DNA from: Mesorhizobium sp. ZC-5
GTDB lineage: Bacteria > Pseudomonadota > Alphaproteobacteria > Rhizobiales > Rhizobiaceae
Assembly (NCBI RefSeq): GCF_025753855.1
Contig: NZ_JAOWPT010000009.1
Location: forward strand, 124,001-188,000
Reading direction: 5' to 3'
Length of the DNA stretch: 64,000 nucleotides
Shown: positions 1 through 64,000 of the stretch, piece after piece
How the letters are laid out: each line of letters opens with the position of its first letter
How positions within the stretch are numbered: position 1 is the stretch's first letter
Program-made: the position numbers and the translations under genes
The notes under the pieces: model-generated
What the model was told of the DNA's origin: nothing
Database searches by the model: none
The model's input: the letters and a program-made list of their open reading frames with translations, nothing else

Positions 1-195
1 CAGGGCCTCGCGCGCTATCGGCTTCGACACGCCGAATTCCTTCGCGATCTCGCCCTCCGGCGGCAGAGGCTCGCCGGGCGAGATACGGCCGTCGAAAAGC
101 GCCTCGGCGATCGCATCCGAAACGGAGTCGGCCAGCCGCAACGGGCTCGTAACCCTCGCGGAAAAGATCGGCTTGCGGATCGGATCGGTGGTCAT
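1..195 (-). CDS. GntR-family transcriptional regulator, N-terminal part (cut by window edge)
   Basis: Only the first 65 residues lie in the window. They form the N-terminal winged-helix domain of a GntR/FadR-type regulator: the stretch SVSDAIAEALFDGRISPGE (about residues 24-42) is the typical helix 1 and turn, and EIAKEFGVSKPIAREAL (49-65) is the recognition helix-turn-helix. The ATG at 195 is preferred over the in-frame ATG at 201 because GAGG lies 6 bases before it. The gene is divergent from the enolase-superfamily gene at 300 and probably controls it through the palindrome at 236-252. The effector domain is not visible, so FCD or UTRA type cannot be decided. Confidence 0.8.
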   Translation of the reverse strand, partial: MTTDPIRKPIFSARVTSPLRLADSVSDAIAEALFDGRISPGEPLPPEGEIAKEFGVSKPIAREAL

Positions 196-235
196 TTGCA
201 TCCTCGGCTTGCAGACCACTAACATAGGAACTTCT

Positions 236-252
236 AACTTAGCAACTAAGTT
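236..252. promoter_or_regulatory. Perfect inverted repeat AACTTAG-CAA-CTAAGTT, candidate operator
   Basis: Seven-base arms around a CAA centre, in the intergenic region between the divergent GntR gene (start 195, minus) and the enolase-superfamily gene (start 300 or 321, plus). The position and symmetry fit a regulator site controlling both directions. It differs from the TGTATACA motif found elsewhere in the window, so it is probably read by the adjacent GntR protein. Confidence 0.5.
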
Positions 253-299
253 TGTCAGTTGCCAAGAAGCTTTGTTGCGGCTAGAAGCGAGGCACCAGA

Positions 300-1460
300 A
301 TGAAGCCGGGGAAGAGATCGATGAGCGTTGGCACACTCAATGCGGACATCCGCATCAGCGATGTCATTGCGCATCCGCTCACGCAGGAACTGCCGCAACC
401 GACGGTGACGTCGTGGGGCAAATACACCGAAGTCTCGATCGTGCTGGTCGAGGTGCGCACCGATGCCGGCATTACCGGCGTGGGCGAGGCGCTGGCCCGG
501 TTCTCACCGAAAGCCTACTGCGAACTTATCGAAGGTTCCCTGAAGCCGCGGCTCGTGGGGGGCAACGCCACCGACATCATGACGCACTGGCACTCGATGC
601 GCCGGTCGTTGTCCGGCCGCTCGGGCGGCATACTGTTCGAGGCGATTGCCGGCGTCGACATCGCGCTCTGGGATATTCTGGGCAAGGTTGCCGGCCTGCC
701 GATCTACCGGCTGCTTGGCGGCGTCGGGCGGCAGGAAGTGCCCGTCTATGCCGCGTCGGTGAACTGGGGCAATGACGAGTTCATGGACGAGGAACTCGAC
801 CGCTATATCGAGAAGGGCTTTCCGCGCATCAAGGTCAAGGTTGCCAACCCGGTCAAGGAAGCGTGCAAGCGCGTCGAACGCCTGCGCAAGAGGGCCGGCG
901 ACGGCATCGAGCTCTGCGTCGATGCGAACTGGGCCTACACGCTGGAAGAGGCGGTCGAACTCGGGCGCGCGCTGACCGACAACAATTATTTCTGGTTCGA
1001 GGAACCGTTGCGGCCCGAAGACGAGAGCGGCTACGAGGAACTGCATCGCCGCTGCGCGACGCCGCTTGCGGCCGGCGAAAGCAACTACACGCTCGACCAG
1101 GCGATGCGGCTCGTCGCCAACCGGACTCTCTCCTTTCTCCAGCCCGACGTGGCGCGCTCCGGCGGCATCACCGAGACGCGCCGCATGGCGGAGTTCGCCG
1201 CCGCGCACGACGTCCAATATGCGCCGCATATCGGCATGTCCGGCATTGTCTGCGAGACGGCGAGCGTTCATCTCGCAGCGGCGATGCCCAACCTGCGCGC
1301 GATGGAATGCGAGACCGATTCAAGCCCGTTCAAGACGGCGATCACCGGCGCGGCGCCGGGAGCCGACCGCCAGAAGAATGGCATGCTGCCGGTTCCGACC
1401 GGTCCCGGCCTCGGCATCGAAGTCGACTGGGACGCGGTGAAGAAACTGACGGTCAAGTGA
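300..1460 (+). CDS. Mandelate racemase/muconate lactonizing enzyme family protein (enolase superfamily)
   Basis: 386 residues, full length for the family. The N-terminal capping domain (about 15-145) is followed by the barrel with the expected residues: KVK at 178-180 (acid/base lysines), metal ligands D208 (CVDAN), E234 (WFEEP) and E260 (AAGES), and catalytic H310 (APHIG). The enzyme probably abstracts the alpha proton of a carboxylate and either dehydrates a sugar acid or racemises a hydroxy acid; which one cannot be told. An alternative start at 321 has a better ribosome site (GGGGAAGAG) and would give 379 residues. It heads a tight three-gene unit with the two unrecognised genes downstream. 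Confidence 0.88.
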   Translation: MKPGKRSMSVGTLNADIRISDVIAHPLTQELPQPTVTSWGKYTEVSIVLVEVRTDAGITGVGEALARFSPKAYCELIEGSLKPRLVGGNATDIMTHWHSMRRSLSGRSGGILFEAIAGVDIALWDILGKVAGLPIYRLLGGVGRQEVPVYAASVNWGNDEFMDEELDRYIEKGFPRIKVKVANPVKEACKRVERLRKRAGDGIELCVDANWAYTLEEAVELGRALTDNNYFWFEEPLRPEDESGYEELHRRCATPLAAGESNYTLDQAMRLVANRTLSFLQPDVARSGGITETRRMAEFAAAHDVQYAPHIGMSGIVCETASVHLAAAMPNLRAMECETDSSPFKTAITGAAPGADRQKNGMLPVPTGPGLGIEVDWDAVKKLTVK

Positions 1461-1473
1461 GGGCAGCGAAGCA

Positions 1474-2379
1474 ATGACGACGGACCTCTCCACTGCCGGC
1501 ATGAGCGAGGCGATGCGGCTGGCGATGCTGCGGGCCGATCCGGCGCTGTCGCGCTTCGACCCGCTGCCGCGCATCATCTCCTTCGACGATTTCTCCCGCG
1601 GCCATTGCGGCTGGTCGCAACTGGTGGGCAATTATGAGGGTGACCTCGACACGATGCTGCCTGGCTATGCGCAGCACACGAGTGCGATGCTTTCCACGCT
1701 CGGCCATTGGGATGCGGGCTCGCACGGCGGCATGGGCTCCTCCTACGCCCTGAAGATCGCGACACGGGCAAGGCCTGGCGCGCAGAATGTCGCCATCAAA
1801 CGCCACACATTCCGCAAGCGTGGACCCATCCGCTTCGAACTCTATTTCACCTTCAAACCGGAGGCGACCGAATTGAAGCTGTCGGAGACGGACGTGCGTT
1901 CAATCGGCCTCCTGTTCGACCTGCAAGGCGGCGACCGCGACGGAGACGGAGAGCGCGTCATGCCGCATCTGCGTTTCCTGAATGCCGCCGACGGCAAGCA
2001 CCTGCAGAAGTGGCAGTACAAGCGCGAGACGACGACATTCAAGGCGATCGGCAGCGAGGACAAGACCCTCAGCCACTATCATTTGGCGCCGGACGGATGG
2101 ATCGACCTGCCGGATGGTGGGCAGCGGCTTTGCTACAACGAGATCCCGACAAAAGTGAACTGGAGCTATCTGCGCTTCGATTTCGATCTGGAGACGATGC
2201 AGGCGACAGGGCTCCAGTGCAACGACCGCACATTCGATCTTTCCGGTTTCGATTCGATCCGCATCCCGGCGATGAAGAATCTGTGGTGCATGCTCAACTT
2301 CGCCCTGTTTGCCGAAACCGACGTGGCCAAGCGCGCCTTCCTCTATGTCGACTCGGTCTGCATTTCGGGGGATTTCTGA
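1474..2379 (+). CDS. Hypothetical protein, 301 aa, in operon with enolase-superfamily gene
   Basis: I do not recognise this family with certainty. There is no signal peptide or membrane segment. The protein is rich in aromatic and beta-prone sequence with stretches such as IRFELYFTFKPEA and NWSYLRFDFDLETMQ, suggesting a beta-sandwich like those that bind carbohydrates. It lies 13 bases after the enolase-superfamily gene and overlaps the next gene by TGATG, so all three are probably co-translated. An association with sugar-acid metabolism is inferred from context only. No catalytic motif was seen. Confidence 0.75.
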   Translation: MTTDLSTAGMSEAMRLAMLRADPALSRFDPLPRIISFDDFSRGHCGWSQLVGNYEGDLDTMLPGYAQHTSAMLSTLGHWDAGSHGGMGSSYALKIATRARPGAQNVAIKRHTFRKRGPIRFELYFTFKPEATELKLSETDVRSIGLLFDLQGGDRDGDGERVMPHLRFLNAADGKHLQKWQYKRETTTFKAIGSEDKTLSHYHLAPDGWIDLPDGGQRLCYNEIPTKVNWSYLRFDFDLETMQATGLQCNDRTFDLSGFDSIRIPAMKNLWCMLNFALFAETDVAKRAFLYVDSVCISGDF

Positions 2380-2714
2380 TGCTTCCGGAAAACATAACGG
2401 CGATCGTCGCCCGCAACGAATACTGGACCGGCGAAGCGGCAAGCGAACCATATGAGGCCGGCTGGGCGCGCGAGGCGGTGTTCTTCCTACGCGCATTGAA
2501 GCAGCCGGCCGGCAAGGCGCCGAAAGCGTGGGTGGAGATTTCTCCGGACGGCATGCATTGGGTGAGGGAAGGCACCGAATTCGAGATGCCGTCGGCCAAG
2601 GATCAGGTCGCCGTGGCGCGCCTGACGACATTCGGCAACTGGCTGCGCATAACAACACGGTTCGACGCCGGCGCCGATTGTACCGTGCTGATCACCCTTC
2701 ACCTGAAGGCTTGA
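2379..2714 (+). CDS. Hypothetical protein, 111 aa, translationally coupled
   Basis: A small soluble protein with no signal peptide. It starts at the ATG that overlaps the stop of the previous gene (TGATG), which implies translational coupling. The sequence contains AWVEISPDGMHWVREG and a C-terminal beta-rich TRFDAGADCTVLITLHLKA, reminiscent of a small beta-sandwich such as a discoidin-like accessory module. I do not assign a function. It probably works with the 301-residue protein upstream, since the two are coupled and both unknown. Confidence 0.7.
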   Translation: MLPENITAIVARNEYWTGEAASEPYEAGWAREAVFFLRALKQPAGKAPKAWVEISPDGMHWVREGTEFEMPSAKDQVAVARLTTFGNWLRITTRFDAGADCTVLITLHLKA

Positions 2715-2730
2715 GGCCGAGCATACAGCC

Positions 2731-3915
2731 TTAGACGCGGCTCGCCGGTACGAGCACCTCACCCTGGAACAACCGTCGCGCGGTCATCTGCACGGACGCC
2801 ATCTCGGCGTTGAAGCCGCCACTGTTGGTATCGGTGACCTGAGCCGCCAGGGTCCAGGCGCCGCTCGGATGCGCGACGACGATGTCGCCGCCTTGCGCTG
2901 CGCGGGTGCTGAGCAGGCGGTTGGGGATGGTTCCGGGCAACCTGCAGGCGACGGCAAGACAGAGCGCGGTCGTCACCGGTACGGCGCGATGCGGCAACCC
3001 GCGGCCGATCATCCGGATCATGATGTCGGCGTCTCCGGCCTCGAGGACGCGCCCGGAAAGGGTTGCGGCCCTGGCGCTTTTCGCCACGAAGGCGATGCGC
3101 GGCAGCGAGACTTTTGCGGCAGCGGCAATGTCGGGCGCGGCCCCGGCCTTCACGGTGACATGACGGCGGATCAATTCGATCCGCTCCAGCAGGCCCGGAG
3201 CGGATTCGATCGCGTCGGGCAGCTCCGTGCCGGTCAGGCCGACGGCCTCGGCGGCAACGAACATCACCGGGTTCGCCGCATCGACGAAGCTGTATTCGAT
3301 CAATCCGACGCCCGCCACGTCCACGGTGTCGACGACGTTGCCCATCGGCAGCAGTTTCCCAGTCGCCGCGCCGCCTGGAGACTGGAACTCCAGCCGGACG
3401 GCGGCACCCGTTCCCGAGATGCCGTCGACGGCGAGATCGCCGGTCACCGCCGCCCTGCCGCCGCGCATCGCGAAGCGCGAAACGATGATCTTGTCGGCGT
3501 TGACATCACGGATGCGAACCGTGGCTTCACCGTCGCGCGGCGCGTCGACCAGCCCTTCGTCGACAGCGAAAGGCCCCATCGCCGAGGCCATGCTGCCGCA
3601 GCTTCCCTTGTAGTCGACGCGGGCATCGCGCACCTCGACCTGGCCGAACGTGTAGTCGATATCGACGCCGGGTTGGCTCGACCTTTCGATGATGCAGATT
3701 TTCGACAATGACGACAGGCCGCCGCCCATGCCGTCGAGCTGACGGCCATTGGGGTCGGGCGAGCCCATGGCTGCGAGAAAAATCGCGTCGCAGGCGGCCT
3801 GGTCTACCGGCAGGTCCCTGCGATGGAAGACGATCGCCTTGGAGGCGCCGCCGCGCATGAACACCGCCGGCACCGCGACCTGGTCGGACTGCGTGGCTTC
3901 GCGGGGCGCGTCCAT
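2731..3915 (-). CDS. PrpF-family isomerase/tautomerase (methylaconitate isomerase or 4-oxalomesaconate tautomerase-like)
   Basis: 394 residues, the usual length for PrpF proteins, which have a two-domain diaminopimelate-epimerase-like fold and move a double bond in unsaturated di- or tricarboxylates. Family hallmarks seen are MRGGASKAIVF near residue 21, a GSPDPNGRQLDGMGGG block, and the cysteine motif YKGSCGSMASAMGPFAV that carries a catalytic Cys. Known members include 2-methylaconitate cis-trans isomerase (PrpF) and 4-oxalomesaconate tautomerase (GalD). It is the last gene of a minus-strand unit of four (5587 to 2731) with spacings of 4-10 bases. With TcuA-like and TTT genes nearby, an aconitate- or oxalomesaconate-type substrate is plausible but unproven. 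Confidence 0.85.
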   Translation of the reverse strand: MDAPREATQSDQVAVPAVFMRGGASKAIVFHRRDLPVDQAACDAIFLAAMGSPDPNGRQLDGMGGGLSSLSKICIIERSSQPGVDIDYTFGQVEVRDARVDYKGSCGSMASAMGPFAVDEGLVDAPRDGEATVRIRDVNADKIIVSRFAMRGGRAAVTGDLAVDGISGTGAAVRLEFQSPGGAATGKLLPMGNVVDTVDVAGVGLIEYSFVDAANPVMFVAAEAVGLTGTELPDAIESAPGLLERIELIRRHVTVKAGAAPDIAAAAKVSLPRIAFVAKSARAATLSGRVLEAGDADIMIRMIGRGLPHRAVPVTTALCLAVACRLPGTIPNRLLSTRAAQGGDIVVAHPSGAWTLAAQVTDTNSGGFNAEMASVQMTARRLFQGEVLVPASRV

Positions 3916-3919
3916 CGAT

Positions 3920-4663
3920 CTAGCCCCGGCCGACGAAAGGCATCTTGTTGGCCATGACGGTCATGAACAGCACATTGGCTTCGAGCGGCAGGTCATCCAT
4001 GTAGAGCACGGCATCCGCGACATGCTTCACGTCCATCAACGGTTCGGTTGCCTTGCGGAGATCGGCCTGCAGGACGCCTTCCTTCATCCGTCCCGTCAGC
4101 GGCGTATCGGCATTGCCGATATCGATCTGGCCGCAGACGATGTCGAACGAGCGACCGTCAAGCGCAAGCTGCCTGGTCAGGCCGGTGATGGCATGCTTGG
4201 TCGCGGTATAGGCGGTGGCGAACGGCCTCGGCGCATGGGCGGAAATCGAGCCGTTGTTGATGATGCGGCCGCCGCCTGGCGTTTGGGTCCGCATCATGCG
4301 GAAGGCTTCGCGGGCACAGAGGAAGGCGCCGGTGAGATTGGTGTCGACGACGGCGCGCCAGGTCTCGACCGGCAGCTCGTCGATCGGCACGGCCGGGGCG
4401 CCGCGTCCGGCATTGTTGAACAGGAGGTCGAGGCGGCCGAACTGCTTGCCGACCTTCTCGAACAGGGTCTCGACGGCGGCCTGGTCGGATACGTCGGTTG
4501 GGACGACCAGGGGCTTGCCCGCCTTCGCCAGGCCCGCCGTTTCCTCCAGTTCCGCCACGCGGCGCCCGGCCAGCGCAACGGCATAACCGGCATCGAGCAG
4601 ACCAAGCGCCACCGCCCGGCCGATGCCGGATCCCGCGCCTGTGACCACGGCGACTTTCGCCAT
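3920..4663 (-). CDS. SDR-family NAD(P)-dependent oxidoreductase
   Basis: 247 residues, a classical short-chain dehydrogenase. The nucleotide motif TGAGSGIG is at residues 8-15, the NNAG motif follows strand 4, and the catalytic Tyr and Lys lie in [11 protein letters not shown]. It probably oxidises a secondary alcohol or reduces a ketone in the pathway encoded by the surrounding minus-strand operon. It sits 4 bases upstream of the PrpF-like gene and 1 base downstream of the 6PGDH-like gene. The substrate cannot be read from the sequence. Confidence 0.88.
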
Positions 4664-4664
4664 A

Positions 4665-5576
4665 TTATTTCTCCTGCAATTTGTTCGACTGGCTGCCGGC
4701 CTGCGGCGTGGTGAGTATCTTCAGCAGTTCCGGATATTGCGCGGCGGCATCATAGGGCGTCGACGAAAGCCTGGCATGGCCTCCGGCAATCGTCTCGGCG
4801 ATCGCCAGCGACATGCGCGGCTCCAGTCCGAAACTCCGCAGCGTCGCGGCGGACTCCTTCATCTCCGAAACGCGGCGGGCGCCATGTTCGTGCGTGCGCT
4901 TCAGATAGTGCGAGGTGAGCTTGCGCCAGTCGAGGCCCTCGAAGGTGACGTTCACCGAGTCGAGGATGCGCTCGGTGACGCCGGCCGTTTCTGCGGCGCG
5001 CATGCTCTCCAGGATCAGCGCCTCGACGCCCTTCATCATGACGCTGCGGATCATCTTGACCGAGCAGGCCTGCCCGATCCTGTCGCCGATCGCCTCGCAT
5101 TTCATGCCGACGCCGTTGAGGGTGGCGGCTGCCTCGTCCGCCCGAGGGCCGGCGAGCAGGATCGGCACCTTGTGGTTCTTCGGCCGCACGGCATCCATGA
5201 TGGCGCCCTCGACGCAGGCGCCGGGGCCGCCGTCGGCAATGGCTGCGGCAACACGGCGCTTGGCGTCGGGTCCGATGGAATTGAGATCGATGAAGATCTG
5301 CTCGGGCGACAGATGCGGCGCGACGGATTCGGCCACCTTGACCGATGCCGAACCCTGCACCATCGACAGCACCACCGGCGCACCGGCGACCGCCTCGGCT
5401 ACCGACGGCGCCAGGAAAACGTCGAGTTCCGCCGCCTTTGTCTTCAACGCCGCCGCATGCGCCGGGTCTTCGATGCGGATGTCATAAGCGGACAGCTTGT
5501 CGAGGCTCTTCTCGCCCTTGAAACCGAGCGCCATGGCCTGTGCCGCTTCGCCGAATCCGATGAAGGCAAGTTTCAT
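4665..5576 (-). CDS. 6PGDH-like NAD(P)-dependent dehydrogenase with DUF1932 C-terminal domain
   Basis: 303 residues. The N-terminal Rossmann domain begins with [11 protein letters not shown], a G-x-G-x-x-A variant typical of this subgroup. The C-terminal helical domain contains [19 protein letters not shown] and the DUF1932 signature. Proteins of this group are beta-hydroxyacid-dehydrogenase relatives of uncertain substrate. It is clearly paralogous to the gene at 35499-36404, with shared runs such as GQIFIDLNS-type and [10 protein letters not shown]-type blocks, and more distantly to 29027-29878. It is the second gene of the operon that begins with the NHL-repeat gene. Confidence 0.85.
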
Positions 5577-5586
5577 GTGGAGGCTC

Positions 5587-6549
5587 CTACGGCACCCGGG
5601 TGAGTTTGTTCAGGACATGGATGGGGTCCGGCACCGGGATGCCCGGGTTGATGTGACCCCAGGCGGTGCGCGCCACTTCTCCGACATAGATCGAGCCTTG
5701 CGAGTCCACCGCGATGCCGTGCGGCGACATGAACTCGCCCGGGCCGTTGCCGGTGTGCGGGGCGCCTAGTTGGGCGAGCGAATTGCCCTTGTTGTCGAGA
5801 ATGCTGATGCGTCCGCCGAGATTGGGCACCTTGCGGATGACGCTCATCGTGGGACCGCCTTCGCCGACATAGCAGAGGGGGCAGCTCCCGGCGGGCATGT
5901 AGAGCGCGCTGGCGCGGTGCAGATTGTTCCACTGCGTCTCGTAGCGGCCCTCGCCGTCGAAGACCTGGATGCGGTGCAGTTCGCGGTCGGCGACATAGAC
6001 CCAGCCGTCGGCGTCGCAGGTGATGTTGTGCGGCAGGCTGAACTGGCCCGGTCCGGTTCCGGGAGAACCCCAGCTTTTCAGGTAGCGGCCGTCCGGCGTG
6101 TATTTGTGCACGCGGGCGTTGCCGTAGCCATCGGAGACATAGATGTCGCCGTTGGGTGCGCAGGCGGTGTGGGTGCAACGGCAGAAGGGCTGGCCGCTCA
6201 TGTAGGGCGACGGCTGGTTGGGCGTGCCGATGGTTATCAGCACCTTGCCGTCGAGCGTGCATTTGCGCACCGTGTGATCGCCGTCGTCGGTGCAGAAGAT
6301 GCTGTCGTCCGGCCCCATGTGGACGGCATGCGGACGCTTGAACAGCCCTTCGCCCCAGGAGGTCAGGAAATTGCCGTCGCGGTCGAACACCACCATCGGG
6401 TGTTCGCCGCGGTTGAAGACATAGACGCGGTCGCTGGAATCGACGCCGACGCCGCCGACCTCGTTGAGCGACCAGCCGTCGGGGAGGCGGCCCCAGCCGC
6501 GTTGCATGGCGTAGCGATAGTCGCCTTCGCCCAGGATCACCGTCATCAA
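5587..6549 (-). CDS. NHL-repeat protein related to peptidyl-alpha-hydroxyglycine amidating lyase (PAL-like)
   Basis: 320 residues forming a beta-propeller of NHL repeats, with no signal peptide, so probably cytoplasmic. Blocks typical of PAL are present: VSDGYGNARVHKYTPDG, GQFSLPHNITCDADGWVY and YVADRELHRIQVFDG. The histidines that would ligate zinc in PAL are conserved in repeats RPHAVHMGPD, LPHNITC and SPHGIAVD. True PAL cleaves carbinolamides; in this catabolic setting the protein might instead be a lyase or lactonase on a pathway intermediate (inference). It heads the minus-strand operon NHL, DUF1932, SDR, PrpF, divergent from the ThDP genes across the site at 6620-6629. It is paralogous to 11737-12756. 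Confidence 0.82.
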   Translation of the reverse strand: MMTVILGEGDYRYAMQRGWGRLPDGWSLNEVGGVGVDSSDRVYVFNRGEHPMVVFDRDGNFLTSWGEGLFKRPHAVHMGPDDSIFCTDDGDHTVRKCTLDGKVLITIGTPNQPSPYMSGQPFCRCTHTACAPNGDIYVSDGYGNARVHKYTPDGRYLKSWGSPGTGPGQFSLPHNITCDADGWVYVADRELHRIQVFDGEGRYETQWNNLHRASALYMPAGSCPLCYVGEGGPTMSVIRKVPNLGGRISILDNKGNSLAQLGAPHTGNGPGEFMSPHGIAVDSQGSIYVGEVARTAWGHINPGIPVPDPIHVLNKLTRVP

Positions 6550-6619
6550 CTCCTCCGCGAGCCAAACGCCGCCGTATCATAAAATCACCGGCGGGTTTCT
6601 TGTATCCTATAGTCTACCC

Positions 6620-6629
6620 ATGTATACAG
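6620..6629. promoter_or_regulatory. ATGTATACAG operator-like palindrome in a divergent promoter
   Basis: Contains the self-complementary octamer TGTATACA (6621-6628). A related TTGTATCC lies at 6600-6607. The site is in the 178-base gap between the NHL gene (minus) and the ThDP alpha-subunit gene (plus). It fits the FadR-subfamily consensus of GntR regulators (TNGTNNNACNA-like) and matches the recurring motif of this window. Confidence 0.6.
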
Positions 6630-6727
6630 GCAACACGATTTTGCCGGTAGTCGTTAAATCCGCCGTATTTGGCGGCGGCGGTCGACTGCCGGCGAAATGG
6701 ATGCCGGGATGGAGAGACGGGTAAGGA

Positions 6728-7255
6728 ATGTCAGACGAGCAGCAAGGCGCGGCGTGGCCGCAGACGATCTACCGGCTTCTTAAGGAAGCCAAGGTCACGC
6801 AGGTTTCCTATGTGCCGGACGGCGGCCACAAGCAACTGATCCAGCACTGCACCGATGATCCCGACATGCGCACGGTATCGCTGACCACCGAGCAGGACGG
6901 CATCGGCGTCGCCACCGGCGCCTGGCTCGGCGGCGTGCGCAGCGCCCTGCTGATGCAGTCGAGCGGTGTCGGCAACTGCATCAACGCGCTGTCGCTGATC
7001 AAGAATTGCCAGATACCGTTCCTTACCTTCGTCACCATGCGCGGCGATTTCGGCGAGGCCAACAACTGGCAGATGGCGATGGGGCAGGCAACGCCGACGG
7101 TGCTGGAGGCGATGGGCATGGTCTGCCTGCGCGTCGAGAAAGCCGAAGACATCGAGGAAACGGTGAGTGCAGCGCTGCGCATGTCGTTCTCAGCGTCGCA
7201 GTCGATCGCCGTCCTTCTTTCCCAGCGCCTGATCGGCGCCAAGATCTTCAAATGA
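6728..7255 (+). CDS. ThDP-dependent decarboxylase, alpha (PYR-domain) subunit
   Basis: 175 residues, only the pyrimidine-binding domain of a ThDP enzyme. The cofactor-activating glutamate is in SLTTEQDGIGVATGAW (about residues 57-72). The architecture is that of split sulfopyruvate/phosphonopyruvate-decarboxylase-like enzymes (ComD-type small subunit). The stop overlaps the start of the beta-subunit gene (ATGA), so subunit synthesis is coupled. It would decarboxylate a 2-oxo acid to an aldehyde, which could feed the aldehyde dehydrogenase gene downstream. A second such pair is at 32254-33428. The substrate is inferred only in class. Confidence 0.85.
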   Translation: MSDEQQGAAWPQTIYRLLKEAKVTQVSYVPDGGHKQLIQHCTDDPDMRTVSLTTEQDGIGVATGAWLGGVRSALLMQSSGVGNCINALSLIKNCQIPFLTFVTMRGDFGEANNWQMAMGQATPTVLEAMGMVCLRVEKAEDIEETVSAALRMSFSASQSIAVLLSQRLIGAKIFK

Positions 7256-7851
7256 GCCCGGCCATGAAAAATGGAAACACGCTGGACCGCCGCGCGGCGG
7301 TGAAACACATTCTCGCCGATCGCGGCGACACGCTCACGGTTTCCTCGCTTGGCGGCCCGTCCTACGACGTGGCGGCCATCCAGGTCGATTTCGAGCAGGA
7401 TTTTCCGCTTGGCGGCGCCATGGGGCAGGCGACCATGGTGGGCCTTGGCCTTGCGCTGTCGCAGCCGAAACGCCGGGTCATCGTCTTTGCAGGCGACGGC
7501 GAAATGCTGATGAGCCTCGGCTCGCTGGCGACCATCGGCGCGGAGAAGCCGGACAATCTGGCGATCGTCGTCATCGACAACGAATACTACGCGGAGACCG
7601 GCATGCAGCGCACCCACACGGGGCGCGGCGTCGACCTCGCCGCTGTCGCGACCGGGTGCGGTTTTGCGGTTGCGCGGACCATAAGGACAACGGCGGAACT
7701 CGACGAAGCGGCGCCTCTCATCCGCTCGGCGCCAGGCCCGATCTTCGCCACGTTAAAGGTCAGCACCGACATCGGCCCGCTTTTCCCGCGCAACCGCGAC
7801 GGCGTTTTGCAGAAGGCGCAGTTCCGCCGTGCGCTCCTTGGCAAAAATTGA
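7252..7851 (+). CDS. ThDP-dependent decarboxylase, beta (PP-domain) subunit
   Basis: 199 residues, the pyrophosphate-binding domain of a split ThDP enzyme. The ThDP and Mg motif GDGEMLMSLG (about residues 80-89) and the downstream IDNEYYAETG complete the GDG-x(about 28)-N signature. The start at 7252 overlaps the alpha-subunit stop by ATGA; an alternative ATG is at 7264. It resembles ComE-type subunits. It must pair with the product of 6728-7255 to form the active site at the subunit interface. A 192-base gap with inverted repeats separates it from the aldehyde dehydrogenase gene. Confidence 0.85.
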   Translation: MSPAMKNGNTLDRRAAVKHILADRGDTLTVSSLGGPSYDVAAIQVDFEQDFPLGGAMGQATMVGLGLALSQPKRRVIVFAGDGEMLMSLGSLATIGAEKPDNLAIVVIDNEYYAETGMQRTHTGRGVDLAAVATGCGFAVARTIRTTAELDEAAPLIRSAPGPIFATLKVSTDIGPLFPRNRDGVLQKAQFRRALLGKN

Positions 7852-7886
7852 ACCAGGTCAAAGGCTTGAAGTCGCGTTCTGCTGAA

Positions 7887-7901
7887 AAGAATCGCATTCT
7901 T
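7887..7901. repeat. Inverted repeat AAGAAT-CGC-ATTCTT
   Basis: Perfect 6-base arms around CGC, 36 bases after the ThDP beta gene and about 140 bases before the aldehyde dehydrogenase gene. It could be an operator for a promoter in this gap or a weak hairpin; no U-tract follows. Confidence 0.35.
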
Positions 7902-7950
7902 GCCGTAGCGCTGTAACGGGATGAATTGTCATACAAACGGGCAACGAGCA

Positions 7951-7974
7951 CCTTGTATGCGGATGAATACAAGG
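7951..7974. promoter_or_regulatory. CCTTGTAT-N8-ATACAAGG inverted repeat upstream of aldehyde dehydrogenase
   Basis: Eight-base perfect arms with an 8-base spacer, about 70 bases before the aldehyde dehydrogenase start. Each arm contains the TTGTAT half-site of the recurring TTGTATACAA motif. A second symmetric element, TTGTCATACAA, lies at 7926-7936. This suggests that the gene pair 8044-10282 has its own promoter under the same regulator. Confidence 0.5.
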
Positions 7975-8043
7975 TTAGGTTCCCTCACAACTTGAAGCAG
8001 GCGGCCGCGTTTCCGGGCGGTCACATACCCCAAGGAGAAAGAC

Positions 8044-9480
8044 GTGGTGAGTTACAAGGCGCCCTTGATGTACATCGCCGGCGAGTGGACCAAGGGGTCC
8101 GGAAAGCCGAAGGATGTCATAAATCCGGCAACGGAAGAGGTTCTGGCGCAACTGCCGGGTGCGACCGAAGCCGATCTCGACCGCGCTCTGGAATCCACGC
8201 AGCGCGGCTTCAAGGCGTGGAGCGGCCTTTCCGCCGAGGCGCGCTGCGACATCGTGATGAAGGGCTGCCAGATCCTGCGCGAGCGCGCGGCCGAGATCGC
8301 GCCGCACATCACCATGGAGCAGGGCAAGCCGGTCGAGGAAGCTCGGATGGAAATCATCCGGGCGGCCTCGATCATCGAATGGGACGTGCAGCAGGGCCGC
8401 CGCGCCTACGGCACCATCGTGCCCAGCGATCCCGGCTTCAACCGTTTCGGGCTCAAGCTGCCGATCGGGCCGGTCGCGGCCTTCACGCCGTGGAATTTCC
8501 CGATTTCTTCGCCCGGCCGCAAGCTGGGAGCAGCGCTGGGCGCCGGCTGCTCCGTCATCATCAAGAGTTCGGAAGAAACGCCGACATCCACCTGCGCGCT
8601 GGTCGAATGCCTGCTTGCCGGCGGACTGCCGCCGGAGGTCATCAACGTCGTCTCCGGCAACTCGTCGATGATCTCGGCCTATCTGATCGCCTCGCCGGTC
8701 ATCCGAGCGATCACGTTCACCGGCTCGACGCCGGTCGGCAAACACCTCGCCAAGCTCTGCGCTGAAGCAATGAAGCCGGCCGTCATGGAACTCGGCGGCC
8801 ATTCTCCGGTCATCGTCTTCGACGACGTCGATGTCGCGGCCATCGCCAAGCAGGGAGCCGCCGGAAAGTTCCGCAATGCGGGGCAGATCTGCACCGCGCC
8901 GACCCGCTTCATCGTCCAGGAAAAGGCGCATGACGCCTTCGTCGAGACCTTCGTCAACGCGGCAAAGGCCATCAAGATCGGCAACGGCCTGGACAAGGGA
9001 ACGCAGATGGGCCCGCTCGCCAACCCGCGTCGCATGGCGGCATTGGAAGCGATGGTCGCCGATGCGAAGGCGAAGGGCGCCACCATCGCCACCGGCGGAT
9101 CGCGCATCGGCAACCGCGGCTATTTCTTCGAGCCGACCGTGCTGACGGACGTTCCCGATGACGCCGACGTGGTGAACATCGAGCCGTTCGGCCCGATCGC
9201 GCCGGTGATCCGCTTCAACGACCTCGAAGAAGCGATCGAGATCGCCAACCGTCTGCCCTATGGCCTTTGCTCCTATGCCTTCACCAACTCGCAGGCTAGG
9301 TCGTTCGAACTGGCGCACCGCGTCGAAAGCGGCATCATGTCGCTCAACCATTTCGGTACGTCGCAGGCCGATACGCCGTTCGGCGGCGTCAAGGAAAGCG
9401 GTTATGGTCGCGAGGGCGGCTACGAGACGCTGGACGCCTTCATGATCACCAAGTTCATCTCGCAGAAGATCACGGCGTAG
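8044..9480 (+). CDS. NAD(P)-dependent aldehyde dehydrogenase (succinate-semialdehyde dehydrogenase-like)
   Basis: 478 residues, full length for the ALDH superfamily. The general-base glutamate is in MELGGHSPVIVF and the nucleophile Cys in NAGQICTAPTRF. The N-terminal AGEWTKGSGKPKDVINPATEE and the FTPWNFPI oxyanion segment are typical of succinate-semialdehyde/glycolaldehyde-like dehydrogenases. The start is a GTG after AAGGAGAAAGAC. It would oxidise the aldehyde made by a ThDP decarboxylase or by an HpcH-type aldolase encoded nearby (inference from context). An SDR gene follows 19 bases downstream. Confidence 0.9.
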   Translation: MVSYKAPLMYIAGEWTKGSGKPKDVINPATEEVLAQLPGATEADLDRALESTQRGFKAWSGLSAEARCDIVMKGCQILRERAAEIAPHITMEQGKPVEEARMEIIRAASIIEWDVQQGRRAYGTIVPSDPGFNRFGLKLPIGPVAAFTPWNFPISSPGRKLGAALGAGCSVIIKSSEETPTSTCALVECLLAGGLPPEVINVVSGNSSMISAYLIASPVIRAITFTGSTPVGKHLAKLCAEAMKPAVMELGGHSPVIVFDDVDVAAIAKQGAAGKFRNAGQICTAPTRFIVQEKAHDAFVETFVNAAKAIKIGNGLDKGTQMGPLANPRRMAALEAMVADAKAKGATIATGGSRIGNRGYFFEPTVLTDVPDDADVVNIEPFGPIAPVIRFNDLEEAIEIANRLPYGLCSYAFTNSQARSFELAHRVESGIMSLNHFGTSQADTPFGGVKESGYGREGGYETLDAFMITKFISQKITA

Positions 9481-9499
9481 CGCCGGCAGGGGAGTTGTC

Positions 9500-10282
9500 A
9501 TGGATATCAGGCTGGACGGAAGATCGGCGATCATCACCGGCGGCAGCAAGGGGCTGGGGCTGGCGATGGCCACCCGCTTCGCCCAGTCCGGTGCCGACGT
9601 CGCCATACTGGCGCGCGGCATCGGCCCAATCGAGGAAGCCGTGGCGATGGTCCGCAAATCTGCGAAGGGCAAGGTCGAGGGTTTCGTCTGCGATGTGGGC
9701 AAGGCCGGCGATACGCAGGACGCCTATGACAAGGTGATGGCCGCCTTCGGCAAGGTGGATATCCTCGTCAACAATGCCGGCGAGTCACGACTTGGCGCCT
9801 TCGAGACGATCACCGACCAGATGTGGCAGGACGACATCGAGCAGAAGCTGATGGGCGCGATCCGCATGACGCGGCTCGCCTGGCCGCAGATGAAGCAGCG
9901 TCGCTGGGGGCGCGTTATCAATGTCCTGTCGATCAACGCCAAACACTCGCGGGCGGGCGGGGCGCCCACCACAGTGTCCCGCGCCGCCGGGCTGGCGCTG
10001 ACCAAGGTGCTGGCGGGCGAGGGCGCTCCGCACAACGTGCTGGTCAACGCGCTGATGGTCGGCTCGATCGTCTCCGACCAGATCGCGCGCCGCCAGAAGG
10101 CCCGCAAGGACGGTGCGACGCTGGAAGACATGATCGCCGAAGTCGGCAAGGACATTCCGCTCGGCCGCATGGGCAGGGCGGAAGAGTTCGCCAATGTCGC
10201 CTGTTTCCTCGCTTCCGAGCACGCGTCCTATGTTGCCGGTACCGCCATTCCCGTCGATGGCGGCAAGGCGCCTTTCATCTGA
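9500..10282 (+). CDS. SDR-family protein with altered catalytic Tyr/Lys motif
   Basis: 260 residues with an SDR fold: cofactor motif TGGSKGLG at 14-21, NNAGESRLGAF, and C-terminal GTAIPVDGG. At the place where SDRs carry Y-x-x-x-K the sequence reads APTTVSRAAGLALTK, that is T-x-x-x-R. The catalytic tyrosine and lysine therefore seem to be replaced, although the upstream serine (VLSIN) is kept. It may bind a nucleotide without classical hydride chemistry, or use another proton donor. It lies 19 bases after the aldehyde dehydrogenase gene, so the two are probably co-transcribed. Confidence 0.85.
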   Translation: MDIRLDGRSAIITGGSKGLGLAMATRFAQSGADVAILARGIGPIEEAVAMVRKSAKGKVEGFVCDVGKAGDTQDAYDKVMAAFGKVDILVNNAGESRLGAFETITDQMWQDDIEQKLMGAIRMTRLAWPQMKQRRWGRVINVLSINAKHSRAGGAPTTVSRAAGLALTKVLAGEGAPHNVLVNALMVGSIVSDQIARRQKARKDGATLEDMIAEVGKDIPLGRMGRAEEFANVACFLASEHASYVAGTAIPVDGGKAPFI

Positions 10283-10293
10283 GCAGGTGCTTG

Positions 10294-10318
10294 GAGGATC
10301 GCGTTCGCCTCGATCCTC
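10294..10318. terminator. Hairpin between convergent genes
   Basis: GAGGATCG (10294-10301) pairs with CGATCCTC (10311-10318) around a 9-base loop, between the convergent SDR gene and the EamA-type transporter gene, touching the latter's stop codon. Its position suggests a bidirectional terminator. There is no long T tract. Confidence 0.5.
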
Positions 10319-11300
10319 AGGCGGCGGGCCATTGCCAGCGGGCAATGGTTTCGAGCCATTCCGGCAACGGCAGAACCTCGAGCACATAATCCGTGCTGAG
10401 CGACAATGCGATAGCGCCGATGAGGCCGATGATGGTCGCCGCCCAGATGCGGCCACCGATCACTTCATGCTCGCGGTTCAGCAGCGAATTGGCGAAGACG
10501 CGGAATACCAGCGACAGGCGCTGGATCGGCGTCACCACCGACACCGGCGCCACCGCAAGCGCCATGTAGCCGGTCATTTGCGAGATCGCGACAAGCGCGC
10601 CTGAAATCGAAAACCATTTTCGCGACACGCGATCGACGCTGAATATGCCGCCGCGAAGCGCGGGTGACAGCAGGGCAAAGGCCATCACGCCCGCCGCCGC
10701 TACATAGGCGATCAGGCCACCGGCAATGCTGGCGACAAGGCCGCCATCCTGAAGCGCCGTGCGCACGAGGATGGGACTGGTGCCGTAGCCGGTCGCCGAG
10801 AGCAGCGCGAAGGTGTAGCCTTCGGCATAATTCGGCTTGAAGGTCGAAGCGGTCGCGTCCGGACCGAGCGTCGCCTTTCGCGCCCGCAGCGATACCGCGG
10901 GACCGAATATCACCAACAGGATGCCGAGCAGCCTGAGCGGTGTCAGCGCCTCGCCGAGAAGTACGATCGCTAGCACCAGCGTGACGACGATGCTCATCTG
11001 TTGCGGCGGGCCGACGAGGTTGGCGCCCATCGCCTTGGTGGCGCGGAAATTGCAGTACCGGCCCCAGGCAAAATGCAGGACGCCGGCCGCGCACAGCATC
11101 AGGAATGAATTGGCGGGAAAGGCGGCGGCGGCGCTCCAGGCGCCGGTTAGCGACGCCACGACGACGAACAGCACGACGCCGATGGCCAGCGAGATCGCCA
11201 TGCCTTGCGCCACCGTTCCGGTCAGTGCGCCGCGCCGGAAGGCGGCATTGTTGATGGCGAACGTCAAAGCCGCCAGCAAGGCCAGGAGACCACCGAGCAT
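10317..11300 (-). CDS. DMT superfamily transporter (EamA-like), 10 TM
   Basis: 327 residues with about ten hydrophobic segments arranged as two repeats, as in EamA/DMT permeases. Examples are GLLALLAALTFAINNAAF at the N-terminus and IVVTLVLAIVLLGEALTPL in the first repeat. These proteins move small metabolites across the inner membrane, often outward. It is the last gene of the unit TctC, NHL, cupin, EamA on the minus strand (9 bases after the cupin), so it may export or import the substrate or an intermediate of that module. The direction of transport is unknown. Confidence 0.82.
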   Translation of the reverse strand: MLGGLLALLAALTFAINNAAFRRGALTGTVAQGMAISLAIGVVLFVVVASLTGAWSAAAAFPANSFLMLCAAGVLHFAWGRYCNFRATKAMGANLVGPPQQMSIVVTLVLAIVLLGEALTPLRLLGILLVIFGPAVSLRARKATLGPDATASTFKPNYAEGYTFALLSATGYGTSPILVRTALQDGGLVASIAGGLIAYVAAAGVMAFALLSPALRGGIFSVDRVSRKWFSISGALVAISQMTGYMALAVAPVSVVTPIQRLSLVFRVFANSLLNREHEVIGGRIWAATIIGLIGAIALSLSTDYVLEVLPLPEWLETIARWQWPAA

Positions 11301-11308
11301 GGCCTAGC

Positions 11309-11740
11309 TCACCCCTGGCCGCCTGCGGATTTCGGCGCCGAATGTTCGGTCGAGACCGGGCGTGTCTCTCCAGTCGCGATCATCGTACGCGTGGCATCGA
11401 TCGATGCGTAGGTCCAGAAAATCCTCGCATTGTGCGTTTTGGAGGCATTGATGAAACGATGCGGCACACCGCTCGGAATGAAGGTCGTGTCGTTCGGCCC
11501 AAGAACATGTTCGATGCCGTCCATCACCGCGATGCATTCCCCGTCGAGCACCATAACGCTCTCTTCGCAATTGTGCGAATGCATCGGGATGGAGGCGCTG
11601 GGCTGGAACTCGGTGATGCCGTTCAGCATCGAGGTCGAGCCGATGGCCCGCGTCACCAAAGGTGTCGTGCGGGCGCCGCCGCCGCGGTCGATTACCTTAA
11701 GCTGCTCCGGCCGCAGGACCGCCCCCGATGCGCCCGTCAT
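11309..11740 (-). CDS. Cupin-domain protein
   Basis: 143 residues, a single cupin barrel. The metal-binding first motif is MHSHNCEESVMVLDGE (about residues 53-68) and the second motif includes FIPSGVPHRFIN. Small cupins may be isomerases, dioxygenases or ligand-binding proteins. The start overlaps the stop of the NHL gene (ATGA at 11737-11740), so it is translationally coupled to it, implying that the two work on the same compound. No signal peptide. The specific reaction is unknown. Confidence 0.83.
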   Translation of the reverse strand: MTGASGAVLRPEQLKVIDRGGGARTTPLVTRAIGSTSMLNGITEFQPSASIPMHSHNCEESVMVLDGECIAVMDGIEHVLGPNDTTFIPSGVPHRFINASKTHNARIFWTYASIDATRTMIATGETRPVSTEHSAPKSAGGQG

Positions 11741-12756
11741 GCGAACAGCCCCTCGGCGCCCGCCTTGCCGGCAGCGCTCTTGTCGAGAGCCGGGTCGGGG
11801 ATTTTCGTCAGCCGGTGCATGCGGTGCAGATTGTCAGGCAGCGGCTCTCCGGGGAAGAGCGAAGGCCAGGCCCGGGTGCTGACCTCGCCTATATAGAGAT
11901 TCCCCTTCGAGTCCACCGCCAGCGAGTGCGGCGAAAGGAACTGGCCCGGATTGCGCGGTCCGGTCGGCAGGTTGCCGAAGCGCGCCAGCAGCTTGCCGTC
12001 ATTGGTGGTGATGGAGACGCGCGGCCCGAGGTTCGGATTCTTGCGGTTGACGTTCATGTAGGGGCCGATCTCGCCGACATAGCAGATCGGGCACTTGCCG
12101 GAACCGAGCAGCAAGGCGCTCGGGCGATGCAGATTGTTGATCTGGGTCTCGTATCTGCCGTTGCCGTCGAAGACCTGGATGCGGTGATTTTCACGGTCGG
12201 CGACATAGACCCAGCCGTCGACGTCGCAGCAGATGTTGTGCGGAAAGTTGAACTGGCCGGCGTCGATGCCGGGTGCTCCCCAGGACAGGATGGGCTTGCC
12301 CTGCGGCGAATATTTATGGACGCGGGCGTTGCCGTATCCGTCGGAGACATAGAAGTCGTTTTCCGGCGAGACCGCCGTGTGCGTGCAGCGGTGATAGGGC
12401 TGGCCGGACATATAGGGCGCCGGCCTGTTCGGGGTACCGAGCGTCAGCAGGATTTTGCCGTCCAGCGTGCATTTGCGCACGGTGTGGTCGCCATCGTCGG
12501 TGCAGAAGATGGTGTCGTCGGGGCCGATATGCAGGCCGTGCGGATTGCTGAAGACGCCCTGGCCCCAGGTGTCGAGGAAAGCCCCTTCGCCATCGACGAC
12601 GATCATCGGATTGGGGCCTCGGTTGAACAGATAGACGCGGTCGCGCCGGTCGACTGCAAGTGCTGCGACGTCGCCCATGACGATGCCGGGGGGCAGCTTC
12701 ACCCATTGCTCTTCCACCTTGTAGGTGAAGTCGCCGCTTCCGAGGATGGTTGTCAT
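11737..12756 (-). CDS. NHL-repeat protein, PAL-like (second paralogue)
   Basis: 339 residues, a beta-propeller without a signal peptide. It shares with 5587-6549 the blocks FCTDDGDHTVRKCTLDGK, YVSDGYGNARVHKYSP and PHNICCDVDGWVYVADREN, and all the histidine-bearing repeats. The pair are therefore close paralogues placed in two separate operons. The family resemblance is to peptidyl-alpha-hydroxyglycine amidating lyase; the true reaction in this organic-acid context is unknown. It lies between a TctC receptor gene (111 bases upstream) and the coupled cupin gene. Confidence 0.83.
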   Translation of the reverse strand: MTTILGSGDFTYKVEEQWVKLPPGIVMGDVAALAVDRRDRVYLFNRGPNPMIVVDGEGAFLDTWGQGVFSNPHGLHIGPDDTIFCTDDGDHTVRKCTLDGKILLTLGTPNRPAPYMSGQPYHRCTHTAVSPENDFYVSDGYGNARVHKYSPQGKPILSWGAPGIDAGQFNFPHNICCDVDGWVYVADRENHRIQVFDGNGRYETQINNLHRPSALLLGSGKCPICYVGEIGPYMNVNRKNPNLGPRVSITTNDGKLLARFGNLPTGPRNPGQFLSPHSLAVDSKGNLYIGEVSTRAWPSLFPGEPLPDNLHRMHRLTKIPDPALDKSAAGKAGAEGLFA

Positions 12757-12867
12757 GTCGCTATTCCTTCGCGAGGCAGGATTGTCCGGCGGGCCGCGCC
12801 GAAACCGGTCACGCGGCCCGTCTGGATCGCGGCGGCTAGTGCCGCAGAAATGCTTCCGGCTGGCCGG

Positions 12868-13824
12868 CTATTTGGCGATCCAGGGATTGGTGGCCCACAG
12901 GTCGCGGAAAATCTTGTCCTGCTCGCGCACGAAGGCGTCGGTCTGCTTTGCATCCATGATGTTCAGCGACAGGGAGCGCTTCTTGGCATCGGCCAGGAAC
13001 GCTGGATCCTTGGCCGCCTGCGCAATGCACTCGGCCAGTTTCGTCTCCACCTCCGCCGGTGCGCCCTTGGGCACGCCGATGATGTGGTCGGAGCCCGAGA
13101 TCAGGTCGAAACCGGCTTCCTTGAAAGTCTGCGTGTCGGGATAGAGCGGATCGCGGCTGTCGGCGGCAATCGCCAGCGGCCGGATCTCGTCGCGGAACTG
13201 CGCCGCTTCGCTGTTCGACATGAAGGCGATTTCCACCTGGCTGCCGAGCAATGCGTTGCGCGAATCCGCGCCGGAGCCGAACGGAATGAAGTTGAAATCG
13301 ACGCCGAGCATCTGTTCGAAACGCAGGCCGCCGAGATGGTCGTCGGCGCCGAGGCCGCCAAGGCCGACATTGATCGGCTGGCCGCTTTCCTTGGCGAATT
13401 TGACGAAATCGGCAAGGGTCTTGAACTGGCTGTCGGGGCGGACCGCGATCAGCGAGCGGACGCCTACGATATTGCCGAGGAAATCGAAAGTGTCGACCGT
13501 GAAGGTCATCTGCTTGCCGATCTGGTTGGTGACGAATTGCGGCATGTTGAGCGAGGCGATGGTGTAGCCGTCGTTCGGCGCCTTCGCCGCCTCGGTCATG
13601 CCGACGGCACCGGTTGCGCCCGGCATGGCGGTGACCACGAAGGTGGCGCCGTTGCCGAGGCATTTTTCGACATAGGGCGCCCAGGTCCGGATGCCGACGT
13701 CGGTGCCGCCGCCGGCGGAGTTCGGGTTGATGAAGGCGATCGGCCGCTCGGGATATTCGGCTGCGGCGGGCGTGGCGGCGACGCTTGCCAGGAGCAGGAG
13801 GGCCAGGCTGGATTTCAATCTCAT
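12868..13824 (-). CDS. TctC/Bug-family tripartite tricarboxylate transporter substrate-binding protein (receptor 1)
   Basis: 318 residues with a Sec signal peptide (MRLKSSLALLLLASVAATPA, cleavage near AAA-EYP). Features shared by all six receptors in this window are EKCLG (Cys 55), GADDHL near residue 165, a second Cys in KLAECIAQAAKDPAF, and a C-terminal DLWATNPW. The two cysteines probably form a disulfide in the periplasm (inference). It heads the minus-strand unit with the NHL, cupin and EamA genes and would capture the substrate of that module. The closest paralogue in the window is 37483-38439 (NPNSAGGGTDVGIRTW is identical in both). Confidence 0.9.
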   Translation of the reverse strand: MRLKSSLALLLLASVAATPAAAEYPERPIAFINPNSAGGGTDVGIRTWAPYVEKCLGNGATFVVTAMPGATGAVGMTEAAKAPNDGYTIASLNMPQFVTNQIGKQMTFTVDTFDFLGNIVGVRSLIAVRPDSQFKTLADFVKFAKESGQPINVGLGGLGADDHLGGLRFEQMLGVDFNFIPFGSGADSRNALLGSQVEIAFMSNSEAAQFRDEIRPLAIAADSRDPLYPDTQTFKEAGFDLISGSDHIIGVPKGAPAEVETKLAECIAQAAKDPAFLADAKKRSLSLNIMDAKQTDAFVREQDKIFRDLWATNPWIAK

Positions 13825-13840
13825 TGTGCGTTTCCCTTTA

Positions 13841-13859
13841 TTGTATACGGTTGTATATA
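13841..13859. promoter_or_regulatory. TTGTATAC and TTGTATATA operator-like half-sites upstream of receptor 1
   Basis: Two direct copies, TTGTATAC (13841-13848) and TTGTATATA (13851-13859), 10 bases apart and only 17 bases from the receptor start codon, overlapping the likely transcription start. They match the recurring TGTATACA motif. The divergent GntR gene begins at 14029. Confidence 0.55.
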
Positions 13860-14028
13860 TCAGACAATCCTAACGGTCGTCTCCATCGTTTGGCAAGATG
13901 GTGTTCGCCGTATTGAGGGCGGTTGTGGCGCTTTTTTCAGCATTTCACGTCAAGTCCGCACCGGCGTTGTGCATGCGAGGATGTCACGCTAAGACTTGAT
14001 CGGATTGTCATACCAAGTCAGGCGAAGA

Positions 14029-14766
14029 ATGCCGCGAAACAAACCGACCTTTCTGGCACGCGAAGGCCTCGCAAGCAGGCTTGCAAGCGACGTGATCGAG
14101 CGGATCGCACGCGAGGAGATATCGCCCGGAGAGCGGCTGCCGACTGAGGCCGAAATCGCCACCCAATACGGCGTCAGCCGAACCGTCGTGCGCGAGGCTA
14201 TCTCGCGGCTGCGGGCCGATGGCGTGGTCACCGCGCGGCCGGGCGCCGGGACCTTCGTCACGCCGACGGGATGGAGCCGCTCGTTCCGCATCGATCCGTC
14301 GGGCGGCCCGGCGGAGACGCCGTTCGCCCATGTGCTCGAGCTTCGCATGGCCTTCGAGGTCGAGGCGGCGCGGCTTGCCGCGGAGCGGCGGCAGGAGGCC
14401 GATCTCGACGAGATGCGGCACTGTCTTTCGATCATGGCTGCGGACATGGCAGGCACCGAGGAGGGCATCGATGCCGATGTCCGCTTTCACCGGTCGATTG
14501 CGCTGGCGACTAGAAATCCGCTCTACAGCGATTTCTTCGACTTCATCAATCCGCATATACGCCGCGAGATCAGGCAGGCCCGTGAAAAGACGGCGAGGCT
14601 GTCGCAGAGCAAGGCGGCCGGGCTGTGGCTCCAGGCGCAGGGCGAGCATGTCGCGATCCTCGCGGCGATCGAAGCCGCGAACCCCACGAAGGCCGCCGCC
14701 GCCGCGCGCATCCACATTCGCAATACGGTGAAGCGGCTTCGGCACGGCGAAACCGCGCCGGCCTGA
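14029..14766 (+). CDS. FCD-type GntR-family transcriptional regulator
   Basis: 245 residues from ATG 14029. The reading frame extends to a TTG at 13996, but MPRNKPTFL is the more natural start. The N-terminal winged helix contains RLPTEAEIATQYGVSRTVVREAIS (shown in two parts: PTEAEIATQYGV and SRTVVREAIS). The C-terminal FCD domain carries the metal/ligand residues in DVRFHRSIALATRNP and EHVAILAAIE, plus ARIHIRN. The effector is likely an organic or sugar acid. It is divergent from receptor 1 and convergent with the aldolase gene at 14780, so it could control either module or act on the TGTATACA sites. Confidence 0.87.
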   Translation: MPRNKPTFLAREGLASRLASDVIERIAREEISPGERLPTEAEIATQYGVSRTVVREAISRLRADGVVTARPGAGTFVTPTGWSRSFRIDPSGGPAETPFAHVLELRMAFEVEAARLAAERRQEADLDEMRHCLSIMAADMAGTEEGIDADVRFHRSIALATRNPLYSDFFDFINPHIRREIRQAREKTARLSQSKAAGLWLQAQGEHVAILAAIEAANPTKAAAAARIHIRNTVKRLRHGETAPA

Positions 14767-14779
14767 TCGGCGGTGCAAC

Positions 14780-15553
14780 TCAGATGAGTGCGCGCAGGGC
14801 TTCGGTCCGCTTCTGGCCGGCGTCGACCAGCAGGGTGACGTCGTTGGCGGCGAGGATGAAGCGGTAGCCCATGTCGAAATAGACCTTCAGGTCCTCTGGC
14901 TTGCGCACGCCACCGAGCCCGGCATGGCGGCCATGCTTCTTGCATGCCGCGGCGACGCGCTCGAAAGCCTTGACGACGCGCGGGTTCATGACGTCGCCGG
15001 GAATTCCCATGTCCAGGCAAAGATCGTTGCCGCCGATCATGACGACATCGATGCCCTCCACGGCGGCGATCGCCTCGCAGTTCTCGATCGACGCCTCAGT
15101 TTCGAGCATCACCGCGATCAGGAAATCCTCGTCGAGCTGCTTGGTCAGTTTGCCGACCGGCATGGAGCGGAAGTTGACATGCACCTGCATCGAGGAGATC
15201 GACCGCCGCCCGACCGGCGGATAGCGCAATTGTCGCACCACTTCTCGCGCCTGCTCGACGGTGTCGACATGCGGCATGACGATGCCCTGGGCGCCGCCAT
15301 CGAGGGCGCGCGTCGCCATCCAGTATTGATTTTCGGGAACGCGGACCAGCGGCGCGATGCCGGCATCGAGCGATCCGACGGACAGTTCGCTCGCCGTCTC
15401 GATCGACATGGAATTGTGCTCGAGGTCGATGAACAGCCAGTCGAAGCCGGCCGTCTCGAATATCTTGGCGGTTTCGACGCTGCGGGCCTGCCTGAGCACG
15501 ACGCCCAGCGACAGTTCGTGCTGGCGAAGTTTCTGAAGCGCGATGTTTGCCAT
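14780..15553 (-). CDS. HpcH/HpaI-family class II aldolase (module 1)
   Basis: 257 residues. This family cleaves 4-hydroxy-2-oxo acids to pyruvate and an aldehyde using a divalent metal. Visible hallmarks are FIDLEHNSMS (catalytic His), APLVRVP (Arg), metal-ligand Glu in VMLETEAS and Asp in IGGNDLCLDMG. The start is the ATG at 15553, preceded by GGAGG; the frame extends further upstream without a good site. It follows the IlvD/Edd dehydratase gene by 58 bases. A dehydratase making a 2-keto-3-deoxy acid plus this aldolase would form a non-phosphorylative sugar-acid route (inference). Confidence 0.88.
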   Translation of the reverse strand: MANIALQKLRQHELSLGVVLRQARSVETAKIFETAGFDWLFIDLEHNSMSIETASELSVGSLDAGIAPLVRVPENQYWMATRALDGGAQGIVMPHVDTVEQAREVVRQLRYPPVGRRSISSMQVHVNFRSMPVGKLTKQLDEDFLIAVMLETEASIENCEAIAAVEGIDVVMIGGNDLCLDMGIPGDVMNPRVVKAFERVAAACKKHGRHAGLGGVRKPEDLKVYFDMGYRFILAANDVTLLVDAGQKRTEALRALI

Positions 15554-15611
15554 GTCTTCCTCCGATTGGCGCCTCGTGGAGTCGCGACGAGGCCGGTTCA
15601 TATCGTGATGG

Positions 15612-17327
15612 TCAGCTTTCCTCGTGGGGAAATTCCGCGGTCAGGAAATCCAGATCACAGCCCCGCTCGGCCTGTAGCACATGCCGCTTGAAGAGGCCCA
15701 GCCAGCCACGATCCTTCGCGGCGAGCCGGGGAGGCTTTGCCACACGCCGCCGCGCCAGTTCAGTCTCTTCGACAACAAGGTCGATGCGGCGATCCTTGAC
15801 GCTGATGCGGACAAGGTCGCCATTCCGGACGAGGTCGAGCGGGCCGCCGGCCGCCGCTTCCGGCGAAACGTGCAGCACGATGGTTCCAAAAGCAGTGCCG
15901 CTCATGCGGGCATCCGAGATGCGCAGCATGTCCTTGACGCCACGCCTGGCGAGCTTTGCCGGGATGGGCAGGTAGCCGGCCTCCGGCATTCCGGCGCCGA
16001 TCGGGCCGGCGTTCTTCAGCACCAGCGCGTCGTCCTCGGTCACGTCCAGATCCGGATCGTCGATGCGGGCGGAGAGATCGGCCAGTCCGTCGAAGACGAC
16101 GGCGCGCGCGGTTTTCTCGAACAGACGCTCATCAGCCGCCGCCCGCTTCAGCACCGCACCCCCGGGAGCGAGCGATCCGAACAGTCCGACCAGCCCGCCG
16201 TTTTCGCGCACCGGATTTTCGACCGGCCGGATCACCTCGTCGGCGATCCATGCGTCGTCGGCAGCGGCAAAGTCGCCGAGCGGCGCGCCGGTCACCGTCA
16301 TCGCATCGAGATCGAGCTTTCCGCGCAGCCGGTTCAGCACTGCGCCGACGCCGCCGGCGGCAAAGAAATCCTCCATGTAGCCCTGGCCGGTCGGCTTGAG
16401 GTCGACCAGCACGGGGGTCTCGTCGGAGAACCGGTTCAGCCGCTCCAGGGAAAAGTCCAAACCGAGACGGCCGGCCATGGCGGCGACATGCACGACCGCG
16501 TTGGTCGAACCGCCGATCGCCAGCAGCATCTTCATGGCGTTGTCGAAACTCGCCTGGCTCAGCATGCGGTCGTAGGTGAGGCCGCTCGAAACAAGCTGCA
16601 TCGCCGCCCGCCCGGTTTCCTCGGCGGCGCGCAACCGGTCGGCATGAACGGCCGGGATGGCCGCGGTGCCCGGCAACATCAGGCCCATCGTCTCGCACAG
16701 GATCGCCATGGTGCTGGCCGTGCCCATCACCGAGCAGGTGCCTTCCGTGGTTGCAAGCGTCTGCTCGATCTTTCCGATTTCCTGCTTGTCGACTTCGCCG
16801 GACCTGTATTTTGCCCAGAAGCGGCGGCAGTCGGTGCAGGCGCCGAGCCGCTCGCCCTTGTAGAGCGAGGTCATCATCGGTCCGGTCGCCAGCATGATCG
16901 CCGGCTTGCCAGCCGAGATGGCGCCCATGGCCAGCGCCGGCAGCGTCTTGTCGCAGCCGCCGACCAGGATCACCGCATCCATTGGCTGGGCGCGGATCAT
17001 CTCTTCCGTCGCCATCGCCATCAGATTGCGGAACACCATGCTGGTCGGGTTGAGAAAAACCTCGCCGAGCGACGGCACCGGGAAATCGAGCGGCAGGCCG
17101 CCGGCGGCAAGAACGCCGCGCTTTGCCGCCTCGACCAGCCGCGGCACGCCACGATGGCAATTGTTGAAGTCGCTGGCCGTCCAGGTGATGCCGACCACCG
17201 GCTTGGACAACAGATCACGCGAATAGCCCATCGACTGGGCGAAGGACCGCCGCAGATAGGCTGCAAAGCCTGGATCGCCGTAATTGGTCAATCCCGCGGC
17301 CAGCCCCCTTGGCTTGTCCTCCGCCAT
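15612..17327 (-). CDS. IlvD/Edd-family dehydratase (sugar-acid dehydratase-like)
   Basis: 571 residues, close to the family norm. The three Fe-S cysteines are in FNNCHRGVP, VGGCDKTLP and EGTCSVMGTAS. The pattern is that of the sugar-acid branch (L-arabinonate or D-xylonate dehydratase-like), although IlvD itself (dihydroxy-acid dehydratase) has the same fold. It dehydrates a 2,3-dihydroxy acid to a 2-keto-3-deoxy acid. It lies between the D-2-hydroxyacid dehydrogenase gene (21 bases upstream) and the HpcH aldolase gene, supporting a three-step unit. Confidence 0.9.
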   Translation of the reverse strand: MAEDKPRGLAAGLTNYGDPGFAAYLRRSFAQSMGYSRDLLSKPVVGITWTASDFNNCHRGVPRLVEAAKRGVLAAGGLPLDFPVPSLGEVFLNPTSMVFRNLMAMATEEMIRAQPMDAVILVGGCDKTLPALAMGAISAGKPAIMLATGPMMTSLYKGERLGACTDCRRFWAKYRSGEVDKQEIGKIEQTLATTEGTCSVMGTASTMAILCETMGLMLPGTAAIPAVHADRLRAAEETGRAAMQLVSSGLTYDRMLSQASFDNAMKMLLAIGGSTNAVVHVAAMAGRLGLDFSLERLNRFSDETPVLVDLKPTGQGYMEDFFAAGGVGAVLNRLRGKLDLDAMTVTGAPLGDFAAADDAWIADEVIRPVENPVRENGGLVGLFGSLAPGGAVLKRAAADERLFEKTARAVVFDGLADLSARIDDPDLDVTEDDALVLKNAGPIGAGMPEAGYLPIPAKLARRGVKDMLRISDARMSGTAFGTIVLHVSPEAAAGGPLDLVRNGDLVRISVKDRRIDLVVEETELARRRVAKPPRLAAKDRGWLGLFKRHVLQAERGCDLDFLTAEFPHEES

Positions 17328-17348
17328 GTTCGTCAGAACCTTCCGCGA

Positions 17349-18386
17349 TCAGGCGCGTTGCGCGCCGGCGTCGCTGCCGGCGAACTGGCGGGGCTTGGAA
17401 GGAACCACCACGAGGTCCGACCTCGGGATCGGCTCGCCATTGATGACGCGCTGCATGTTGCGGAAGGCATGCAGGGCCACCGGCGCGACGTTATCGAGCA
17501 CGCTTCCGGCGGTGTGCGGCGTCAGCACGACATTGTCCATCGCGAGCAGCTTGCTCGATGCCGGCAGCGGCTCCGGCTCGAAGGCGTCAAGCCCCGCCGA
17601 CAGAAGCTGGCCGGAATTCAGCGCCGCCACCATGGCCTGCTCGTCGACGACGTCGCCGCGGGCACAGTTGACCAGCACCGAGCCGCGTTTCATGCGGGCG
17701 AGGCTCCTGGCGTTGATGATGTGATGGTTGGCCTCGCCGCCGGGGCAATGCAGGGTGAGGATATCGCTCTCGGCCATCAAGTCGTCGAAAGACACATAGC
17801 GGGCGTTGAGCTTTTTCTCGACTTCTTCGCTGGCCCGGTAGGGGTCATGGTAGATGATCTCCACCTCGAAGCCCTGCAGGCGCTGGGCGACGTTCTTGCC
17901 GATGTTGCCGAAGCCGAGGATGCCGACCTTCTTGCCGGAGAGCTTGCGGCAGAGCGGGCGCAGTTCGGTGTAGATCCATTCGCCCGCCCGCATGCTGCGG
18001 TCGGCCAGCGAAATGCGGCGCAAGGCGCCAAGGATCAGCAGCAAGGTGTGCTCGGCGACGGCGCCGGCATTCGAGCCGGCGGTGATCGCCACCGGGACGC
18101 CCTGCCGCTCGGCGCCTTCCAGGTCGATCTTGTCGACGCCGATGCCCCATTTGTGGACCAGCCGCAGCTTCGGCGATTCCTGGATCAGTTTTTCGGTTAC
18201 CGGCATGGTGACCAGGATGAAATCGCTCTCGTGAACGAGCGGATGCGCGGCCTCTCCCGTCTCGACGCTGAACGTAAGATCGAACTCCGCCGGCGCGACG
18301 TCGCGAATGATCGCCTCGGCTTCGGGGCCGAAGGCGCGGCCCACGCAGGCCACTTTGAATTTGTTGGACGAACCGTTCGACGGCAT
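17349..18386 (-). CDS. D-isomer-specific 2-hydroxyacid dehydrogenase (NAD-dependent)
   Basis: 345 residues. The NAD motif GILGFGNIGKNVA and the catalytic residues Arg (NCARGDVVDE), Glu (DAFEPEP) and His (LTPHTAGS) are all present. It interconverts a 2-hydroxy acid and a 2-oxo acid with NAD(H). It is less similar to the other two such enzymes in the window (34570 and 39320), which form their own pair. It is the first gene of the unit with IlvD/Edd and HpcH genes, divergent from another HpcH aldolase gene across the palindrome at 18405-18423. Confidence 0.9.
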   Translation of the reverse strand: MPSNGSSNKFKVACVGRAFGPEAEAIIRDVAPAEFDLTFSVETGEAAHPLVHESDFILVTMPVTEKLIQESPKLRLVHKWGIGVDKIDLEGAERQGVPVAITAGSNAGAVAEHTLLLILGALRRISLADRSMRAGEWIYTELRPLCRKLSGKKVGILGFGNIGKNVAQRLQGFEVEIIYHDPYRASEEVEKKLNARYVSFDDLMAESDILTLHCPGGEANHHIINARSLARMKRGSVLVNCARGDVVDEQAMVAALNSGQLLSAGLDAFEPEPLPASSKLLAMDNVVLTPHTAGSVLDNVAPVALHAFRNMQRVINGEPIPRSDLVVVPSKPRQFAGSDAGAQRA

Positions 18387-18404
18387 GTATCTCTCCAGGA
18401 AAGA

Positions 18405-18423
18405 TTGTCAGTTTATATGACAA
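18405..18423. promoter_or_regulatory. TTGTCA-N7-TGACAA inverted repeat in divergent promoter
   Basis: Perfect 6-base arms with the AT-rich centre GTTTATA. It lies in the 105-base gap between the 2-hydroxyacid dehydrogenase gene (minus) and the HpcH aldolase gene (plus). It resembles but does not match TGTATACA, so another GntR protein (for example 14029-14766) may bind here. Confidence 0.5.
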
Positions 18424-18491
18424 AGTTGACGTAACGCAAGTGAACTCGATGAACCGGAAGGCCCGGTTCGGCAGGCAAGAGGGGAGAACCA

Positions 18492-19292
18492 ATGGAAAAA
18501 CTTCACGTCGGCAACGCCGCGTTGGAAAGGATGCGGGCCGGAGAGGTGACGCTCGGCCTGGTGGTGCGCCTGGCGCGGTCGGGAGAGGTCGCGGCGATCG
18601 CCAAGGTCAGCGGTCACGACTTCCTCTTCATCGACACCCAGCACGCGCTGTTTTCGTTGGAGACCATCGGCCACATCGCGCAGGCCGCGATCGGCTGCGG
18701 CGTGGCGACGATCGTACGGGTGCCGCGCCACGACGATCCCGATATCGCGAAGCTTCTCGACGCCGGTGTCTCCGGTATCGTCGTTGCCGATGTCGCCAAT
18801 GCCGACCAGGCGCGACGGGTCGTCGAGGCCTGCCGTTTCCCGCCGCTCGGCAAGCGCTCCGTCCAGAGCACCTATTCGGTCACCGGCTACCGGCCGTATC
18901 CGATCGTCGAACTCTTGCGCGAGATCGAGGACAAGACATTGGTCGCCTGCATGATCGAGACGGTCGAGGGTGTCGAGAATCTCGACGCAATCGCCGCTGT
19001 CGAGGGTGTCGATGTCATCCATCTCGGCTGTACGGACCTTCTGGCGGATATGGGCAAGCCCGGAGCCTTCGACGATCCGGAGCTGTTGTCGGTGGTGCAT
19101 CGCCTGATTTCGACATGCGGCGCCAATGGCAAGTTCGCCGGGCTGGGTGGCGACCGCAATCTTGAGCGCCTTGCCGGGTACATCGAGAAAGGCCTGCGCT
19201 TTCACACCACTCAAACCGACATCACCTACCTGATCGAAGGCGCGTCGCAGCGCGCCAAGGCCCTGAAGAACGCGGTGAAGGCGCGTTCGTGA
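18492..19292 (+). CDS. HpcH/HpaI-family aldolase (module 2)
   Basis: 266 residues. Metal ligands are visible in MIETVEGVENLD and LGCTDLLADMGKPG, and the active-site Arg in TIVRVPRHDDPD. The catalytic histidine motif reads FIDTQHALFS, with Gln in place of the Glu usual before His. It is a stand-alone plus-strand gene with GGGGAGAACC before the ATG and a strong bidirectional terminator behind it. It would cleave a 4-hydroxy-2-oxo acid to pyruvate or oxaloacetate and an aldehyde; the substrate is unknown. Confidence 0.87.
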   Translation: MEKLHVGNAALERMRAGEVTLGLVVRLARSGEVAAIAKVSGHDFLFIDTQHALFSLETIGHIAQAAIGCGVATIVRVPRHDDPDIAKLLDAGVSGIVVADVANADQARRVVEACRFPPLGKRSVQSTYSVTGYRPYPIVELLREIEDKTLVACMIETVEGVENLDAIAAVEGVDVIHLGCTDLLADMGKPGAFDDPELLSVVHRLISTCGANGKFAGLGGDRNLERLAGYIEKGLRFHTTQTDITYLIEGASQRAKALKNAVKARS

Positions 19293-19303
19293 ACCCCGAA
19301 AAT

Positions 19304-19333
19304 GGGAAGGACCGGCTAAAGCCGGTCCTTCCC
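19304..19333. terminator. Strong hairpin terminator between convergent genes
   Basis: GGGAAGGACCGGC (19304-19316) pairs perfectly with GCCGGTCCTTCCC (19321-19333) around the loop TAAA. It lies between the convergent aldolase gene and receptor 2 gene and could stop transcription from both sides. Confidence 0.8.
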
Positions 19334-19367
19334 GCCGTTTGCTGCGCGCAAACAGCCTCGGGAGGAG

Positions 19368-20315
19368 CTATTTTAGCCAGCGGTCGCTTTCCCACAGCGC
19401 CTTCAGCATCTCGGATTCCTTGGCCACCCAATCCGCCGTTTCCTTGCCGTTCATCACGTTGAGGAGGAGCGTGCGTTCCTTTGCGACTTTCTGGAATTCC
19501 GGATCGGCGGCGACCTGGGAAAAGCAGGTCGACAGTTTCTCCACGACTTCCGGCGGAGTCGCCGCAGGCGCTCCAAGCACGTGGTTGGAGCCGCCGAAGA
19601 TCTCGTAGCCCTGTTCCTTGAAGGTCGGCACGTCCGGCAGTTCGGGCCGGCGTTCCGGCGAAGCGATGGCCAGGGTCTGCAGCTCGTTCTGGAACTGCGC
19701 GACTTCGGTCATGGAGTTGCCCGACACGTCGACATGGCCCCCGATGACGGCGTTGCGGGATGCCGCGGCATCGGTCATCGGGATGAAGGTGAACTTGGCA
19801 TCGGCCGCCTTCATGAAGGCGAGCATCTTGATGTGGTCGTCGGCGCCGAAGTTCGAGATTCCCATGTTGACCTGGCCGGCCTTGGCTGCCGCCACGACTT
19901 CCTCCAGCGTTTTGTACTTGCCGCCTTTCTTGGCATTGATCGTCACGATCGAGCCGTAGAGGTTGCCGAGGAATGCAAAGCTGTCGAGCTTGTAGGGCGG
20001 GCTTTCCTTGGTGATCGCGCCGGCCGGGAAGTTCGGCACGTTGAGCGCGCCGATCGTATAGCCGTCGGGCTTGGCGTTCGCCAGTTCGGCAAAGCCGAGT
20101 TCACCGCCCGCACCGGGCTTGTTGACGAACACGACCGGCTGTCCGAGGCACTTTTCCATGAACGGACCCCAGGTGCGGGCGCCGACGTCCGACGTGCCGC
20201 CAGGACCGTAGGGGATGATGAATGTAACGGGCTGTTCCGGGTATTCGGCCATTGCCGGCCCCGCCAGCATCGACGTCGCGGTGGCCGCCGCGAGCAGAAT
20301 TTTCAAAGTACGCAT
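19368..20315 (-). CDS. TctC/Bug-family tripartite tricarboxylate transporter substrate-binding protein (receptor 2)
   Basis: 315 residues from ATG 20315, which has GGGAGGAAACTGGAT before it. The signal peptide is MRTLKILLAAATATSMLAGP with cleavage near AMA-EYP. Shared receptor features are EKCLGQP, FGADDHIKML, the second Cys in KLSTCFSQVAADPEF and the C-terminal LWESDRW. The pocket segment NKPGAGGELG differs from that of receptor 1, so a different ligand is likely. It lies 55 bases downstream of the VOC-family gene and probably shares its promoter with the TTGTATACAT site at 20799. Confidence 0.9.
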   Translation of the reverse strand: MRTLKILLAAATATSMLAGPAMAEYPEQPVTFIIPYGPGGTSDVGARTWGPFMEKCLGQPVVFVNKPGAGGELGFAELANAKPDGYTIGALNVPNFPAGAITKESPPYKLDSFAFLGNLYGSIVTINAKKGGKYKTLEEVVAAAKAGQVNMGISNFGADDHIKMLAFMKAADAKFTFIPMTDAAASRNAVIGGHVDVSGNSMTEVAQFQNELQTLAIASPERRPELPDVPTFKEQGYEIFGGSNHVLGAPAATPPEVVEKLSTCFSQVAADPEFQKVAKERTLLLNVMNGKETADWVAKESEMLKALWESDRWLK

Positions 20316-20370
20316 ATCCAGTTTCCTCCCTGATAGTGCGGCGGCCGATGAACACGGCCGCTGTCGATTG

Positions 20371-20769
20371 TTATTGTTTCGGCGGTTGCATGAGTTCGAC
20401 GCGGACGCCGTCCGGCGTGTGCATGAAGGCGACCATCTGGCCGCCCCTGCCGACGCGCGGGGCCTCGTCGAGTTTGGCGCCGAGCGCCGAGAGGCGCTCG
20501 ACATCGGCGTCGATATCCGTCGAATCGATGCCGAAATGCTCGAGACCGAGATGTACGCCGACGATGCCGTCGGGCAGGGTCTCGCCCTGCTGCTCGCCGG
20601 AAAAGTTCACCCGCAGCGAGCCGTCTTCGGTCTGGCAGCGAATGAAACGGTCACCCGACTTGCGGGTTTCGTCGGTCAGGATGGTGAAGTTGAAGGCTTT
20701 CGCGAACCAGTCGGCCGACGCTCCCGGGTCGCGTGACTTTACGTGAATGTGATTGATGCGGAACACCAT
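20371..20769 (-). CDS. VOC-family (glyoxalase/dioxygenase fold) protein
   Basis: 132 residues, one VOC unit. Metal-ligand candidates are His in INHIHVKSRD, His in LGLEHFGIDS and Glu in RVELMQPP. These small proteins may be isomerases, epimerases, lyases or dioxygenases on metabolites. It is the first gene of a two-gene unit with receptor 2, immediately downstream of the operator-like site at 20799-20808, and the MFS gene follows upstream on the same strand. The reaction is not assignable. Confidence 0.82.
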   Translation of the reverse strand: MVFRINHIHVKSRDPGASADWFAKAFNFTILTDETRKSGDRFIRCQTEDGSLRVNFSGEQQGETLPDGIVGVHLGLEHFGIDSTDIDADVERLSALGAKLDEAPRVGRGGQMVAFMHTPDGVRVELMQPPKQ

Positions 20770-20798
20770 GGAGCGCGATCCAATTCATCTGCATGCGG

Positions 20799-20808
20799 TT
20801 GTATACAT
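20799..20808. promoter_or_regulatory. TTGTATACAT operator-like palindrome
   Basis: Contains TGTATACA (20800-20807), 30 bases upstream of the VOC gene start on the minus strand. The position overlaps a likely promoter for the VOC-receptor 2 unit. Confidence 0.6.
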
Positions 20809-20876
20809 CACACATAGTGACATAGCAGTTGCCCGGCTTTGTCAAGCCGATTGTTATGAGGCAGAGCTAAAATGCG

Positions 20877-22373
20877 TCAGATGCGGCGCAGTGGCAGCGT
20901 CCAGACAAAAATGGCCGCAAGCGCGGCAATCCCGGCAATCGCGAGGAAGGCCGCGCGGAAGGATTGCGCGAACTCGGCCTGGATGATCTCGCTGCGCGCG
21001 GCTGGCAGGCTTTCGAGCGCGCCGGCACCGTACTGCAGCACCTGGCCGAACAGGCGCCCGGCTTCCGGATCGGTGTACGACAGCGTCGTGAACAAAACGG
21101 CAGCGACGATGGCGGTGCCGAGTGCTGCGCCCATCGAACGCGAATACTGGACCGATGCCGCGCCGGCGCCGAGCATGGCCTGGCCGGCCGCCAGCTGGAC
21201 GGTAACCTGCACCACGCTCATGACGGTTCCCAGAAAAAGCGCCATCAGGCCGAGCGAAGCGGACAGTTCGATCGGGCGGAACTGTGGTGCGTAGAGCGCA
21301 ATGATCGTCAGCCCGGCCACGACGAAGACCAGTCCCCACGAGGGCAGGATGGCGGTTCGCCCGGTGCGGCTGATGATACGCCCGGTGATCAGCGAACCGA
21401 GGCCGATGCCGACGGTCATCGGCACCAGCAGCAGCCCGGTCTGGCTGGCCGACGCTTCATGCACGACGCGCAGATAGATGGGCACGAAGGTCAGCAGCGC
21501 GACCAGAATGGCGCCGTGGCAGCCGGCGACCGCGTTGGCGCGCCAGATTGTTGGATTGCGGAAAAGATCGACCGGGAGGAGGGGGGCGGTCACACGGTGC
21601 TCTACCGAAACCAGGAGCACGAACGAGATGACAGCGACGACCAGCAAGGCCAGCATCAACGGTATTCCGCTGGCCTCGAAGCGTTGCACATGCTCCAGCA
21701 GCACCAGCACCGAGATCACGAAGCAGGCAAACAGCAGCAGGCCGAGATAGTCGAACTTGAAGACGCCGCCCTTGGCGCCATGCCTGGGCAGGCGCGAAAT
21801 CTGCCAGATTGCCAGGAGGCCGAGAGGCAAGGTGAAGATGAAGATCGAGCGCCAGCCGAAATGCTCGGTCAGGAGCCCGCCCAGCACAGGCCCGAGCGCA
21901 TTGGAGCTGACGCCGACAGTGGCCAGGTATCCCTGGTAGCGGGCGCGGTCGCGAGGTACCACGGTTTCGCCGATCAGTGCCTGGGCGAGCGCCATGAGGC
22001 CGCCGCCGCCCAATCCTTGCAGCACTCGGCCGATGACGAGCATCGTCAGGCTGCTGGCGAAGGAGCAGAGGACCGACGCCGCCATGAAGATGCCCAGGGC
22101 GCCGAGCATCATGTTGCGCCGGCCGAACGCGTCGCCGAGACGGCCATAGACCGGTGCGGCGACAGTCGCGGCGATGAGGTAGCCGATGACGACGAGCGAT
22201 ATCTGCTCGACGCCGCCCAGCGATCCGGCGATCGCCGGCAGCGCGGTTGCCAGGATCGACTGGTCGGACAGCGCCAGAAACATCGGCAACGCGACTTTTG
22301 GAAAAATATAGAGGAAGGTCGCCGAGGCCGGCTGTGCCCCGTCCGTGCCTGGAGAAGGATCCGGCGCGCTCAT
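20877..22373 (-). CDS. MFS transporter, DHA2 (EmrB/QacA-like) family, 14 TM
   Basis: 498 residues with about fourteen hydrophobic segments. The loop 2-3 motif GRLGDAFGRRNMML and the DHA2-like segment ALAQALIGETVVPRDRARYQ are present. Members usually export drugs or organic compounds with proton antiport. It is monocistronic; a CTGTATACAG palindrome lies about 190 bases upstream, which may place it in the same regulon, perhaps to export a toxic intermediate (inference). Confidence 0.88.
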   Translation of the reverse strand: MSAPDPSPGTDGAQPASATFLYIFPKVALPMFLALSDQSILATALPAIAGSLGGVEQISLVVIGYLIAATVAAPVYGRLGDAFGRRNMMLGALGIFMAASVLCSFASSLTMLVIGRVLQGLGGGGLMALAQALIGETVVPRDRARYQGYLATVGVSSNALGPVLGGLLTEHFGWRSIFIFTLPLGLLAIWQISRLPRHGAKGGVFKFDYLGLLLFACFVISVLVLLEHVQRFEASGIPLMLALLVVAVISFVLLVSVEHRVTAPLLPVDLFRNPTIWRANAVAGCHGAILVALLTFVPIYLRVVHEASASQTGLLLVPMTVGIGLGSLITGRIISRTGRTAILPSWGLVFVVAGLTIIALYAPQFRPIELSASLGLMALFLGTVMSVVQVTVQLAAGQAMLGAGAASVQYSRSMGAALGTAIVAAVLFTTLSYTDPEAGRLFGQVLQYGAGALESLPAARSEIIQAEFAQSFRAAFLAIAGIAALAAIFVWTLPLRRI

Positions 22374-22743
22374 CCCGGCAGCTTCCCGGCCATGTCATGT
22401 CGTGGATCGGGGAGGGGCGTCCGGTTGTAGCAGGGCCGATCCGGCCCTTCAGTGGCGAGGGTTTGCATGGTCAGCTGGAGAATCCGATTGGCGGTGTCGA
22501 GACGCAGCCGATGACGGCTTGTGGAAGCCAATCCGAAGTCCTGTATCTTGATGTATTTATCTGTATACAGATGACAACTTCACCGCAAGGCCGAAACGGC
22601 GTGTTCACCCCGACGTTACTACTGCCGGTCTGCCTGGATGCGTCGGAACGGATCAATTCAGTTCTTGCGACGTCGAGATTGTTGCACTGCCCGATACAGC
22701 GCTTGGGTGACTCTCGCCGTGGAATCGTGCGGAGCAGGGCTTC
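22374..22743. other. 370-base intergenic region without a gene
   Basis: Between the starts of the MFS gene (minus) and the end of the GntR gene (minus). The only clear structure is the palindrome at 22559-22572. Reading frames inside it are short and lack ribosome sites, so I see no gene. Confidence 0.6.
22559..22572. promoter_or_regulatory. ATCTGTATACAGAT perfect 14-base palindrome
   Basis: The longest perfect version of the TGTATACA motif in the window. A nearby TGTATTTAT (22552-22560) may be a weaker half-site. It lies upstream of the MFS gene and just downstream of the GntR gene. Confidence 0.65.
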
Positions 22744-23439
22744 CTAGCGGTTCATCAGCATCCGCAGGCGGGCACGCTGCGATTCGCGGATGTGCAGCCG
22801 GCTCGCGGCCTCGGCGCCTTCACTGTCGCGGTTTTCAATGGCCGAGACGATCGCCTGGTGTTCGCGCGAGGCGGAACCATAGCGCTCAGGTAGGCTGAAC
22901 GTCGTGTTCTGCAGCAGCGACAACGCATCCTCGAGATTGTTCAGCGCTTCGTGCATGTAGCGGTTGCGGGCCGCTTCGTAGATCGTCCGGTGCAGACTGT
23001 TGTTGATTCGCGCCAGCCGCGGCGGGTCGCCTTCCGCTTTCTCGAACTCGTCGAGAAATTCGCGCATCATGGAAATTTCAGCCGGCAGCGCATGCTGGGC
23101 CGCAAACCGGGCGGCGGCACCTTCAAGCACCTCGCGCATGGCGTAGAGTTCCATCACCTGCTGGGTGTTGAGTTCGACCACGACGATGCCGCGGCCGGGT
23201 GCCATCTCGACGAGGCGCCGGGCCTGCAGGTGCTGAAGCGCCTCGCGAACCGGAGTGCGGCTTACACCGAGCGATTGTGCGACGTCTTCCTCGCGGATGC
23301 GATCGCCCGGCAAGATGCGTCCGGCGCGGATGCCGTCGAGGAGCGCCTTGTAGACGAACTCGCCCCGGGGGCCACCGCGCGACGACAGGGCCGAACCCGT
23401 ACCCTGGTTGCCCGACATGAATTCCCGATCATCCGACAT
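22744..23439 (-). CDS. FCD-type (VanR-like) GntR-family regulator, candidate master regulator of the island
   Basis: 231 residues from ATG 23439 (GGGGTGACAGATTG before it); the frame continues upstream to 23487 without a better site. The winged helix contains IREEDVAQSLGVSRTPVREA, and the wing APGRGIVVVELN is classical. The FCD domain has the metal-binding pattern INNSLHRTIYEAARN, REHQAIVSAIE and SRLHIRES. FadR-subfamily proteins bind TNGTNNNACNA-like palindromes, a class to which TGTATACA belongs. The gene is central in the island and has a half-site (TTGTATGCC) in its own promoter, so it is a good candidate for the regulator of the recurring sites. Confidence 0.87.
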   Translation of the reverse strand: MSDDREFMSGNQGTGSALSSRGGPRGEFVYKALLDGIRAGRILPGDRIREEDVAQSLGVSRTPVREALQHLQARRLVEMAPGRGIVVVELNTQQVMELYAMREVLEGAAARFAAQHALPAEISMMREFLDEFEKAEGDPPRLARINNSLHRTIYEAARNRYMHEALNNLEDALSLLQNTTFSLPERYGSASREHQAIVSAIENRDSEGAEAASRLHIRESQRARLRMLMNR

Positions 23440-23499
23440 CAATCTGTCACCCCGTGACCGACATTCACCCCGAATGTCGACGAACATTTCCGTAGACTA

Positions 23500-23508
23500 T
23501 TGTATGCC
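23500..23508. promoter_or_regulatory. TTGTATGCC half-site upstream of GntR gene
   Basis: A degenerate TTGTAT half of the recurring motif, 61 bases upstream of the GntR start at 23439. It suggests autoregulation but the second half is poor. Confidence 0.35.
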
Positions 23509-23574
23509 GTGTGGCTGTAAGCCGACAATATGTCAACAGCCACGCCGTGGCGTCCGGTTTTTCTCCACCACGGT

Positions 23575-25245
23575 TTATTTGCGCGGATTTGCCTTCACCA
23601 TCACTTCGATATCGATCTGGAGCTCAAGCAGGGCCGGCTTGCCGGAAGCCGTCGCGCGTTCGAAGGCTGCGGCGAAATCCTCGGTCTTGTCCACCAGTTC
23701 GGCATAGGCGCCATAGGCCTTGGCCAGCGCGACGAAATCGGGATTGTTCAGGTTCGTGGCGAAGGTCCGGCCCGGATATTCCCGTTCCTGGTGCATGCGG
23801 ATCGAGCCGTAGCTGGAGTTGTTGACCAAAACGACGATGACCGGCAGGTCGTAGCGGATCGCCGTCGCCAGTTCCTGCGACGCCATCAGGAAGCAGCCGT
23901 CGCCGGCAAAGCAGACCACCGGGCGGTCGGGATGCACCAATTTGGCGCCGATCGCCGCCGGGAAGCCATAACCCATCGCTCCGCTGGTCGGCGCCAGCTG
24001 CGTCTTGAACGAGCGGAACGTGTAGTAGCGATGCACATAGCCTGTGTAGGTGCCGGCGCCGTTGGCGATGATGGCGTTGTCAGGCAATGTTTCGCGCAGA
24101 TATTTGACCACCTGTGCGACGTCGAGCGGCAATCCGGTCGGTTTCGGCGTGATCTTCCGGTCATATGCCGCACGACCTTCGGCGATCCATTTTTCACGCG
24201 TCCTAGGCCCCGGCTTGATGTCGGCGACAGCTTCAGCAAAGTCGGCAACGGTCGCGGCGATCGCCATGTCGGCGCGGTAGACCATGCCGAGTTCTTCCGG
24301 TGAAGGATGGACGTGGACAAGCTTCTGCGCCGGGGTTGGGATGTCGAGAAGGGTGTAGCCCTTGGTGCTGGCATCGCCGAGCCTTTCGCCGACGGCGATG
24401 AGCAGGTCGGACGACTTTACCATTTCGGCAAGGGCCGCATCGATGCCGAGGCCGAGGTCGCCGACATAGTTGGGGTGCGTGTTGTCGAAGAGATCCTGGC
24501 AGCGGAAACCGACGGTCGCCGGCAGATGATGCTTTTCGGCGAAGACCTGCATCTGCTTGACTGCGTCGGCGTTCCAGCCACCGCCGCCGAGGATCAGCAG
24601 CGGCCGTTCGCTCGCGGCGATCAGGCTTTCCAGTTCGGCCACCGCTGCGCGGCTCGGCGCCGCTACCGCGCGGGTGTAGCGGGGGGCGGGCGGATTGGGG
24701 CAGGCATGCTTCAGCACGTCCTCGGGGATAGCGATGACCACCGGCCCCGGCCGGCCGTTGACGGCGACGTGGAAGGCGTGGCTGACGATCTCCGGGATGC
24801 GCGCCGCGTCGTCGATCTGCACCGCCCATTTCGCGAACTTGCCGTACATCTGCACATAATCGACTTCCTGGAAGGCTTCGCGCCCGAGATCGCCGATGCT
24901 GACCTGCCCGACGAAGACGATCAGCGGCGTCGAGTCCTGCTGTGCGGTGTGGATGCCGATCGAGGCATGCGACGAGCCCGGCCCGCGGGTGACGAAGCAG
25001 ATGCCGGGGCGCCCGGTCAGCTTGCCGGTCGCTTCCGCCATGTTGGTGGCGCTGGCCTCGTGCCGGCAGACGATCATGCGGAACTTGTCCTGGACGTCGT
25101 GCATGGCGTCGAGGGCAGCGAGATAGCTTTCGCCGGGAACGCAGAAGGCGAGGTTGGAGCCTGCCTCGATCAGCGTGTCTACCAGCACCTGAGCGCCGGT
25201 GCGCGTGTTTGCGGCATCAGTGCCGGGATGGTGTGCCATGTTCAT
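23575..25245 (-). CDS. Full-length ThDP-dependent enzyme (acetolactate synthase-like)
   Basis: 556 residues with all three domains. The PYR domain carries the activating glutamate in VCRHEASATNMAEATG, the middle domain has LLILGGGGWNADAV, and the PP domain has the GDGCFLMASQELATAIRYDL motif. Homologues include acetolactate synthase, oxalyl-CoA decarboxylase-like and benzoylformate decarboxylase-like enzymes. No FAD-specific assignment is possible. It follows the RraA-like gene by 5 bases in the unit TcuA-RraA-ThDP, so it probably acts on a 2-oxo acid from that path. Confidence 0.88.
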   Translation of the reverse strand: MNMAHHPGTDAANTRTGAQVLVDTLIEAGSNLAFCVPGESYLAALDAMHDVQDKFRMIVCRHEASATNMAEATGKLTGRPGICFVTRGPGSSHASIGIHTAQQDSTPLIVFVGQVSIGDLGREAFQEVDYVQMYGKFAKWAVQIDDAARIPEIVSHAFHVAVNGRPGPVVIAIPEDVLKHACPNPPAPRYTRAVAAPSRAAVAELESLIAASERPLLILGGGGWNADAVKQMQVFAEKHHLPATVGFRCQDLFDNTHPNYVGDLGLGIDAALAEMVKSSDLLIAVGERLGDASTKGYTLLDIPTPAQKLVHVHPSPEELGMVYRADMAIAATVADFAEAVADIKPGPRTREKWIAEGRAAYDRKITPKPTGLPLDVAQVVKYLRETLPDNAIIANGAGTYTGYVHRYYTFRSFKTQLAPTSGAMGYGFPAAIGAKLVHPDRPVVCFAGDGCFLMASQELATAIRYDLPVIVVLVNNSSYGSIRMHQEREYPGRTFATNLNNPDFVALAKAYGAYAELVDKTEDFAAAFERATASGKPALLELQIDIEVMVKANPRK

Positions 25246-25250
25246 GCTCG

Positions 25251-26006
25251 TCAGTCCTGTTTCGGCATGGTGAAGGAGCCGGCGCGATTGGCCAGGTCCG
25301 GTACAGAAACGCCGGCTTCGATGTCTTTCTGGCGGCGCCCTTCGGCGGCGAGGATTTCGCGCGCCCGGGCCAGAACCTCGGGTGCGATCTCCTGCGGCAC
25401 GAAGCAGATGCCGGTTTCGTCGGCAATCACGATGTCACCAGGCGTCACCTGGACACCGGCGATCTCGACCGGAAAGTTGATCTGGACGGTCTGGATGCGC
25501 CATTTGCCGGTGAGTGGCGTCACGTCGCGGCTCCACACGGGATAGCCGATCGAACGGCATTCGCCGACATCGCGCACGCCGCCATCGACGATCGCGCCGA
25601 TCTCACCCTCGCGCTTGCCGATCGCGGCCGAGATGCCGCCGATGTTCGACACGCCGTGCACGCCCTGGATGACCAGCACGTCGCCGGGTTCGGCGAGATT
25701 GTGCGCCTCGATCTCGGCGAGCCGCGAGACCTTGGCCATCGCTCCTTTGTAGGGCGTGGTTTCCTGGACGATGTTTCGAAGGGTGAGCGCGCGGCCGACG
25801 ACGGCCGCTTCGGCATAGATCGGCCGCAGGACGGAGGCTCCGATCGCCTTCGCATAGCCCATTTCGTCGAGCACGTCGGAAACCAGACTCGATAGATCGG
25901 CCCCGAGCGCGCGAAAGCCGTCGATGATTTCGGCGGGAATAGCCGGCAATTCGAGTCGACCGATCCCCGCTCGATTGATTTTACCGGTCAACTGGCGCTC
26001 AGACAT
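25251..26006 (-). CDS. RraA/DlpA-family protein (HMG/CHA-type aldolase or oxaloacetate decarboxylase-like)
   Basis: 251 residues from ATG 26006 with AAGGAG before it; an upstream open frame reaching 26918 is a shadow of the flavoprotein gene. The hallmark is DGGVRDVGECRSIGYPVW followed by SRDVTPLTGK, whose Arg and Asp serve as substrate and metal ligands in 4-hydroxy-4-methyl-2-oxoglutarate aldolases. A GDIVIADETGICFVP segment follows. Such enzymes cleave tertiary hydroxy oxo-acids to pyruvate or decarboxylate oxaloacetate. It sits between the TcuA-like and ThDP genes. The C-terminal extension (about 30 residues) is longer than in minimal RraA. Confidence 0.88.
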   Translation of the reverse strand: MSERQLTGKINRAGIGRLELPAIPAEIIDGFRALGADLSSLVSDVLDEMGYAKAIGASVLRPIYAEAAVVGRALTLRNIVQETTPYKGAMAKVSRLAEIEAHNLAEPGDVLVIQGVHGVSNIGGISAAIGKREGEIGAIVDGGVRDVGECRSIGYPVWSRDVTPLTGKWRIQTVQINFPVEIAGVQVTPGDIVIADETGICFVPQEIAPEVLARAREILAAEGRRQKDIEAGVSVPDLANRAGSFTMPKQD

Positions 26007-26062
26007 GCAGGCTCCTTGAAATGCGAAAAGAAATTCGACCCGGAGAAAGTGCGGCGGGTCGC

Positions 26063-27577
26063 CTAAGAGGCCTTGACCCGCACCTTGTTGCGGGCGAGGG
26101 CGGAAATCGCGGCACTCCGGCCGGCGGTCCGGCCGAATACCGCTCCCGCCATCAGGCCGGTGCCGCCCGGGTAGTTGAAATAGAACAGCCCGCCGACGAG
26201 TTCGCCGGCTGCAAAGAGATTTGGCATCAGGTCGCCTTCGGTGTCGATGACCTGCGCGTCGGTATCGACCTTGAGGCCGCCGAAGGTAAAGGTGACACCG
26301 CAGGTAACCTGGAAGGCCACGAATGGCCCCTGGTCGAGCGTGTTCGCCCAGTTCGACTTGTTGACCTTGAGGCCCTGCGTGCAGCGCCCGTCCTTGACGT
26401 TCGGATTGAAGGGTGCGTCCTCTCTGATCGAGGCGTTGTATGCGTTGACCTCGGCGATGAAGCGCTCCGCGTCGACGCCATCGAGCTTGCCCGCAAGCTC
26501 TTCGATCGAATTCGCCTCTGCGCGGGTGATCTGCTTGATCCGGTATTCGTCGCGGAGCAGGTGGACGACCTTCTGGTCGAAGATCTGCCAGGCGAATTGC
26601 TGCGGCTGGTTGAGAATCACGCGGCCGTATTTGGCGTAGGTGTAATTGCGGAAGTCGGCGCCCTCGTCGACGAAACGCTCGCCATTGGCGTTGACCATGA
26701 TGCCGAACGGATAGCTGTGTTTCTGGAAGCCGTCGCCGACGGCGAGATCGCCGAACGGCGGTGCGTTGCGGTCCCATCCGACGGCATGGCAACCCGACCA
26801 GTGGCCCCACGGCATCGCGCCGGCCTCGATTGCCATCTTGATGCCGTCGCCGGTGTTGAAACGGGTGCCGCGCACCTTGGCGAGTTCCCAGTTCGGTCCG
26901 AGATAGCGGCTGCGCCATTCCGAATTGGCCTGGAAACCGCCGGAGGCCAGCACCACCGATGCGCAGCGGAGCTCGGTCGTGCGTCCATCGATGCGGGCAA
27001 CGACGCCATGCACGCCGTCATCGTCGGCAATCAGCGAGAGGGCCCGCGCATTGTGGCGAACCTCGATGCCGTCCTGCGCGGCGCGGGCGTGGAGTGCTGC
27101 GACAAGGCCCGGCCCGCCGCCCCAGGATTCCACGGTCATGCCGCCCCAGAATTTGAACATGCCGCCCACCTTGAAGGCCTGGCGGCCGTAGATGGGCTGG
27201 AATTTCACGCCTTTGGAACGCATCCACACCATGGTCTCAAGGCTCTTGGTGATCAGCAGTTCCGCCATGTCCGGGTCGGTGCGGTATTCCGTGATCCGGC
27301 CCATGTCGTCGAAGAACTGATCTTCCGTGTAGGTGCCGAAATCCGTGCGCGCGATCTCTTCTTCGGTGAGGTCGGGCATCACCTTGCGCAGGTCGTCGAT
27401 GCCGGAATAGGCAAAGCGCATGCCGCCGGCGGTGAAGGTACTGTTTCCGCCATGCTCCTCTTCGGGAGCGCGTTCGAGAACCAGTACGGATGCGCCCGTT
27501 TCCCGCGCCGACAAGGCCGCGCACATTGCGGCATTGCCTGCCCCCACCACGATCACATCATGAAAAACTTCAGTCAT
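26063..27577 (-). CDS. FAD-dependent dehydrogenase of the fumarate reductase/tricarballylate dehydrogenase (TcuA-like) family
   Basis: 504 residues from ATG 27577. The FAD motif VVGAGNAAMCAALSARE is near the N-terminus, followed by GGNSTFTAGGMRFAYSG and the C-terminal FAD site PGGTGLMAGAVFGRTAGR. It has the HNARAL and THEWGG-type substrate loop of soluble flavoproteins that dehydrogenate dicarboxylates or tricarballylate. Tricarballylate dehydrogenase makes cis-aconitate, which fits the TTT genes and the PrpF-like gene. It heads the minus-strand unit and is divergent from the Ldh-type gene across two TGTATACA-like sites. Confidence 0.88.
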   Translation of the reverse strand: MTEVFHDVIVVGAGNAAMCAALSARETGASVLVLERAPEEEHGGNSTFTAGGMRFAYSGIDDLRKVMPDLTEEEIARTDFGTYTEDQFFDDMGRITEYRTDPDMAELLITKSLETMVWMRSKGVKFQPIYGRQAFKVGGMFKFWGGMTVESWGGGPGLVAALHARAAQDGIEVRHNARALSLIADDDGVHGVVARIDGRTTELRCASVVLASGGFQANSEWRSRYLGPNWELAKVRGTRFNTGDGIKMAIEAGAMPWGHWSGCHAVGWDRNAPPFGDLAVGDGFQKHSYPFGIMVNANGERFVDEGADFRNYTYAKYGRVILNQPQQFAWQIFDQKVVHLLRDEYRIKQITRAEANSIEELAGKLDGVDAERFIAEVNAYNASIREDAPFNPNVKDGRCTQGLKVNKSNWANTLDQGPFVAFQVTCGVTFTFGGLKVDTDAQVIDTEGDLMPNLFAAGELVGGLFYFNYPGGTGLMAGAVFGRTAGRSAAISALARNKVRVKAS

Positions 27578-27617
27578 TAGACGCCTGCTATTTTGTCTTT
27601 GCACGGGTTCAATCTAT

Positions 27618-27634
27618 CGTATACAAATGTATGC
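27618..27634. promoter_or_regulatory. CGTATACAAATGTATGC operator-like site (TcuA-like promoter)
   Basis: GTATACAA followed directly by ATGTATGC gives one strong and one weak overlapping palindrome, about 40 bases upstream of the TcuA-like start on the minus strand. Confidence 0.6.
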
Positions 27635-27707
27635 GCAAGTGTTTTTCTGCATCTAAAGCGGTGATTTCGTTATCGCTTCGTCGCAGGGTTGAACATGCGA
27701 CAATCGT

Positions 27708-27716
27708 CGTATACAA
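27708..27716. promoter_or_regulatory. CGTATACAA operator-like site (plus-strand side)
   Basis: A second copy of the motif, with the same ATGT continuation as the site at 27618, placed to control the plus-strand unit that starts at 27901. Confidence 0.55.
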
Positions 27717-27900
27717 ATGTCGACAGCACCATACGGGCGGATCGCTCGGTCGAAAATCAAGCGTTCGCAAGGGTCGGAGGAGCCGGATTGAACAGCTTTC
27801 GGAATAGCAGCCAGTTCGTCGTCACGGTCCGCGCGGGGCAGTGCCTGGCCGGTCGGCGGGAAACCAAACGCGCTTCTGGTGGATGCCGGGGAGGCCGCCG

Positions 27901-29022
27901 ATGAGCGCTCCTTATTCGGTGCATCGCCGGCAGATGGAACTGATCCTGCTCGCCTGGGGCATGCCGCAACAGCATGCGGAACGCACCGCTGAAGTGCTGT
28001 CATGGGCGGATCTGCATGGCGTGGAGAGCCACGGCGTTTCGATGCTGATCGAATACGACATGCGCTTTCGGGCCGGCCGGCTGAAGATGAACGCGGATTA
28101 CAAGGTTGTACGCGAGACGCCGGTATCCATCCTGGTCGACGGCGACGGCGGCATGGGGCACGTCGCCTATGCCATGGCGGTCGATGCGGCCATCGCCAAG
28201 GCGAAGCAGAGCGGCATCGCGGTCGCCGCGGTGCGCAATTCCTCGCATTTTGGCGCCGTCGGCTATTTCACCGATCTTGCCGCGCGCGCCGGGCTGATCG
28301 GCATGGGTGCAACCAGCGCGGCCGGCATTCGTGTCGCGCCGACGGGGGGTGCGGAAGCCAAGCTCGGCACCGATCCGTGGTCCTTCTCGGCGCCAAGCGC
28401 CGATGAAGACCCGTTTCTGCTCGATATGGCGACGACCACCGTCGCCTACGGCAAGATCCGCAACAAGATGAACGAGAGCCAGCCGATGCCGGTCGGCTGG
28501 GGCTATGACAGCCAGGGCCAGGTTTCGACCGACCCGCTCGATGTCACCCGGCGCGGCGGCTTCATGTCGCCGCTCGGCGGTACCCTCGAAGGATCGAGCT
28601 ACAAGGGTTACGGCCTTTCGATGATGGTCAATATCCTGTCGTCCTGCCTCACCGGCGCGACACTGATCACCGACCCGCAACATACCAAGAAACCCAAGGG
28701 CTTTGACATCGGCCATTTCTTTCTGGCCATCGATCCGAAGCTGTTTCGCGGCGAGGGCGAGTTTGAGGCGGACGTCGCGGCGCTTTGCGGCGCGTTGCGT
28801 GGCACCAAACCCGCCGTCGAGGGTGAACCGGTGATGGTCGCGGGGGATCCGCAATGGAAGATGGCCGAAAAGCGCATGCGGGACGGCATCCCGATCGGTC
28901 CGGGCCTGCGCGCCAAACTGCTGGCCGTGACTGAGGCCGCGAGTGTGGAGTGGCTGCTGGACGACGGTTCGAATCGCGCCGAGAGTGCTGGGCCAGCGCC
29001 GAAAACGGCAAACCAGAGGTAA
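27901..29022 (+). CDS. Ldh2-type malate/L-lactate/sulfolactate dehydrogenase family oxidoreductase
   Basis: 373 residues from ATG 27901, with GGGGAGG 7-8 bases before it; the frame extends upstream to 27841. This family uses NAD(P)H with a fold unlike Rossmann dehydrogenases. Signatures are SWADLHGVESHGVSML, VRNSSHFGAVGYFT (catalytic His) and GGTLEGSSYKGYGLSM. Members act on malate, ureidoglycolate, 2,3-diketogulonate or (R)-sulfolactate (ComC). It heads the plus-strand unit with a DUF1932 gene and TctBA, so it probably oxidises the imported 2-hydroxy acid. Which acid is not decided. Confidence 0.88.
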   Translation: MSAPYSVHRRQMELILLAWGMPQQHAERTAEVLSWADLHGVESHGVSMLIEYDMRFRAGRLKMNADYKVVRETPVSILVDGDGGMGHVAYAMAVDAAIAKAKQSGIAVAAVRNSSHFGAVGYFTDLAARAGLIGMGATSAAGIRVAPTGGAEAKLGTDPWSFSAPSADEDPFLLDMATTTVAYGKIRNKMNESQPMPVGWGYDSQGQVSTDPLDVTRRGGFMSPLGGTLEGSSYKGYGLSMMVNILSSCLTGATLITDPQHTKKPKGFDIGHFFLAIDPKLFRGEGEFEADVAALCGALRGTKPAVEGEPVMVAGDPQWKMAEKRMRDGIPIGPGLRAKLLAVTEAASVEWLLDDGSNRAESAGPAPKTANQR

Positions 29023-29026
29023 CGCG

Positions 29027-29878
29027 ATGAAGACGATTGCCGTCATAGCCATGGGTGAAATGGGTTCCGGCGTTGCCCGGCGCCTCACCGAGCGCGGTGC
29101 CCGCGTGCTGACCTCGCTTGCCGGCCGAAGCGCCGCCAGCGCCGAACGGGCGGCCGCTGCCGGCGTCGTGGCGGCGGACGACGCTTCGCTGATTTCTGAA
29201 GCGGATATTTTCCTGTCGATCGTGCCGCCTTCGTCGGCGGCCGAGACGGCCGAGCGTTTCATGCCGCTGATCGAAAAGGCGGCGAGAAAACCCGCCTTCA
29301 TCGACTGCAACGCCATTGCCCCGCAGACGCTGCATGCCATCTCGAAGCCGTTCCTCGAACGCAACCTGCCTTTCATCGATGCCTCGATCATCGGGGCGGC
29401 GCCGAAATCCGACGGCTCCAGTCCGCGCCTCTATATGTCCGGACCGATTTCGGACGAAGCCGAAACGCTGAAGACGCTTGGCCTCGATACGCGCGTGGTT
29501 TCCGACGCGCTCGGCGACGCCTCGGCGTTGAAGATGGCCTATGCCGGCATCACCAAGGGATTCCAGGCGCTGGGCACGTCGATGGCGTTGGGTGCCGCCC
29601 GCAACGGCGTGAACGAGAGCTTCGTCGAGGAACTGCAAGCCAGCCAGCCGGCGCTCTACGCCTGGCTCTCGAAGCAACTGCCGACGATGTATGCCAAGGC
29701 TTACCGCTGGGACGGCGAAATGCGCGAGATCGCCAGGTTCCTGGAGCCGGAGCGGGGCGCGGCTGGAATGCTAACGGGCGCTGCCGACCTCTACGAACAT
29801 GTGGCGGAGGACAACCGCGCAGGTCCGAAGTCGGAAATCATCTCGACGCTCGATCGCTTCGTGAAACGGCAGGCGTAA
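29027..29878 (+). CDS. 6PGDH-like dehydrogenase (DUF1932 type), second paralogue
   Basis: 283 residues. The N-terminal Rossmann motif is AVIAMGEMGSGVARRL; the conserved CNAIAPQTL and FIDASIIGAAPKSDG follow. The C-terminal domain contains KMAYAGITKGFQALG, where Lys would be the catalytic residue by family analogy. It is more distant from 4665-5576 and 35499-36404 than those are from each other. It starts 4 bases after the Ldh-type gene, with AGAGG upstream, so the two dehydrogenases are made together before the transporter genes. Confidence 0.82.
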   Translation: MKTIAVIAMGEMGSGVARRLTERGARVLTSLAGRSAASAERAAAAGVVAADDASLISEADIFLSIVPPSSAAETAERFMPLIEKAARKPAFIDCNAIAPQTLHAISKPFLERNLPFIDASIIGAAPKSDGSSPRLYMSGPISDEAETLKTLGLDTRVVSDALGDASALKMAYAGITKGFQALGTSMALGAARNGVNESFVEELQASQPALYAWLSKQLPTMYAKAYRWDGEMREIARFLEPERGAAGMLTGAADLYEHVAEDNRAGPKSEIISTLDRFVKRQA

Positions 29879-30081
29879 AGGTTGCCGCCCAGCCGATGGC
29901 TGACGAAATCGGCAAAGGTTTCGATTGCCCCATCGACCGGACGGGAATACTTTCGTCGACACTAAAATACAAGGCGGATTAATCCGCCTTACCGGAGGAA
30001 GCATCTTGAATTCAGATCGGCAACCGTTTTGGGCGGAGGGTTTCCGCAACCCCATTGCTCAGGAATCCGGGAGGTATCGCC

Positions 30082-30516
30082 ATGGCGCTTAGAGATCCGA
30101 TTGCAGCGATCGTCATCTTCGCGTTCTCGCTGACGGCATTCATCATGGCGCGCGACTACGGCGGCGGGGCAGAACTGTTTCCGCGCGGCATTTCCGCCAT
30201 CATGATGGTCTGCTCGGTGCTGCTGTTCATCAGGGGCATCGTGCGGCCGACCGACGGTGAGCGCATGAATGGCGGCGAACTGTTTCGCGTCGGAACGGTG
30301 ATCGTCGGCACGCTGCTTTACATGATCGGGGTCGACTATCTCGGCTTCGTCACCGCCAGCTTCATCTATGTGCCGGCGACGGCCTATTTCCTCGGCATCC
30401 GCAATCACCTGCTGGTCTGGCTTTCCACGCTCATCTTCGTTTCGCTCGTGGCTTTTCTGTTTCGCAGCGTTTTCCTGGTCCCGCTGCCGCGGGAACTCAT
30501 CTTGACCTTCTTCTGA
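30082..30516 (+). CDS. tctB: Tripartite tricarboxylate transporter small membrane subunit
   Basis: 144 residues from ATG 30082 (GGGAGG at 30069-30074). Four hydrophobic segments fit the TctB topology: AAIVIFAFSLTAFIMA, ISAIMMVCSVLLFI, TVIVGTLLYMIGVDYLGFV and LIFVSLVAFLFRSVFLV. It forms the inner-membrane pair with TctA, 13 bases downstream. The gap of 203 bases after the DUF1932 gene may hold an extra promoter. It is the only TctB seen in the window although six receptors are encoded. Confidence 0.88.
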   Translation: MALRDPIAAIVIFAFSLTAFIMARDYGGGAELFPRGISAIMMVCSVLLFIRGIVRPTDGERMNGGELFRVGTVIVGTLLYMIGVDYLGFVTASFIYVPATAYFLGIRNHLLVWLSTLIFVSLVAFLFRSVFLVPLPRELILTFF

Positions 30517-30529
30517 GCGCGAGGCTTCC

Positions 30530-32050
30530 ATGCCCGAACTTGACCACGTATTTAACGCCTTCTTCGCGGTTCTGGCCTGGCAGTCGTTGCTGGCTATGTG
30601 CTGCGGGACGTTGATCGGCATCATGCTCAGCGCGTTGCCGGGCTTGAGCGCCACCATGTGCATCGCGCTAGCCATTCCGTTCACCTACGGCATGGACGTG
30701 CTGCCCGCGCTCGGCCTGCTTGCCGGCATCCACAACGGCGCTTCGCAAGGCGGCGCGATTCCCGCCGTCCTGCTGCGCATCCCCGGCAATGCTGGCTCGA
30801 TCTGCACGGCCTGGGACGGCTATCCGATGGCCCAGCAGGGCAATGCCGGCGGCGCGATCAATCTCGCGGCCTGGTCTTCGGCGGTCGGCGGCATGATCAG
30901 CGCGCTGTCGCTCGTCCTCTTGGCGCCGCCGCTGGCCAAGGTGGCTCTCGCGTTCGGCCCGCCGGAAATCTTCTGGGTCAACGTGTTCGGCCTGGTCACC
31001 ATCTCGTCGATGCTGGGCGACGATGTTCTCAAGGGCGTCCTCGCCTCCTGTTTCGGGCTGCTGATCGGCACGATAGGCCTCGACAACGTGTCTGGCCACG
31101 AACGCTACACGTTCGACATGCTGCAACTGGTCAACGGCATTCCGGAACTCGCCGTCATGGTCGGCATGTTCTCGCTGCCGCCGGCCTGGGAGATGGCGCA
31201 GCAGATCCATGTTCACGGCGCCAAGTCCGTGTTCCAGATCAACACCGACAAGGGCTTCTGGAAGTTCAGCCAGGTGTGGTGGGTGTGGATCAAGTCGTCG
31301 CTGATCGGTATCATCATCGGCATCCTGCCGGGCTCGGCGATCAGCGCCTTCATCGCCTACAACGAGGCCAAGCGCAGCTCGAAGCATCCCGAAAAATTCG
31401 GCAAGGGCAGCATCGAGGGACTGGCCGCCGCCGAATCCGTCAACAATGCCGACAATGCCGCGGCCATGATCCCGACGCTGACGCTGGGCGTGCCAGGCTC
31501 CAGCATCGCGGCGCTGATGCTCGGCGCACTGCTGATCCAGGGCTTCCAGCCCGGACCGCAGCTATTCCGTGACGCGCCGGAAGTGGTCTACGGCTATTCG
31601 TGGCAGATGTTCATCACCTCGGCGCTGCTGATCGTCTTCGGCGGCACCATCGCCAACAAGTTCTTCGCCAACATCCTGCGCATTCCGCAGGCGATGCTGC
31701 TGCCGCTCATCGTGGTGATGGTCATCGGCGGCGGCTTTGCGGCGCAGAACTCGATGTTCGACGTCTACATGGCCTTCATCTTCGGCCTCGTCGGCCTCGG
31801 CATGGTGCGCTTCGGCTTTCCGATCGCGCCGGTTATCATCGGCGTCGTGCTCGGGGGCAAGGCCGAGTTCAATCTTCGCGTGTCGCTGCTGATGTCGGCT
31901 GGCGACACGTCGATCCTCTACACTAGGCCGATCTGCATCATCCTGATCTTCCTGTCGGCTCTGCTGCTGTTCTATCCCGGCATCCGCTATGTGAACGACC
32001 TGCGCAAGTCGAAGCGCAACGGCGGCCGGGAGATCTCGGTGGAGAATTGA
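30530..32050 (+). CDS. tctA: Tripartite tricarboxylate transporter large permease subunit
   Basis: 506 residues with about twelve membrane segments. Conserved TctA motifs are IMLSALPGLSATMCIALAIP and GGAIPAVLLRIPGNAGS followed by DGYPMAQQGNAGGA; the second repeat has TLGVPGSSIAALMLGALLIQ. It is the sodium- or proton-coupled permease that takes ligand from a TctC receptor. A strong terminator follows at 32068-32096. As the only TctA in the window it may serve several of the six receptors, which is inference. Confidence 0.92.
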   Translation: MPELDHVFNAFFAVLAWQSLLAMCCGTLIGIMLSALPGLSATMCIALAIPFTYGMDVLPALGLLAGIHNGASQGGAIPAVLLRIPGNAGSICTAWDGYPMAQQGNAGGAINLAAWSSAVGGMISALSLVLLAPPLAKVALAFGPPEIFWVNVFGLVTISSMLGDDVLKGVLASCFGLLIGTIGLDNVSGHERYTFDMLQLVNGIPELAVMVGMFSLPPAWEMAQQIHVHGAKSVFQINTDKGFWKFSQVWWVWIKSSLIGIIIGILPGSAISAFIAYNEAKRSSKHPEKFGKGSIEGLAAAESVNNADNAAAMIPTLTLGVPGSSIAALMLGALLIQGFQPGPQLFRDAPEVVYGYSWQMFITSALLIVFGGTIANKFFANILRIPQAMLLPLIVVMVIGGGFAAQNSMFDVYMAFIFGLVGLGMVRFGFPIAPVIIGVVLGGKAEFNLRVSLLMSAGDTSILYTRPICIILIFLSALLLFYPGIRYVNDLRKSKRNGGREISVEN

Positions 32051-32067
32051 TCGACATGAATTCGGGC

Positions 32068-32096
32068 AAGGGCCGGCTAGCTGCCGGCCCTTTTCG
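32068..32096 (+). terminator. Rho-independent terminator after tctA
   Basis: AAGGGCCGGC (32068-32077) pairs with GCCGGCCCTT (32083-32092) around TAGCT, and the 3' arm runs into TTTT (32091-32094). It ends the Ldh-DUF1932-tctB-tctA transcript. Confidence 0.8.
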
Positions 32097-32163
32097 TGAA
32101 GGGCTCCAAACCGCGACATGATCCGATTTCGCGGCGAAAAGCCTGTTGTTTCCGCGTGAAAGT

Positions 32164-32187
32164 CTCTGTATACAATTGTACGCAGAG
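32164..32187. promoter_or_regulatory. CTCTGTATACA...CAGAG operator-like site before ThDP pair 2
   Basis: TGTATACA at 32167-32174 lies inside a longer imperfect palindrome with outer arms CTCTG (32164-32168) and CAGAG (32183-32187). It is about 80 bases upstream of the alpha-subunit start at 32254. Confidence 0.6.
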
Positions 32188-32253
32188 CTTCCAAGCCAGT
32201 CGATTTCGAACAGATTTCCGGCATGCACCGGACACTCATGGAGGATGGACGGA

Positions 32254-32799
32254 ATGAATTCCGCAGACCCGAACGGTCAGCGCGCATGGTATGAGATCGT
32301 GCGCGATGTCCTGAAGGAAAACGACGTCAGGCTCGTCACCTATGTGCCGGACAACGTGCTGTCACCGCTGATGAAGGCGTTGCACGAAGACCCGTTTTTC
32401 ACCACCTTCTGCTGCACGCGCGAGGAAGAGGCGGTGGGCATCGTCACCGGCGCCTGGATGGGCGGCATGCTGGGCGTGGTGCTGATGCAGACCAGCGGTT
32501 TTGCCACGCTGCCCAACGCGCTGGCCTCGCTCGCCGTGCCCTATCAGATACCGCTGCTGATGATCATTTCCGAGCGCGGCTCGCTTGGCGAGTTCAACCT
32601 CGGCCAGGCCATGGTGTGCCGCACGATGCGCCCGTCGCTCGATTCCATGGGCATTGAGCACCACACGCTGCGGCGGCTCGACGAGGTGGCGTTCATCGTC
32701 GACCGCACCATCAGCCAGGCCGTGTCGACGCAGGCTCCCGCGGCGCTGATCCTCAATGCCCTGTTGACCGGCGGCAAGGTCGAGAAGAAGGAGAAATGA
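32254..32799 (+). CDS. ThDP-dependent decarboxylase, alpha (PYR-domain) subunit, second pair
   Basis: 181 residues from ATG 32254, with GGAGG upstream. The activating glutamate lies in CCTREEEAVGIVTGAWMGG. It is the PYR half of a split ThDP enzyme like 6728-7255, and both share the VTYVPD/VSYVPD start and LMQTSG/LMQSSG motifs. The stop overlaps the beta start (ATGA), so synthesis is coupled. The pair would decarboxylate a 2-oxo acid; ComDE sulfopyruvate and Ppd phosphonopyruvate decarboxylases are the best known relatives. Confidence 0.86.
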   Translation: MNSADPNGQRAWYEIVRDVLKENDVRLVTYVPDNVLSPLMKALHEDPFFTTFCCTREEEAVGIVTGAWMGGMLGVVLMQTSGFATLPNALASLAVPYQIPLLMIISERGSLGEFNLGQAMVCRTMRPSLDSMGIEHHTLRRLDEVAFIVDRTISQAVSTQAPAALILNALLTGGKVEKKEK

Positions 32800-33428
32800 C
32801 CATGGCCGGCAACAACAAACAGGCGCAGCACAACCACCGCAAGGTGATGAGCCGGGCCGATCTGAGCAAGCGTCTCGTCGGCAAGCTGAAAAACGACGAG
32901 GCGGTTATCGGCGGCATCGGCTGGACCAATTTCGAACTGTGGGGGGCGGGGTTCCGTCCGCAGAATTTCTACATGCTGGGCTCCATGGGCCTCGCTTTCC
33001 CGATCGCGCACGGCGTCGCCATCGCGCAACCCAACCGGCGCGTCTTTGGCCTCGAAGGCGATGGTTCGCTGCTCATGCAGATCGGCGCGCTCGGCACCAT
33101 CGCCAGCCGTGGGCCGAAAAACCTGGTGATGATCGTCTGGGACAATGGCGCCTACCAGATCACCGGCGGGCAGCCGTCGACATCCGCGACCGTCGCCGAC
33201 CTCGTCGGACTGGCGCGCGCGTCAGGCCTGGAGAAGGCGTTCTGGGCCGACGACGAGGCACATTTCGACAAGCTGATCGACCGTTCGCTGTCGGAGGACG
33301 GCCCGTTCTTCATCGCAGCCAAGATCGACAGCCAGAAGCCCGCCGCCACGACGCATCGCGATCCCGTGCAGATACGCGAGCGTTTCATGCGCGGTCTCGG
33401 CGTGCGCAAGGAGCCGCATGCGCTTTAA
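32796..33428 (+). CDS. ThDP-dependent decarboxylase, beta (PP-domain) subunit, second pair
   Basis: 210 residues. The ThDP motif LEGDGSLLMQIGALGTIA is followed by VWDNGAYQITGG, completing the GDG...N signature. The start at 32796 overlaps the alpha stop; ATG 32802 is also possible. The C-terminus carries a basic tail (RFMRGLGVRKEP). It is convergent, five bases from the flavoprotein gene on the other strand. Confidence 0.86.
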   Translation: MTMAGNNKQAQHNHRKVMSRADLSKRLVGKLKNDEAVIGGIGWTNFELWGAGFRPQNFYMLGSMGLAFPIAHGVAIAQPNRRVFGLEGDGSLLMQIGALGTIASRGPKNLVMIVWDNGAYQITGGQPSTSATVADLVGLARASGLEKAFWADDEAHFDKLIDRSLSEDGPFFIAAKIDSQKPAATTHRDPVQIRERFMRGLGVRKEPHAL

Positions 33429-33433
33429 GTTTG

Positions 33434-34537
33434 TCAGCTCGCGCCGGCTATGTCTCGCACATGGTCGGCGAGCGCCAGCGACGAGGTCAGTCCGGGCGAC
33501 TCGATGCCGAACAGGTTGATGAGGCCGGCAATGCCGTGCGTGCCGGGGCCCTGGATCATGAAGTCCTGGCTGGCGATTTCGGGCGGCACGATTTTCGGCC
33601 GCATGCCGGAATAGGCCGGCAGCAGTGCACCGTCCGCGAGATCCGGATAATAGCGCCGCACGCCGGCGTAGAAGCTTTCCACCCGCTGCGGGTCGACCTC
33701 GTAGTCGATCCGGTCCACCCATTCGATGTCCGGGCCGAAGCGGGCCTGGCCGGCCATGTCGAGGGTCAGGTGGACTCCCAGCGCTCCCTTGACCGGCACG
33801 GGATAGATCAGCCGCGAGAAGGGCGCTTTTCCGGCGAGCGAGAAGTAGCTTCCCTTGGCGAAATATCGCGTCGGCACCAGGGCCGGCGGCATCCCCTCGA
33901 TCGCCGCCGCCAGCACCGGGGCATTCAGCCCGACGGCGTTGACCAGGGTGCGGCACCGCAATGTCATTGGATCGGCGCCGCCGACATCGAGCACGATGCC
34001 GTCGCCGTCCACCTTGCCGCACACGATGGGGCTGTTCAGAACCAGCGCGGCACCCGCATTCTCGGCGTCCCCGAGCAGCGAAAGCATGTAAGCATGGCTG
34101 TCGACGATGCCGGTCGATGGGGAGAGAAGCGCACCGGTGGTTGCCAGGGCGGGCTCCAGCGCCAGCGCCTCGGCCGCTGAAATCTTTCGCAGCTCGACGC
34201 CGTTGGCTGCGGCGCGCGCGGCAATCGCGGGCAGCCGTTCAAGCTCCTCCTGCGAGGTCGCGACGATCAGCTTGCCGCAGTTTTTATGCGGCAGGCCCCG
34301 TTCGCGGCAGTAGGCATAGAGTGCTTCGCGGCCGGCGACGCAAAAGCGCGCCATCAGGCTTCCGGCAGGATAGTAGATGCCGGCGTGGATGACCTCGCTG
34401 TTGCGCGCCGAGGTCTCGGTTCCGAATGCATCCGCGGCCTCGAGGATAACCACCTCGCGACCGGCAAGAGCCAAGGCACGTGCCACCGCGAGGCCGATGA
34501 CGCCCGCACCGGCGACCACACAATCCAGCTGTTCCAT
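33434..34537 (-). CDS. FAD-dependent oxidoreductase, L-2-hydroxyglutarate oxidase/dehydrogenase (LhgO)-like
   Basis: 367 residues of the DAO superfamily. The FAD motif [19 protein letters not shown] is at 7-25; [17 protein letters not shown] and [21 protein letters not shown] are hallmarks of the L-2-hydroxyglutarate dehydrogenase group. The C-terminus has [20 protein letters not shown]. It oxidises a 2-hydroxy dicarboxylate and passes electrons to oxygen or quinone. It is the last gene of a minus-strand unit with 2-hydroxyacid dehydrogenase and DUF1932 genes, so this module handles 2-hydroxy acids by several redox enzymes. Confidence 0.87.
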
Positions 34538-34569
34538 GCTGCCGTTCTATCGCGGCTCCGGCGAGGCGG

Positions 34570-35502
34570 CTAGGCGACCCGCGAGACCAATTCACCACCT
34601 TCGAAATGCGCCTTCAGATTGTCGGAGATGCGCTTCATCGCCACGGAAACCGATTCCGGCGACCGGCCGGCCATATGCGGCGTGATGATCAGGTTCGGCG
34701 CGTCGAGCAGTTCCGGCGAAACCGCGGGCTCGCCCGCGACGACATCGATCGCCGCGCCGGCGATGCGCTTTTCGTGCAGTGCGCTGATCAATTCGCCGGT
34801 GTCGACGATGGTGCCGCGGCCGAGATTGATCAGGTAGCCTTGCGGACCGAGTGCGTCGAGGAATTCGCGGCCGACCAATCCCCTGGTGTCGGGGCCTCCC
34901 GGCATGACGATGATGATGTAATCATTGTCCCGGGCCAGTTCCAACGGCGTCGCCTTGTAGGCGAAATCGACGTCATCGCGCTTGTTGCGATTGTGGTAGC
35001 TGATGGTCATGCCGAAACCGGCTGCCCGCTCGGCGATCTGCAAGCCGATCTCGCCGAGGCCCATGATGCCGAGCCGCTTCTTCCAGGCCAGCGCACGCGG
35101 TCCGCGCGACTGCAGCCAGGCGCCTTCGCGGACGCGCTTGTCGGCCCACACGATGTTGCGGGCGATTGCCAGCAGCAGCGCCATGGCATGGTCGGCGACG
35201 GAAAAGGCATTGGTGCCCTTGCCGGTGGTCAGGACGAGGCCGAGTTCCTTGACGGTCGCCATATCGACATTCTCGTGGCCGACGCCCTGCGTCACCACCA
35301 TCTCGATCTTCTTCATGCGGCGCAGCTGAACGCCGGTGACGCCGATCGAACCGTTGGTGACGAGGGCACGGGTATTCGGAAACGCGTCGATCGCCTTGTC
35401 GAATTCCTCGGGCGAGGGGGTGTAGTGAACGACGAAATCCTTCTCGAAGAGTTCCAGTCCCGATGATGGAAACTGAACGCGAACGATAATTTCAGGCTTC
35501 AT
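34570..35502 (-). CDS. D-isomer-specific 2-hydroxyacid dehydrogenase
   Basis: 310 residues from ATG 35502, overlapping the stop of the DUF1932 gene by ATGA. The NAD motif is MGLGEIGLQIAERA; catalytic Arg, Glu and His are in NLGRGTIVDT, DVVAGEP and TPHMAGRSPE. It is a close paralogue of 39320-40255: both begin MKPE-IVRV and share DFVVHY, TNGSIG and YHNR motifs. The cofactor loop HNRNKRDD is rich in Arg/Asn and Asp, so NADP use is possible. (S)-sulfolactate dehydrogenase and hydroxypyruvate reductases are relatives. Confidence 0.88.
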   Translation of the reverse strand: MKPEIIVRVQFPSSGLELFEKDFVVHYTPSPEEFDKAIDAFPNTRALVTNGSIGVTGVQLRRMKKIEMVVTQGVGHENVDMATVKELGLVLTTGKGTNAFSVADHAMALLLAIARNIVWADKRVREGAWLQSRGPRALAWKKRLGIMGLGEIGLQIAERAAGFGMTISYHNRNKRDDVDFAYKATPLELARDNDYIIIVMPGGPDTRGLVGREFLDALGPQGYLINLGRGTIVDTGELISALHEKRIAGAAIDVVAGEPAVSPELLDAPNLIITPHMAGRSPESVSVAMKRISDNLKAHFEGGELVSRVA

Positions 35503-36404
35503 GCTGCCTTGTCCCCTGCCTTGTCGTCTTCCGCCGCCAGCACGGCCAGAAGCTCCGGATAATCCTTGTCGAATGGAAGCGTCGACGCCTTGAACCTGGC
35601 GTGAGCCGCCCCGATGGTTTCCGAGATCGCCCGCGACAGCACCGGCTCGAGGCCGAGGCTTTCCAGAGTAGCCGCCGCCTCCTTCATTTCGGTAACGCGG
35701 CGGGCGCCGTGCTGTTGCGTCCGGCCGATGTAGTAGGTCGCCGTCTGGCGCCAATCGAGGCCGGGAAACGTCTCGGAGATCGAATCGAGGATGCGCTCGC
35801 GCACGCCGGCTTTCTCGGCGGCGGTGAGGCTCTCGATCAGCAGGGCCTCGACGCCCTTGACGATGATGGAGCGGATCATTTTCACCGCGCAGGCCTGGCC
35901 GATCTCGGTGCCGACCGCCTCGATCTCCATGCCCGCCCTGGTCAGGATCTCCGCTGCCCGCTCTGCCGCCGCGCCGGCCAGCAGGATGGGCACCTTGTGT
36001 TCGTAAGGCGGCACCCGCGCCATGACCGCGCCCTCGACGAAATCGGCGCTGCCACCTTTGGCCAGCGCTTCGGCGACGCGTTTCTTGGCGTCGGGGGAGA
36101 TGGAGTTGAGGTCGATGAATATCTGCCCCGGCTTCAGGTGCTGGCCGGCAGCCTCGCCGACCTTGACCGCGGCCGAGCCCACCACCAGCGACAGCACGAT
36201 GTCGGCGCCGGCAAGCGCGTCCTTCAGATCGGCATGCGCCTTGACACGGCGGGCTTCCGCCTGGCTGAGAAGATTGCCGGTCTGCGCGGCGTCCGCGAAA
36301 CGGATGTCGAAAGCCGACAAGGCGGTAACCGCCGGCTCCTTCGCCAAGCCGTTGGCCATAGCCTGGGCTGCCTCTCCAAACCCGATCAAAGCAATGTGAG
36401 TCAT
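35499..36404 (-). CDS. 6PGDH-like dehydrogenase (DUF1932 type), third paralogue
   Basis: 301 residues from ATG 36404. It is closely similar to 4665-5576 through the length: [35 protein letters not shown] and ERILDSISETFPGLDW. Such similarity indicates a duplication within the island. It heads the minus-strand unit with the 2-hydroxyacid dehydrogenase and LhgO-like genes and is divergent from an HpcH aldolase gene. The function is a beta-hydroxyacid dehydrogenase of unknown substrate. Confidence 0.86.
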   Translation of the reverse strand: MTHIALIGFGEAAQAMANGLAKEPAVTALSAFDIRFADAAQTGNLLSQAEARRVKAHADLKDALAGADIVLSLVVGSAAVKVGEAAGQHLKPGQIFIDLNSISPDAKKRVAEALAKGGSADFVEGAVMARVPPYEHKVPILLAGAAAERAAEILTRAGMEIEAVGTEIGQACAVKMIRSIIVKGVEALLIESLTAAEKAGVRERILDSISETFPGLDWRQTATYYIGRTQQHGARRVTEMKEAAATLESLGLEPVLSRAISETIGAAHARFKASTLPFDKDYPELLAVLAAEDDKAGDKAA

Positions 36405-36493
36405 GAACTTTCCCGTTTGAATCCCGCAGTTACGATGGGTCCTATTCTCCATCGGTCACGCGGAAGATCAATGTTGTATTTTTCTGTCGACCT

Positions 36494-36503
36494 TTGTATG
36501 CAA
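36494..36503. promoter_or_regulatory. TTGTATGCAA operator-like site in divergent promoter
   Basis: One base from the perfect palindrome TTGTATACAA, with another TTGTATT at 36474-36480. It lies in the 164-base gap between the DUF1932 gene (minus) and the HpcH aldolase gene (plus, start 36569). Confidence 0.55.
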
Positions 36504-36568
36504 TGAAGCCATGTCGTGCAAGATGGCCGCTGTCACAAATTTGCGGCCACGTCGGAGGAGGACAAGCC

Positions 36569-37363
36569 ATGCAAACAAATCTGCTCAAGGAACGGCTCAA
36601 ATCCGGCGAGCCGGCCTTCGTCTTTTCCGTCCGCATGGCGCGTACGGTCAACATCGTCTCGCTGGCACAGGCGGTGGGCTATCACGGCATTTATGTGGAC
36701 CTGCAGCACAGTTCGATCTCGATCGATACGGCGGCCCAGATATTCAGTACGGCTCTTCACAGCGAGGTGACGGCCTTCGTTCGTGTTCCGAGCCTCGAAC
36801 CGGGGCTGATTTCACGCGTGCTGGATGCCGGCGCGCAAGGAATCCTTGCGCCCGACATTCGCTCGGCCGAGGAGGCGAAGGCGCTGGTCAAGGCAGCGCT
36901 GATTTCGCCGAAGGGCGATCGCTCGGTCGGTGGCGGCATCCCCAATCCGCGGTTCCAGGGCCTTGCGGGCAACGCCCTGACGACCGCCATCAACGATGCG
37001 ACGCTGCTGATCGCGATGATCGAGACCGAGGCCGGGGTCGAAGCCGCCGCCGACATCATCGGCGTTGACGGCATCGACGCGATCCAGATCGGCAGCAACG
37101 ACCTCACCACATCGATGGGCATTCCCGGCCAATACAAGAACGAACGGGTCAAGGAGGCATATCGCAAGGTGATCGAGGCCTGCAAGGGGGCCGGCAAGCC
37201 GCTGATCATCGGCGGAATCCGCAAAAGCGACGAGTTGGAGCCTTATGTGCGGATGGGTGCGGCTCGCTGCTATTTCACCGGCGCCGACAGCGTTTTCATG
37301 GTCGAGGGCGCCAGGATGTTCCTCGCCGAAGCCAAGACCGCCGACGCGGCGATCACAGGCTGA
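36569..37363 (+). CDS. HpcH/HpaI-family aldolase (module 3)
   Basis: 264 residues from ATG 36569 (GGAGGAGG upstream); the frame extends to 36494 inside the operator site, which argues against the earlier start. Metal ligands are in MIETEAGVEAA and IGSNDLTTSMGIPG; Arg in AFVRVPS. As in 18492-19292 the catalytic histidine is preceded by Gln (YVDLQHSSIS). It is first in a plus-strand run with receptor 3 and a hydratase, a natural uptake, hydration and cleavage sequence. Confidence 0.87.
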   Translation: MQTNLLKERLKSGEPAFVFSVRMARTVNIVSLAQAVGYHGIYVDLQHSSISIDTAAQIFSTALHSEVTAFVRVPSLEPGLISRVLDAGAQGILAPDIRSAEEAKALVKAALISPKGDRSVGGGIPNPRFQGLAGNALTTAINDATLLIAMIETEAGVEAAADIIGVDGIDAIQIGSNDLTTSMGIPGQYKNERVKEAYRKVIEACKGAGKPLIIGGIRKSDELEPYVRMGAARCYFTGADSVFMVEGARMFLAEAKTADAAITG

Positions 37364-37439
37364 ATTCAACAGCGGTCTGCAGGAGGGTTTGCGCGACACG
37401 GAGGAGCAAAACCCTCGCTGGACTCGTCTTGCCTACAAA

Positions 37440-37447
37440 TGTATACA
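37440..37447. promoter_or_regulatory. TGTATACA operator-like site inside the aldolase-receptor 3 gap
   Basis: The exact octamer, followed by AAAGTATTC as a weaker half-site, 36 bases before the receptor 3 start codon. It suggests that receptor 3 has its own regulated promoter in the 119-base gap. Confidence 0.6.
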
Positions 37448-37482
37448 AAAGTATTCGCAAACTTTGACTGGGAGGTATTGGA

Positions 37483-38439
37483 ATGCGAAACCTGCTGAAA
37501 TTGGCTGGCGCGATGGCGCTTGGCCTGGTCTCGACCGCGGCTTTTGCGGAATATCCCGAACGCCCGATCATCGTCATCAATCCCAATTCCGCCGGCGGCG
37601 GCACCGATGTCGGCATTCGCACCTGGCAGCCCTACGTCGAGGCCTGCCTGGGCAACGGCGCCGCGCTGGTTCCGACCGCGATGCCGGGCGCTGCCTCGGC
37701 CGTCGGCATCGAGGCGCTGCACAAGGCGGCACCCGACGGCTACACGATCGGCATGGCGAACATGCCGAACCTGGTCACCAACAAGCTGTCGAAGTCCGAG
37801 CCGTCGATCGCCGACGACTTCGTCTGGATCGGCAATGTCATTGGCGTTCGGTCCACGCTCAATGTCCAGGCGGACAGCAAGTTCAAATCGCTGAAGGAAG
37901 CGATCGACCACATCAAGGCGAGCAGCGGCCCCATCAATGTCGGCATGGGCGGCATCGGCGCGGACGACCATCTGGTCGGCCTGCAGTTCGAAAAGCTCGT
38001 CGGCGTCAAGCTTAACTTCATCCCGTTCGGCTCCGGTGCGGATTCGCGCAACGCGCTGCTCGGCGGCCAGGTCGAATTCGCCTTCATGTCGAATGTCGAG
38101 GCGGCGGGTTTTCGCGAGGAAGTGAGGCCGCTTGCGGTCGCCGGCGAACAGCGCACGGATCTGTTTCCCGATACCCCGACCTTCACGGAAGAAGGGCTGG
38201 AACTGGTCGGCGGATCGACCCATGTGATCGGTGCGCCAAAGGGCTTCCCCGAGGAAGCGCTCGCCAAATGGCGCGAATGCATCCAGGTTGCCGCCAAGGA
38301 TCCGAAATTCCTCGAGGATGCCAAGAAGCGCTCGCTCTCGCTGAACGTCATGACCGGCGAGGAAACCGAAGCCTTCATCCGCAGCCAGGCAAAACAGTTG
38401 GAAGAACTCTGGGCCAGCGACCCATGGATCAAGCCGTGA
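37483..38439 (+). CDS. TctC/Bug-family tripartite tricarboxylate transporter substrate-binding protein (receptor 3)
   Basis: 318 residues with signal peptide MRNLLKLAGAMALGLVSTAA and cleavage near AFA-EYP. It has EACLGNG, GADDHLVGLQFEKL, the second Cys in WRECIQVAAKDPKF and the C-terminal LWASDPW. It is closest to receptor 1: INPNSAGGGTDVGIRTW and NFIPFGSGADSRNALLG occur in both, so the two may bind related ligands. It lies between the HpcH aldolase and hydratase genes, which suggests that its ligand feeds that aldolase. Confidence 0.9.
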   Translation: MRNLLKLAGAMALGLVSTAAFAEYPERPIIVINPNSAGGGTDVGIRTWQPYVEACLGNGAALVPTAMPGAASAVGIEALHKAAPDGYTIGMANMPNLVTNKLSKSEPSIADDFVWIGNVIGVRSTLNVQADSKFKSLKEAIDHIKASSGPINVGMGGIGADDHLVGLQFEKLVGVKLNFIPFGSGADSRNALLGGQVEFAFMSNVEAAGFREEVRPLAVAGEQRTDLFPDTPTFTEEGLELVGGSTHVIGAPKGFPEEALAKWRECIQVAAKDPKFLEDAKKRSLSLNVMTGEETEAFIRSQAKQLEELWASDPWIKP

Positions 38440-38473
38440 TCGCATAATCCAGGCATTCGCCTCGGCGGATATG

Positions 38474-38495
38474 TCGCCGGCATTCCTGCCGGCGA
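38474..38495. terminator. Intercistronic hairpin between receptor 3 and hydratase genes
   Basis: TCGCCGGC (38474-38481) pairs with GCCGGCGA (38488-38495) around ATTCCT. It may reduce read-through or protect the receptor transcript so that receptor is made in excess. No U tract follows. Confidence 0.45.
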
Positions 38496-38530
38496 GGCCC
38501 TTCCGCATATTTCGCAATCCAGGAGACGCC

Positions 38531-39313
38531 ATGAAGATCGATCTTGAAAACCTCGTGGACCGGATCGCCGACCGTGTCTCCGGCCGTGCGCCCTGGAAGG
38601 ATATCATGGAGGACGAGCCGGGATTGGTCGAAGCGGAGGCCTACAGCGTCCAGGCCGGCCTGATGCGCCGCCGCATCGCGGAAGGCGAAACCGTCATCGG
38701 CTACAAGGCGGCCTATACCAGCGCCGCCATCCAGGCCCAGCGCGGCAATGGCGGGCCGATCGCCGGCGCCATCCTGCGCTCGGCGCATCTGCCGGAGAGC
38801 GCTCCGATCGCCATCGTGCCGAACAGCCGCAATGCGGTCGAGCCGGAGGTCGCCATCCTGCTTGGAGCCGACCTGCCGGGCCCTCGTGTCACGCCGCTCG
38901 ACGTGCTGCGCGCCACCGAAGCGCTGCTTCCGGCGATCGAGGTGGCGGTCGGGGCGCCAGGCAATGTCGAACGCACCCGCCACATGGTGATCGCCACCCA
39001 CAAGACGGCGGGCAGCATCGTCGTCGGCGGGCCGGGCCTGTCGCCGGCGGGCATTGATCTGCGCGTCGAGGGCTGCGTGATGTCGATCAACGGCGAGGTC
39101 CGGGGTTCGGCCACCGGCGTCGAAGTGATGGGCGATCCCTACAACGCCGCCGCCTTCATCGCCAACACCGTGCTGGCGAATGGCGACATGCTGCGCGCCG
39201 GGATGATCCTGATGACCGGGTCGATCATCGCCGCCATCCCGATCTCGGCGGGCGACGATGTGCGGGTGGATTTCACCCGGCTCGGCAGCGTCGGCATCAG
39301 GTTCGCTGCGTAG
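38531..39313 (+). CDS. 2-keto-4-pentenoate hydratase/4-oxalocrotonate decarboxylase family protein (MhpD-like)
   Basis: 260 residues from ATG 38531 (AGGAGACGCC before it). The family adds water to 2-hydroxypentadienoate-type compounds or decarboxylates 4-oxalocrotonate. Metal ligands are expected in NAVEPEVAILLGADL; other hallmarks are VIGYKAAYTS near residue 56 and the C-terminal GDDVRVDFTRLGSVGIRF. It follows receptor 3 and an HpcH aldolase gene; hydratase plus aldolase is the order of steps in meta-cleavage pathways, though no ring-cleavage dioxygenase gene was seen. Confidence 0.86.
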   Translation: MKIDLENLVDRIADRVSGRAPWKDIMEDEPGLVEAEAYSVQAGLMRRRIAEGETVIGYKAAYTSAAIQAQRGNGGPIAGAILRSAHLPESAPIAIVPNSRNAVEPEVAILLGADLPGPRVTPLDVLRATEALLPAIEVAVGAPGNVERTRHMVIATHKTAGSIVVGGPGLSPAGIDLRVEGCVMSINGEVRGSATGVEVMGDPYNAAAFIANTVLANGDMLRAGMILMTGSIIAAIPISAGDDVRVDFTRLGSVGIRFAA

Positions 39314-39319
39314 GCCCGG

Positions 39320-40255
39320 TCAGTCGACGCGGTGCAGCACCTCGCCGCCTGAAAAATGCGCCTTGAAATTGCGCGAGATCTGGCGACGGGCCGCGACGAC
39401 GGCTTCCGGCGAGCGGCCGCCTATGTGTGGGCTGACGATCAGGTTCGGCGCGCCGGTAAGCGATGCCGGGAGAACCGGTTCGCCGGCCCAGACGTCGATG
39501 CCGGCCCCGGCGATGGTCTTGTCGTGCAGGGCCTCGACCAGCGCGTCCGTGTCCACGACGCTGCCGCGCCCGACATTGATCAGCAGGCCGGAAGGCCCGA
39601 GCGCCGCCAACACTTCGCGTCCGACGATGCCCCTCGTTTCCGGACCGCCGGGGCAGGAGACGACGAGAATGTCGGAGGCTTCGGCGAGTTCCAGCGGCGA
39701 CGCATAATACCGGTAGGAGACGCCGTCCTTCGGCTTGCGGTTATGGTAGCCGATGGTTGCCTCGAAGGCCTCGGCGCGCTTGGCGATGGCGAGACCGACT
39801 TCGCCCAGGCCGATGATGCCGACGCGTTTTTCGTAGATCAGCGGGCGTGGCGCGCGCGCCTCTTCCCAGACGCCGTCACGGGTGGCGCGGTCGTTGGCGG
39901 GGATATCGCGCAGCACCGCAAGAATGAGCGCCAGCGCCTGCTCGGCCACCGAAAAGGAGTTGGTGCCGGCATTGTTGGCGACCACGATGCCTTTTTCATG
40001 CACCGCGGTCATGTCGATCTGCTCGAAGCCGACGCCGACGGTATGGATGATCTCGAGCTTCGGCATGGCGCGGATCTGCTCTCCGGTCAGGCCGATCGAA
40101 CCATTGGTCACCACCGCCCGTGTCCGCGGACCAAAGTCCCTAATCGCCTGTTCGAGCAGTTCCAGGGACGGCGCATAGTGAACGACGAAATCCTCCTCGA
40201 GCAGCGCGATGCTCTCCTTGGGAAAGGGGACACGCACGATGACTTCAGGCTTCAT
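39320..40255 (-). CDS. D-isomer-specific 2-hydroxyacid dehydrogenase (paralogue of 34570-35502)
   Basis: 311 residues. The NAD motif is IGLGEVGLAIAKRA; catalytic Arg in NVGRGSVVDT, Glu in DVWAGEP and His in SPHIGGRSPE. The N-terminus MKPEVIVRVPFP mirrors that of 34570-35502. It is the last gene of a minus-strand run with receptors 4, 5 and 6 and an enolase-superfamily gene. It would convert the 2-oxo acid or 2-hydroxy acid of this module. Confidence 0.88.
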   Translation of the reverse strand: MKPEVIVRVPFPKESIALLEEDFVVHYAPSLELLEQAIRDFGPRTRAVVTNGSIGLTGEQIRAMPKLEIIHTVGVGFEQIDMTAVHEKGIVVANNAGTNSFSVAEQALALILAVLRDIPANDRATRDGVWEEARAPRPLIYEKRVGIIGLGEVGLAIAKRAEAFEATIGYHNRKPKDGVSYRYYASPLELAEASDILVVSCPGGPETRGIVGREVLAALGPSGLLINVGRGSVVDTDALVEALHDKTIAGAGIDVWAGEPVLPASLTGAPNLIVSPHIGGRSPEAVVAARRQISRNFKAHFSGGEVLHRVD

Positions 40256-40297
40256 GGCTGCATTCCTTGCATTTGCTGATCGAGAGCTGACCCTGAG

Positions 40298-41254
40298 CTA
40301 TTTGACCCAGGGTTCCTTCGCCCACATCGATGTCAGTGCCGCATCCGTCTCGTCGACGAAATTGGTTGTCTCGTCGGCCGTCATCGGGAGCAGGGGCATC
40401 TTGCGGGTTTCCGCGTCGGCGATGAACGCCTTGTCCGCCGCGATCGTCGTCACGCAGTTGCGCCATTTCTCCAGCACTTCGGCGGGGACGCCCTTGGGTG
40501 CCGCGATCAGCAGCCGCGAGCCCATGATGATGTCGTGGCCTAGCTCCCGGAACGTCGGCGTGTCGGGCAGCATCGGGCTGCGCTCCTCGCGCGCGATGGC
40601 AAGCGGCCGTATGTCCGTGATGTCGCGGCCGAACTCGCCGCTCGACATCAGCGCCAGGTCGACATGGCCGCCAAGCAGGGCGAGGCGCGTTTCGGCGCCG
40701 CCGCCGAACGGGATGAGGTTGAGCTTTATGCCCGACAGTTCGGCGAGCCGCAGCCCGGCGAGATGGTCGTCATTGCCGACGCCGCCGATGCCGACATTGA
40801 GCGGCGTGCCGCTTGTCTTGGCCTTGGCGACGAAATCCGCGAAGCTCTTCAACTCGCTCTCGGTGCGGACGGTGAGCGTCGAACTCGCCCCGCTGAGGTT
40901 GCCGATGTAGTCGAAGCTGTCCTTCGTCCACTTCGCGTCCTTGCCGAAACGCTGGCTGATCAGGTCGGGAGCGGTGGTCTGGCCCATCGTGTAGCCGTCT
41001 GGCGCTGCAAGCGCGAGGTCGGTCATGGCGATACTGCCGCCGGCACCCGGCCGCATTTCGATGACGATCGAAGCGCCATTGCCCAGGCATTTTTCCATAT
41101 AGGGCGTCCAGGTGCGCAAGGCGATGTCGCTGGCGCCGCCGGCCTTGTAGCCGAGCAGGTAGGTGATCGGCTTCTCGGGATATTCCGCATGCGCCGCGCC
41201 GGCCGCCAGAGCGAGCGACGCGGTCAAGGACAACAACAAAGCTGTGGCTTTCAT
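40298..41254 (-). CDS. TctC/Bug-family tripartite tricarboxylate transporter substrate-binding protein (receptor 4)
   Basis: 318 residues from ATG 41254 (GGGAGGAGC upstream). The signal peptide MKATALLLSLTASLALAAG is cleaved near AHA-EYP. It has EKCLGNG, VGNDDHLAGLRLAEL (Asn replaces Ala before the DDH), the second Cys in WRNCVTTIAADKAF and the C-terminal MWAKEPW. The pocket start LLGYKAGGASDIALRTW differs from the others, so the ligand is probably different. It follows the enolase-superfamily gene by 71 bases. Confidence 0.9.
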   Translation of the reverse strand: MKATALLLSLTASLALAAGAAHAEYPEKPITYLLGYKAGGASDIALRTWTPYMEKCLGNGASIVIEMRPGAGGSIAMTDLALAAPDGYTMGQTTAPDLISQRFGKDAKWTKDSFDYIGNLSGASSTLTVRTESELKSFADFVAKAKTSGTPLNVGIGGVGNDDHLAGLRLAELSGIKLNLIPFGGGAETRLALLGGHVDLALMSSGEFGRDITDIRPLAIAREERSPMLPDTPTFRELGHDIIMGSRLLIAAPKGVPAEVLEKWRNCVTTIAADKAFIADAETRKMPLLPMTADETTNFVDETDAALTSMWAKEPWVK

Positions 41255-41325
41255 TCCCTTGCTCCTCCCAGAGACGTCGTCGGGATTTCCGGACGACTGC
41301 GAATTCGCGCTGACCGCGAAAATCT

Positions 41326-42510
41326 TCAGTGCTTCGTGGCGACGGGCGGGTGGGCTTTCAGGGCCTCTTCGTTGACGTCGGCGCCCCAGCCCGGTCCGGC
41401 CGGCAGACGCATATGGCCGTCCTCGATGACCGGCGCCTGGGTGATCAGGTCGTTGGTCCACGGCACCTGTACGACGTCCATCTCCATGACGCGGAAATTC
41501 GGCACCGCCGCGCAGAAATGGGCACTCATCAGCGTTGCGATCGGACCGCAGAAATTGTGCGTGGCGACGTTGATCTCGAATGCGTCGGCCAGCGCTGCCA
41601 TGCGCATCGATTCGAGAATGCCGTTCCACGGCACGTCGATGATGGCGACATCCACGGCCTCCTGTTCGAGATAAGGGCGAAGCTGCCTGCAGCCGCTCAG
41701 CGTCTCACAGGAGGCAATCGGGATGCGGCTGCCGCGACGCACCTGCGCCACCGCCGCTGCGCTGAAATTGTCGATCTCCAGCCAGTCGAGATCGAGCGGC
41801 TGCAGCGCGCGGGCCATGCGCAGATAGCCTTCCGGGCGGAAGTTGAAGTTGATGTCGAGCTTGATGCCGATGTCCGCCCCGGCACCCTCGCGGAAGGCGG
41901 TCATCTGGTCGACCGCCGCGGCGATGGCGGCGCGGGTCGGGTTGCGGTCCGGATCGCCGGACCCGCCGGCGAAACCGGGCCGGTACATGTAGGGCTCGGC
42001 CTTGTCGAACATCATCAGGTTGGTCTTCAGTGCGTGGTAGCCGGATTCCCTGACCTTGCGTCCCAGCGCCTTCACGTCGTCGAGCGAGGTGATGCGCGGC
42101 ACGCCGAGGTCTTTCCAGTTGGTGACGTGGTAGGAGCCGCAATGCGACCAGTACATGCGGATGCGGTCGCGGATCATGCCGCCGATCAGTTCGTAGGCGG
42201 GAACGTCGAGCGACTTCGCCTTGATGTCGACGAGGGCGTTTTCGAGTGCACCGATGGAGCGCGCGACAGCGCCGAAAGGCACGCCCCACGATGCCCGGCG
42301 GAGGCGGTCGACCAGCGGCTGGACGCGGCGCGGGTCCTCGCCGATCAACTGCTGGCCGAGATGCCGCACCAGCGGCGACAGCACGCCGTTGATATGGTTC
42401 TCGGGGAATTCGGCCCAGCCGACCAGTCCGGCATCGGTGCTGACCTTCAGGAACGAGAGGTTGCGCCAGCCGGCGCTGCAATAAAGTGTTTCGACGCTGC
42501 TGATTTTCAT
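41326..42510 (-). CDS. Enolase-superfamily (mandelate racemase-like) protein with variant lysine motif
   Basis: 394 residues from ATG 42510. The barrel has metal ligands D219 (KLDINF), E245 (WLEIDN) and E269 (SCETLSG), D292 (IIDVPW) and H318 (ATHNF). At the usual K-x-K position the sequence is LKTNLM, so only the first lysine (K162) is kept and the second is Asn. That variant may change the stereochemistry or reaction (dehydration versus racemisation). It lies between two receptor genes on the minus strand, so one of these receptors may deliver its substrate. Confidence 0.85.
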   Translation of the reverse strand: MKISSVETLYCSAGWRNLSFLKVSTDAGLVGWAEFPENHINGVLSPLVRHLGQQLIGEDPRRVQPLVDRLRRASWGVPFGAVARSIGALENALVDIKAKSLDVPAYELIGGMIRDRIRMYWSHCGSYHVTNWKDLGVPRITSLDDVKALGRKVRESGYHALKTNLMMFDKAEPYMYRPGFAGGSGDPDRNPTRAAIAAAVDQMTAFREGAGADIGIKLDINFNFRPEGYLRMARALQPLDLDWLEIDNFSAAAVAQVRRGSRIPIASCETLSGCRQLRPYLEQEAVDVAIIDVPWNGILESMRMAALADAFEINVATHNFCGPIATLMSAHFCAAVPNFRVMEMDVVQVPWTNDLITQAPVIEDGHMRLPAGPGWGADVNEEALKAHPPVATKH

Positions 42511-42545
42511 GGCCTGCCGGGTGATGACATTGAGACAAGTGGGCA

Positions 42546-42573
42546 AAGCCGAAGGCGGTTGCGCCTTCGGCTT
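42546..42573. terminator. Hairpin between receptor 5 and enolase-superfamily genes
   Basis: AAGCCGAAGGC (42546-42556) pairs perfectly with GCCTTCGGCTT (42563-42573) around GGTTGC. Located just behind the receptor 5 stop on the minus strand, it may terminate or partly attenuate transcription, keeping receptor expression above that of the enzyme. Confidence 0.6.
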
Positions 42574-42578
42574 GAAGG

Positions 42579-43520
42579 CTATTTCCAGGGCTTGCTGTCC
42601 CAGATCCTTTTCAATGCGGTGTACTCGCCCATGGCGAAGGCTTCCGTCTCGGCAGCGGTCATCGGCGTGAAGATGAAGTTTCTTTCCTCGATCGCCTTCC
42701 GGTAGTCGGGGTTCTTGCCGACCTCCTGGAAGCACTTGTCGAGCTTGTCCTTGACGTCTGCCGGCAACCCGTTGGGCGCCCCCATCAGGAACGTGTTGCC
42801 GCCGGTGATGTCGTAGCCGAGTTCCTTCAGGGTCGGCACGTCGGGCAGGCCTGAAAACCGCTCCGCTCCCGCCACTACCAATGTTTCGAGCTGGTCCTTG
42901 AAGTTGGCGCTCTCGGTTACCGACAGGCCGAGTATATCGACGTGGCCGCCCATCACCGCGTTTCTCGCAAGCGGCGATTCCACCATCGGGATGAATTCGA
43001 ATTGCGCGCCGCTGGCTTCCATCAGGCGGAGCAGGACGAGGTGGTCGTCGGCGCCGGCCTGGGTGATGGCTGCCTGGACGGGAGCGGCCTTCGCGGCATC
43101 GAGCAGATCCTGGATCGTCTTGAACTTGCCGCCCTTGCGCGCGCTGATGGCAACGCGCGAACCGACCAGGTTCGACAAATAGTCGAAACTGTCCATGGTG
43201 TAGCGGGGCGGGTCGTTTGCGATGGTGCCGACCGGCAGATTGGGCGTCAGCAGGCTGCCGAGCGTATAGCCGTCGGGTGCAGCCGCGGCGATGTCGATCA
43301 TGCCGAGCACGCCGCCGGCGCCGGGCTTGTCGATGACGACGATCTCGCCGCCCAGGCATTTCTCCAGGAACGGTTCGGCGATGCGCACGCCGACATCGGC
43401 GCCGCCGCCCGGCGCGTACGGCACGATGTAGGTGATTACCCGGTCCGGATACTCCGCGAAGGCCGCCGTTGCCCACACCGTCGCGACAGCCGCCGCCAGC
43501 AATCCGATGCCACGCCTCAT
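42579..43520 (-). CDS. TctC/Bug-family tripartite tricarboxylate transporter substrate-binding protein (receptor 5)
   Basis: 313 residues with signal peptide MRRGIGLLAAAVATVWATA and cleavage near AFA-EYP. It carries EKCLGGE, QAGADDHLVLLRLMEA, the second Cys in KLDKCFQEVGKNPDY and the C-terminal IWDSKPW. The pocket segment DKPGAGGVLG groups it with receptors 2 and 6. It directly follows receptor 6 on the minus strand (89-base gap). Confidence 0.9.
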   Translation of the reverse strand: MRRGIGLLAAAVATVWATAAFAEYPDRVITYIVPYAPGGGADVGVRIAEPFLEKCLGGEIVVIDKPGAGGVLGMIDIAAAAPDGYTLGSLLTPNLPVGTIANDPPRYTMDSFDYLSNLVGSRVAISARKGGKFKTIQDLLDAAKAAPVQAAITQAGADDHLVLLRLMEASGAQFEFIPMVESPLARNAVMGGHVDILGLSVTESANFKDQLETLVVAGAERFSGLPDVPTLKELGYDITGGNTFLMGAPNGLPADVKDKLDKCFQEVGKNPDYRKAIEERNFIFTPMTAAETEAFAMGEYTALKRIWDSKPWK

Positions 43521-43609
43521 GATATGTCGAACTCCCAGTTCCGCCTGATGAAGTCGCTCGAAATGCCGGAAGACCCGCCTGCCGGTTCAACCGGCTCGGC
43601 GTCGTTCCG

Positions 43610-44560
43610 CTATTGCCAGGGATCGCTTTCCCAGAGCGCGCGCAGATCCGCTTCCTCCTTGGCGATGAAGTCCTTCACCTCCTTGTCGCTCATGATGTTG
43701 AGGCTGACAGACCGCTTGTTCGCTTCGTCGAGGAAGGCCGGGTCTTTCGCCACCTGCGCGATGCAGTCGGCATATTTGGCGCGGATATCCTCCGGCGTTC
43801 CGGCCCTGATGCCGAGCACATGGTTGGAGCCCGCGACGAGGTCGTAGCCGAGTTCACGGAATGTCGGGACATCGGGCAGCGATGGCATGCGTTCGGCGGA
43901 TGCCACCGCGAGCACAGTCAGCTTGTCCATGAAGGGCCCGGTCTCGGTGTTCGACAGGCTGCCGACCTGGACGTGACCGCCCATGATGGCATTGCGCACG
44001 TTGCCGGCGCTTTCGAGCGGCAGCGTGGTGAATTTCAGCCCGGCCATCTTGGCAAACCGCAGCGCCATCAAGTGATCGTCGGCGCCGAGCGACGAGGTGC
44101 CGAGATTCATCGGCGTTGGCGATTCCTTCGCGGCCTTGATCAGATCATCGACCGTTTTGATCGGGCTTTCCTTGGCGACGGTCAGCGTCACATTGGTGCC
44201 GACGATGTTGCCGACCAGCTCGAACTGGTCGAGCTTGTAGCTGGTGCCGGTTATCGCGCCGATCTCGAAGTTCGGTGCGTTCAGCGTCGAGATCATGTAG
44301 CCGTCGGGCTGTGAGGTGGCGAGTTCGGTAAAGCCGAGCTGACCGCTGGCGCCGGGCTTGTTGACGACAACCATGGTCGCGCCGTTGCCGATGCATTTTT
44401 CCAGATAGGGCGCATAGGTGCGCACCGCGACGTCGGTGCCGCCGCCGGCGCCGAACGGCACGAGAAAGGTGATGGGGCGGTCGGGAAAGTCCGCGGCGGC
44501 GGTGCCGATGCCAGCCGCGACGACCAGCGCTGCCCCGAATAACGTGGTTCTGAAGCGCAT
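43610..44560 (-). CDS. TctC/Bug-family tripartite tricarboxylate transporter substrate-binding protein (receptor 6)
   Basis: 316 residues from ATG 44560 (GGGAGGAAGAAA upstream). The signal peptide is MRFRTTLFGAALVVAAGIGT with cleavage near AAA-DFP. It has EKCIGNG, LGADDHLMALRFAKM, the second Cys in KYADCIAQVAKDPAF and the C-terminal LWESDPW. It is first in the minus-strand run and is divergent from an enolase-superfamily gene (44764) across two TGTATAC-like sites. NKPGASGQLG groups it with receptors 2 and 5. Confidence 0.9.
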   Translation of the reverse strand: MRFRTTLFGAALVVAAGIGTAAADFPDRPITFLVPFGAGGGTDVAVRTYAPYLEKCIGNGATMVVVNKPGASGQLGFTELATSQPDGYMISTLNAPNFEIGAITGTSYKLDQFELVGNIVGTNVTLTVAKESPIKTVDDLIKAAKESPTPMNLGTSSLGADDHLMALRFAKMAGLKFTTLPLESAGNVRNAIMGGHVQVGSLSNTETGPFMDKLTVLAVASAERMPSLPDVPTFRELGYDLVAGSNHVLGIRAGTPEDIRAKYADCIAQVAKDPAFLDEANKRSVSLNIMSDKEVKDFIAKEEADLRALWESDPWQ

Positions 44561-44662
44561 TTTCTTCCTCCCTGAATGCGGTTTATGTCCGCTTCCCGGG
44601 CCGCCGTCGCAGCCCTCGCAGTATCTGCTCCCGCCGAGGTTCTTGATGCCCCTTTGCATGAT

Positions 44663-44702
44663 GTATACACAGATATGCAATCACATGCAAATGTCGTATA
44701 CC
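44663..44702. promoter_or_regulatory. Two operator-like sites in divergent promoter (TGTATACA and CGTATACC)
   Basis: TGTATACA at 44663-44670 and a GTATAC core at 44697-44702, 34 bases apart, with ATATGCAATC and ATATACAGG near them. They lie in the 203-base gap between receptor 6 (minus) and the enolase-superfamily gene (plus), one near each start. Confidence 0.6.
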
Positions 44703-44763
44703 GCAATATACAGGTACGGCGGCAAGACGCGGACAGCCTTCGGGCACCGGGAGGAAAACAGCG

Positions 44764-45873
44764 ATGAAAATCACCGATCTCACCGTGACGATGTTCGAGC
44801 GGACCATCCCGAAGGCATCATACGGACGCCACACCTTGCCGGGGTCCGGCAAGCTGTCGATGGGCCTGGTGACGGTGTCGACCGACGAGGGCATTCAGGG
44901 GCATGCATTCCTCGGCTCGCCGGTGCGCACCGCCGAACTCGACGCGGCATCACTGATCATCGCGCTGAAACCGGTGGTGGTGGGGCGCGATCCGCTGCAG
45001 CGCGAGGCGATCTACAAGGACATGGCGCGCCGCGCCGGACTCTCCACCTGGCGGTGCGTCGGCGCGATCGACGTGGCTTTATGGGACATTGCCGGCAAGG
45101 TTGCCGGCCTTCCCATCCACCAACTGATCGGCGGGTTCAGGGACAAGGCGCCCGCCTATGCCAGTTCGCCGGGATGGGCCGATGTCGGGAACTACATCGA
45201 GGAAGCGCTCGCGGTGAAGGAGCACGGCTACGCGGCCTACAAGGTTCATCCGCCGCGCCTGGACCCGAAAACCGATCTCGAAGTTGCCCGCGCGGTGCGC
45301 AAGGCGGTCGGCGACGAGTACCGGCTGATGTTCGATTCCACCGGCGTCTACACCTATCCGCAGGCGCTCATGGTCGGCCGCGAACTGGAGGAACTCGGCT
45401 ACTACTGGTTCGAGGATCCGCTGCCCTTCGAGGACATCTACAACTACACCAAGCTCAAGCAGAAGCTCGATATCCAGGTCGTCGCGACCGAACTCTCACC
45501 CGGCGCCTTCCACGCTTACGAGCCGTGGGTCTCGCAGAAGGCGACCGATGCGCTGCGCGGCGACGTGGCGCTGAAGGGCGGCATCACCGCCTGCCTGAAG
45601 ACAGCACACCTGGCCGAGGCATTCCGGCTCAACTACGAACTCCACCATGGCGGCAATTCGCTGAACAACGTCGCCAACCTGCATGTATTCTGCGCGATCC
45701 CGAACACCGAGTTCTTCGAAGTCGTGCTGCCCGACGAGGCGCAGAAATGCGGGCTGATCAACGATCTTTCCGTCGGCCGGGACGGCTTCGTCAGCGTTCC
45801 CAAAGAGCCGGGACTTGGCGTCGAAATCGACTTCGAATTGATCGAAGCCTCAAAGACGCGGGTTCTCACCTAG
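44764..45873 (+). CDS. Enolase-superfamily (mandelate racemase/dehydratase-like) protein with KxH motif
   Basis: 369 residues. Metal ligands D191 (LMFDSTG), E217 (WFEDPL) and E243 (ATELSPG) are in place; histidines at 294-295 (LHHGGN) and D/K partners follow. The K-x-K motif is replaced by K160-V-H162 (AAYKVHPPRL). It probably dehydrates or epimerises a sugar acid or hydroxy acid; the KVH variant suggests an unusual substrate or stereochemistry. AGGAAAACAGCG precedes the ATG. It is the last gene of the island before the TetR gene. Confidence 0.87.
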   Translation: MKITDLTVTMFERTIPKASYGRHTLPGSGKLSMGLVTVSTDEGIQGHAFLGSPVRTAELDAASLIIALKPVVVGRDPLQREAIYKDMARRAGLSTWRCVGAIDVALWDIAGKVAGLPIHQLIGGFRDKAPAYASSPGWADVGNYIEEALAVKEHGYAAYKVHPPRLDPKTDLEVARAVRKAVGDEYRLMFDSTGVYTYPQALMVGRELEELGYYWFEDPLPFEDIYNYTKLKQKLDIQVVATELSPGAFHAYEPWVSQKATDALRGDVALKGGITACLKTAHLAEAFRLNYELHHGGNSLNNVANLHVFCAIPNTEFFEVVLPDEAQKCGLINDLSVGRDGFVSVPKEPGLGVEIDFELIEASKTRVLT

Positions 45874-45911
45874 GTGAATCGCGAGCGGCGAGGATCAGTC
45901 ATCCCTGCCAA

Positions 45912-45940
45912 GCCGCGGTGCTAGGAGCGATAGCCGCGGC
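45912..45940. terminator. Weak hairpin between convergent enolase-superfamily and TetR genes
   Basis: GCCGCGG (45912-45918) pairs with CCGCGGC (45934-45940) around 15 bases. It is a modest stem in the 74-base convergent gap; terminator function is only suggested by position. Confidence 0.35.
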
Positions 45941-45947
45941 GTGCCGC

Positions 45948-46568
45948 TCAACGCGAAAATGCGTTGATCATGGCAAGGCACGATTGCTTCAGCCTTTGAT
46001 GCGGCCCTTCCGGCCCGGAGCTCTGGCTGCTGATCCTGGCTCCGTCGAACAGCAGGGTCAAAGCGTCGGCGAGTTCTTCGGCCTGGGCTATTCCCGCACG
46101 CCGGCACAGATCGGTCAGTTTGAGTCTGTAGGTTTCCTTGGCGTCGGCGATGATCTGGTGAATGCAGTGGTTGGTGTCTTTCTGCTCGACCGCCGCGTTG
46201 GCGAGCAGGCAGGCGCTGTCGTCTGAGAACACCACCTCGGTGGCGCCCTCGACCCAGGCGCGCAACTGCCGCTTCGGGTCGTCCGGATATTTTTCATCGA
46301 GGGACCGCCAGATCTCGGTGGTCTTTTCGGCATGCATGCGAAGGCATGCGCACAGGAGCTCTTCTTTCGAGCCGAAGTGCCGGTAGAGCGTCATCTTGTT
46401 GGAATTTGCCTGTTCGGCAATTATCTCCACACCGACGGCCCCGAACCCGTGCGTGCGGAAAAGCTCGGCCGCACTGGTGAGGATGCGTTCCCGAGGAGGG
46501 GTCTTTGCGGCGCACTCGTCCAACAGGCGCAAGGCGCTGTCAGGATTGTGCAGTTCGGTTCTTGACAT
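45948..46568 (-). CDS. TetR-family transcriptional repressor, probable regulator of the RND pump
   Basis: 206 residues. The N-terminal domain has the TetR HTH: RERILTSAAELFRTHGFGA, VGVEIIAEQANSNKMTLYRH and FGSKEELL. The C-terminal ligand domain includes LRAWVEGATEVVF and LTDLCRRAGIAQAEELADAL. Two GTTAC-N6-GTAAC operators lie immediately upstream (46573-46613), and the same pair precedes the RND operon at 50037-50078, so the protein probably represses itself and the pump. A truncated relative is encoded at 49616-49981. Confidence 0.9.
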   Translation of the reverse strand: MSRTELHNPDSALRLLDECAAKTPPRERILTSAAELFRTHGFGAVGVEIIAEQANSNKMTLYRHFGSKEELLCACLRMHAEKTTEIWRSLDEKYPDDPKRQLRAWVEGATEVVFSDDSACLLANAAVEQKDTNHCIHQIIADAKETYRLKLTDLCRRAGIAQAEELADALTLLFDGARISSQSSGPEGPHQRLKQSCLAMINAFSR

Positions 46569-46590
46569 AGATGTTACCCGCCAGTAACAA
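46562..46590 (+). promoter_or_regulatory. TTGACA-N17-TAACAA promoter-like element, copy A
   Basis: TTGACA (46562-46567) and TAACAA (46585-46590), 17 bases apart on the plus strand, overlapping the TetR start codon. The same arrangement occurs at 50026-50054. It could drive leftover or real transcription towards the winged-helix gene at 46820, or be a by-product of the duplicated block. Confidence 0.45.
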
Positions 46591-46613
46591 TCGCGATGTT
46601 ACAACCCAGTAAC
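46573..46613. promoter_or_regulatory. Tandem TetR operators GTTAC-N6-GTAAC (copy A)
   Basis: Two inverted repeats, 46573-46588 (centre CCGCCA) and 46598-46613 (centre AACCCA), 25 bases apart from start to start. They begin five bases upstream of the TetR gene and partly cover its ribosome site, as expected for autorepression. Confidence 0.75.
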
Positions 46614-46819
46614 ATGCTGACTTGCTACTGTCAAACTCGATGCTTGCAGGGGAACCGAGGGGCACTATGCACATCCGTTTTTCCGATTTTCCTGCGCCGG
46701 CCGCATTCTCCCCAAGACGTTCCTGCCGGCGGTGCGGCACCCCTCGCGGGTCGTCTCGCGACGACGCCGGTCCTGATTGACCGTCCCGCGCAATCGCATC
46801 TGATGCCTGGATTCAAGAC

Positions 46820-47785
46820 ATGAATGCTCCCTTTCGCCCGCTGCCATTGCCGCAGACACTCGCCGGAATTAGTCACGAGACCCGTGCGCAGTGGTTCGAG
46901 CAGCGCATTCGCATTCTGCGATGGCACCCGGATTTCCATGCGATCGCTCTCGACTACGCGCGCGGCATGGTCGAGTTGTTCCAGGGGCGTTACCTCGTCA
47001 ACCGGGCGATGGCCAACATCGCGCGCCAGACAATCTGCATGGCCATCCTGTCACTGCATTTTCGCGAGGGGGAGGAGACCTGCCCGTCGACGGCAGACGC
47101 CGAGGCGCTCACGACCGCTCTTTCGTCCATCCAGAACCTGACCACCGCGACGGGTGTCTGCAGCAAAAACACCACCGCGGCGACGGTTCTGCTGCTGGAG
47201 CGGATCGGCCTGGTCCGGCGCATGGAAAACGACCAGGATCGCCGGTCGATGCATATCGTTCCCACCGAGCGGCTGGTCGCCGGGGCGAGGGGGGTACTTC
47301 GCATTGCGCTGACCTCCGCCGACACGCTGTTTCCGTCGCGCAACTATCGCGCCTTGATCGACAGCGACGACTTCCTCCAACGCTATTTCGCTTCGACCAT
47401 CCATTCGCTGCTGAACAGGAGTTCCCTGATTTCCAGCCTCATGGGCTCGCAGCTGTTTGCCACTTCGGATGGCGGCGAGATACTGCTCTTCAAGCTGATG
47501 AGCATTGGCGATGCGGTGCAATCCGGCGACGAACAAATCGTCGAATTTCCCTTCGACGAGATTGCGCCGCAGTTTGCGGTGTCGAGAACGCACATCAGGC
47601 GCCTCATGAAAAAGGCGGAGGCCGAGGGCCTGGTGCGCCTGCTCCAGGATGGCGGCAGGAAAATTCAGATATTGCCGCCGCTGCGGGATGTCTTCGAGAA
47701 TCTGGTGGCGATGAATGTGACGCGCGCGCAGTTCGACATGCATCTCGCCAACCGGGATTACGACCTGCTCCCGTTCGATCGCTAA
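46820..47785 (+). CDS. Unrecognised protein with two winged-helix-like regions
   Basis: 321 residues, soluble, no signal peptide. I do not recognise a named family. Residues about 100-155 (TTATGVCSKNTTAATVLLLE, RIGLVRRMENDQDRRSM) look like a MarR-type winged helix, and residues about 240-290 (FPFDEIAPQFAVSRTHIRRL, MKKAEAEGLVRLLQDGGRKI) like a Crp-type helix-turn-helix. A transcriptional regulator with two DNA-binding-like domains is therefore likely. It lies between the TetR gene and the porin gene; a large hairpin follows at 47826-47880. Its targets are unknown. Confidence 0.75.
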   Translation: MNAPFRPLPLPQTLAGISHETRAQWFEQRIRILRWHPDFHAIALDYARGMVELFQGRYLVNRAMANIARQTICMAILSLHFREGEETCPSTADAEALTTALSSIQNLTTATGVCSKNTTAATVLLLERIGLVRRMENDQDRRSMHIVPTERLVAGARGVLRIALTSADTLFPSRNYRALIDSDDFLQRYFASTIHSLLNRSSLISSLMGSQLFATSDGGEILLFKLMSIGDAVQSGDEQIVEFPFDEIAPQFAVSRTHIRRLMKKAEAEGLVRLLQDGGRKIQILPPLRDVFENLVAMNVTRAQFDMHLANRDYDLLPFDR

Positions 47786-48351
47786 GAGATCGTTCACAGG
47801 TTATTTTAACTACACAGATGACCCGCCAGTCTTAGGAGACCTCGCTCAGGGAAGAAGCGAGGTCTCCGAGCGTTGACTGGAGATGAAAACGCATCAATCG
47901 CCTTCTTGACCAAGCAGTCCTTCTACACTGATCAGAAAAAGCACCCTCACACTGCCAACTCACAAAATCCCTGTCAAAGGACATATCTGGTTCTATTTTT
48001 TGGAAACGGACTCGGCTTTCTTAAAATCGCTTGCTAGCACGTTGATGGTTTCCGGATTTGTTTTCCAAAATGGGCAAGCGGTTCCCGAATGGTGGAAGGA
48101 CCCTGCCGTCCGGTTTGCCGCGGCCGTATTCTATGAAGTGTCCGTTTTTGTTCAAAATCAGGCGGATATGTGTGGATCCGGCATCGAGCCAGCGGCCGCC
48201 TTCTCAGGCTTCAAGGCGCGTTTCGTTGCAGAATTGCCTCACTAAGAGCTGCTTCAGATACCTCCAGTTTTGTCCTTTGACCCTGTCAGGCGCTCGGCGA
48301 TAGGCCTTGTGAAGCGGGGATTCATGCCGCTTCCACCAACTGGAGATTGAT
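47786..48351. other. 566-base intergenic region upstream of the porin gene
   Basis: Contains the hairpin at 47826-47880 and AT-richer sequence than its neighbours (for example TTATTTTAACTACACAG and GGTTCTATTTTTTGG). An 81-codon frame with TTG start at 48000-48245 has no ribosome site and I do not call it. The long leader may serve regulation of the porin, as often seen for outer-membrane protein genes; no specific element was recognised. Confidence 0.5.
47826..47880. terminator. Large two-part hairpin behind the winged-helix gene
   Basis: Inner stem GGAGACCTCGCT (47835-47846) pairs perfectly with AGCGAGGTCTCC (47856-47867). Outer arms CCAGTC (47826-47831) and GACTGG (47875-47880) can extend it. 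It could be a terminator or part of a small structured RNA; no U-tract follows. Confidence 0.55.
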
Positions 48352-49500
48352 ATGTCGATAAGGAAATTTTTATTCGGCTCGGCCGCCGCGCTGTTTGCCG
48401 CGACCGGGGCGCAGGCGGCTGATGCCGTGGTCATCGCCGATCCGGAACCAGTCGAATACGTCCGCGTCTGCGACGTGTACGGCGCTGGCTACTACTACAT
48501 CCCGGGCACCGAGACCTGCCTGAAGATCGGCGGCTACATGCGCTACGACGTCGGCGTTGGCGAGCTTTTCGGCCTCACGTCCTTCGACAAGAAGGACTGG
48601 GCCGACAACGGCGACTACAACGAGAACGACACCTACTACAAGCGTGCACGTCTGCAGCTGAATCTCGATGCGCGTACCGAGACGGAACTCGGCACGTTGC
48701 GTGCCTATGCGGCGCTGCGCTTCCAGTGGGATACGAACCAGAGCGCCGTGGACCTGGACGGTGACGGCACCGCCGACGGCCCCGTCGTCGACACCGCCAA
48801 CGAGTTCATCCTGAACCAGGCCTATATCGAACTCGGCGGCTTCCGGGTCGGCAAGACCGATTCGTTGTTCACCACGTTCACCGACTATGCCGGCACGATC
48901 ATCAACGACGACTTCGCCGTGCCGTTCGGCCCGTATGACACGCACCAGATCTCCTACACCTTCAACGCCGGTAACGGCTTCACCGCCGCTGTCGCGGTGG
49001 AAGAGGGTGAAGGCATCGACTACACGCTCGACGACTATGTGCCGCACGTCGTGGCCGGCGTCGGCTATGCCGGCGGCTGGGGCGGCGTCCACGTGGTTGG
49101 CGCCTACGATGCCGTCTGGGAAGAGTTCGCGGTCAAGGCGAAACTGGACGTGAAGGCGACGGACTCGCTCCTTCTCTTCGTCATGGCCGGTTACAAGTCT
49201 GCTGAAGACATCGGCGGCGTCGACGATGCCGGCCCGAACTACTACGGCAACTGGGGCGGCACCTGGGCAGTCTGGGGCGGCGGCCGTTACGTCGTTTCGC
49301 CGAAGGCTGCGATCAACGTCCAGCTCGCCTATGACGACTTCGAGACCTTCTCGGCTGTCGCCAACGTTTCGTACGAGCTGGTTCCGGGCTTCGTCGTCAC
49401 GCCGGAAATCGCTTATGCCGAGAATTTCGACGACGGCATCGGCAGCGCCTTCGACGATGGCGAATTCGGCGGCTTCATCCGTTTCCAGCGGAACTTCTAA
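48352..49500 (+). CDS. Rhizobial Omp2-type outer-membrane porin
   Basis: 382 residues with signal peptide MSIRKFLFGSAAALFAATGA and cleavage near AQA-ADA. The conserved N-terminal YVRVCDVYGAGYYYIPGTE followed by CLKIGGYMRYDVG, with its two cysteines, is typical of alphaproteobacterial Omp2/porin-2 proteins. The final residue is Phe after FIRFQRN, as required for barrel assembly. It forms a trimeric general pore for small solutes and could admit the organic acids used by the island. Two hairpin terminators follow. Confidence 0.93.
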   Translation: MSIRKFLFGSAAALFAATGAQAADAVVIADPEPVEYVRVCDVYGAGYYYIPGTETCLKIGGYMRYDVGVGELFGLTSFDKKDWADNGDYNENDTYYKRARLQLNLDARTETELGTLRAYAALRFQWDTNQSAVDLDGDGTADGPVVDTANEFILNQAYIELGGFRVGKTDSLFTTFTDYAGTIINDDFAVPFGPYDTHQISYTFNAGNGFTAAVAVEEGEGIDYTLDDYVPHVVAGVGYAGGWGGVHVVGAYDAVWEEFAVKAKLDVKATDSLLLFVMAGYKSAEDIGGVDDAGPNYYGNWGGTWAVWGGGRYVVSPKAAINVQLAYDDFETFSAVANVSYELVPGFVVTPEIAYAENFDDGIGSAFDDGEFGGFIRFQRNF

Positions 49501-49515
49501 GCCTCGCCGGCTCTT

Positions 49516-49539
49516 GGAACCGGGCTTGGGCCCGGTTCC
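49516..49539 (+). terminator. Porin terminator, first hairpin
   Basis: GGAACCGGGC (49516-49525) pairs perfectly with GCCCGGTTCC (49530-49539) around TTGG, 15 bases after the porin stop. Confidence 0.75.
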
Positions 49540-49546
49540 ACCCTTT

Positions 49547-49578
49547 GATAGCGGCCCGCCATCCGGAGGGCCGCTATC
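49547..49578. terminator. Second hairpin behind the porin gene
   Basis: GATAGCGGCCC (49547-49557) pairs with GGGCCGCTATC (49568-49578) around ten bases. Tandem with the first hairpin; TTTT occurs at 49583-49586. Confidence 0.65.
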
Positions 49579-49615
49579 GACGTTTTACCGCCCACAAGAT
49601 GGTAGCTGGAAGCAG

Positions 49616-49981
49616 ATGTCTTCGGACAAACACGGAAACCCGGCGGAAGGCGATGCTGATGTCTGGCGGTATCTGGACGAGAATTTCGCCGATCCGGTCG
49701 AACGGCTGACTGCCTGGGTCGACCGCATGACGACTCACCATGAGTTTGCCCGCGATTCGGCGTCGGCACCGGTTTCGCCCCGTGTTCCGGCGGCGGAGGA
49801 AAATCATGAGGGGCGGCTGGCCGAACTGTGCCGGAGCACCGGCATCGACCAGGCGGATACTCTGGCGGACACGCTGATGCTGCTGGTCGAGGGGATTCGG
49901 GGCGACGGTCACTCCAGGGACGCGTGCCGAAAGCTCAACCGAATCTGCAAGGCGACGATCGCGGCATTCTCGCGGCAATAG
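49616..49981 (+). CDS. TetR-like ligand/dimerisation domain without DNA-binding domain (truncated or stand-alone)
   Basis: 121 residues from ATG 49616 (TGGAAG before it). The protein matches the C-terminal half of the TetR protein 45948-46568: YLDENFADPVERLTAWVD resembles SLDEKYPDDPKRQLRAWVE, and LAELCRSTGIDQADTLADTL resembles LTDLCRRAGIAQAEELADAL; both end in AFSR. No helix-turn-helix is encoded upstream, where terminators occur instead. It may be a decayed duplicate, or a working partner that binds ligand or heterodimerises with TetR. It lies 45 bases before the RND promoter. Confidence 0.65.
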   Translation: MSSDKHGNPAEGDADVWRYLDENFADPVERLTAWVDRMTTHHEFARDSASAPVSPRVPAAEENHEGRLAELCRSTGIDQADTLADTLMLLVEGIRGDGHSRDACRKLNRICKATIAAFSRQ

Positions 49982-50025
49982 CGCCGCTGCCACGTCTGGA
50001 TATCGCGCCAGGTTGGCGCCGCTGC

Positions 50026-50054
50026 TTGACATCGATGTTACCAGCTAGTAACAA
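50026..50054 (+). promoter_or_regulatory. RND operon promoter TTGACA-N17-TAACAA
   Basis: A near-consensus -35 (50026-50031) and a -10-like TAACAA (50049-50054) with ideal 17-base spacing. The first TetR operator fills the spacer and reaches the -10, so repressor binding would block polymerase. Confidence 0.7.
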
Positions 50055-50078
50055 TCCGGAATGTTACCCACGAGTAAC
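50037..50078. promoter_or_regulatory. Tandem TetR operators GTTAC-N6-GTAAC (copy B, RND promoter)
   Basis: Two inverted repeats, 50037-50052 (centre CAGCTA) and 50063-50078 (centre CCACGA), 26 bases apart. They have the same half-sites and nearly the same spacing as the pair upstream of the TetR gene. Confidence 0.75.
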
Positions 50079-50089
50079 ATCCATCCGCA

Positions 50090-50374
50090 GTGCCTAAAAC
50101 GATGACGGTCGATGAAATGACGGACTTCAGACATACGGGCGATGAGACCCCTCATCCGTCGGAGCAGGTGATCTGGGACCGTCATTTCGGCTGCGCGCCG
50201 AAGGGAGGGCGTCGGGAGATCATCCGGCTGGTCGCTGCGCTGGCGGTCTATGTCGCCTTGCTTGCCGGCCTCTCACTGCACGGCCTGGTGATGCCGGACA
50301 TGAACACGACCTCGTCGCTCGGCAATGAAATCAAGGTGCCGGTGACCGATTATCACAGGCGCGACCGGGAATAG
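50090..50374 (+). CDS. Small single-span membrane protein at the head of the RND operon
   Basis: 94 residues with a GTG start at 50090, or 90 residues from ATG 50102; neither has a strong ribosome site. A hydrophilic N-terminus is followed by one membrane segment (IIRLVAALAVYVALLAGLSL at about residues 44-63) and a short polar tail. I do not recognise the family. Its place directly behind the repressed promoter and 66 bases before the adaptor gene suggests a pump accessory, perhaps comparable in role to AcrZ-like helpers, but that is only inference. Confidence 0.6.
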   Translation: MPKTMTVDEMTDFRHTGDETPHPSEQVIWDRHFGCAPKGGRREIIRLVAALAVYVALLAGLSLHGLVMPDMNTTSSLGNEIKVPVTDYHRRDRE

Positions 50375-50440
50375 TTTGCCGCGATTGCGATGTGGCGCTG
50401 CCGGACCGGCGATCGCAGAAATCAGGAAGAGACAAAGATC

Positions 50441-51652
50441 ATGAACAAGCTTGATCGAAAGCATGTCCTGCCGCGCGGGACAAGGATCGGCAGGAAGCTC
50501 GTCGCGCTGCTTTTCGGCGTGCTGGGTGCCGCAATCGTCAGTGCTTGCACTCCGGAGGCCGTAGGAGGGACCGCGCCACCGCCGCCGGACGTCGGTGTGG
50601 CCAAGGTGGTGTCGAAGCCGGTGCGCCAGTGGGACGAATTCACCGGCCGCATTGCGGCGGTGGAGGCGGTCGAACTGCGTGCCCGTGTCAGCGGCTATGT
50701 GGAACGCGTTGCGTACAAGGAAGGCCAGGAGATCAACAAGGGCGACCTGCTGTTCGTCATCGACGAGCGCCGCTACCGCACCCAGCTCGAAAGCGCGCAG
50801 GCCGAACTGGAACGCGCGCGCAGCGCCGCCCAGCTGGCGCAGGTCCAGGACAGTCGCGCACAGACCCTGCTGGCCAGCAATGCCGTGTCGCGCGACCAGG
50901 CCGACACCCGCAAGGCATCCGTCACCCAGAGCAACGCCGTCGTGGACGCGGCTGAGGCCGCGTTGGCGGAGGCCGCGCTCAATCTCGAATTCACCAAGGT
51001 GCGCGCGCCGATTTCCGGTAGGGCAGGTCGGGCGCTGGTAACGGTCGGCAACCTCGTGCAGGCCGATTCCACCCTGCTGACCACGCTGGTGTCGCAGGAT
51101 CCGGTCTATGTCTATTTCGACAGCGACGAGCGCACCTATCTGCGCTACGTGGCACTCGCCCGCCGTGGCGAGCGCAGCGCGTCCAGCAACGCGGTGCGCG
51201 TCGGCCTCGCCGATGAGCAGGGCTATCCGCATGAAGGCACGGTCGACTTCACCGATCCGCAGGTCGATCCGAGCACCGGCACAATCCGCATCCGCGCCAT
51301 TCTCGACAATGCCGAGCGCCGGTTCACACCCGGCCTATTCGCCCGCGTGCAACTGGAGGGCGCGCGCGAATCGGTTGCCCTTCTGGTCGACGACAAGGCG
51401 GTGCTGACCGATCAGGACCGCAAATATGTCTATGTGGTCGGCCCTGACAGCACAGCGCAGCGGAAGGATGTCGAACTCGGTCGCATGGCGGACGGCCTGC
51501 GCATCGTGACCGCCGGGCTGACCGAGCAGGATCGCGTCATCGTCGATGGCGTGCAGAAGGTGTTCATGCCCGGAATGCCCGTCAACCCGCAGACCATCGG
51601 CGAGGACGCTCCAGCGGAGCTGAAGCCGGAGCCTGTGGCCGCGGCGGAATAA
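50441..51652 (+). CDS. RND efflux periplasmic adaptor (MexE/BepF-like lipoprotein)
   Basis: 403 residues from ATG 50441 (AGGAAGAG upstream). A lipoprotein signal ends at SAC (GVLGAAIVSAC, Cys about 35), so the protein is anchored in the inner membrane. The biotinyl-lipoyl-like halves (ELRARVSGYVERVAYKEGQ and FTKVRAPISGRAGRALVTVG) flank a coiled-coil hairpin rich in Ala, Glu and Arg (about 115-180). It links the RND pump to an outer-membrane channel; no TolC-type gene is nearby, so a channel encoded elsewhere must be used. Confidence 0.92.
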   Translation: MNKLDRKHVLPRGTRIGRKLVALLFGVLGAAIVSACTPEAVGGTAPPPPDVGVAKVVSKPVRQWDEFTGRIAAVEAVELRARVSGYVERVAYKEGQEINKGDLLFVIDERRYRTQLESAQAELERARSAAQLAQVQDSRAQTLLASNAVSRDQADTRKASVTQSNAVVDAAEAALAEAALNLEFTKVRAPISGRAGRALVTVGNLVQADSTLLTTLVSQDPVYVYFDSDERTYLRYVALARRGERSASSNAVRVGLADEQGYPHEGTVDFTDPQVDPSTGTIRIRAILDNAERRFTPGLFARVQLEGARESVALLVDDKAVLTDQDRKYVYVVGPDSTAQRKDVELGRMADGLRIVTAGLTEQDRVIVDGVQKVFMPGMPVNPQTIGEDAPAELKPEPVAAAE

Positions 51653-51721
51653 TTCGAGGTTCGGCGATCCGCCGAACGCTTGCTTGCCAATGATCGGCTT
51701 CGTCCGAACGAGGATGTTCCC

Positions 51722-54700
51722 ATGGACTTCTCCAGGTTTTTTATCGACCGGCCGATCTTTGCCGCCGTCCTGTCGATCATCATCTTCGCGGCGGGCCTGA
51801 TCGCGCTGCCGCTGCTGCCGATATCGGAGTATCCCGATGTTGTGCCGCCGACCGTCCAGGTCCGCGCGGTCTACCCAGGCGCCAATCCAAAAGAGATCTC
51901 CGACACCGTCGCGACGCCTCTGGAGGAGGCGATCAACGGCGTCGAGAACATGATGTACATGAAGTCGGTCGCGGGCTCCGATGGCGTGCTGCTCGTCACC
52001 GTCACCTTCCGTCCGGGCACCGACCCGGACGCAGCACAGGTCAGCGTGCAGAACCGTGTCAGCCAGGCGCAGTCGCGGTTGCCGGAAGCAGTGGTGCGGC
52101 AGGGCGTGACGACGCAGAAGCAGTCGCCCAACTTCACCATGGTCATCAATCTGTTTTCACCCAATGAAAGCTATGACTCGCTCTATCTGCGCAACTACGC
52201 CAACCTGAAGATCAAGGACGAGATGGCGCGCCTGCCGGGTGTCGGCCAGGCCCTGATCTGGGGTTCCGGCGATTATGCCATGCGCATCTGGCTCGATCCG
52301 GACAAGGTTGCCTCGCGCGGATTGACGGCGGGTGATGTGTTGCGGGCAATCCGCGAGCAGAACCTTCAGGTCTCGGCGGGTCAGCTTGGGGCCGAGCCGC
52401 TGCCCCAGAACGGTGATTTCCTGATCTCGATCAACGCGAAGGGCCGGCTGCAGACGGAACAGGAATTCAGCGATGTTGTCGTCAAGGCCGGCAGCACCGG
52501 CGAGGTTGTCCGGCTGGGCGATGTTGCGCGGATCGAACTCGGCGCCAGCGACTACACCTTGCGCGCGCAGCTCAATAACGAGGAATCTGTGGCCATCGGC
52601 ATTTTCCAGACGCCCGGAGCCAACGCGCTCGAAATCGCCGATGCCGTGCGCGCCAAGATGGATGAGCTGGCGACGCGTTTTCCGCCCGGCATCGAATGGA
52701 CGTCGGTCTACAACACGACGGTCTTCGTGCGTGACTCGATCAACGCCGTTGTCTCCACGCTGCTGGAGGCGGTTGTTCTGGTCGTGCTGGTGGTCATCCT
52801 CTTCCTGCAGACATGGCGCGCATCGATTATCCCGCTGATCGCCGTGCCGGTGTCGATCGTCGGAACCTTCGCGGTGCTGTACCTGCTCGGCTTTTCCATC
52901 AACACGTTGAGCCTGTTCGGTCTTGTTCTGGCGATCGGCATCGTGGTCGACGACGCCATCGTTGTCGTTGAGAATGTCGAACGCAATATCGAGGAGGGGC
53001 TGACCCCGCTGGCGGCGGCGCACCAGGCCATGAAGGAAGTGTCCGGGCCGATCGTGGCGATCGCGCTCGTTCTCTGTGCGGTGTTCGTACCGATGGCCTT
53101 TCTCGATGGGGTCGTCGGGCAGTTCTACAAACAGTTCGCGGTGACGATTGCCATTTCGACGGTGATCTCGGCGATCAATTCGCTCACTCTGTCGCCGGCC
53201 CTGGCGGCATTGCTGCTCAAGCCGCACGATGCTCCGAAGGACATGCCGTCACGGCTGATCGACCGATTGTTCGGCTGGCTGTTCCGCCCGTTCAACCGCT
53301 TCTTCAACATGAGCTCGAAGGGTTATCAGGGGGCGGTGTCGCGCACGCTTGGCCGGCGCGGCGCGGTGTTCGCGGTGTATGTGCTGCTGCTCGCGGCGGC
53401 CGGTTTCATGTTTCAGACAGTGCCGGGCGGCTTCATCCCGAGCCAGGACAAAGGCTTCCTTATCAGCGGCACCAAATTGCCGGAGGGCGCCTCGCTGTCG
53501 CGCACCGATGAAGTGCTGCAGCGGATCACCGAAACTGCGCTTGGGGTCGAGGGCGTCGACAGCGCGGTCTCCTTCCCCGGCCTCAATGCGCTGCAGTTCA
53601 CCAACACGCCCAACACCGGCGTGTCCTTCATCATCCTCAAGCCGTTCGGCGAGCGCCATCGGAGTGCTGCCGAAATCAACGCCGAGATCAACCAGAAGAT
53701 AGCCGGCATCAAGGAAGGCTTTGCCTTTTCCTTCCTGCCGCCAGCGATGTTCGGATTGGGCAGCGGTTCCGGTTACTCGCTCTATATCGAGGATCGCGCC
53801 GAACTCGGTTACGGGGCTTTGCAGACCGCGCTGGGGACGCTGCAGGGCACGGTCATGCAAACGCCCGGCATGACGTTCCCGATCAGCACGTACCAGTCCA
53901 ACGTGCCGCAGCTCGACCTTAACGTCGACCGCGTCAAGGCCAAGGCTCAAGGCGTGGCGCTGACCGACCTGTTTGAAACCGTGCAGACCTATCTCGGTTC
54001 GACCTACGTCAATGATTTCAGCCGGTTCGGGCGCACCTTCAGAGTCTACGCACAGGCCGACGGGCAATTTCGCGACACGGTCGAGGACATCGCCAAATTG
54101 CGCACCCGCAACGATCGCGGCGAGATGGTGCCGATCGGCTCGATGGTCGAGGTCACGCAGACCTATGGTCCCGACCCGGTGATGCGCTACAATGGCTACC
54201 CCGCGGTCGACGTGATCGGCGACGCGGACCCGCGAGTGCTGTCGTCCGCCGAGGCGATGGCGAAGGTGAGCCAGCTGGCGGCCCAGGTGCTGCCCAACGG
54301 CATGGTCACCGAATGGACGGATTTGAGCTTCCAGCAATCGACCCAGGGCAATACCGCTCTGTTCATCTTCCCGCTGTCGGTGATGCTGGCATTCCTGGTG
54401 CTTGCGGCTCTCTATGAAAGCTGGACGCTGCCGCTGGCGGTCGTGCTCATCGTGCCGATGTGCATTCTTTCCGCGCTGGTCGGTGTCTGGCTGACGGGCG
54501 GCGACAACAACGTCTTCGTCCAGGTCGGCCTTGTCGTCCTGATAGGACTGGCGTGCAAGAACGCGATCCTGATTGTCGAATTTGCCCGCGAGCTGGAGAT
54601 TGAGGGCAAGGGCATCGTCGAGGCAGCACTCGAGGCCTGCCGGCTGCGGCTGCGCCCGATCGTCATGACGTCGATCGCCTTCATCGCCGGCACCGTTCCG

Positions 54701-54880
54701 CTGCTCATCGGCCACGGCGCCGGCGCCGAGGTGCGCGCCGTCACCGGCATCACCGTGTTCGCCGGCATGCTTGGCGTGACCCTGTTCGGCCTGTTCCTGA
54801 CACCGGTTTTCTACGTCGCCCTGCGCAAGCTGGTGCACAAGACGCCGGCTGCGGAGAGAGCGCATGCGCCTGCCGAGTAG
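51722..54880 (+). CDS. RND multidrug efflux pump, inner-membrane transporter (MexF/BepG-like, HAE1 family)
   Basis: 1052 residues from ATG 51722; the frame extends upstream to 51680. Twelve membrane segments and two large periplasmic loops are evident. Signatures are FFIDRPIFAAVLSIIIF at the N-terminus, VTFRPGTDPDAAQVSVQNRV, and the proton-relay aspartates in LAIGIVVDDAIVVVENVERN. The sequence follows MexF through its first 250 residues more than AcrB. Substrates are likely amphiphilic drugs or plant phenolics. Expression is probably controlled by TetR 45948-46568 through the operators at 50037-50078. Confidence 0.94.
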   Translation: MDFSRFFIDRPIFAAVLSIIIFAAGLIALPLLPISEYPDVVPPTVQVRAVYPGANPKEISDTVATPLEEAINGVENMMYMKSVAGSDGVLLVTVTFRPGTDPDAAQVSVQNRVSQAQSRLPEAVVRQGVTTQKQSPNFTMVINLFSPNESYDSLYLRNYANLKIKDEMARLPGVGQALIWGSGDYAMRIWLDPDKVASRGLTAGDVLRAIREQNLQVSAGQLGAEPLPQNGDFLISINAKGRLQTEQEFSDVVVKAGSTGEVVRLGDVARIELGASDYTLRAQLNNEESVAIGIFQTPGANALEIADAVRAKMDELATRFPPGIEWTSVYNTTVFVRDSINAVVSTLLEAVVLVVLVVILFLQTWRASIIPLIAVPVSIVGTFAVLYLLGFSINTLSLFGLVLAIGIVVDDAIVVVENVERNIEEGLTPLAAAHQAMKEVSGPIVAIALVLCAVFVPMAFLDGVVGQFYKQFAVTIAISTVISAINSLTLSPALAALLLKPHDAPKDMPSRLIDRLFGWLFRPFNRFFNMSSKGYQGAVSRTLGRRGAVFAVYVLLLAAAGFMFQTVPGGFIPSQDKGFLISGTKLPEGASLSRTDEVLQRITETALGVEGVDSAVSFPGLNALQFTNTPNTGVSFIILKPFGERHRSAAEINAEINQKIAGIKEGFAFSFLPPAMFGLGSGSGYSLYIEDRAELGYGALQTALGTLQGTVMQTPGMTFPISTYQSNVPQLDLNVDRVKAKAQGVALTDLFETVQTYLGSTYVNDFSRFGRTFRVYAQADGQFRDTVEDIAKLRTRNDRGEMVPIGSMVEVTQTYGPDPVMRYNGYPAVDVIGDADPRVLSSAEAMAKVSQLAAQVLPNGMVTEWTDLSFQQSTQGNTALFIFPLSVMLAFLVLAALYESWTLPLAVVLIVPMCILSALVGVWLTGGDNNVFVQVGLVVLIGLACKNAILIVEFARELEIEGKGIVEAALEACRLRLRPIVMTSIAFIAGTVPLLIGHGAGAEVRAVTGITVFAGMLGVTLFGLFLTPVFYVALRKLVHKTPAAERAHAPAE

Positions 54881-54900
54881 GCTGCGAAAATGACCATTGG

Positions 54901-54923
54901 ATAGGCTGGTTGGTCCGGCCTAT
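54901..54923. terminator. Hairpin between convergent RND and ABC permease genes
   Basis: ATAGGCTGG (54901-54909) pairs with CCGGCCTAT (54915-54923) with one G-T wobble. It lies in the short convergent gap and overlaps the end of the permease gene. Confidence 0.4.
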
Positions 54924-55918
54924 TCGCTCTGGCGGAAGTTGCGGATGCGGTCGAACAGCACCGCGAGGATGATTGCGCCGCCGATGAAGGTGCCCTGCCA
55001 GAATGCGTTGATGCCGAGCAGGCCGAGGCTGTTGCGGATGACCTCGATCAGCGCCGAGCCGACCAGCGCGCCGAAGGCCGTGCCGACGCCGCCGGCGAGG
55101 TTGGCGCCGCCGATGACGGCCGCCGCGATCACCTGCAACTCCAGGCCGGCGCCGATATTGGTGGTGATGGCGCCGAGCCAGCCGGTCTGGATGATGCCGG
55201 CGATGCCGGCCGAGAGCGCCGAGATCATGTAGACGGCAACCTTGATGGGTTTCACGGGAACGCCGGTCAGCGTCGCGGCATGTTCGTTGCCGCCGATGGC
55301 GTAGACGTGGCGGCCGAACCTCGTCCAGCGCAGCACGAAGCCGGTGAGCAGCGCCAGGACGATCATGTACATCACTGGATTGGCAATACCGAAAAACCAG
55401 GCGCCGCCGCCGAGGGAAAGCAGCAGGTTGTGGTCTGGGCCAAACTCGAAAACCACGGTGTTGCCGGAGGCGACCATCGCTAGGCTGCGGGCGATCGACA
55501 GCATGCCGAGCGTCACCACGAATGGCGGGAACCCGAGGTAGGCGATCAGCACGCCGTTGAAGGCGCCGACGATCAATGCGGTGGCGATCGCCGCGGCGAT
55601 GCCGACTTCGATGCCGTAGCCCGCATGCATCGTCACACCGAGAACCATACTGCACAGGCACAGCACCGAGCCCACCGACAGGTCGATGCCTCCCGTTATG
55701 ATCACCAGCGTCATGCCAAGCGCGATGATGGCAACGAAGGTGACGTTGCGGGTGATGTTGTAGAGGTTTTTCGTCGTCGCGAAGGAGTCCGTGGCGAAGG
55801 ACAGGTAGATGCAGGCCAGCAGGACCGCGCAGAGCACCCAGAAGGTCTGTGTGCCCACGATGCGGCTCAGCCAGCTCTGCTGCTTGTGTGCGATGGTCTG
55901 TTCGAGGGTGGTAGCCAT
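54920..55918 (-). CDS. Sugar ABC transporter permease (RbsC/FrcC-like)
   Basis: 332 residues with eight to ten membrane segments. The motif GGIDLSVGSVLCLCSMVLGV (about 87-106) is typical of the ribose/fructose-type permeases, as are GAFNGVLIAYLGFPPFVVTLG and AIGGNEHAATLTGVPV. It follows the ATPase gene by 20 bases on the minus strand. The binding protein is encoded divergently at 57132. A monosaccharide or polyol substrate is likely from the family. Confidence 0.92.
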   Translation of the reverse strand: MATTLEQTIAHKQQSWLSRIVGTQTFWVLCAVLLACIYLSFATDSFATTKNLYNITRNVTFVAIIALGMTLVIITGGIDLSVGSVLCLCSMVLGVTMHAGYGIEVGIAAAIATALIVGAFNGVLIAYLGFPPFVVTLGMLSIARSLAMVASGNTVVFEFGPDHNLLLSLGGGAWFFGIANPVMYMIVLALLTGFVLRWTRFGRHVYAIGGNEHAATLTGVPVKPIKVAVYMISALSAGIAGIIQTGWLGAITTNIGAGLELQVIAAAVIGGANLAGGVGTAFGALVGSALIEVIRNSLGLLGINAFWQGTFIGGAIILAVLFDRIRNFRQSE

Positions 55919-55938
55919 TTCGACGCGAATCCTCTGGA

Positions 55939-56682
55939 CTAAGCCACTTGCTCGATGGCGCCGGTGATCAGCCCGGTGACTTCCTCGGGTGAACTTCTGG
56001 CGATCTGCTTGTCGGCGACCTTGCGCCCGCGCCGCATCACGATGACGCGATCGGCTACGTCGAACACGTCTGGCATGCGGTGGCTGATCAGCACGACGGC
56101 AATGCCCTTGCCGCGCAGCTCGCGGATGAGGTTCAGCACTTCGGCGACCTGACGCACCGAGATCGCCGCGGTCGGCTCGTCCATCAGCACGATCCTGGCT
56201 TCGGACAGCATGGTACGGGCGATCGCCACCGCCTGGCGCTGGCCGCCGGACATCTGCTTGACGAGATCGCGGGGCCGCGTCTCGGATTTCAGTTCCTTGA
56301 AGATTTCGCCGGCGCGCCGGTACATGGTCGCATAGTCGAGCACGCTGAACGGTCCGACGCCCTTGCGCAGTTCGCGGCCGAGGAAGACGTTTGCCGCCGC
56401 GGTCAGATTGTTGCAGAGCGCGAGATCCTGATGGACGATCTCGATGCCGTGGCGGCGAGCGTCGACCGGCTTGTGCAGCACCAGTTCGGCACCGTCCATC
56501 TTCATCGAGCCTTCGCTCGGGCGGAAGTTGCCGGCGATCATCTTCACCAACGTCGACTTGCCCGCGCCGTTGTCGCCCATCAGCCCGACCACTTCGCCGG
56601 GTTCGATGGAGAACGACACGTCATTGACGGCCTGGATGGCGCCGAAATGTCTGGAGACGTTGGTAAGTTCGAGAACTGCCAC
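55939..56682 (-). CDS. Sugar ABC transporter ATP-binding protein, single-domain (FrcA-like)
   Basis: 247 residues from GTG 56682 (GGGAGG ten bases before); the frame also opens at a TTG at 56703. Walker A is GDNGAGKSTLVK, the Q-loop HQDLALCNNLTAAANVFLG, the signature MSGGQRQAVAIART and Walker B VLMDEPTAAI. Only one nucleotide-binding domain is present, unlike the double-domain RbsA proteins of about 500 residues, so it resembles FrcA. It would work as a homodimer with the permease at 54920. Confidence 0.92.
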   Translation of the reverse strand: MAVLELTNVSRHFGAIQAVNDVSFSIEPGEVVGLMGDNGAGKSTLVKMIAGNFRPSEGSMKMDGAELVLHKPVDARRHGIEIVHQDLALCNNLTAAANVFLGRELRKGVGPFSVLDYATMYRRAGEIFKELKSETRPRDLVKQMSGGQRQAVAIARTMLSEARIVLMDEPTAAISVRQVAEVLNLIRELRGKGIAVVLISHRMPDVFDVADRVIVMRRGRKVADKQIARSSPEEVTGLITGAIEQVA

Positions 56683-57131
56683 CGGTATTCTGCCTCCCAG
56701 CAAGGGCGCAACGGCCCGGATTTATCGTCGTTTTGATACGGGCATCGCGGAGATCTGTTTCCCAACCTCCCCGGGAAACGTCGGCGCATTTATGCAAACC
56801 CGTGCGCGAGCGTCAATCAGCGCCGGCCGGAAACATCGGTTAAAATCAGTTTTGTAGGACAAATACCGTTGACGGGCAAAGCCGGGCGATATTAGTTAGC
56901 GGCGGAGAAGGGCGTCTTGGTCATCGCGATCAGCGCGACATGCTGATTAGGGAATTCCGGCCGTCCACAGTTCATGACCTTTTCGGGCCGTGTCTTTCCG
57001 GCCCGTGACTGCGATTTGAAAGCTTATCGACCTGGCGTTGAATGTAAGCGAGAGCAAAATCGGCTTACGTGATGTCCGGGTCGATCTGGTGGCGGACACG
57101 CCGTGCCCGCCTGTTCAACGGGAGGACTGAA
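56683..57131. other. 449-base divergent intergenic region between ABC genes
   Basis: Separates the ATPase (minus) from the binding protein (plus). It holds TTTGT-AGG-ACAAA (56851-56863) and GTAAGC-N13-GCTTAC (57044-57068), both possible regulator sites. No gene was recognised here; promoters for both directions must lie in it. Confidence 0.5.
56851..56863. promoter_or_regulatory. TTTGT-AGG-ACAAA inverted repeat, candidate operator
   Basis: Perfect five-base arms in the divergent ABC promoter region. A TTTTGTC sequence also lies upstream of the SorC-type gene at about 61142, so that regulator or the GntR protein 58229-58981 could bind both. The link is weak. Confidence 0.35.
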
Positions 57132-58127
57132 ATGAGGAAACTTCTATTGCTTGCGGCAACCGCCGCGATGGCGCTCGGCGCGAGCCAGGCGCTGTCGCAG
57201 GAGAAGAAGCAGTTGGTCATCGTCGTGAAGGGTCTCGACAATCCCTTCTTCGAGGCGATCAACCAGGGTTGCCAGAAATGGAATTCCGAGAATGCAAGCT
57301 CGGAATATGAATGCTTCTACACCGGTCCTGCTTCAACTTCGGACGAGGCCGGCGAAGCGCAGATCGTGCAGGACATGCTCGGCAAGCCGTCGACCGTCGC
57401 GATGGCGATTTCGCCGTCCAACGCCAAGCTGATCGCGCAGACGATCAAGACCGCCGCGCCGACCATCCCGATCATGACCCTCGATGCCGACTTGACCGTC
57501 GAGGATGCCGCACTGCGCAAGACCTATCTCGGCACCGACAACTACCTGATGGGCAAGCGCATCGGCGACTACATGAAGGAGGCGAACCCGAAGGGCGGCA
57601 AGGTCTGCTCGATCCAGGGCAATCCCGGCGCCGACAACATCCTGCGTCGCGCCCAGGGCTGGCGTGATTCGCTGTCGGGACAGGAAGGGCTGAAAGAGCT
57701 CAAGGGCGAGGGCGGCTGGACCGAAGTCGCCGGCTGCCCGGTCTTCACCAATGACGACGGCGCCAAGGGCGTCCAGGCGATGACCGACATCCTCGCGGCC
57801 AATCCCGATCTGGCCGGCTTTGGCATCATGGGCGGCTGGCCGCTGTTCGGCGCGCCGCAGCCCTACCGCGACCTGTTCAAGCCTTTGGCCGACAAGATCG
57901 CCAGCAACGAGTTCGTCATTGGCGCCGCCGACACCATCGGCGATGAAGTTGCGATCGCCAAGGAAGGCCTCGTCACGGCGCTGGTCGGACAGCGGCCGTT
58001 CGAGATGGGCTACAAGGCTCCGTCGGTGATGATCGATCTGATTACCGGCAAGGAAGTCGCCGACCCGGTGTTCACCGGCCTCGACGAATGCACCAAGGAT
58101 ACGGTCGATACCTGCATCCAGAAGTAA
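57132..58127 (+). CDS. Sugar ABC transporter periplasmic substrate-binding protein (RbsB/FrcB-like)
   Basis: 331 residues from ATG 57132 (GGGAGGACTGAA before it). The signal peptide MRKLLLLAATAAMALGASQA is cleaved near ALS-QEK. The start VIVVKGLDNPFFEAINQGCQ is typical of periplasmic-binding-protein family 4. Conserved YLGTDNYLMGKRIGDYM and IQGNPGADNILRRAQGW follow. Several cysteines (C61-like, C73-like, C179-like, C216-like, and two near the end) could form disulfides. The ligand is probably a sugar or polyol. A strong hairpin follows the gene. Confidence 0.92.
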   Translation: MRKLLLLAATAAMALGASQALSQEKKQLVIVVKGLDNPFFEAINQGCQKWNSENASSEYECFYTGPASTSDEAGEAQIVQDMLGKPSTVAMAISPSNAKLIAQTIKTAAPTIPIMTLDADLTVEDAALRKTYLGTDNYLMGKRIGDYMKEANPKGGKVCSIQGNPGADNILRRAQGWRDSLSGQEGLKELKGEGGWTEVAGCPVFTNDDGAKGVQAMTDILAANPDLAGFGIMGGWPLFGAPQPYRDLFKPLADKIASNEFVIGAADTIGDEVAIAKEGLVTALVGQRPFEMGYKAPSVMIDLITGKEVADPVFTGLDECTKDTVDTCIQK

Positions 58128-58136
58128 TCCAACAAC

Positions 58137-58167
58137 GATGGGCGCGCGTGCATGACGCGCGCCCATC
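58137..58167 (+). terminator. Hairpin after the binding-protein gene
   Basis: GATGGGCGCGCGT (58137-58149) pairs perfectly with ACGCGCGCCCATC (58155-58167) around GCATG. It may end or attenuate the transcript and raise the amount of binding protein relative to the genes that follow. Confidence 0.7.
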
Positions 58168-58228
58168 CGCCGATGAAAGCCGGATTGCCCGAACGTGACA
58201 TGACGGACCGGATCAAGCGGGGCGGAAC

Positions 58229-58981
58229 GTGAAGACACCTCTGGCGCTAAAAGAAGCGGCGCAGGTCGTGGAGCGCAGCAAGGACTTGAACACTTTCCGC
58301 GCCACCGGAACCAGCGTGCATGCTTCGCTGGCCAATGAAATCGGGCTGAGAATCGTCCGCGGCGATTATCCGCCGGGAACGATCCTGCCGAACGAGGCGA
58401 AATGGTCCGAAACCTTCGATGTCAGCCGCTCGGCGGTGCGCGAAGCGATAAAAATGCTGATGGCGAAGAGCCTTCTGGCATCGCGTCCCAAGATCGGCAG
58501 TTGGGTCGAGCCCAGGGAACGCTGGAACCTGCTCGATCGCGACGTGCTGGCCTGGTATGCGATGTCGCCGGATCGTGGAGCCTTTCTCAGGACGGTGCAG
58601 GAGTTCCGTCATATCATCGAACCCGAGGCGACCGCATTTGCCGCGCTGCGGCGCACCGATGAACAGATGGCCGAAATCAGCCAGAACTGTTTCGAGATGG
58701 GCCATGCGACTTCGCTCATCGAGCGCACGCGGGCCGACACGCGTTTTCATCTTGCCATCCTGCGCGCTTCCGGCAACGACCTTCTGGTGCCGCTCGGCGT
58801 GCTGATCGAATCCGCGCTCGATCATCTGTTCAGCTTTACCAGCCGGGAGCTCGGCGACCTGCACAACGCGCAGAAGATGCATGAGAACATCGAGAAGAAT
58901 ATCCGGTTGCAACGGCCCGAAGCCGCGCGCGCGGCGGTGCGGAAGCTGCTGGCCAATACCGATAGGATCATCGGCTCCTAG
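58229..58981 (+). CDS. FCD-type GntR-family regulator (DgoR-like)
   Basis: 250 residues with a GTG start (GGGGCGGAAC before it). The winged helix includes PNEAKWSETFDVSRSAVREA and the wing SRPKIGSWVEPRERWNLLD, followed by RDVLAWYAMS, a linker typical of sugar-acid-responsive DgoR/GalD-locus regulators. The FCD domain has RADTRFHLAILRASGND and KMHENIEKNIR. It lies between the binding protein gene and a tartrate-dehydrogenase-like gene, so it likely controls the sugar cluster. Effector unknown. Confidence 0.88.
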   Translation: MKTPLALKEAAQVVERSKDLNTFRATGTSVHASLANEIGLRIVRGDYPPGTILPNEAKWSETFDVSRSAVREAIKMLMAKSLLASRPKIGSWVEPRERWNLLDRDVLAWYAMSPDRGAFLRTVQEFRHIIEPEATAFAALRRTDEQMAEISQNCFEMGHATSLIERTRADTRFHLAILRASGNDLLVPLGVLIESALDHLFSFTSRELGDLHNAQKMHENIEKNIRLQRPEAARAAVRKLLANTDRIIGS

Positions 58982-59056
58982 CGGTATGTGATTGGTGCCG
59001 GCTGGTCTCCAAATCTCGCCGCCCGGCGCGGCACATCAACGAAACGGGTTTTGACA

Positions 59057-60133
59057 ATGCAGACCTTTCGCATCGCGACGATTCCGGGCGACGGCATCGG
59101 CAAGGAGGTTGTCGCTGCCGGTGCCGAGGTCCTCGATGCTGTCGCCCGGCGCGACGGGCGCTTTGCCATGGCCTTCGATTTTTTCGACTGGGGCTCCGAC
59201 CATTACAAAAGGCATGGCAGCATGATGCCCGCCGACGGGCTCGGCCAGATCAGCAGCCATGACGCCATCCTGTTCGGCGCCGTCGGTGCTCCCGATGTAC
59301 CCGATCACGTCACCCTGTGGGGACTCAGGCTGGCGATCTGCCAGTCCTTCGACCAGTACGCCAATGTCAGGCCGACGCGGGTGCTGCCGGGCATCACCAG
59401 CCCGTTGCGCGGCGTCGGCGGCGGCGAACTCGACTGGGTGATCGTGCGCGAGAATTCGGAAGGCGAATATGCCGGGCAGGGCGGGCGCACGCATCGCGGG
59501 CTGCCTGACGAGATCGCCACGGAGGTGTCGATCTTCACGCGGTCCGGGGTCGAGCGCATCATGCGGTTTGCATTCGAAACCGCGCGTTCGCGGCCGCGCA
59601 AATTCCTGACCGTGGTGACCAAATCCAACGCGCAGCGCCACGGTATGGTTTTATGGGACGAAATCGCCGCGGAGGTTGCCACGGAATTTCCGGACGTGAC
59701 CTGGGACAAGATGCTGGTCGATGCCATGACCGTGCGCATGACGCTGCAGCCGCAGTCGCTCGACACCATCGTGGCGACGAACCTCCACGCCGACATCCTT
59801 TCCGATCTTGCGGCGGCGCTTGCCGGTTCGATCGGCATCGCGCCGACCGCCAATCTCAATCCGGAGCGGAAGTTTCCCTCGATGTTCGAGCCGATTCATG
59901 GCTCCGCTTTCGACATCACCGGCAAGGGTATCGCAAATCCCGTCGCGACGTTCTGGACGGCGAGCCTGATGCTCGGCCATCTCGGCCAGGATGACGCGGC
60001 GGCACGCCTGATGCGCGCGGTCGAGCGGGTGACGCGCGACGCGTCCTTCCATACGCCGGACCTCGGCGGGCAGGCCACGACGCGCAGTGTCACCGACGCG
60101 GTGATTGCCGCCATCAATGGCGAGAATATCTAG
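59057..60133 (+). CDS. Isopropylmalate/tartrate/D-malate dehydrogenase family protein (TtuC/DmlA-like)
   Basis: 358 residues from ATG 59057; the frame extends to 58988. The family oxidatively decarboxylates (2R,3S)-hydroxy diacids with NAD and Mg or Mn. Hallmarks are IATIPGDGIGKEVV at the N-terminus, VRENSEGEYAGQGGRTH, VTKSNAQRHGMVLWDE and the metal aspartates in VDAMTVRM and ILSDLAAALAGSIGIAP. The absence of LeuB-specific context and the GRTHRG loop favour tartrate or D-malate over isopropylmalate. It lies between the GntR and epimerase genes. Confidence 0.87.
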   Translation: MQTFRIATIPGDGIGKEVVAAGAEVLDAVARRDGRFAMAFDFFDWGSDHYKRHGSMMPADGLGQISSHDAILFGAVGAPDVPDHVTLWGLRLAICQSFDQYANVRPTRVLPGITSPLRGVGGGELDWVIVRENSEGEYAGQGGRTHRGLPDEIATEVSIFTRSGVERIMRFAFETARSRPRKFLTVVTKSNAQRHGMVLWDEIAAEVATEFPDVTWDKMLVDAMTVRMTLQPQSLDTIVATNLHADILSDLAAALAGSIGIAPTANLNPERKFPSMFEPIHGSAFDITGKGIANPVATFWTASLMLGHLGQDDAAARLMRAVERVTRDASFHTPDLGGQATTRSVTDAVIAAINGENI

Positions 60134-60178
60134 CTGACGATCAAAAACCATGTTCGTCCAATGGATTGGAGACAGACA

Positions 60179-61063
60179 ATGACAAAAAGAATCATGTTCA
60201 CCGGCGGCAGCGGCAAGGCCGGACGCCATGTCGTGCAGTACCTCGTCGACCAGGGCCACCAGGTGCTGAACATCGACAGCAAGCCGCTCGACAATCCCAA
60301 GGTGCGCACGCTGATCACCGACATCACCGACAGCGGCCAGGTGTTCAACGCGCTGTCGAGCTACATGGGGTTGCACGAATTCGATCCGTCGCTGCGCGCG
60401 CAACCGGTCGACGCCGTCGTTCATTTCGCGGCCATCCCGCGCATCATGATCACGCCTGACAACGAGGTGTTCCGCATCAATGCGCTCGGCACCTACAATG
60501 TGATCGAGGCGGCGGTGAAGCTCGGCATCCGCAAGATCGTCGTCGCTTCCAGCGAGACGACCTATGGCCTGGTGTTCGCAAACGAGCCCCGCGATCCCGT
60601 CTACTTCCCGCTCGACGAGGACTATGATGTCGACCCGATGGATTCCTATGCGCTGTCGAAGGTCGTCAACGAGAAGACGGCGCGTGCCTTCGCGTTGCGC
60701 AGCGGCTTCGACATCTATGCGCTGCGCATCGGCAATGTGATCGAGCCGCATGAATACGAGCAGTTCGTCCCCAAGTGGATCGACAATCCGGCCTTCCGCA
60801 AGCGTATCGCCTGGAGCTATGTCGACGCGCGCGACCTCGGCCAGATCACCGATCTCGCGGTCGGGAAGGATGGCCTCGGCTATCAGGTCTTCAACGCGGT
60901 CAACGACGACACGTCGTCCGGCCTGCCGAGCCGCGAACTGATCGAGCGCTATTATCCGGGCGTGCCGGTAAAGGGCGAATTCGGCGAATACGAGACGCTT
61001 TTGTCCAACCGCAAGGCGCGCGAGATGCTGGGCTTCCGGCCAAAGCACGGCTGGCGGAAGTAA
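60179..61063 (+). CDS. NAD-dependent epimerase/dehydratase family protein (extended SDR)
   Basis: 294 residues from ATG 60179 (TGGAGACAGACA before it). The NAD motif is FTGGSGKAGRHVVQYL; the catalytic Tyr and Lys are in MDSYALSKVVNEK, and the Ser/Thr partner in VASSETTYGLVF. It is shorter than UDP-galactose epimerases, and similar proteins act on uronic acids or small sugar derivatives (for example uronate dehydrogenase). Its place downstream of a diacid dehydrogenase and upstream of the SorC-type gene ties it to sugar or sugar-acid use. Confidence 0.86.
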   Translation: MTKRIMFTGGSGKAGRHVVQYLVDQGHQVLNIDSKPLDNPKVRTLITDITDSGQVFNALSSYMGLHEFDPSLRAQPVDAVVHFAAIPRIMITPDNEVFRINALGTYNVIEAAVKLGIRKIVVASSETTYGLVFANEPRDPVYFPLDEDYDVDPMDSYALSKVVNEKTARAFALRSGFDIYALRIGNVIEPHEYEQFVPKWIDNPAFRKRIAWSYVDARDLGQITDLAVGKDGLGYQVFNAVNDDTSSGLPSRELIERYYPGVPVKGEFGEYETLLSNRKAREMLGFRPKHGWRK

Positions 61064-61189
61064 TTCCGTCCCGCGGATCGCAGGTGTCCAAACGAGACAG
61101 GTTCACGGGCTCTCTTTCGTCCCATCATTCCCCGAATTGACTTTTGTCAGCGTCGGTGAATAATGTCGAGGACGGGAGAGAGCGGCTTT

Positions 61190-62158
61190 ATGGCGATCCG
61201 GGCCTCGGAACAGATCATTCACAAGGCGGCATGGCTTTATTACACGCACGGACTCCGTCAGGACGAGGTCGCGAAGCAGCTTAACATCTCGCGCGCCTCG
61301 GTTGCCATGTATCTTCGCAAGGCCCGCGATACCGGCATCGTCAACATCTCGACCTCCACGCAGCTGTTCACCGAAGACGTGCTGGCGCGGCAGTTGGAAG
61401 ATGCGTTCGGGCTGACTGCGGTGTGGGTGGTGCCGCAGGAGCGCCACGCGCTCGATCCGACAGCGGAAATTCCGGCAGTTGCGGCCAGTGTCTTCCTCGA
61501 ACTCGTCAATCGTGGCGACCGCATCGGCGTCGCCTGGGGCCGCACCGTCTATGCGATGGCCGACGTGATGTCGTTCGCCGACCTCCAGGATGTCACGGTG
61601 GTGCAGCTCTGCGGCAATCTCGGCGCGCCTTATTCCTACCGCCCCGACCAGTGCACCATGGAGATCGCCCGGCGGCTGAACGCGAAAGGCCTGAACTTTT
61701 ACGCGCCGCTGGTGCTGACCAGCGAGCGGCTGGCGCAGGAATTACGCGCCGAACCGGTCATTCGCGAGCAACTGGCAAGCGTCGCCGATTGCGACCTTGC
61801 GCTGTTTTCCATCGGCACGGTCGACGAAGACAGCCACATCGTGAAGTGCGGCGCGCTCAGCCCGGCGGAAGTCTATGCGCTGCGCGACGCCGGCGCGGCG
61901 GGGGTCCTCGCCGGCCAGATGATCGACGCGACCGGCGAACTGCTCGACTGCGGCTACAATCGCCGGGTCATCTCGACCGACCCTGCGTCGATCAGGTCCA
62001 TTCCGAAACGCATGGTCGTGGTGCAGGAAGACAGCAAGCTGAACCCGTTGCTGGCGGCACTTGCCGGCGGCTTGTGCTCGCATCTGGTGGTGACCGCGAC
62101 CATGGCGAGGCGGCTGCTCGACCACCGCAAGGCCAATCCCCAACCCTTGTCGCAATAG
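61190..62158 (+). CDS. SorC/DeoR-type sugar-binding transcriptional regulator
   Basis: 322 residues from ATG 61190 (GGGAGAGAG upstream); ATG 61163 is also in frame but lacks a ribosome site. The N-terminal helix-turn-helix is LRQDEVAKQLNISRASVAMYL followed in the sequence by RKARDTGIVNI (first part shown shortened: DEVAKQLNISRASVAMYL). The C-terminal sugar-binding domain has GDRIGVAWGRTVYAMAD, the phosphate-site-like GNLGAPYSYRP, and DCDLALFSIGTVDEDSH. Such proteins respond to phosphorylated sugars or polyols. The aldolase/dehydrogenase gene follows within about 95 bases. Confidence 0.88.
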   Translation: MAIRASEQIIHKAAWLYYTHGLRQDEVAKQLNISRASVAMYLRKARDTGIVNISTSTQLFTEDVLARQLEDAFGLTAVWVVPQERHALDPTAEIPAVAASVFLELVNRGDRIGVAWGRTVYAMADVMSFADLQDVTVVQLCGNLGAPYSYRPDQCTMEIARRLNAKGLNFYAPLVLTSERLAQELRAEPVIREQLASVADCDLALFSIGTVDEDSHIVKCGALSPAEVYALRDAGAAGVLAGQMIDATGELLDCGYNRRVISTDPASIRSIPKRMVVVQEDSKLNPLLAALAGGLCSHLVVTATMARRLLDHRKANPQPLSQ

Positions 62159-62251
62159 CAAGACAGGCAGGGCCTATACAGGACGACATTTCTGCCGGTC
62201 TCGGGCGGCGCGAAATCAATGAACTCGAACAACGACGATGTGGACGATCGA

Positions 62252-64000
62252 ATGAAAAATCTTTGGAACGACGCCGACGCCGAAGCGATGGTGACCGCTT
62301 ATGCCGCGAAGGGCGTCGAACGCGAACTGGCGCTGCGCGTCTATACGACCCGGCTCCTTGGCGGCGAGCCGCGTCTCGTCCTGCATGGCGGCGGCAACAC
62401 CTCCTGCAAGACGAAGGTCACCGATCTCGTCGGCGACGAGTGGCAGGTGCTTTGCGTCAAGGGCTCGGGCTGGGACATGGCGGTGATCGAGCCGCAGGGC
62501 CTGCCGGCGGTGAAGCTGGCGCCGCTGCTCAAGGCGCGCGCGCTGGAGGCGCTTTCCGACGAGGACATGGTGGCGCTGCAGCGCGCCAACCTCATCGACC
62601 CGTCATCGCCCAATCCCTCGGTGGAGACGCTGCTGCATGCCTTCCTGCCGCACAAATTCGTCGACCACACGCATTCGACCGCGATCCTCGCCATCGTCGA
62701 CCAGGGCGAAGACAGCGAAGAACTGTCCCGCAAGGTGTTCGGCGCCAAGATGGGCTTCGTGCCCTACATCAAGCCGGGCTTCGACCTCGCCAAGGCGGCG
62801 GCGGATATTTACGACGCCGATCCTTCCGTCGAAGGCCTCATCCTGGACAAGCACGGCATCTTCACCTTCGGCGACGATGCAAGACAGGCCTACGACCGGA
62901 TGATTTATTACGTCACGGTAGCCGAGGAATATGTCGCCAAACACGGCAAGAACCCGCTGGCGCCGGTGAAGTTGACCGCGACACCGGTGGTTCCCGGCGA
63001 CATCGCACCGATGCTGCGTGGCGCGGTCGCGGTGGCGAAGGGCGAGGGCCGGTTCGACCGCATGGTCAGCGACTTCCGCACCTCGGACAAAATCCTCGAA
63101 TTCGTCAATTCCGCGGCGTTGGCCGACTATGCGGCTGCCGGAGTGTCGACGCCGGATCTGTCGATCCGCATCAAGACCGGCCCGATGGTGCTGCCGGCGC
63201 CGGACGGCGCCAGGCTCGGCGACTACAAGGCCGAGATCAGCAAGGCGATCGCCGAATATGCCGCCGAATACGCCGATTATTTCAAGGCCAACGACGCGCT
63301 CGACGATGTGAAGCGCACCATGCTCGACCCGATGCCGCGGCTGTCATTGGTGCCGGGTCTCGGCATGTTCGGCCACGGCCGCACGCTGAAGGATGCGAAG
63401 ATCGCCTCCGATGTCGGCGAGATGTGGATGGAGGCGGTGCGGGGTGCCGCGGCAATCGGCACCTTCCGGCCGCTCGCCAAATCCGATCTCTTCCCGCTCG
63501 AATACTGGTCGCTGGAGCAGGCAAAGCTTGCCGCCAACAAGCCGAAGCCGCTGACCGGCCAGATCGTGCTGGTCACCGGCGGGGCCGGCGCCATCGGCGC
63601 GGCAACGGCGAAGGTCTTTGCGCGCGAGGGCGCGCACGTCGTGGTCGTCGACCTCGACGCAGCCAAGGCAGCCGAGGCAGCGAAGCAGGCCGGCAACAAT
63701 TCGATCGGCGTCGGCGGCGACATCACCAAGCCGGCGGACGTGCGCGCCGCTTTCGATGCGGCGGTCGCTGCCTATGGCGGCGTCGACATCGTGGTGTCCA
63801 ATGCGGGTGCGGCGTGGGAAGGCGCCATCGCCGACATCGACGACGCGTTGCTGCGCAAGAGTTTCGAGCTCAACTTCTTCGCCCATCAGAGCGTGGCGCA
63901 GAACGCCGTGCGCATCTTCCGCCAGCAGGGTACCGGCGGCGTGCTCCTGTTCAACGCGTCGAAGCAGGCGGTCAATCCGGGCGCCAAATTCGGCGCCTAT
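62252..64000 (+). CDS. Bifunctional class II aldolase/short-chain dehydrogenase (RhaD/RhaE-like), C-terminus cut by window edge
   Basis: At least 583 residues, incomplete at the right edge. The N-terminal class II aldolase/adducin domain (about 1-400) has the phosphate-binding LVLHGGGNTSCKTK and metal histidines in VDHTHSTAILAI, plus KHGIFTFGDDARQAYDRM. The SDR domain starts at about residue 432 with VLVTGGAGAIGAATAKVF and has VVSNAGAAWEGA; its catalytic Tyr lies near or beyond the edge. ATG 62252 fits relatives beginning MK-LW-D; ATG 62219 is in frame too. Known relatives cleave rhamnulose-1-phosphate and oxidise lactaldehyde. The rest of a rhamnose cluster is not seen here. Confidence 0.9.
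   Translation, partial: MKNLWNDADAEAMVTAYAAKGVERELALRVYTTRLLGGEPRLVLHGGGNTSCKTKVTDLVGDEWQVLCVKGSGWDMAVIEPQGLPAVKLAPLLKARALEALSDEDMVALQRANLIDPSSPNPSVETLLHAFLPHKFVDHTHSTAILAIVDQGEDSEELSRKVFGAKMGFVPYIKPGFDLAKAAADIYDADPSVEGLILDKHGIFTFGDDARQAYDRMIYYVTVAEEYVAKHGKNPLAPVKLTATPVVPGDIAPMLRGAVAVAKGEGRFDRMVSDFRTSDKILEFVNSAALADYAAAGVSTPDLSIRIKTGPMVLPAPDGARLGDYKAEISKAIAEYAAEYADYFKANDALDDVKRTMLDPMPRLSLVPGLGMFGHGRTLKDAKIASDVGEMWMEAVRGAAAIGTFRPLAKSDLFPLEYWSLEQAKLAANKPKPLTGQIVLVTGGAGAIGAATAKVFAREGAHVVVVDLDAAKAAEAAKQAGNNSIGVGGDITKPADVRAAFDAAVAAYGGVDIVVSNAGAAWEGAIADIDDALLRKSFELNFFAHQSVAQNAVRIFRQQGTGGVLLFNASKQAVNPGAKFGAY

Follow-up and report, generated by a model that had tools for sequence, protein, structure and literature searches.

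Genes of the receptor island

The window, by which we mean the whole 64,000-nucleotide stretch of Mesorhizobium sp. ZC-5 DNA analysed here, contains six genes for TctC (Bug-type) receptors, designated C1 to C6, one tctB-tctA permease pair and a set of catabolic genes. All six receptors match PF03401, at about 107.9-124.7 bits against a curated Pfam cut-off of 27, and the membrane subunits provide one PF07331 and one PF01970 match, which bears out the count of six receptors to one TctA-TctB pair made in an earlier note on this DNA. The main features are listed below, with percentages referring to counterparts in Chelativorans multitrophicus DSM 9103.

12868..13824, minus strand: TctC receptor C1, PF03401 112.5 bits; first gene of the run C1-NHL-cupin-EamA
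14780..18386, minus strand: HpcH aldolase, IlvD-type dehydratase and 2-hydroxyacid dehydrogenase, near C1 and C2
19368..20315, minus strand: TctC receptor C2, PF03401 122.3 bits (longer ORF scored)
30055..30516 (start may be 30082), plus strand: TctB small membrane subunit, PF07331 59.7 bits, cut-off 29.1; 43%
30530..32050, plus strand: TctA large membrane subunit, proposed shared permease, PF01970 460.3 bits, cut-off 28.9
32146..32799, plus strand: TPP enzyme N-terminal half, sulfopyruvate-decarboxylase-alpha-like, directly 3' of tctA; 108.5 bits, below the equivalog cut-off of 147.95
32796..33428, plus strand: TPP enzyme C-terminal half, sulfopyruvate-decarboxylase-beta-like; TIGR03846 150.6 bits, below the cut-off of 221.5
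36494..37363, plus strand: HpcH/HpaI aldolase, upstream of C3; 79%
37483..38439, plus strand: TctC receptor C3, PF03401 108 bits
38471..39313, plus strand: 2-keto-4-pentenoate hydratase / 2-oxo-3-hexenedioate decarboxylase-like enzyme, after C3; 74%
39320..40255, minus strand: D-2-hydroxyacid dehydrogenase, final gene of the C6-C5-MR/MLE-C4 run; 74%
40298..41254, minus strand: TctC receptor C4, PF03401 123.4 bits (longer ORF scored)
41326..42510, minus strand: MR/MLE enolase-superfamily enzyme between C5 and C4, PF13378 149.4 bits, PF02746 47.9 bits
42579..43520, minus strand: TctC receptor C5, PF03401 114.1 bits
43610..44560, minus strand: TctC receptor C6, PF03401 113 bits (longer ORF scored)
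44764..45873, plus strand: MR/MLE enolase-superfamily enzyme, divergent from C6; 88%

Judged by eye, the receptor N-termini are Sec-signal-like, with a cleavage-like end near A-x-A ahead of E/D-Y/F-P, consistent with putative periplasmic export, and the signal-like N-termini place the starts of C2 (20315), C4 (41254) and C6 (44560) probably 3' of the longest-ORF starts. The AlphaFold2 model of C3, the one receptor modelled, has a mean pLDDT of 90.8 and shows the two-domain Venus-flytrap architecture known from Bug proteins; in a Foldseek comparison with known folds, the top 17 rows are all TctC/Bug-type binding-protein chains (E 5.4e-26 to 4.7e-19).

By their coordinates, C6, C5, the MR/MLE enzyme, C4 and the hydroxyacid dehydrogenase form one co-directional run with gaps of 42-89 bases, so that C4, C5 and C6 look co-transcribed and the receptors are predicted to occupy about four transcription units. 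The proposal that they are spread over different operons is borne out only in part, since the receptors at 43610, 42579 and 40298 share the run. None of the receptor genes lies in the tctBA operon, the nearest, at 37483, being more than 5 kb away. Rather than an unknown gene, the ORF at 41705-42538 represents a shadow frame of the MR/MLE gene at 41326-42510.

Both TPP halves encoded after the permease, and also the window's Ldh_2 protein (for L-sulfolactate dehydrogenase), fall below the NCBIfam equivalog cut-offs, and sulfolactate as the permease substrate is therefore only a lead. The C-terminal half also exceeds the cut-off of NF004813 (346.8 versus 240), a family without a name, and is 84% in Chelativorans, where the gene order B-A-comD-comE recurs. 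The product of 38471..39313 reaches 144.4 bits with TIGR03218 of NCBIfam, below its cut-off of 350.55, and has no Pfam match.

A plasmid derivation of the window was not supported. A 24.5 kb stretch matched 24 plasmid records, in no case across more than 80% of its length; the ten listed records covered 2-4% of it at 75-76% identity, with one further, unlisted record at 80-90%, and no TctA match in 15 plasmid records reached 60%.

Receptor and TctA lineages within and beyond the genome

In a tree with the TctC proteins of the genome, a single clade with support of 100/100 holds all six window receptors, which are 37-59% identical to one another and at most 31% identical to each of the other 13. 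The single clade and the family scores rule out a chance grouping, while the identities of 37-59%, together with orthologs in another genome, rule out recent tandem copies.

Whole-genome profile searches, which supply the tctA and tctB count that the earlier note had called for, identified 11 TctA, 11 TctB and 19 TctC. The TctC:TctA ratio is accordingly 19:11 genome-wide, 13:10 outside the window and 6:1 within it, indicating that the genome has no large overall excess of TctC over TctA and that the excess is mostly local to the window. The window's contig carries just one TctA and one TctB match, the adjacent pair.

The window receptor clade was seen in three further genomes, always in one cluster with a window-type TctA, and was absent from two genomes of the window's own genus (G001 and G002). 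In Chelativorans, five clade receptors and a single window-type TctA share a region of about 31 kb; this TctA is 67% identical to that of the window (next best there, 37-38%). Four of the receptors are orthologs of C2 (77%), C3 (79%), C5 (77%) and C6 (75%), each pair with tree support of 99-100; the 57 kb Chelativorans stretch contains no ortholog of C1 or C4 and no listed counterpart of the IlvD gene. The C2 ortholog stands ahead of HADH1-HpcH1-NHL-EamA, the fifth receptor is accompanied by a second NHL/DUF1932/TPP set, and the ORF at the position matching 41326..42510 has weak MR/MLE similarity. A receptor adjacent to tctBA is absent in Chelativorans, as in the window, but is present in the relative G041, where the sole clade receptor adjoins the sole window-type TctA (1:1; 54% identical to the window TctA). 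In Propylenella the clade receptor is intact, whereas the window-type TctA is recognisable in its C-terminal half only. Because no 16S gene turned up in the five genomes searched for one, we refer to the window and Chelativorans as two genomes rather than two genera.

Support is 100 both for the strict clade of 13 receptors and for the clade uniting the TctA proteins of Chelativorans, G041 and the window. Among 19 TctA loci of the wider TctA clade, 9 have at least two clade receptors, and 2:1 loci recur. This wider survey scored the best five candidates per genome in 395 genomes (the window's own included) drawn from a larger family, and one comparison step kept the best 80 of 221 places. Most trees were built by a quick method, with SH-aLRT values as the sole support; for the wider-family tree, 11 distant TctC sequences among 53 were removed beforehand, the TctA trees exclude the Propylenella fragment because of its short length, and the second Salinicola locus (L130) is absent from the trees.

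Probable sharing of one permease by several receptors

The single receptor clade, the one co-occurring TctA lineage, the 5:1 arrangement in Chelativorans and the recurring 2:1 loci favour the first of two readings raised earlier, that one permease accepts several receptors, over the second, that some receptors are sensors. We consider it probable, from sequence comparisons, that the six paralogs serve different (hydroxy-)carboxylates and that one TctB-TctA of the same island serves them all. Each receptor would capture its own (hydroxy-)carboxylate in the periplasm, probably an acid sugar or related hydroxy acid, and would hand it to the island's single permease; we infer here the docking of all six receptors on the window TctBA, the transport itself and the class of ligand. 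A search of the PDB by sequence found no TctA structure.

Whether the paralogs differ in ligand was approached through pocket columns that are conserved in all four ortholog pairs yet show at least three residues among paralogs. Such columns make up 6 of 18 in the pocket mapped from TphC and 30 of 270 outside it (Fisher p = 0.015; of 287 circular shifts, 9 do as well), whereas the pocket mapped from Vibrio TTT-C showed no significant enrichment (3 of 11 versus 33 of 277, p = 0.15). By one of two mappings, then, the pockets are paralog-specific and alike in orthologs; the columns were located by alignment and motif spacing, starting from residue positions given in PMC8556258 and PMC13390454, and a different mapping could change the outcome. 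These data also bear on a different reading, that the receptors are largely redundant, binding identical ligands, very similar ones or the isomers of a single compound, and differing in expression rather than specificity. The pockets of C1 and C3 differ in just 3 of 24 mapped columns, all 13 strict-clade receptors share Cys55/Cys266, Asp162-His163 and the final two Trp, and the apparent co-transcription of C4, C5 and C6 would fit as well. Loop 182-186, however, is constant within each ortholog pair and different between C2, C3, C5 and C6, and the enzymes beside the receptors differ, which makes such redundancy unlikely.

It is also conceivable that some of the six receptors feed other TctBA pairs, the island being a store of receptors rather than a one-permease system. 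Ten other pairs are available in the genome, and three of their TctA proteins (L001, L002 and L006) likewise have reciprocal best hits of at least 62% in Chelativorans. Furthermore, in 4 of 12 family genomes (G135, G169, G222 and G336) a related, more distant receptor (275-299 bits) is clustered with a TctA of canonical type. Partners thus seem to switch in the wider receptor family, so that a receptor of the window could turn to one of the ten other TctA proteins, and the exclusivity of the pairing is weakened. Against this, each of the ten already has a TctC nearby, within about 1.7 kb for nine and within 3.7 kb for the tenth, and none of these neighbours belongs to the window clade; the five further tctAB pairs linked to these receptors, which would have spoken against sharing, were thus not found. 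The balance is similar in Chelativorans, where 11 TctC (Pfam) face 11 other TctA once the clade receptors are set aside, with a TctC-TctA distance of at most 0.7 kb in 10 of the 11 cases and 15 kb in one (other TctA being counted when they matched that of the window with an E of 1e-40 or lower, the weakest having 1e-70). The window-type TctA is moreover the only TctA found in the cluster conserved between the two genomes. Feeding of other permeases appears improbable on this evidence.

That some receptors report ligands to a signalling protein, as published for BctC and the kinase BctE of Bordetella (PMC5812351, PMC5994714), is very hard to credit here, as BctCDE-type sensing places a two-component system beside the receptor gene and the Pfam-scanned ORFs of the window (some small ORFs lay outside the scan) include no histidine kinase or response regulator, the regulators being two GntR/FCD proteins, one TetR and an ORF whose winged-helix matches stay below threshold.

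Relation to known Bug and TTT systems

One TctAB for several TctC was proposed by Antoine et al. in 2003 and again by Hosaka et al. in 2013, according to a 2018 review, which states that evidence for the mechanism was not yet available (PMC5812351). The window shares with the orphan Bug expansions of Bordetella and Rhodoplanes type many TctC, few TctA/TctB and receptor genes mostly away from permease genes (PMC5994714, PMC5812351), and differs in being a small set in a single island and a single clade, co-occurring with one TctA lineage. The suggestion that such an expansion is less usual in alphaproteobacteria carries little weight, since Rhodoplanes, an alphaproteobacterium, is described with 434 TctC and 9 TctA (PMC5994714, PMC5812351).

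Terephthalate uptake by TphC/TpiBA in Comamonas likewise has its receptor gene in a catabolic operon and a TctBA-type permease elsewhere (PMC8556258); one receptor is described there, against six paralogs around one permease in one island here, and the TphC structures are 25-26% identical to the C3 model. The best solved-structure sequence match to the six-receptor profile is TTT-C of Vibrio sp. C42 (PDB 25HK; 169.7 bits), an alginate-oligosaccharide receptor and a TTT receptor for sugar-acid ligands (PMC13390454). Unlike the window receptors, TTT-C belongs to a three-component TTT in an alginate locus, and by eye its alignment has neither the DDH motif nor the cysteine pair at the corresponding places. 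SlcHFG, a TTT permease tied to sulfolactate metabolism (PMC5812351), resembles the window in that tctBA is followed here by sulfopyruvate-decarboxylase-like halves, which, with the Ldh_2 protein, differ in their sub-cut-off scores.

The receptor genes sit with catabolic enzymes and not with the permease, so under the shared-permease reading the substrate range would shift as receptor-plus-enzyme cassettes are gained or lost around one unchanging permease. A full plug-in system, in which TctBA is a hub and cassettes come and go with no new permease, giving five or six acid-sugar specificities, seems to us an evenly balanced prospect; the near identity of the C1 and C3 pockets suggests perhaps five rather than six. 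A shared TctAB is difficult to test in genomes whose orphan receptors number in the hundreds. Here the question narrows to one permease and six receptors, four of which have orthologs in a named collection strain, and is therefore directly testable.

Candidate plug-in cassettes are, in the window, C1 together with the IlvD enzyme and, in Chelativorans, the fifth receptor with its second NHL/DUF1932/TPP set.

Receptor excess and gene arrangement in the window

Each of the six receptor ORFs in the window scores 108-123.4 bits against a Pfam cut-off of 27, and Pfam places TctB and TctA at 30055-32050, confirming the earlier note's count of six TctC/Bug receptors and one TctB-TctA pair. The whole-genome count of tctA and tctB for which that note had asked gave 11 TctA and 11 TctB, with 19 TctC, above curated cut-offs in an assembly of 6.34 Mb (68 contigs, completeness 100). 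By match coordinates, a TctC lies within about 1.7 kb of nine of the ten TctA outside the window; the TctA at 169843 on contig C10 has its nearest TctC at about 3.6 kb and two further TctC within 10 kb, and one TctC, at 432508 on contig C5, is on a contig with no TctA. A ratio of 6:1 in the window against 13:10 in the remaining genome thus marks the window as a genuine local excess.

The receptors (C1-C6) are arranged as follows.

12868: C1, first gene of a second run
19368: C2, alone, followed by a gene on the opposite strand
30055-32050: TctB-TctA pair
37483: C3, flanked by an aldolase and a hydratase-like gene
43610, 42579 and 40298, minus strand: C6, C5, MR/MLE enzyme, C4 and hydroxyacid dehydrogenase in one run, with gaps of 42-89 bases

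The receptors had been described as spread over different operons, which holds insofar as there are several units; since C4, C5 and C6 share one run, these probably number about four, not six.

Several neighboring features were also recorded. A split TPP decarboxylase with sulfopyruvate-decarboxylase-like halves (32146-33428) directly follows tctBA, as it does in Chelativorans, and HlyD-type and AcrB-type efflux genes (50390-54880) adjoin the island. Additional catabolic-looking genes (MR/MLE, DUF6772, PrpF, SDR and NHL; 300-6549) occupy the window start, so the island may begin upstream of the region first delineated. A tRNA-Asp called by ARAGORN at 3367-3464 is probably false, as it falls within a PrpF-family gene (2731-3915). 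The window spans 124001-188000 of contig C9 and has a GC content of 63.5%. A second local many-to-one set is present on contig C10 (160803-171598), with TctC at 160803, 163910 and 165400, two of them sharing 50% identity, near a single TctA-TctB pair (169843-171598); the closest kin of the TctC at 432508-433323 on contig C5, which lacks a TctA on its contig, are two contig C10 receptors.

One receptor clade and its relatives in other genomes

Pairwise identity among C1-C6 is 37-59%, whereas none of them exceeds 31% identity to any of the 13 further TctC in the genome; in a tree with these they group as a single clade (support 100/100). Common to all six are Cys55, Cys266, Asp161-Asp162-His163, Trp310 and Trp315 (C1 numbering, identical in C3); none of the 13 remaining TctC has a cysteine at either cysteine column or the Asp161-Asp162 pair. 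Across the strict clade (13 receptors from four genomes) both cysteines, which putatively form a disulfide, and Asp162-His163 are invariant, with position 161 being Asp in 12 receptors and Glu in one.

Among 60 relatives, only genome G041 carries a receptor at strict-clade level (359.8 bits; next best 236.5), and this receptor adjoins a TctA of the window lineage. With five candidates scored per genome, none of 394 other family genomes reached that level (best 335.3 bits), and 12 of them hold more distant, wider-clade receptors. In a degenerate-pattern scan of a species-genome collection, Chelativorans multitrophicus DSM 9103 ranked first (62% identity) among the best 80 of 221 places. Its five clade receptors (430-492 bits) span about 31 kb and are accompanied by one window-type TctA of 67% identity, the next-best TctA being 37-38% identical. 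Synteny with the window runs in blocks, in which TctB is 43% and the remaining matched genes are 68-91% identical. C2, C3, C5 and C6 have orthologs there (support 99-100); the tree places none for C1 or C4 in that cluster, and the fifth Chelativorans receptor is distinct from the window set. The remaining Chelativorans TctC:TctA ratio is 11:11, ten within 0.7 kb and one 15 kb apart, in a genome of unstated completeness. A 16S search in five genomes gave no hit, and the comparison with Chelativorans is accordingly put as one between two genomes, not two genera.

Close to the fifth receptor (489121-494729 on contig C1 of Chelativorans) there is another set of NHL, DUF1932 and split TPP genes, diverged from the first, as if the entire cassette had been duplicated. 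In Propylenella binzhouense L72, which has 31 TctA matches in total, one intact clade receptor adjoins a tctA gene (the two at about 7833-9867) whose match is limited to residues 267-506, leaving only the C-terminal half recognizable.

Proposed partnership of receptors with a permease lineage

With support of 100, the window TctA groups with its counterparts from Chelativorans and G041 in a clade that mirrors the likewise 100-supported clade of 13 receptors. One step further out, a TctA clade of 19 rows (support 100) includes nine TctA that share a cluster with at least two clade receptors. Two Salinicola genomes, one Methylocystaceae MAG and three further genomes (G341, G376 and G400) repeat the gene order receptor-TctA-receptor, and the two receptors of this order split into separate clades (99 and 98), each spanning several genomes; the second Salinicola locus was left out of this receptor tree. 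The duplication therefore predates these loci, with a single permease retained.

A wider-clade TctA stands beside a wider-clade receptor in eight of the 12 family genomes. In the other four (G135, G169, G222 and G336), a canonical-type TctA, 34-36% identical to that of the window, shares the receptor's cluster, at a distance of about 4 kb in G169. These receptors seem to have moved to another permease, on three occasions if the tree, which has moderate support, is right, and this counts against strict receptor-TctA pairing. The proposal that one permease serves several receptors is partly supported: a receptor family is tied to a single permease lineage and persists in two genomes that share four receptor orthologs, but a canonical-type TctA shares the receptor's cluster in 4/12 family genomes. 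Wider-clade receptors clustered with canonical-type TctA are at loci L148, L149, L150 and L152.

A surplus of orphan receptors is known in Bordetella, and the alphaproteobacterium Rhodoplanes is credited with 434 TctC and 9 TctA, in the consulted portions of PMC5994714 and PMC5812351; the same portions attribute the shared-permease idea to Antoine 2003 and Hosaka 2013, noting that evidence for it is so far lacking. Among the papers listed in searches of openly licensed literature we noticed no later test of this idea.

Ligand pockets and likely ligands

We transferred the ligand contacts described for Comamonas TphC in sections of PMC8556258 to C3 via family alignments, scoring columns (288 scorable) that did not vary inside any of the four window/Chelativorans ortholog pairs yet held at least three residues among the four paralogs. 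Such columns make up 6/18 of the TphC-mapped pocket versus 30/270 elsewhere (p = 0.015; 9/287 circular shifts reach 6/18), 3/11 versus 33/277 for the pocket mapped from Vibrio TTT-C (sections of PMC13390454; p = 0.15; 48/287 shifts) and 7/24 versus 29/264 for the union (p = 0.019; 8/287 shifts). Orthologs have an identity of 0.92 across the union pocket, compared with 0.78 outside it, and four of the seven such columns in this pocket sit in loop 183-186. C1 and C3 differ at only three of 24 mapped pocket columns (92, 205 and 246) and so may have one ligand in common.

The C3 model has a mean pLDDT of 90.8 (36 sequences), and the first 17 rows of a Foldseek search with it are TctC/Bug-type chains, led by 4x9t, a ligand-free Polaromonas TctC. 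By sequence, the top solved structure for the clade profile is 25HK, an alginate-oligosaccharide receptor according to the part of PMC13390454 consulted, and TctA matched no PDB chain at E up to 0.01. In TphC a buried carboxylate is bound by T155, with S156 alongside (PMC8556258, in part); at this place, by our mapping, the clade has Asp/Glu-Asp, a pair that would be expected to repel a carboxylate but to accommodate hydroxyl or amino groups. The neighboring enzymes comprise HpcH/HpaI aldolases, an IlvD-type dehydratase, MR/MLE enzymes, hydroxyacid dehydrogenases and a keto-acid hydratase-like enzyme. Together, this site, these neighbors and the structure matches point to acid sugars or hydroxy acids as putative ligands of the receptors.
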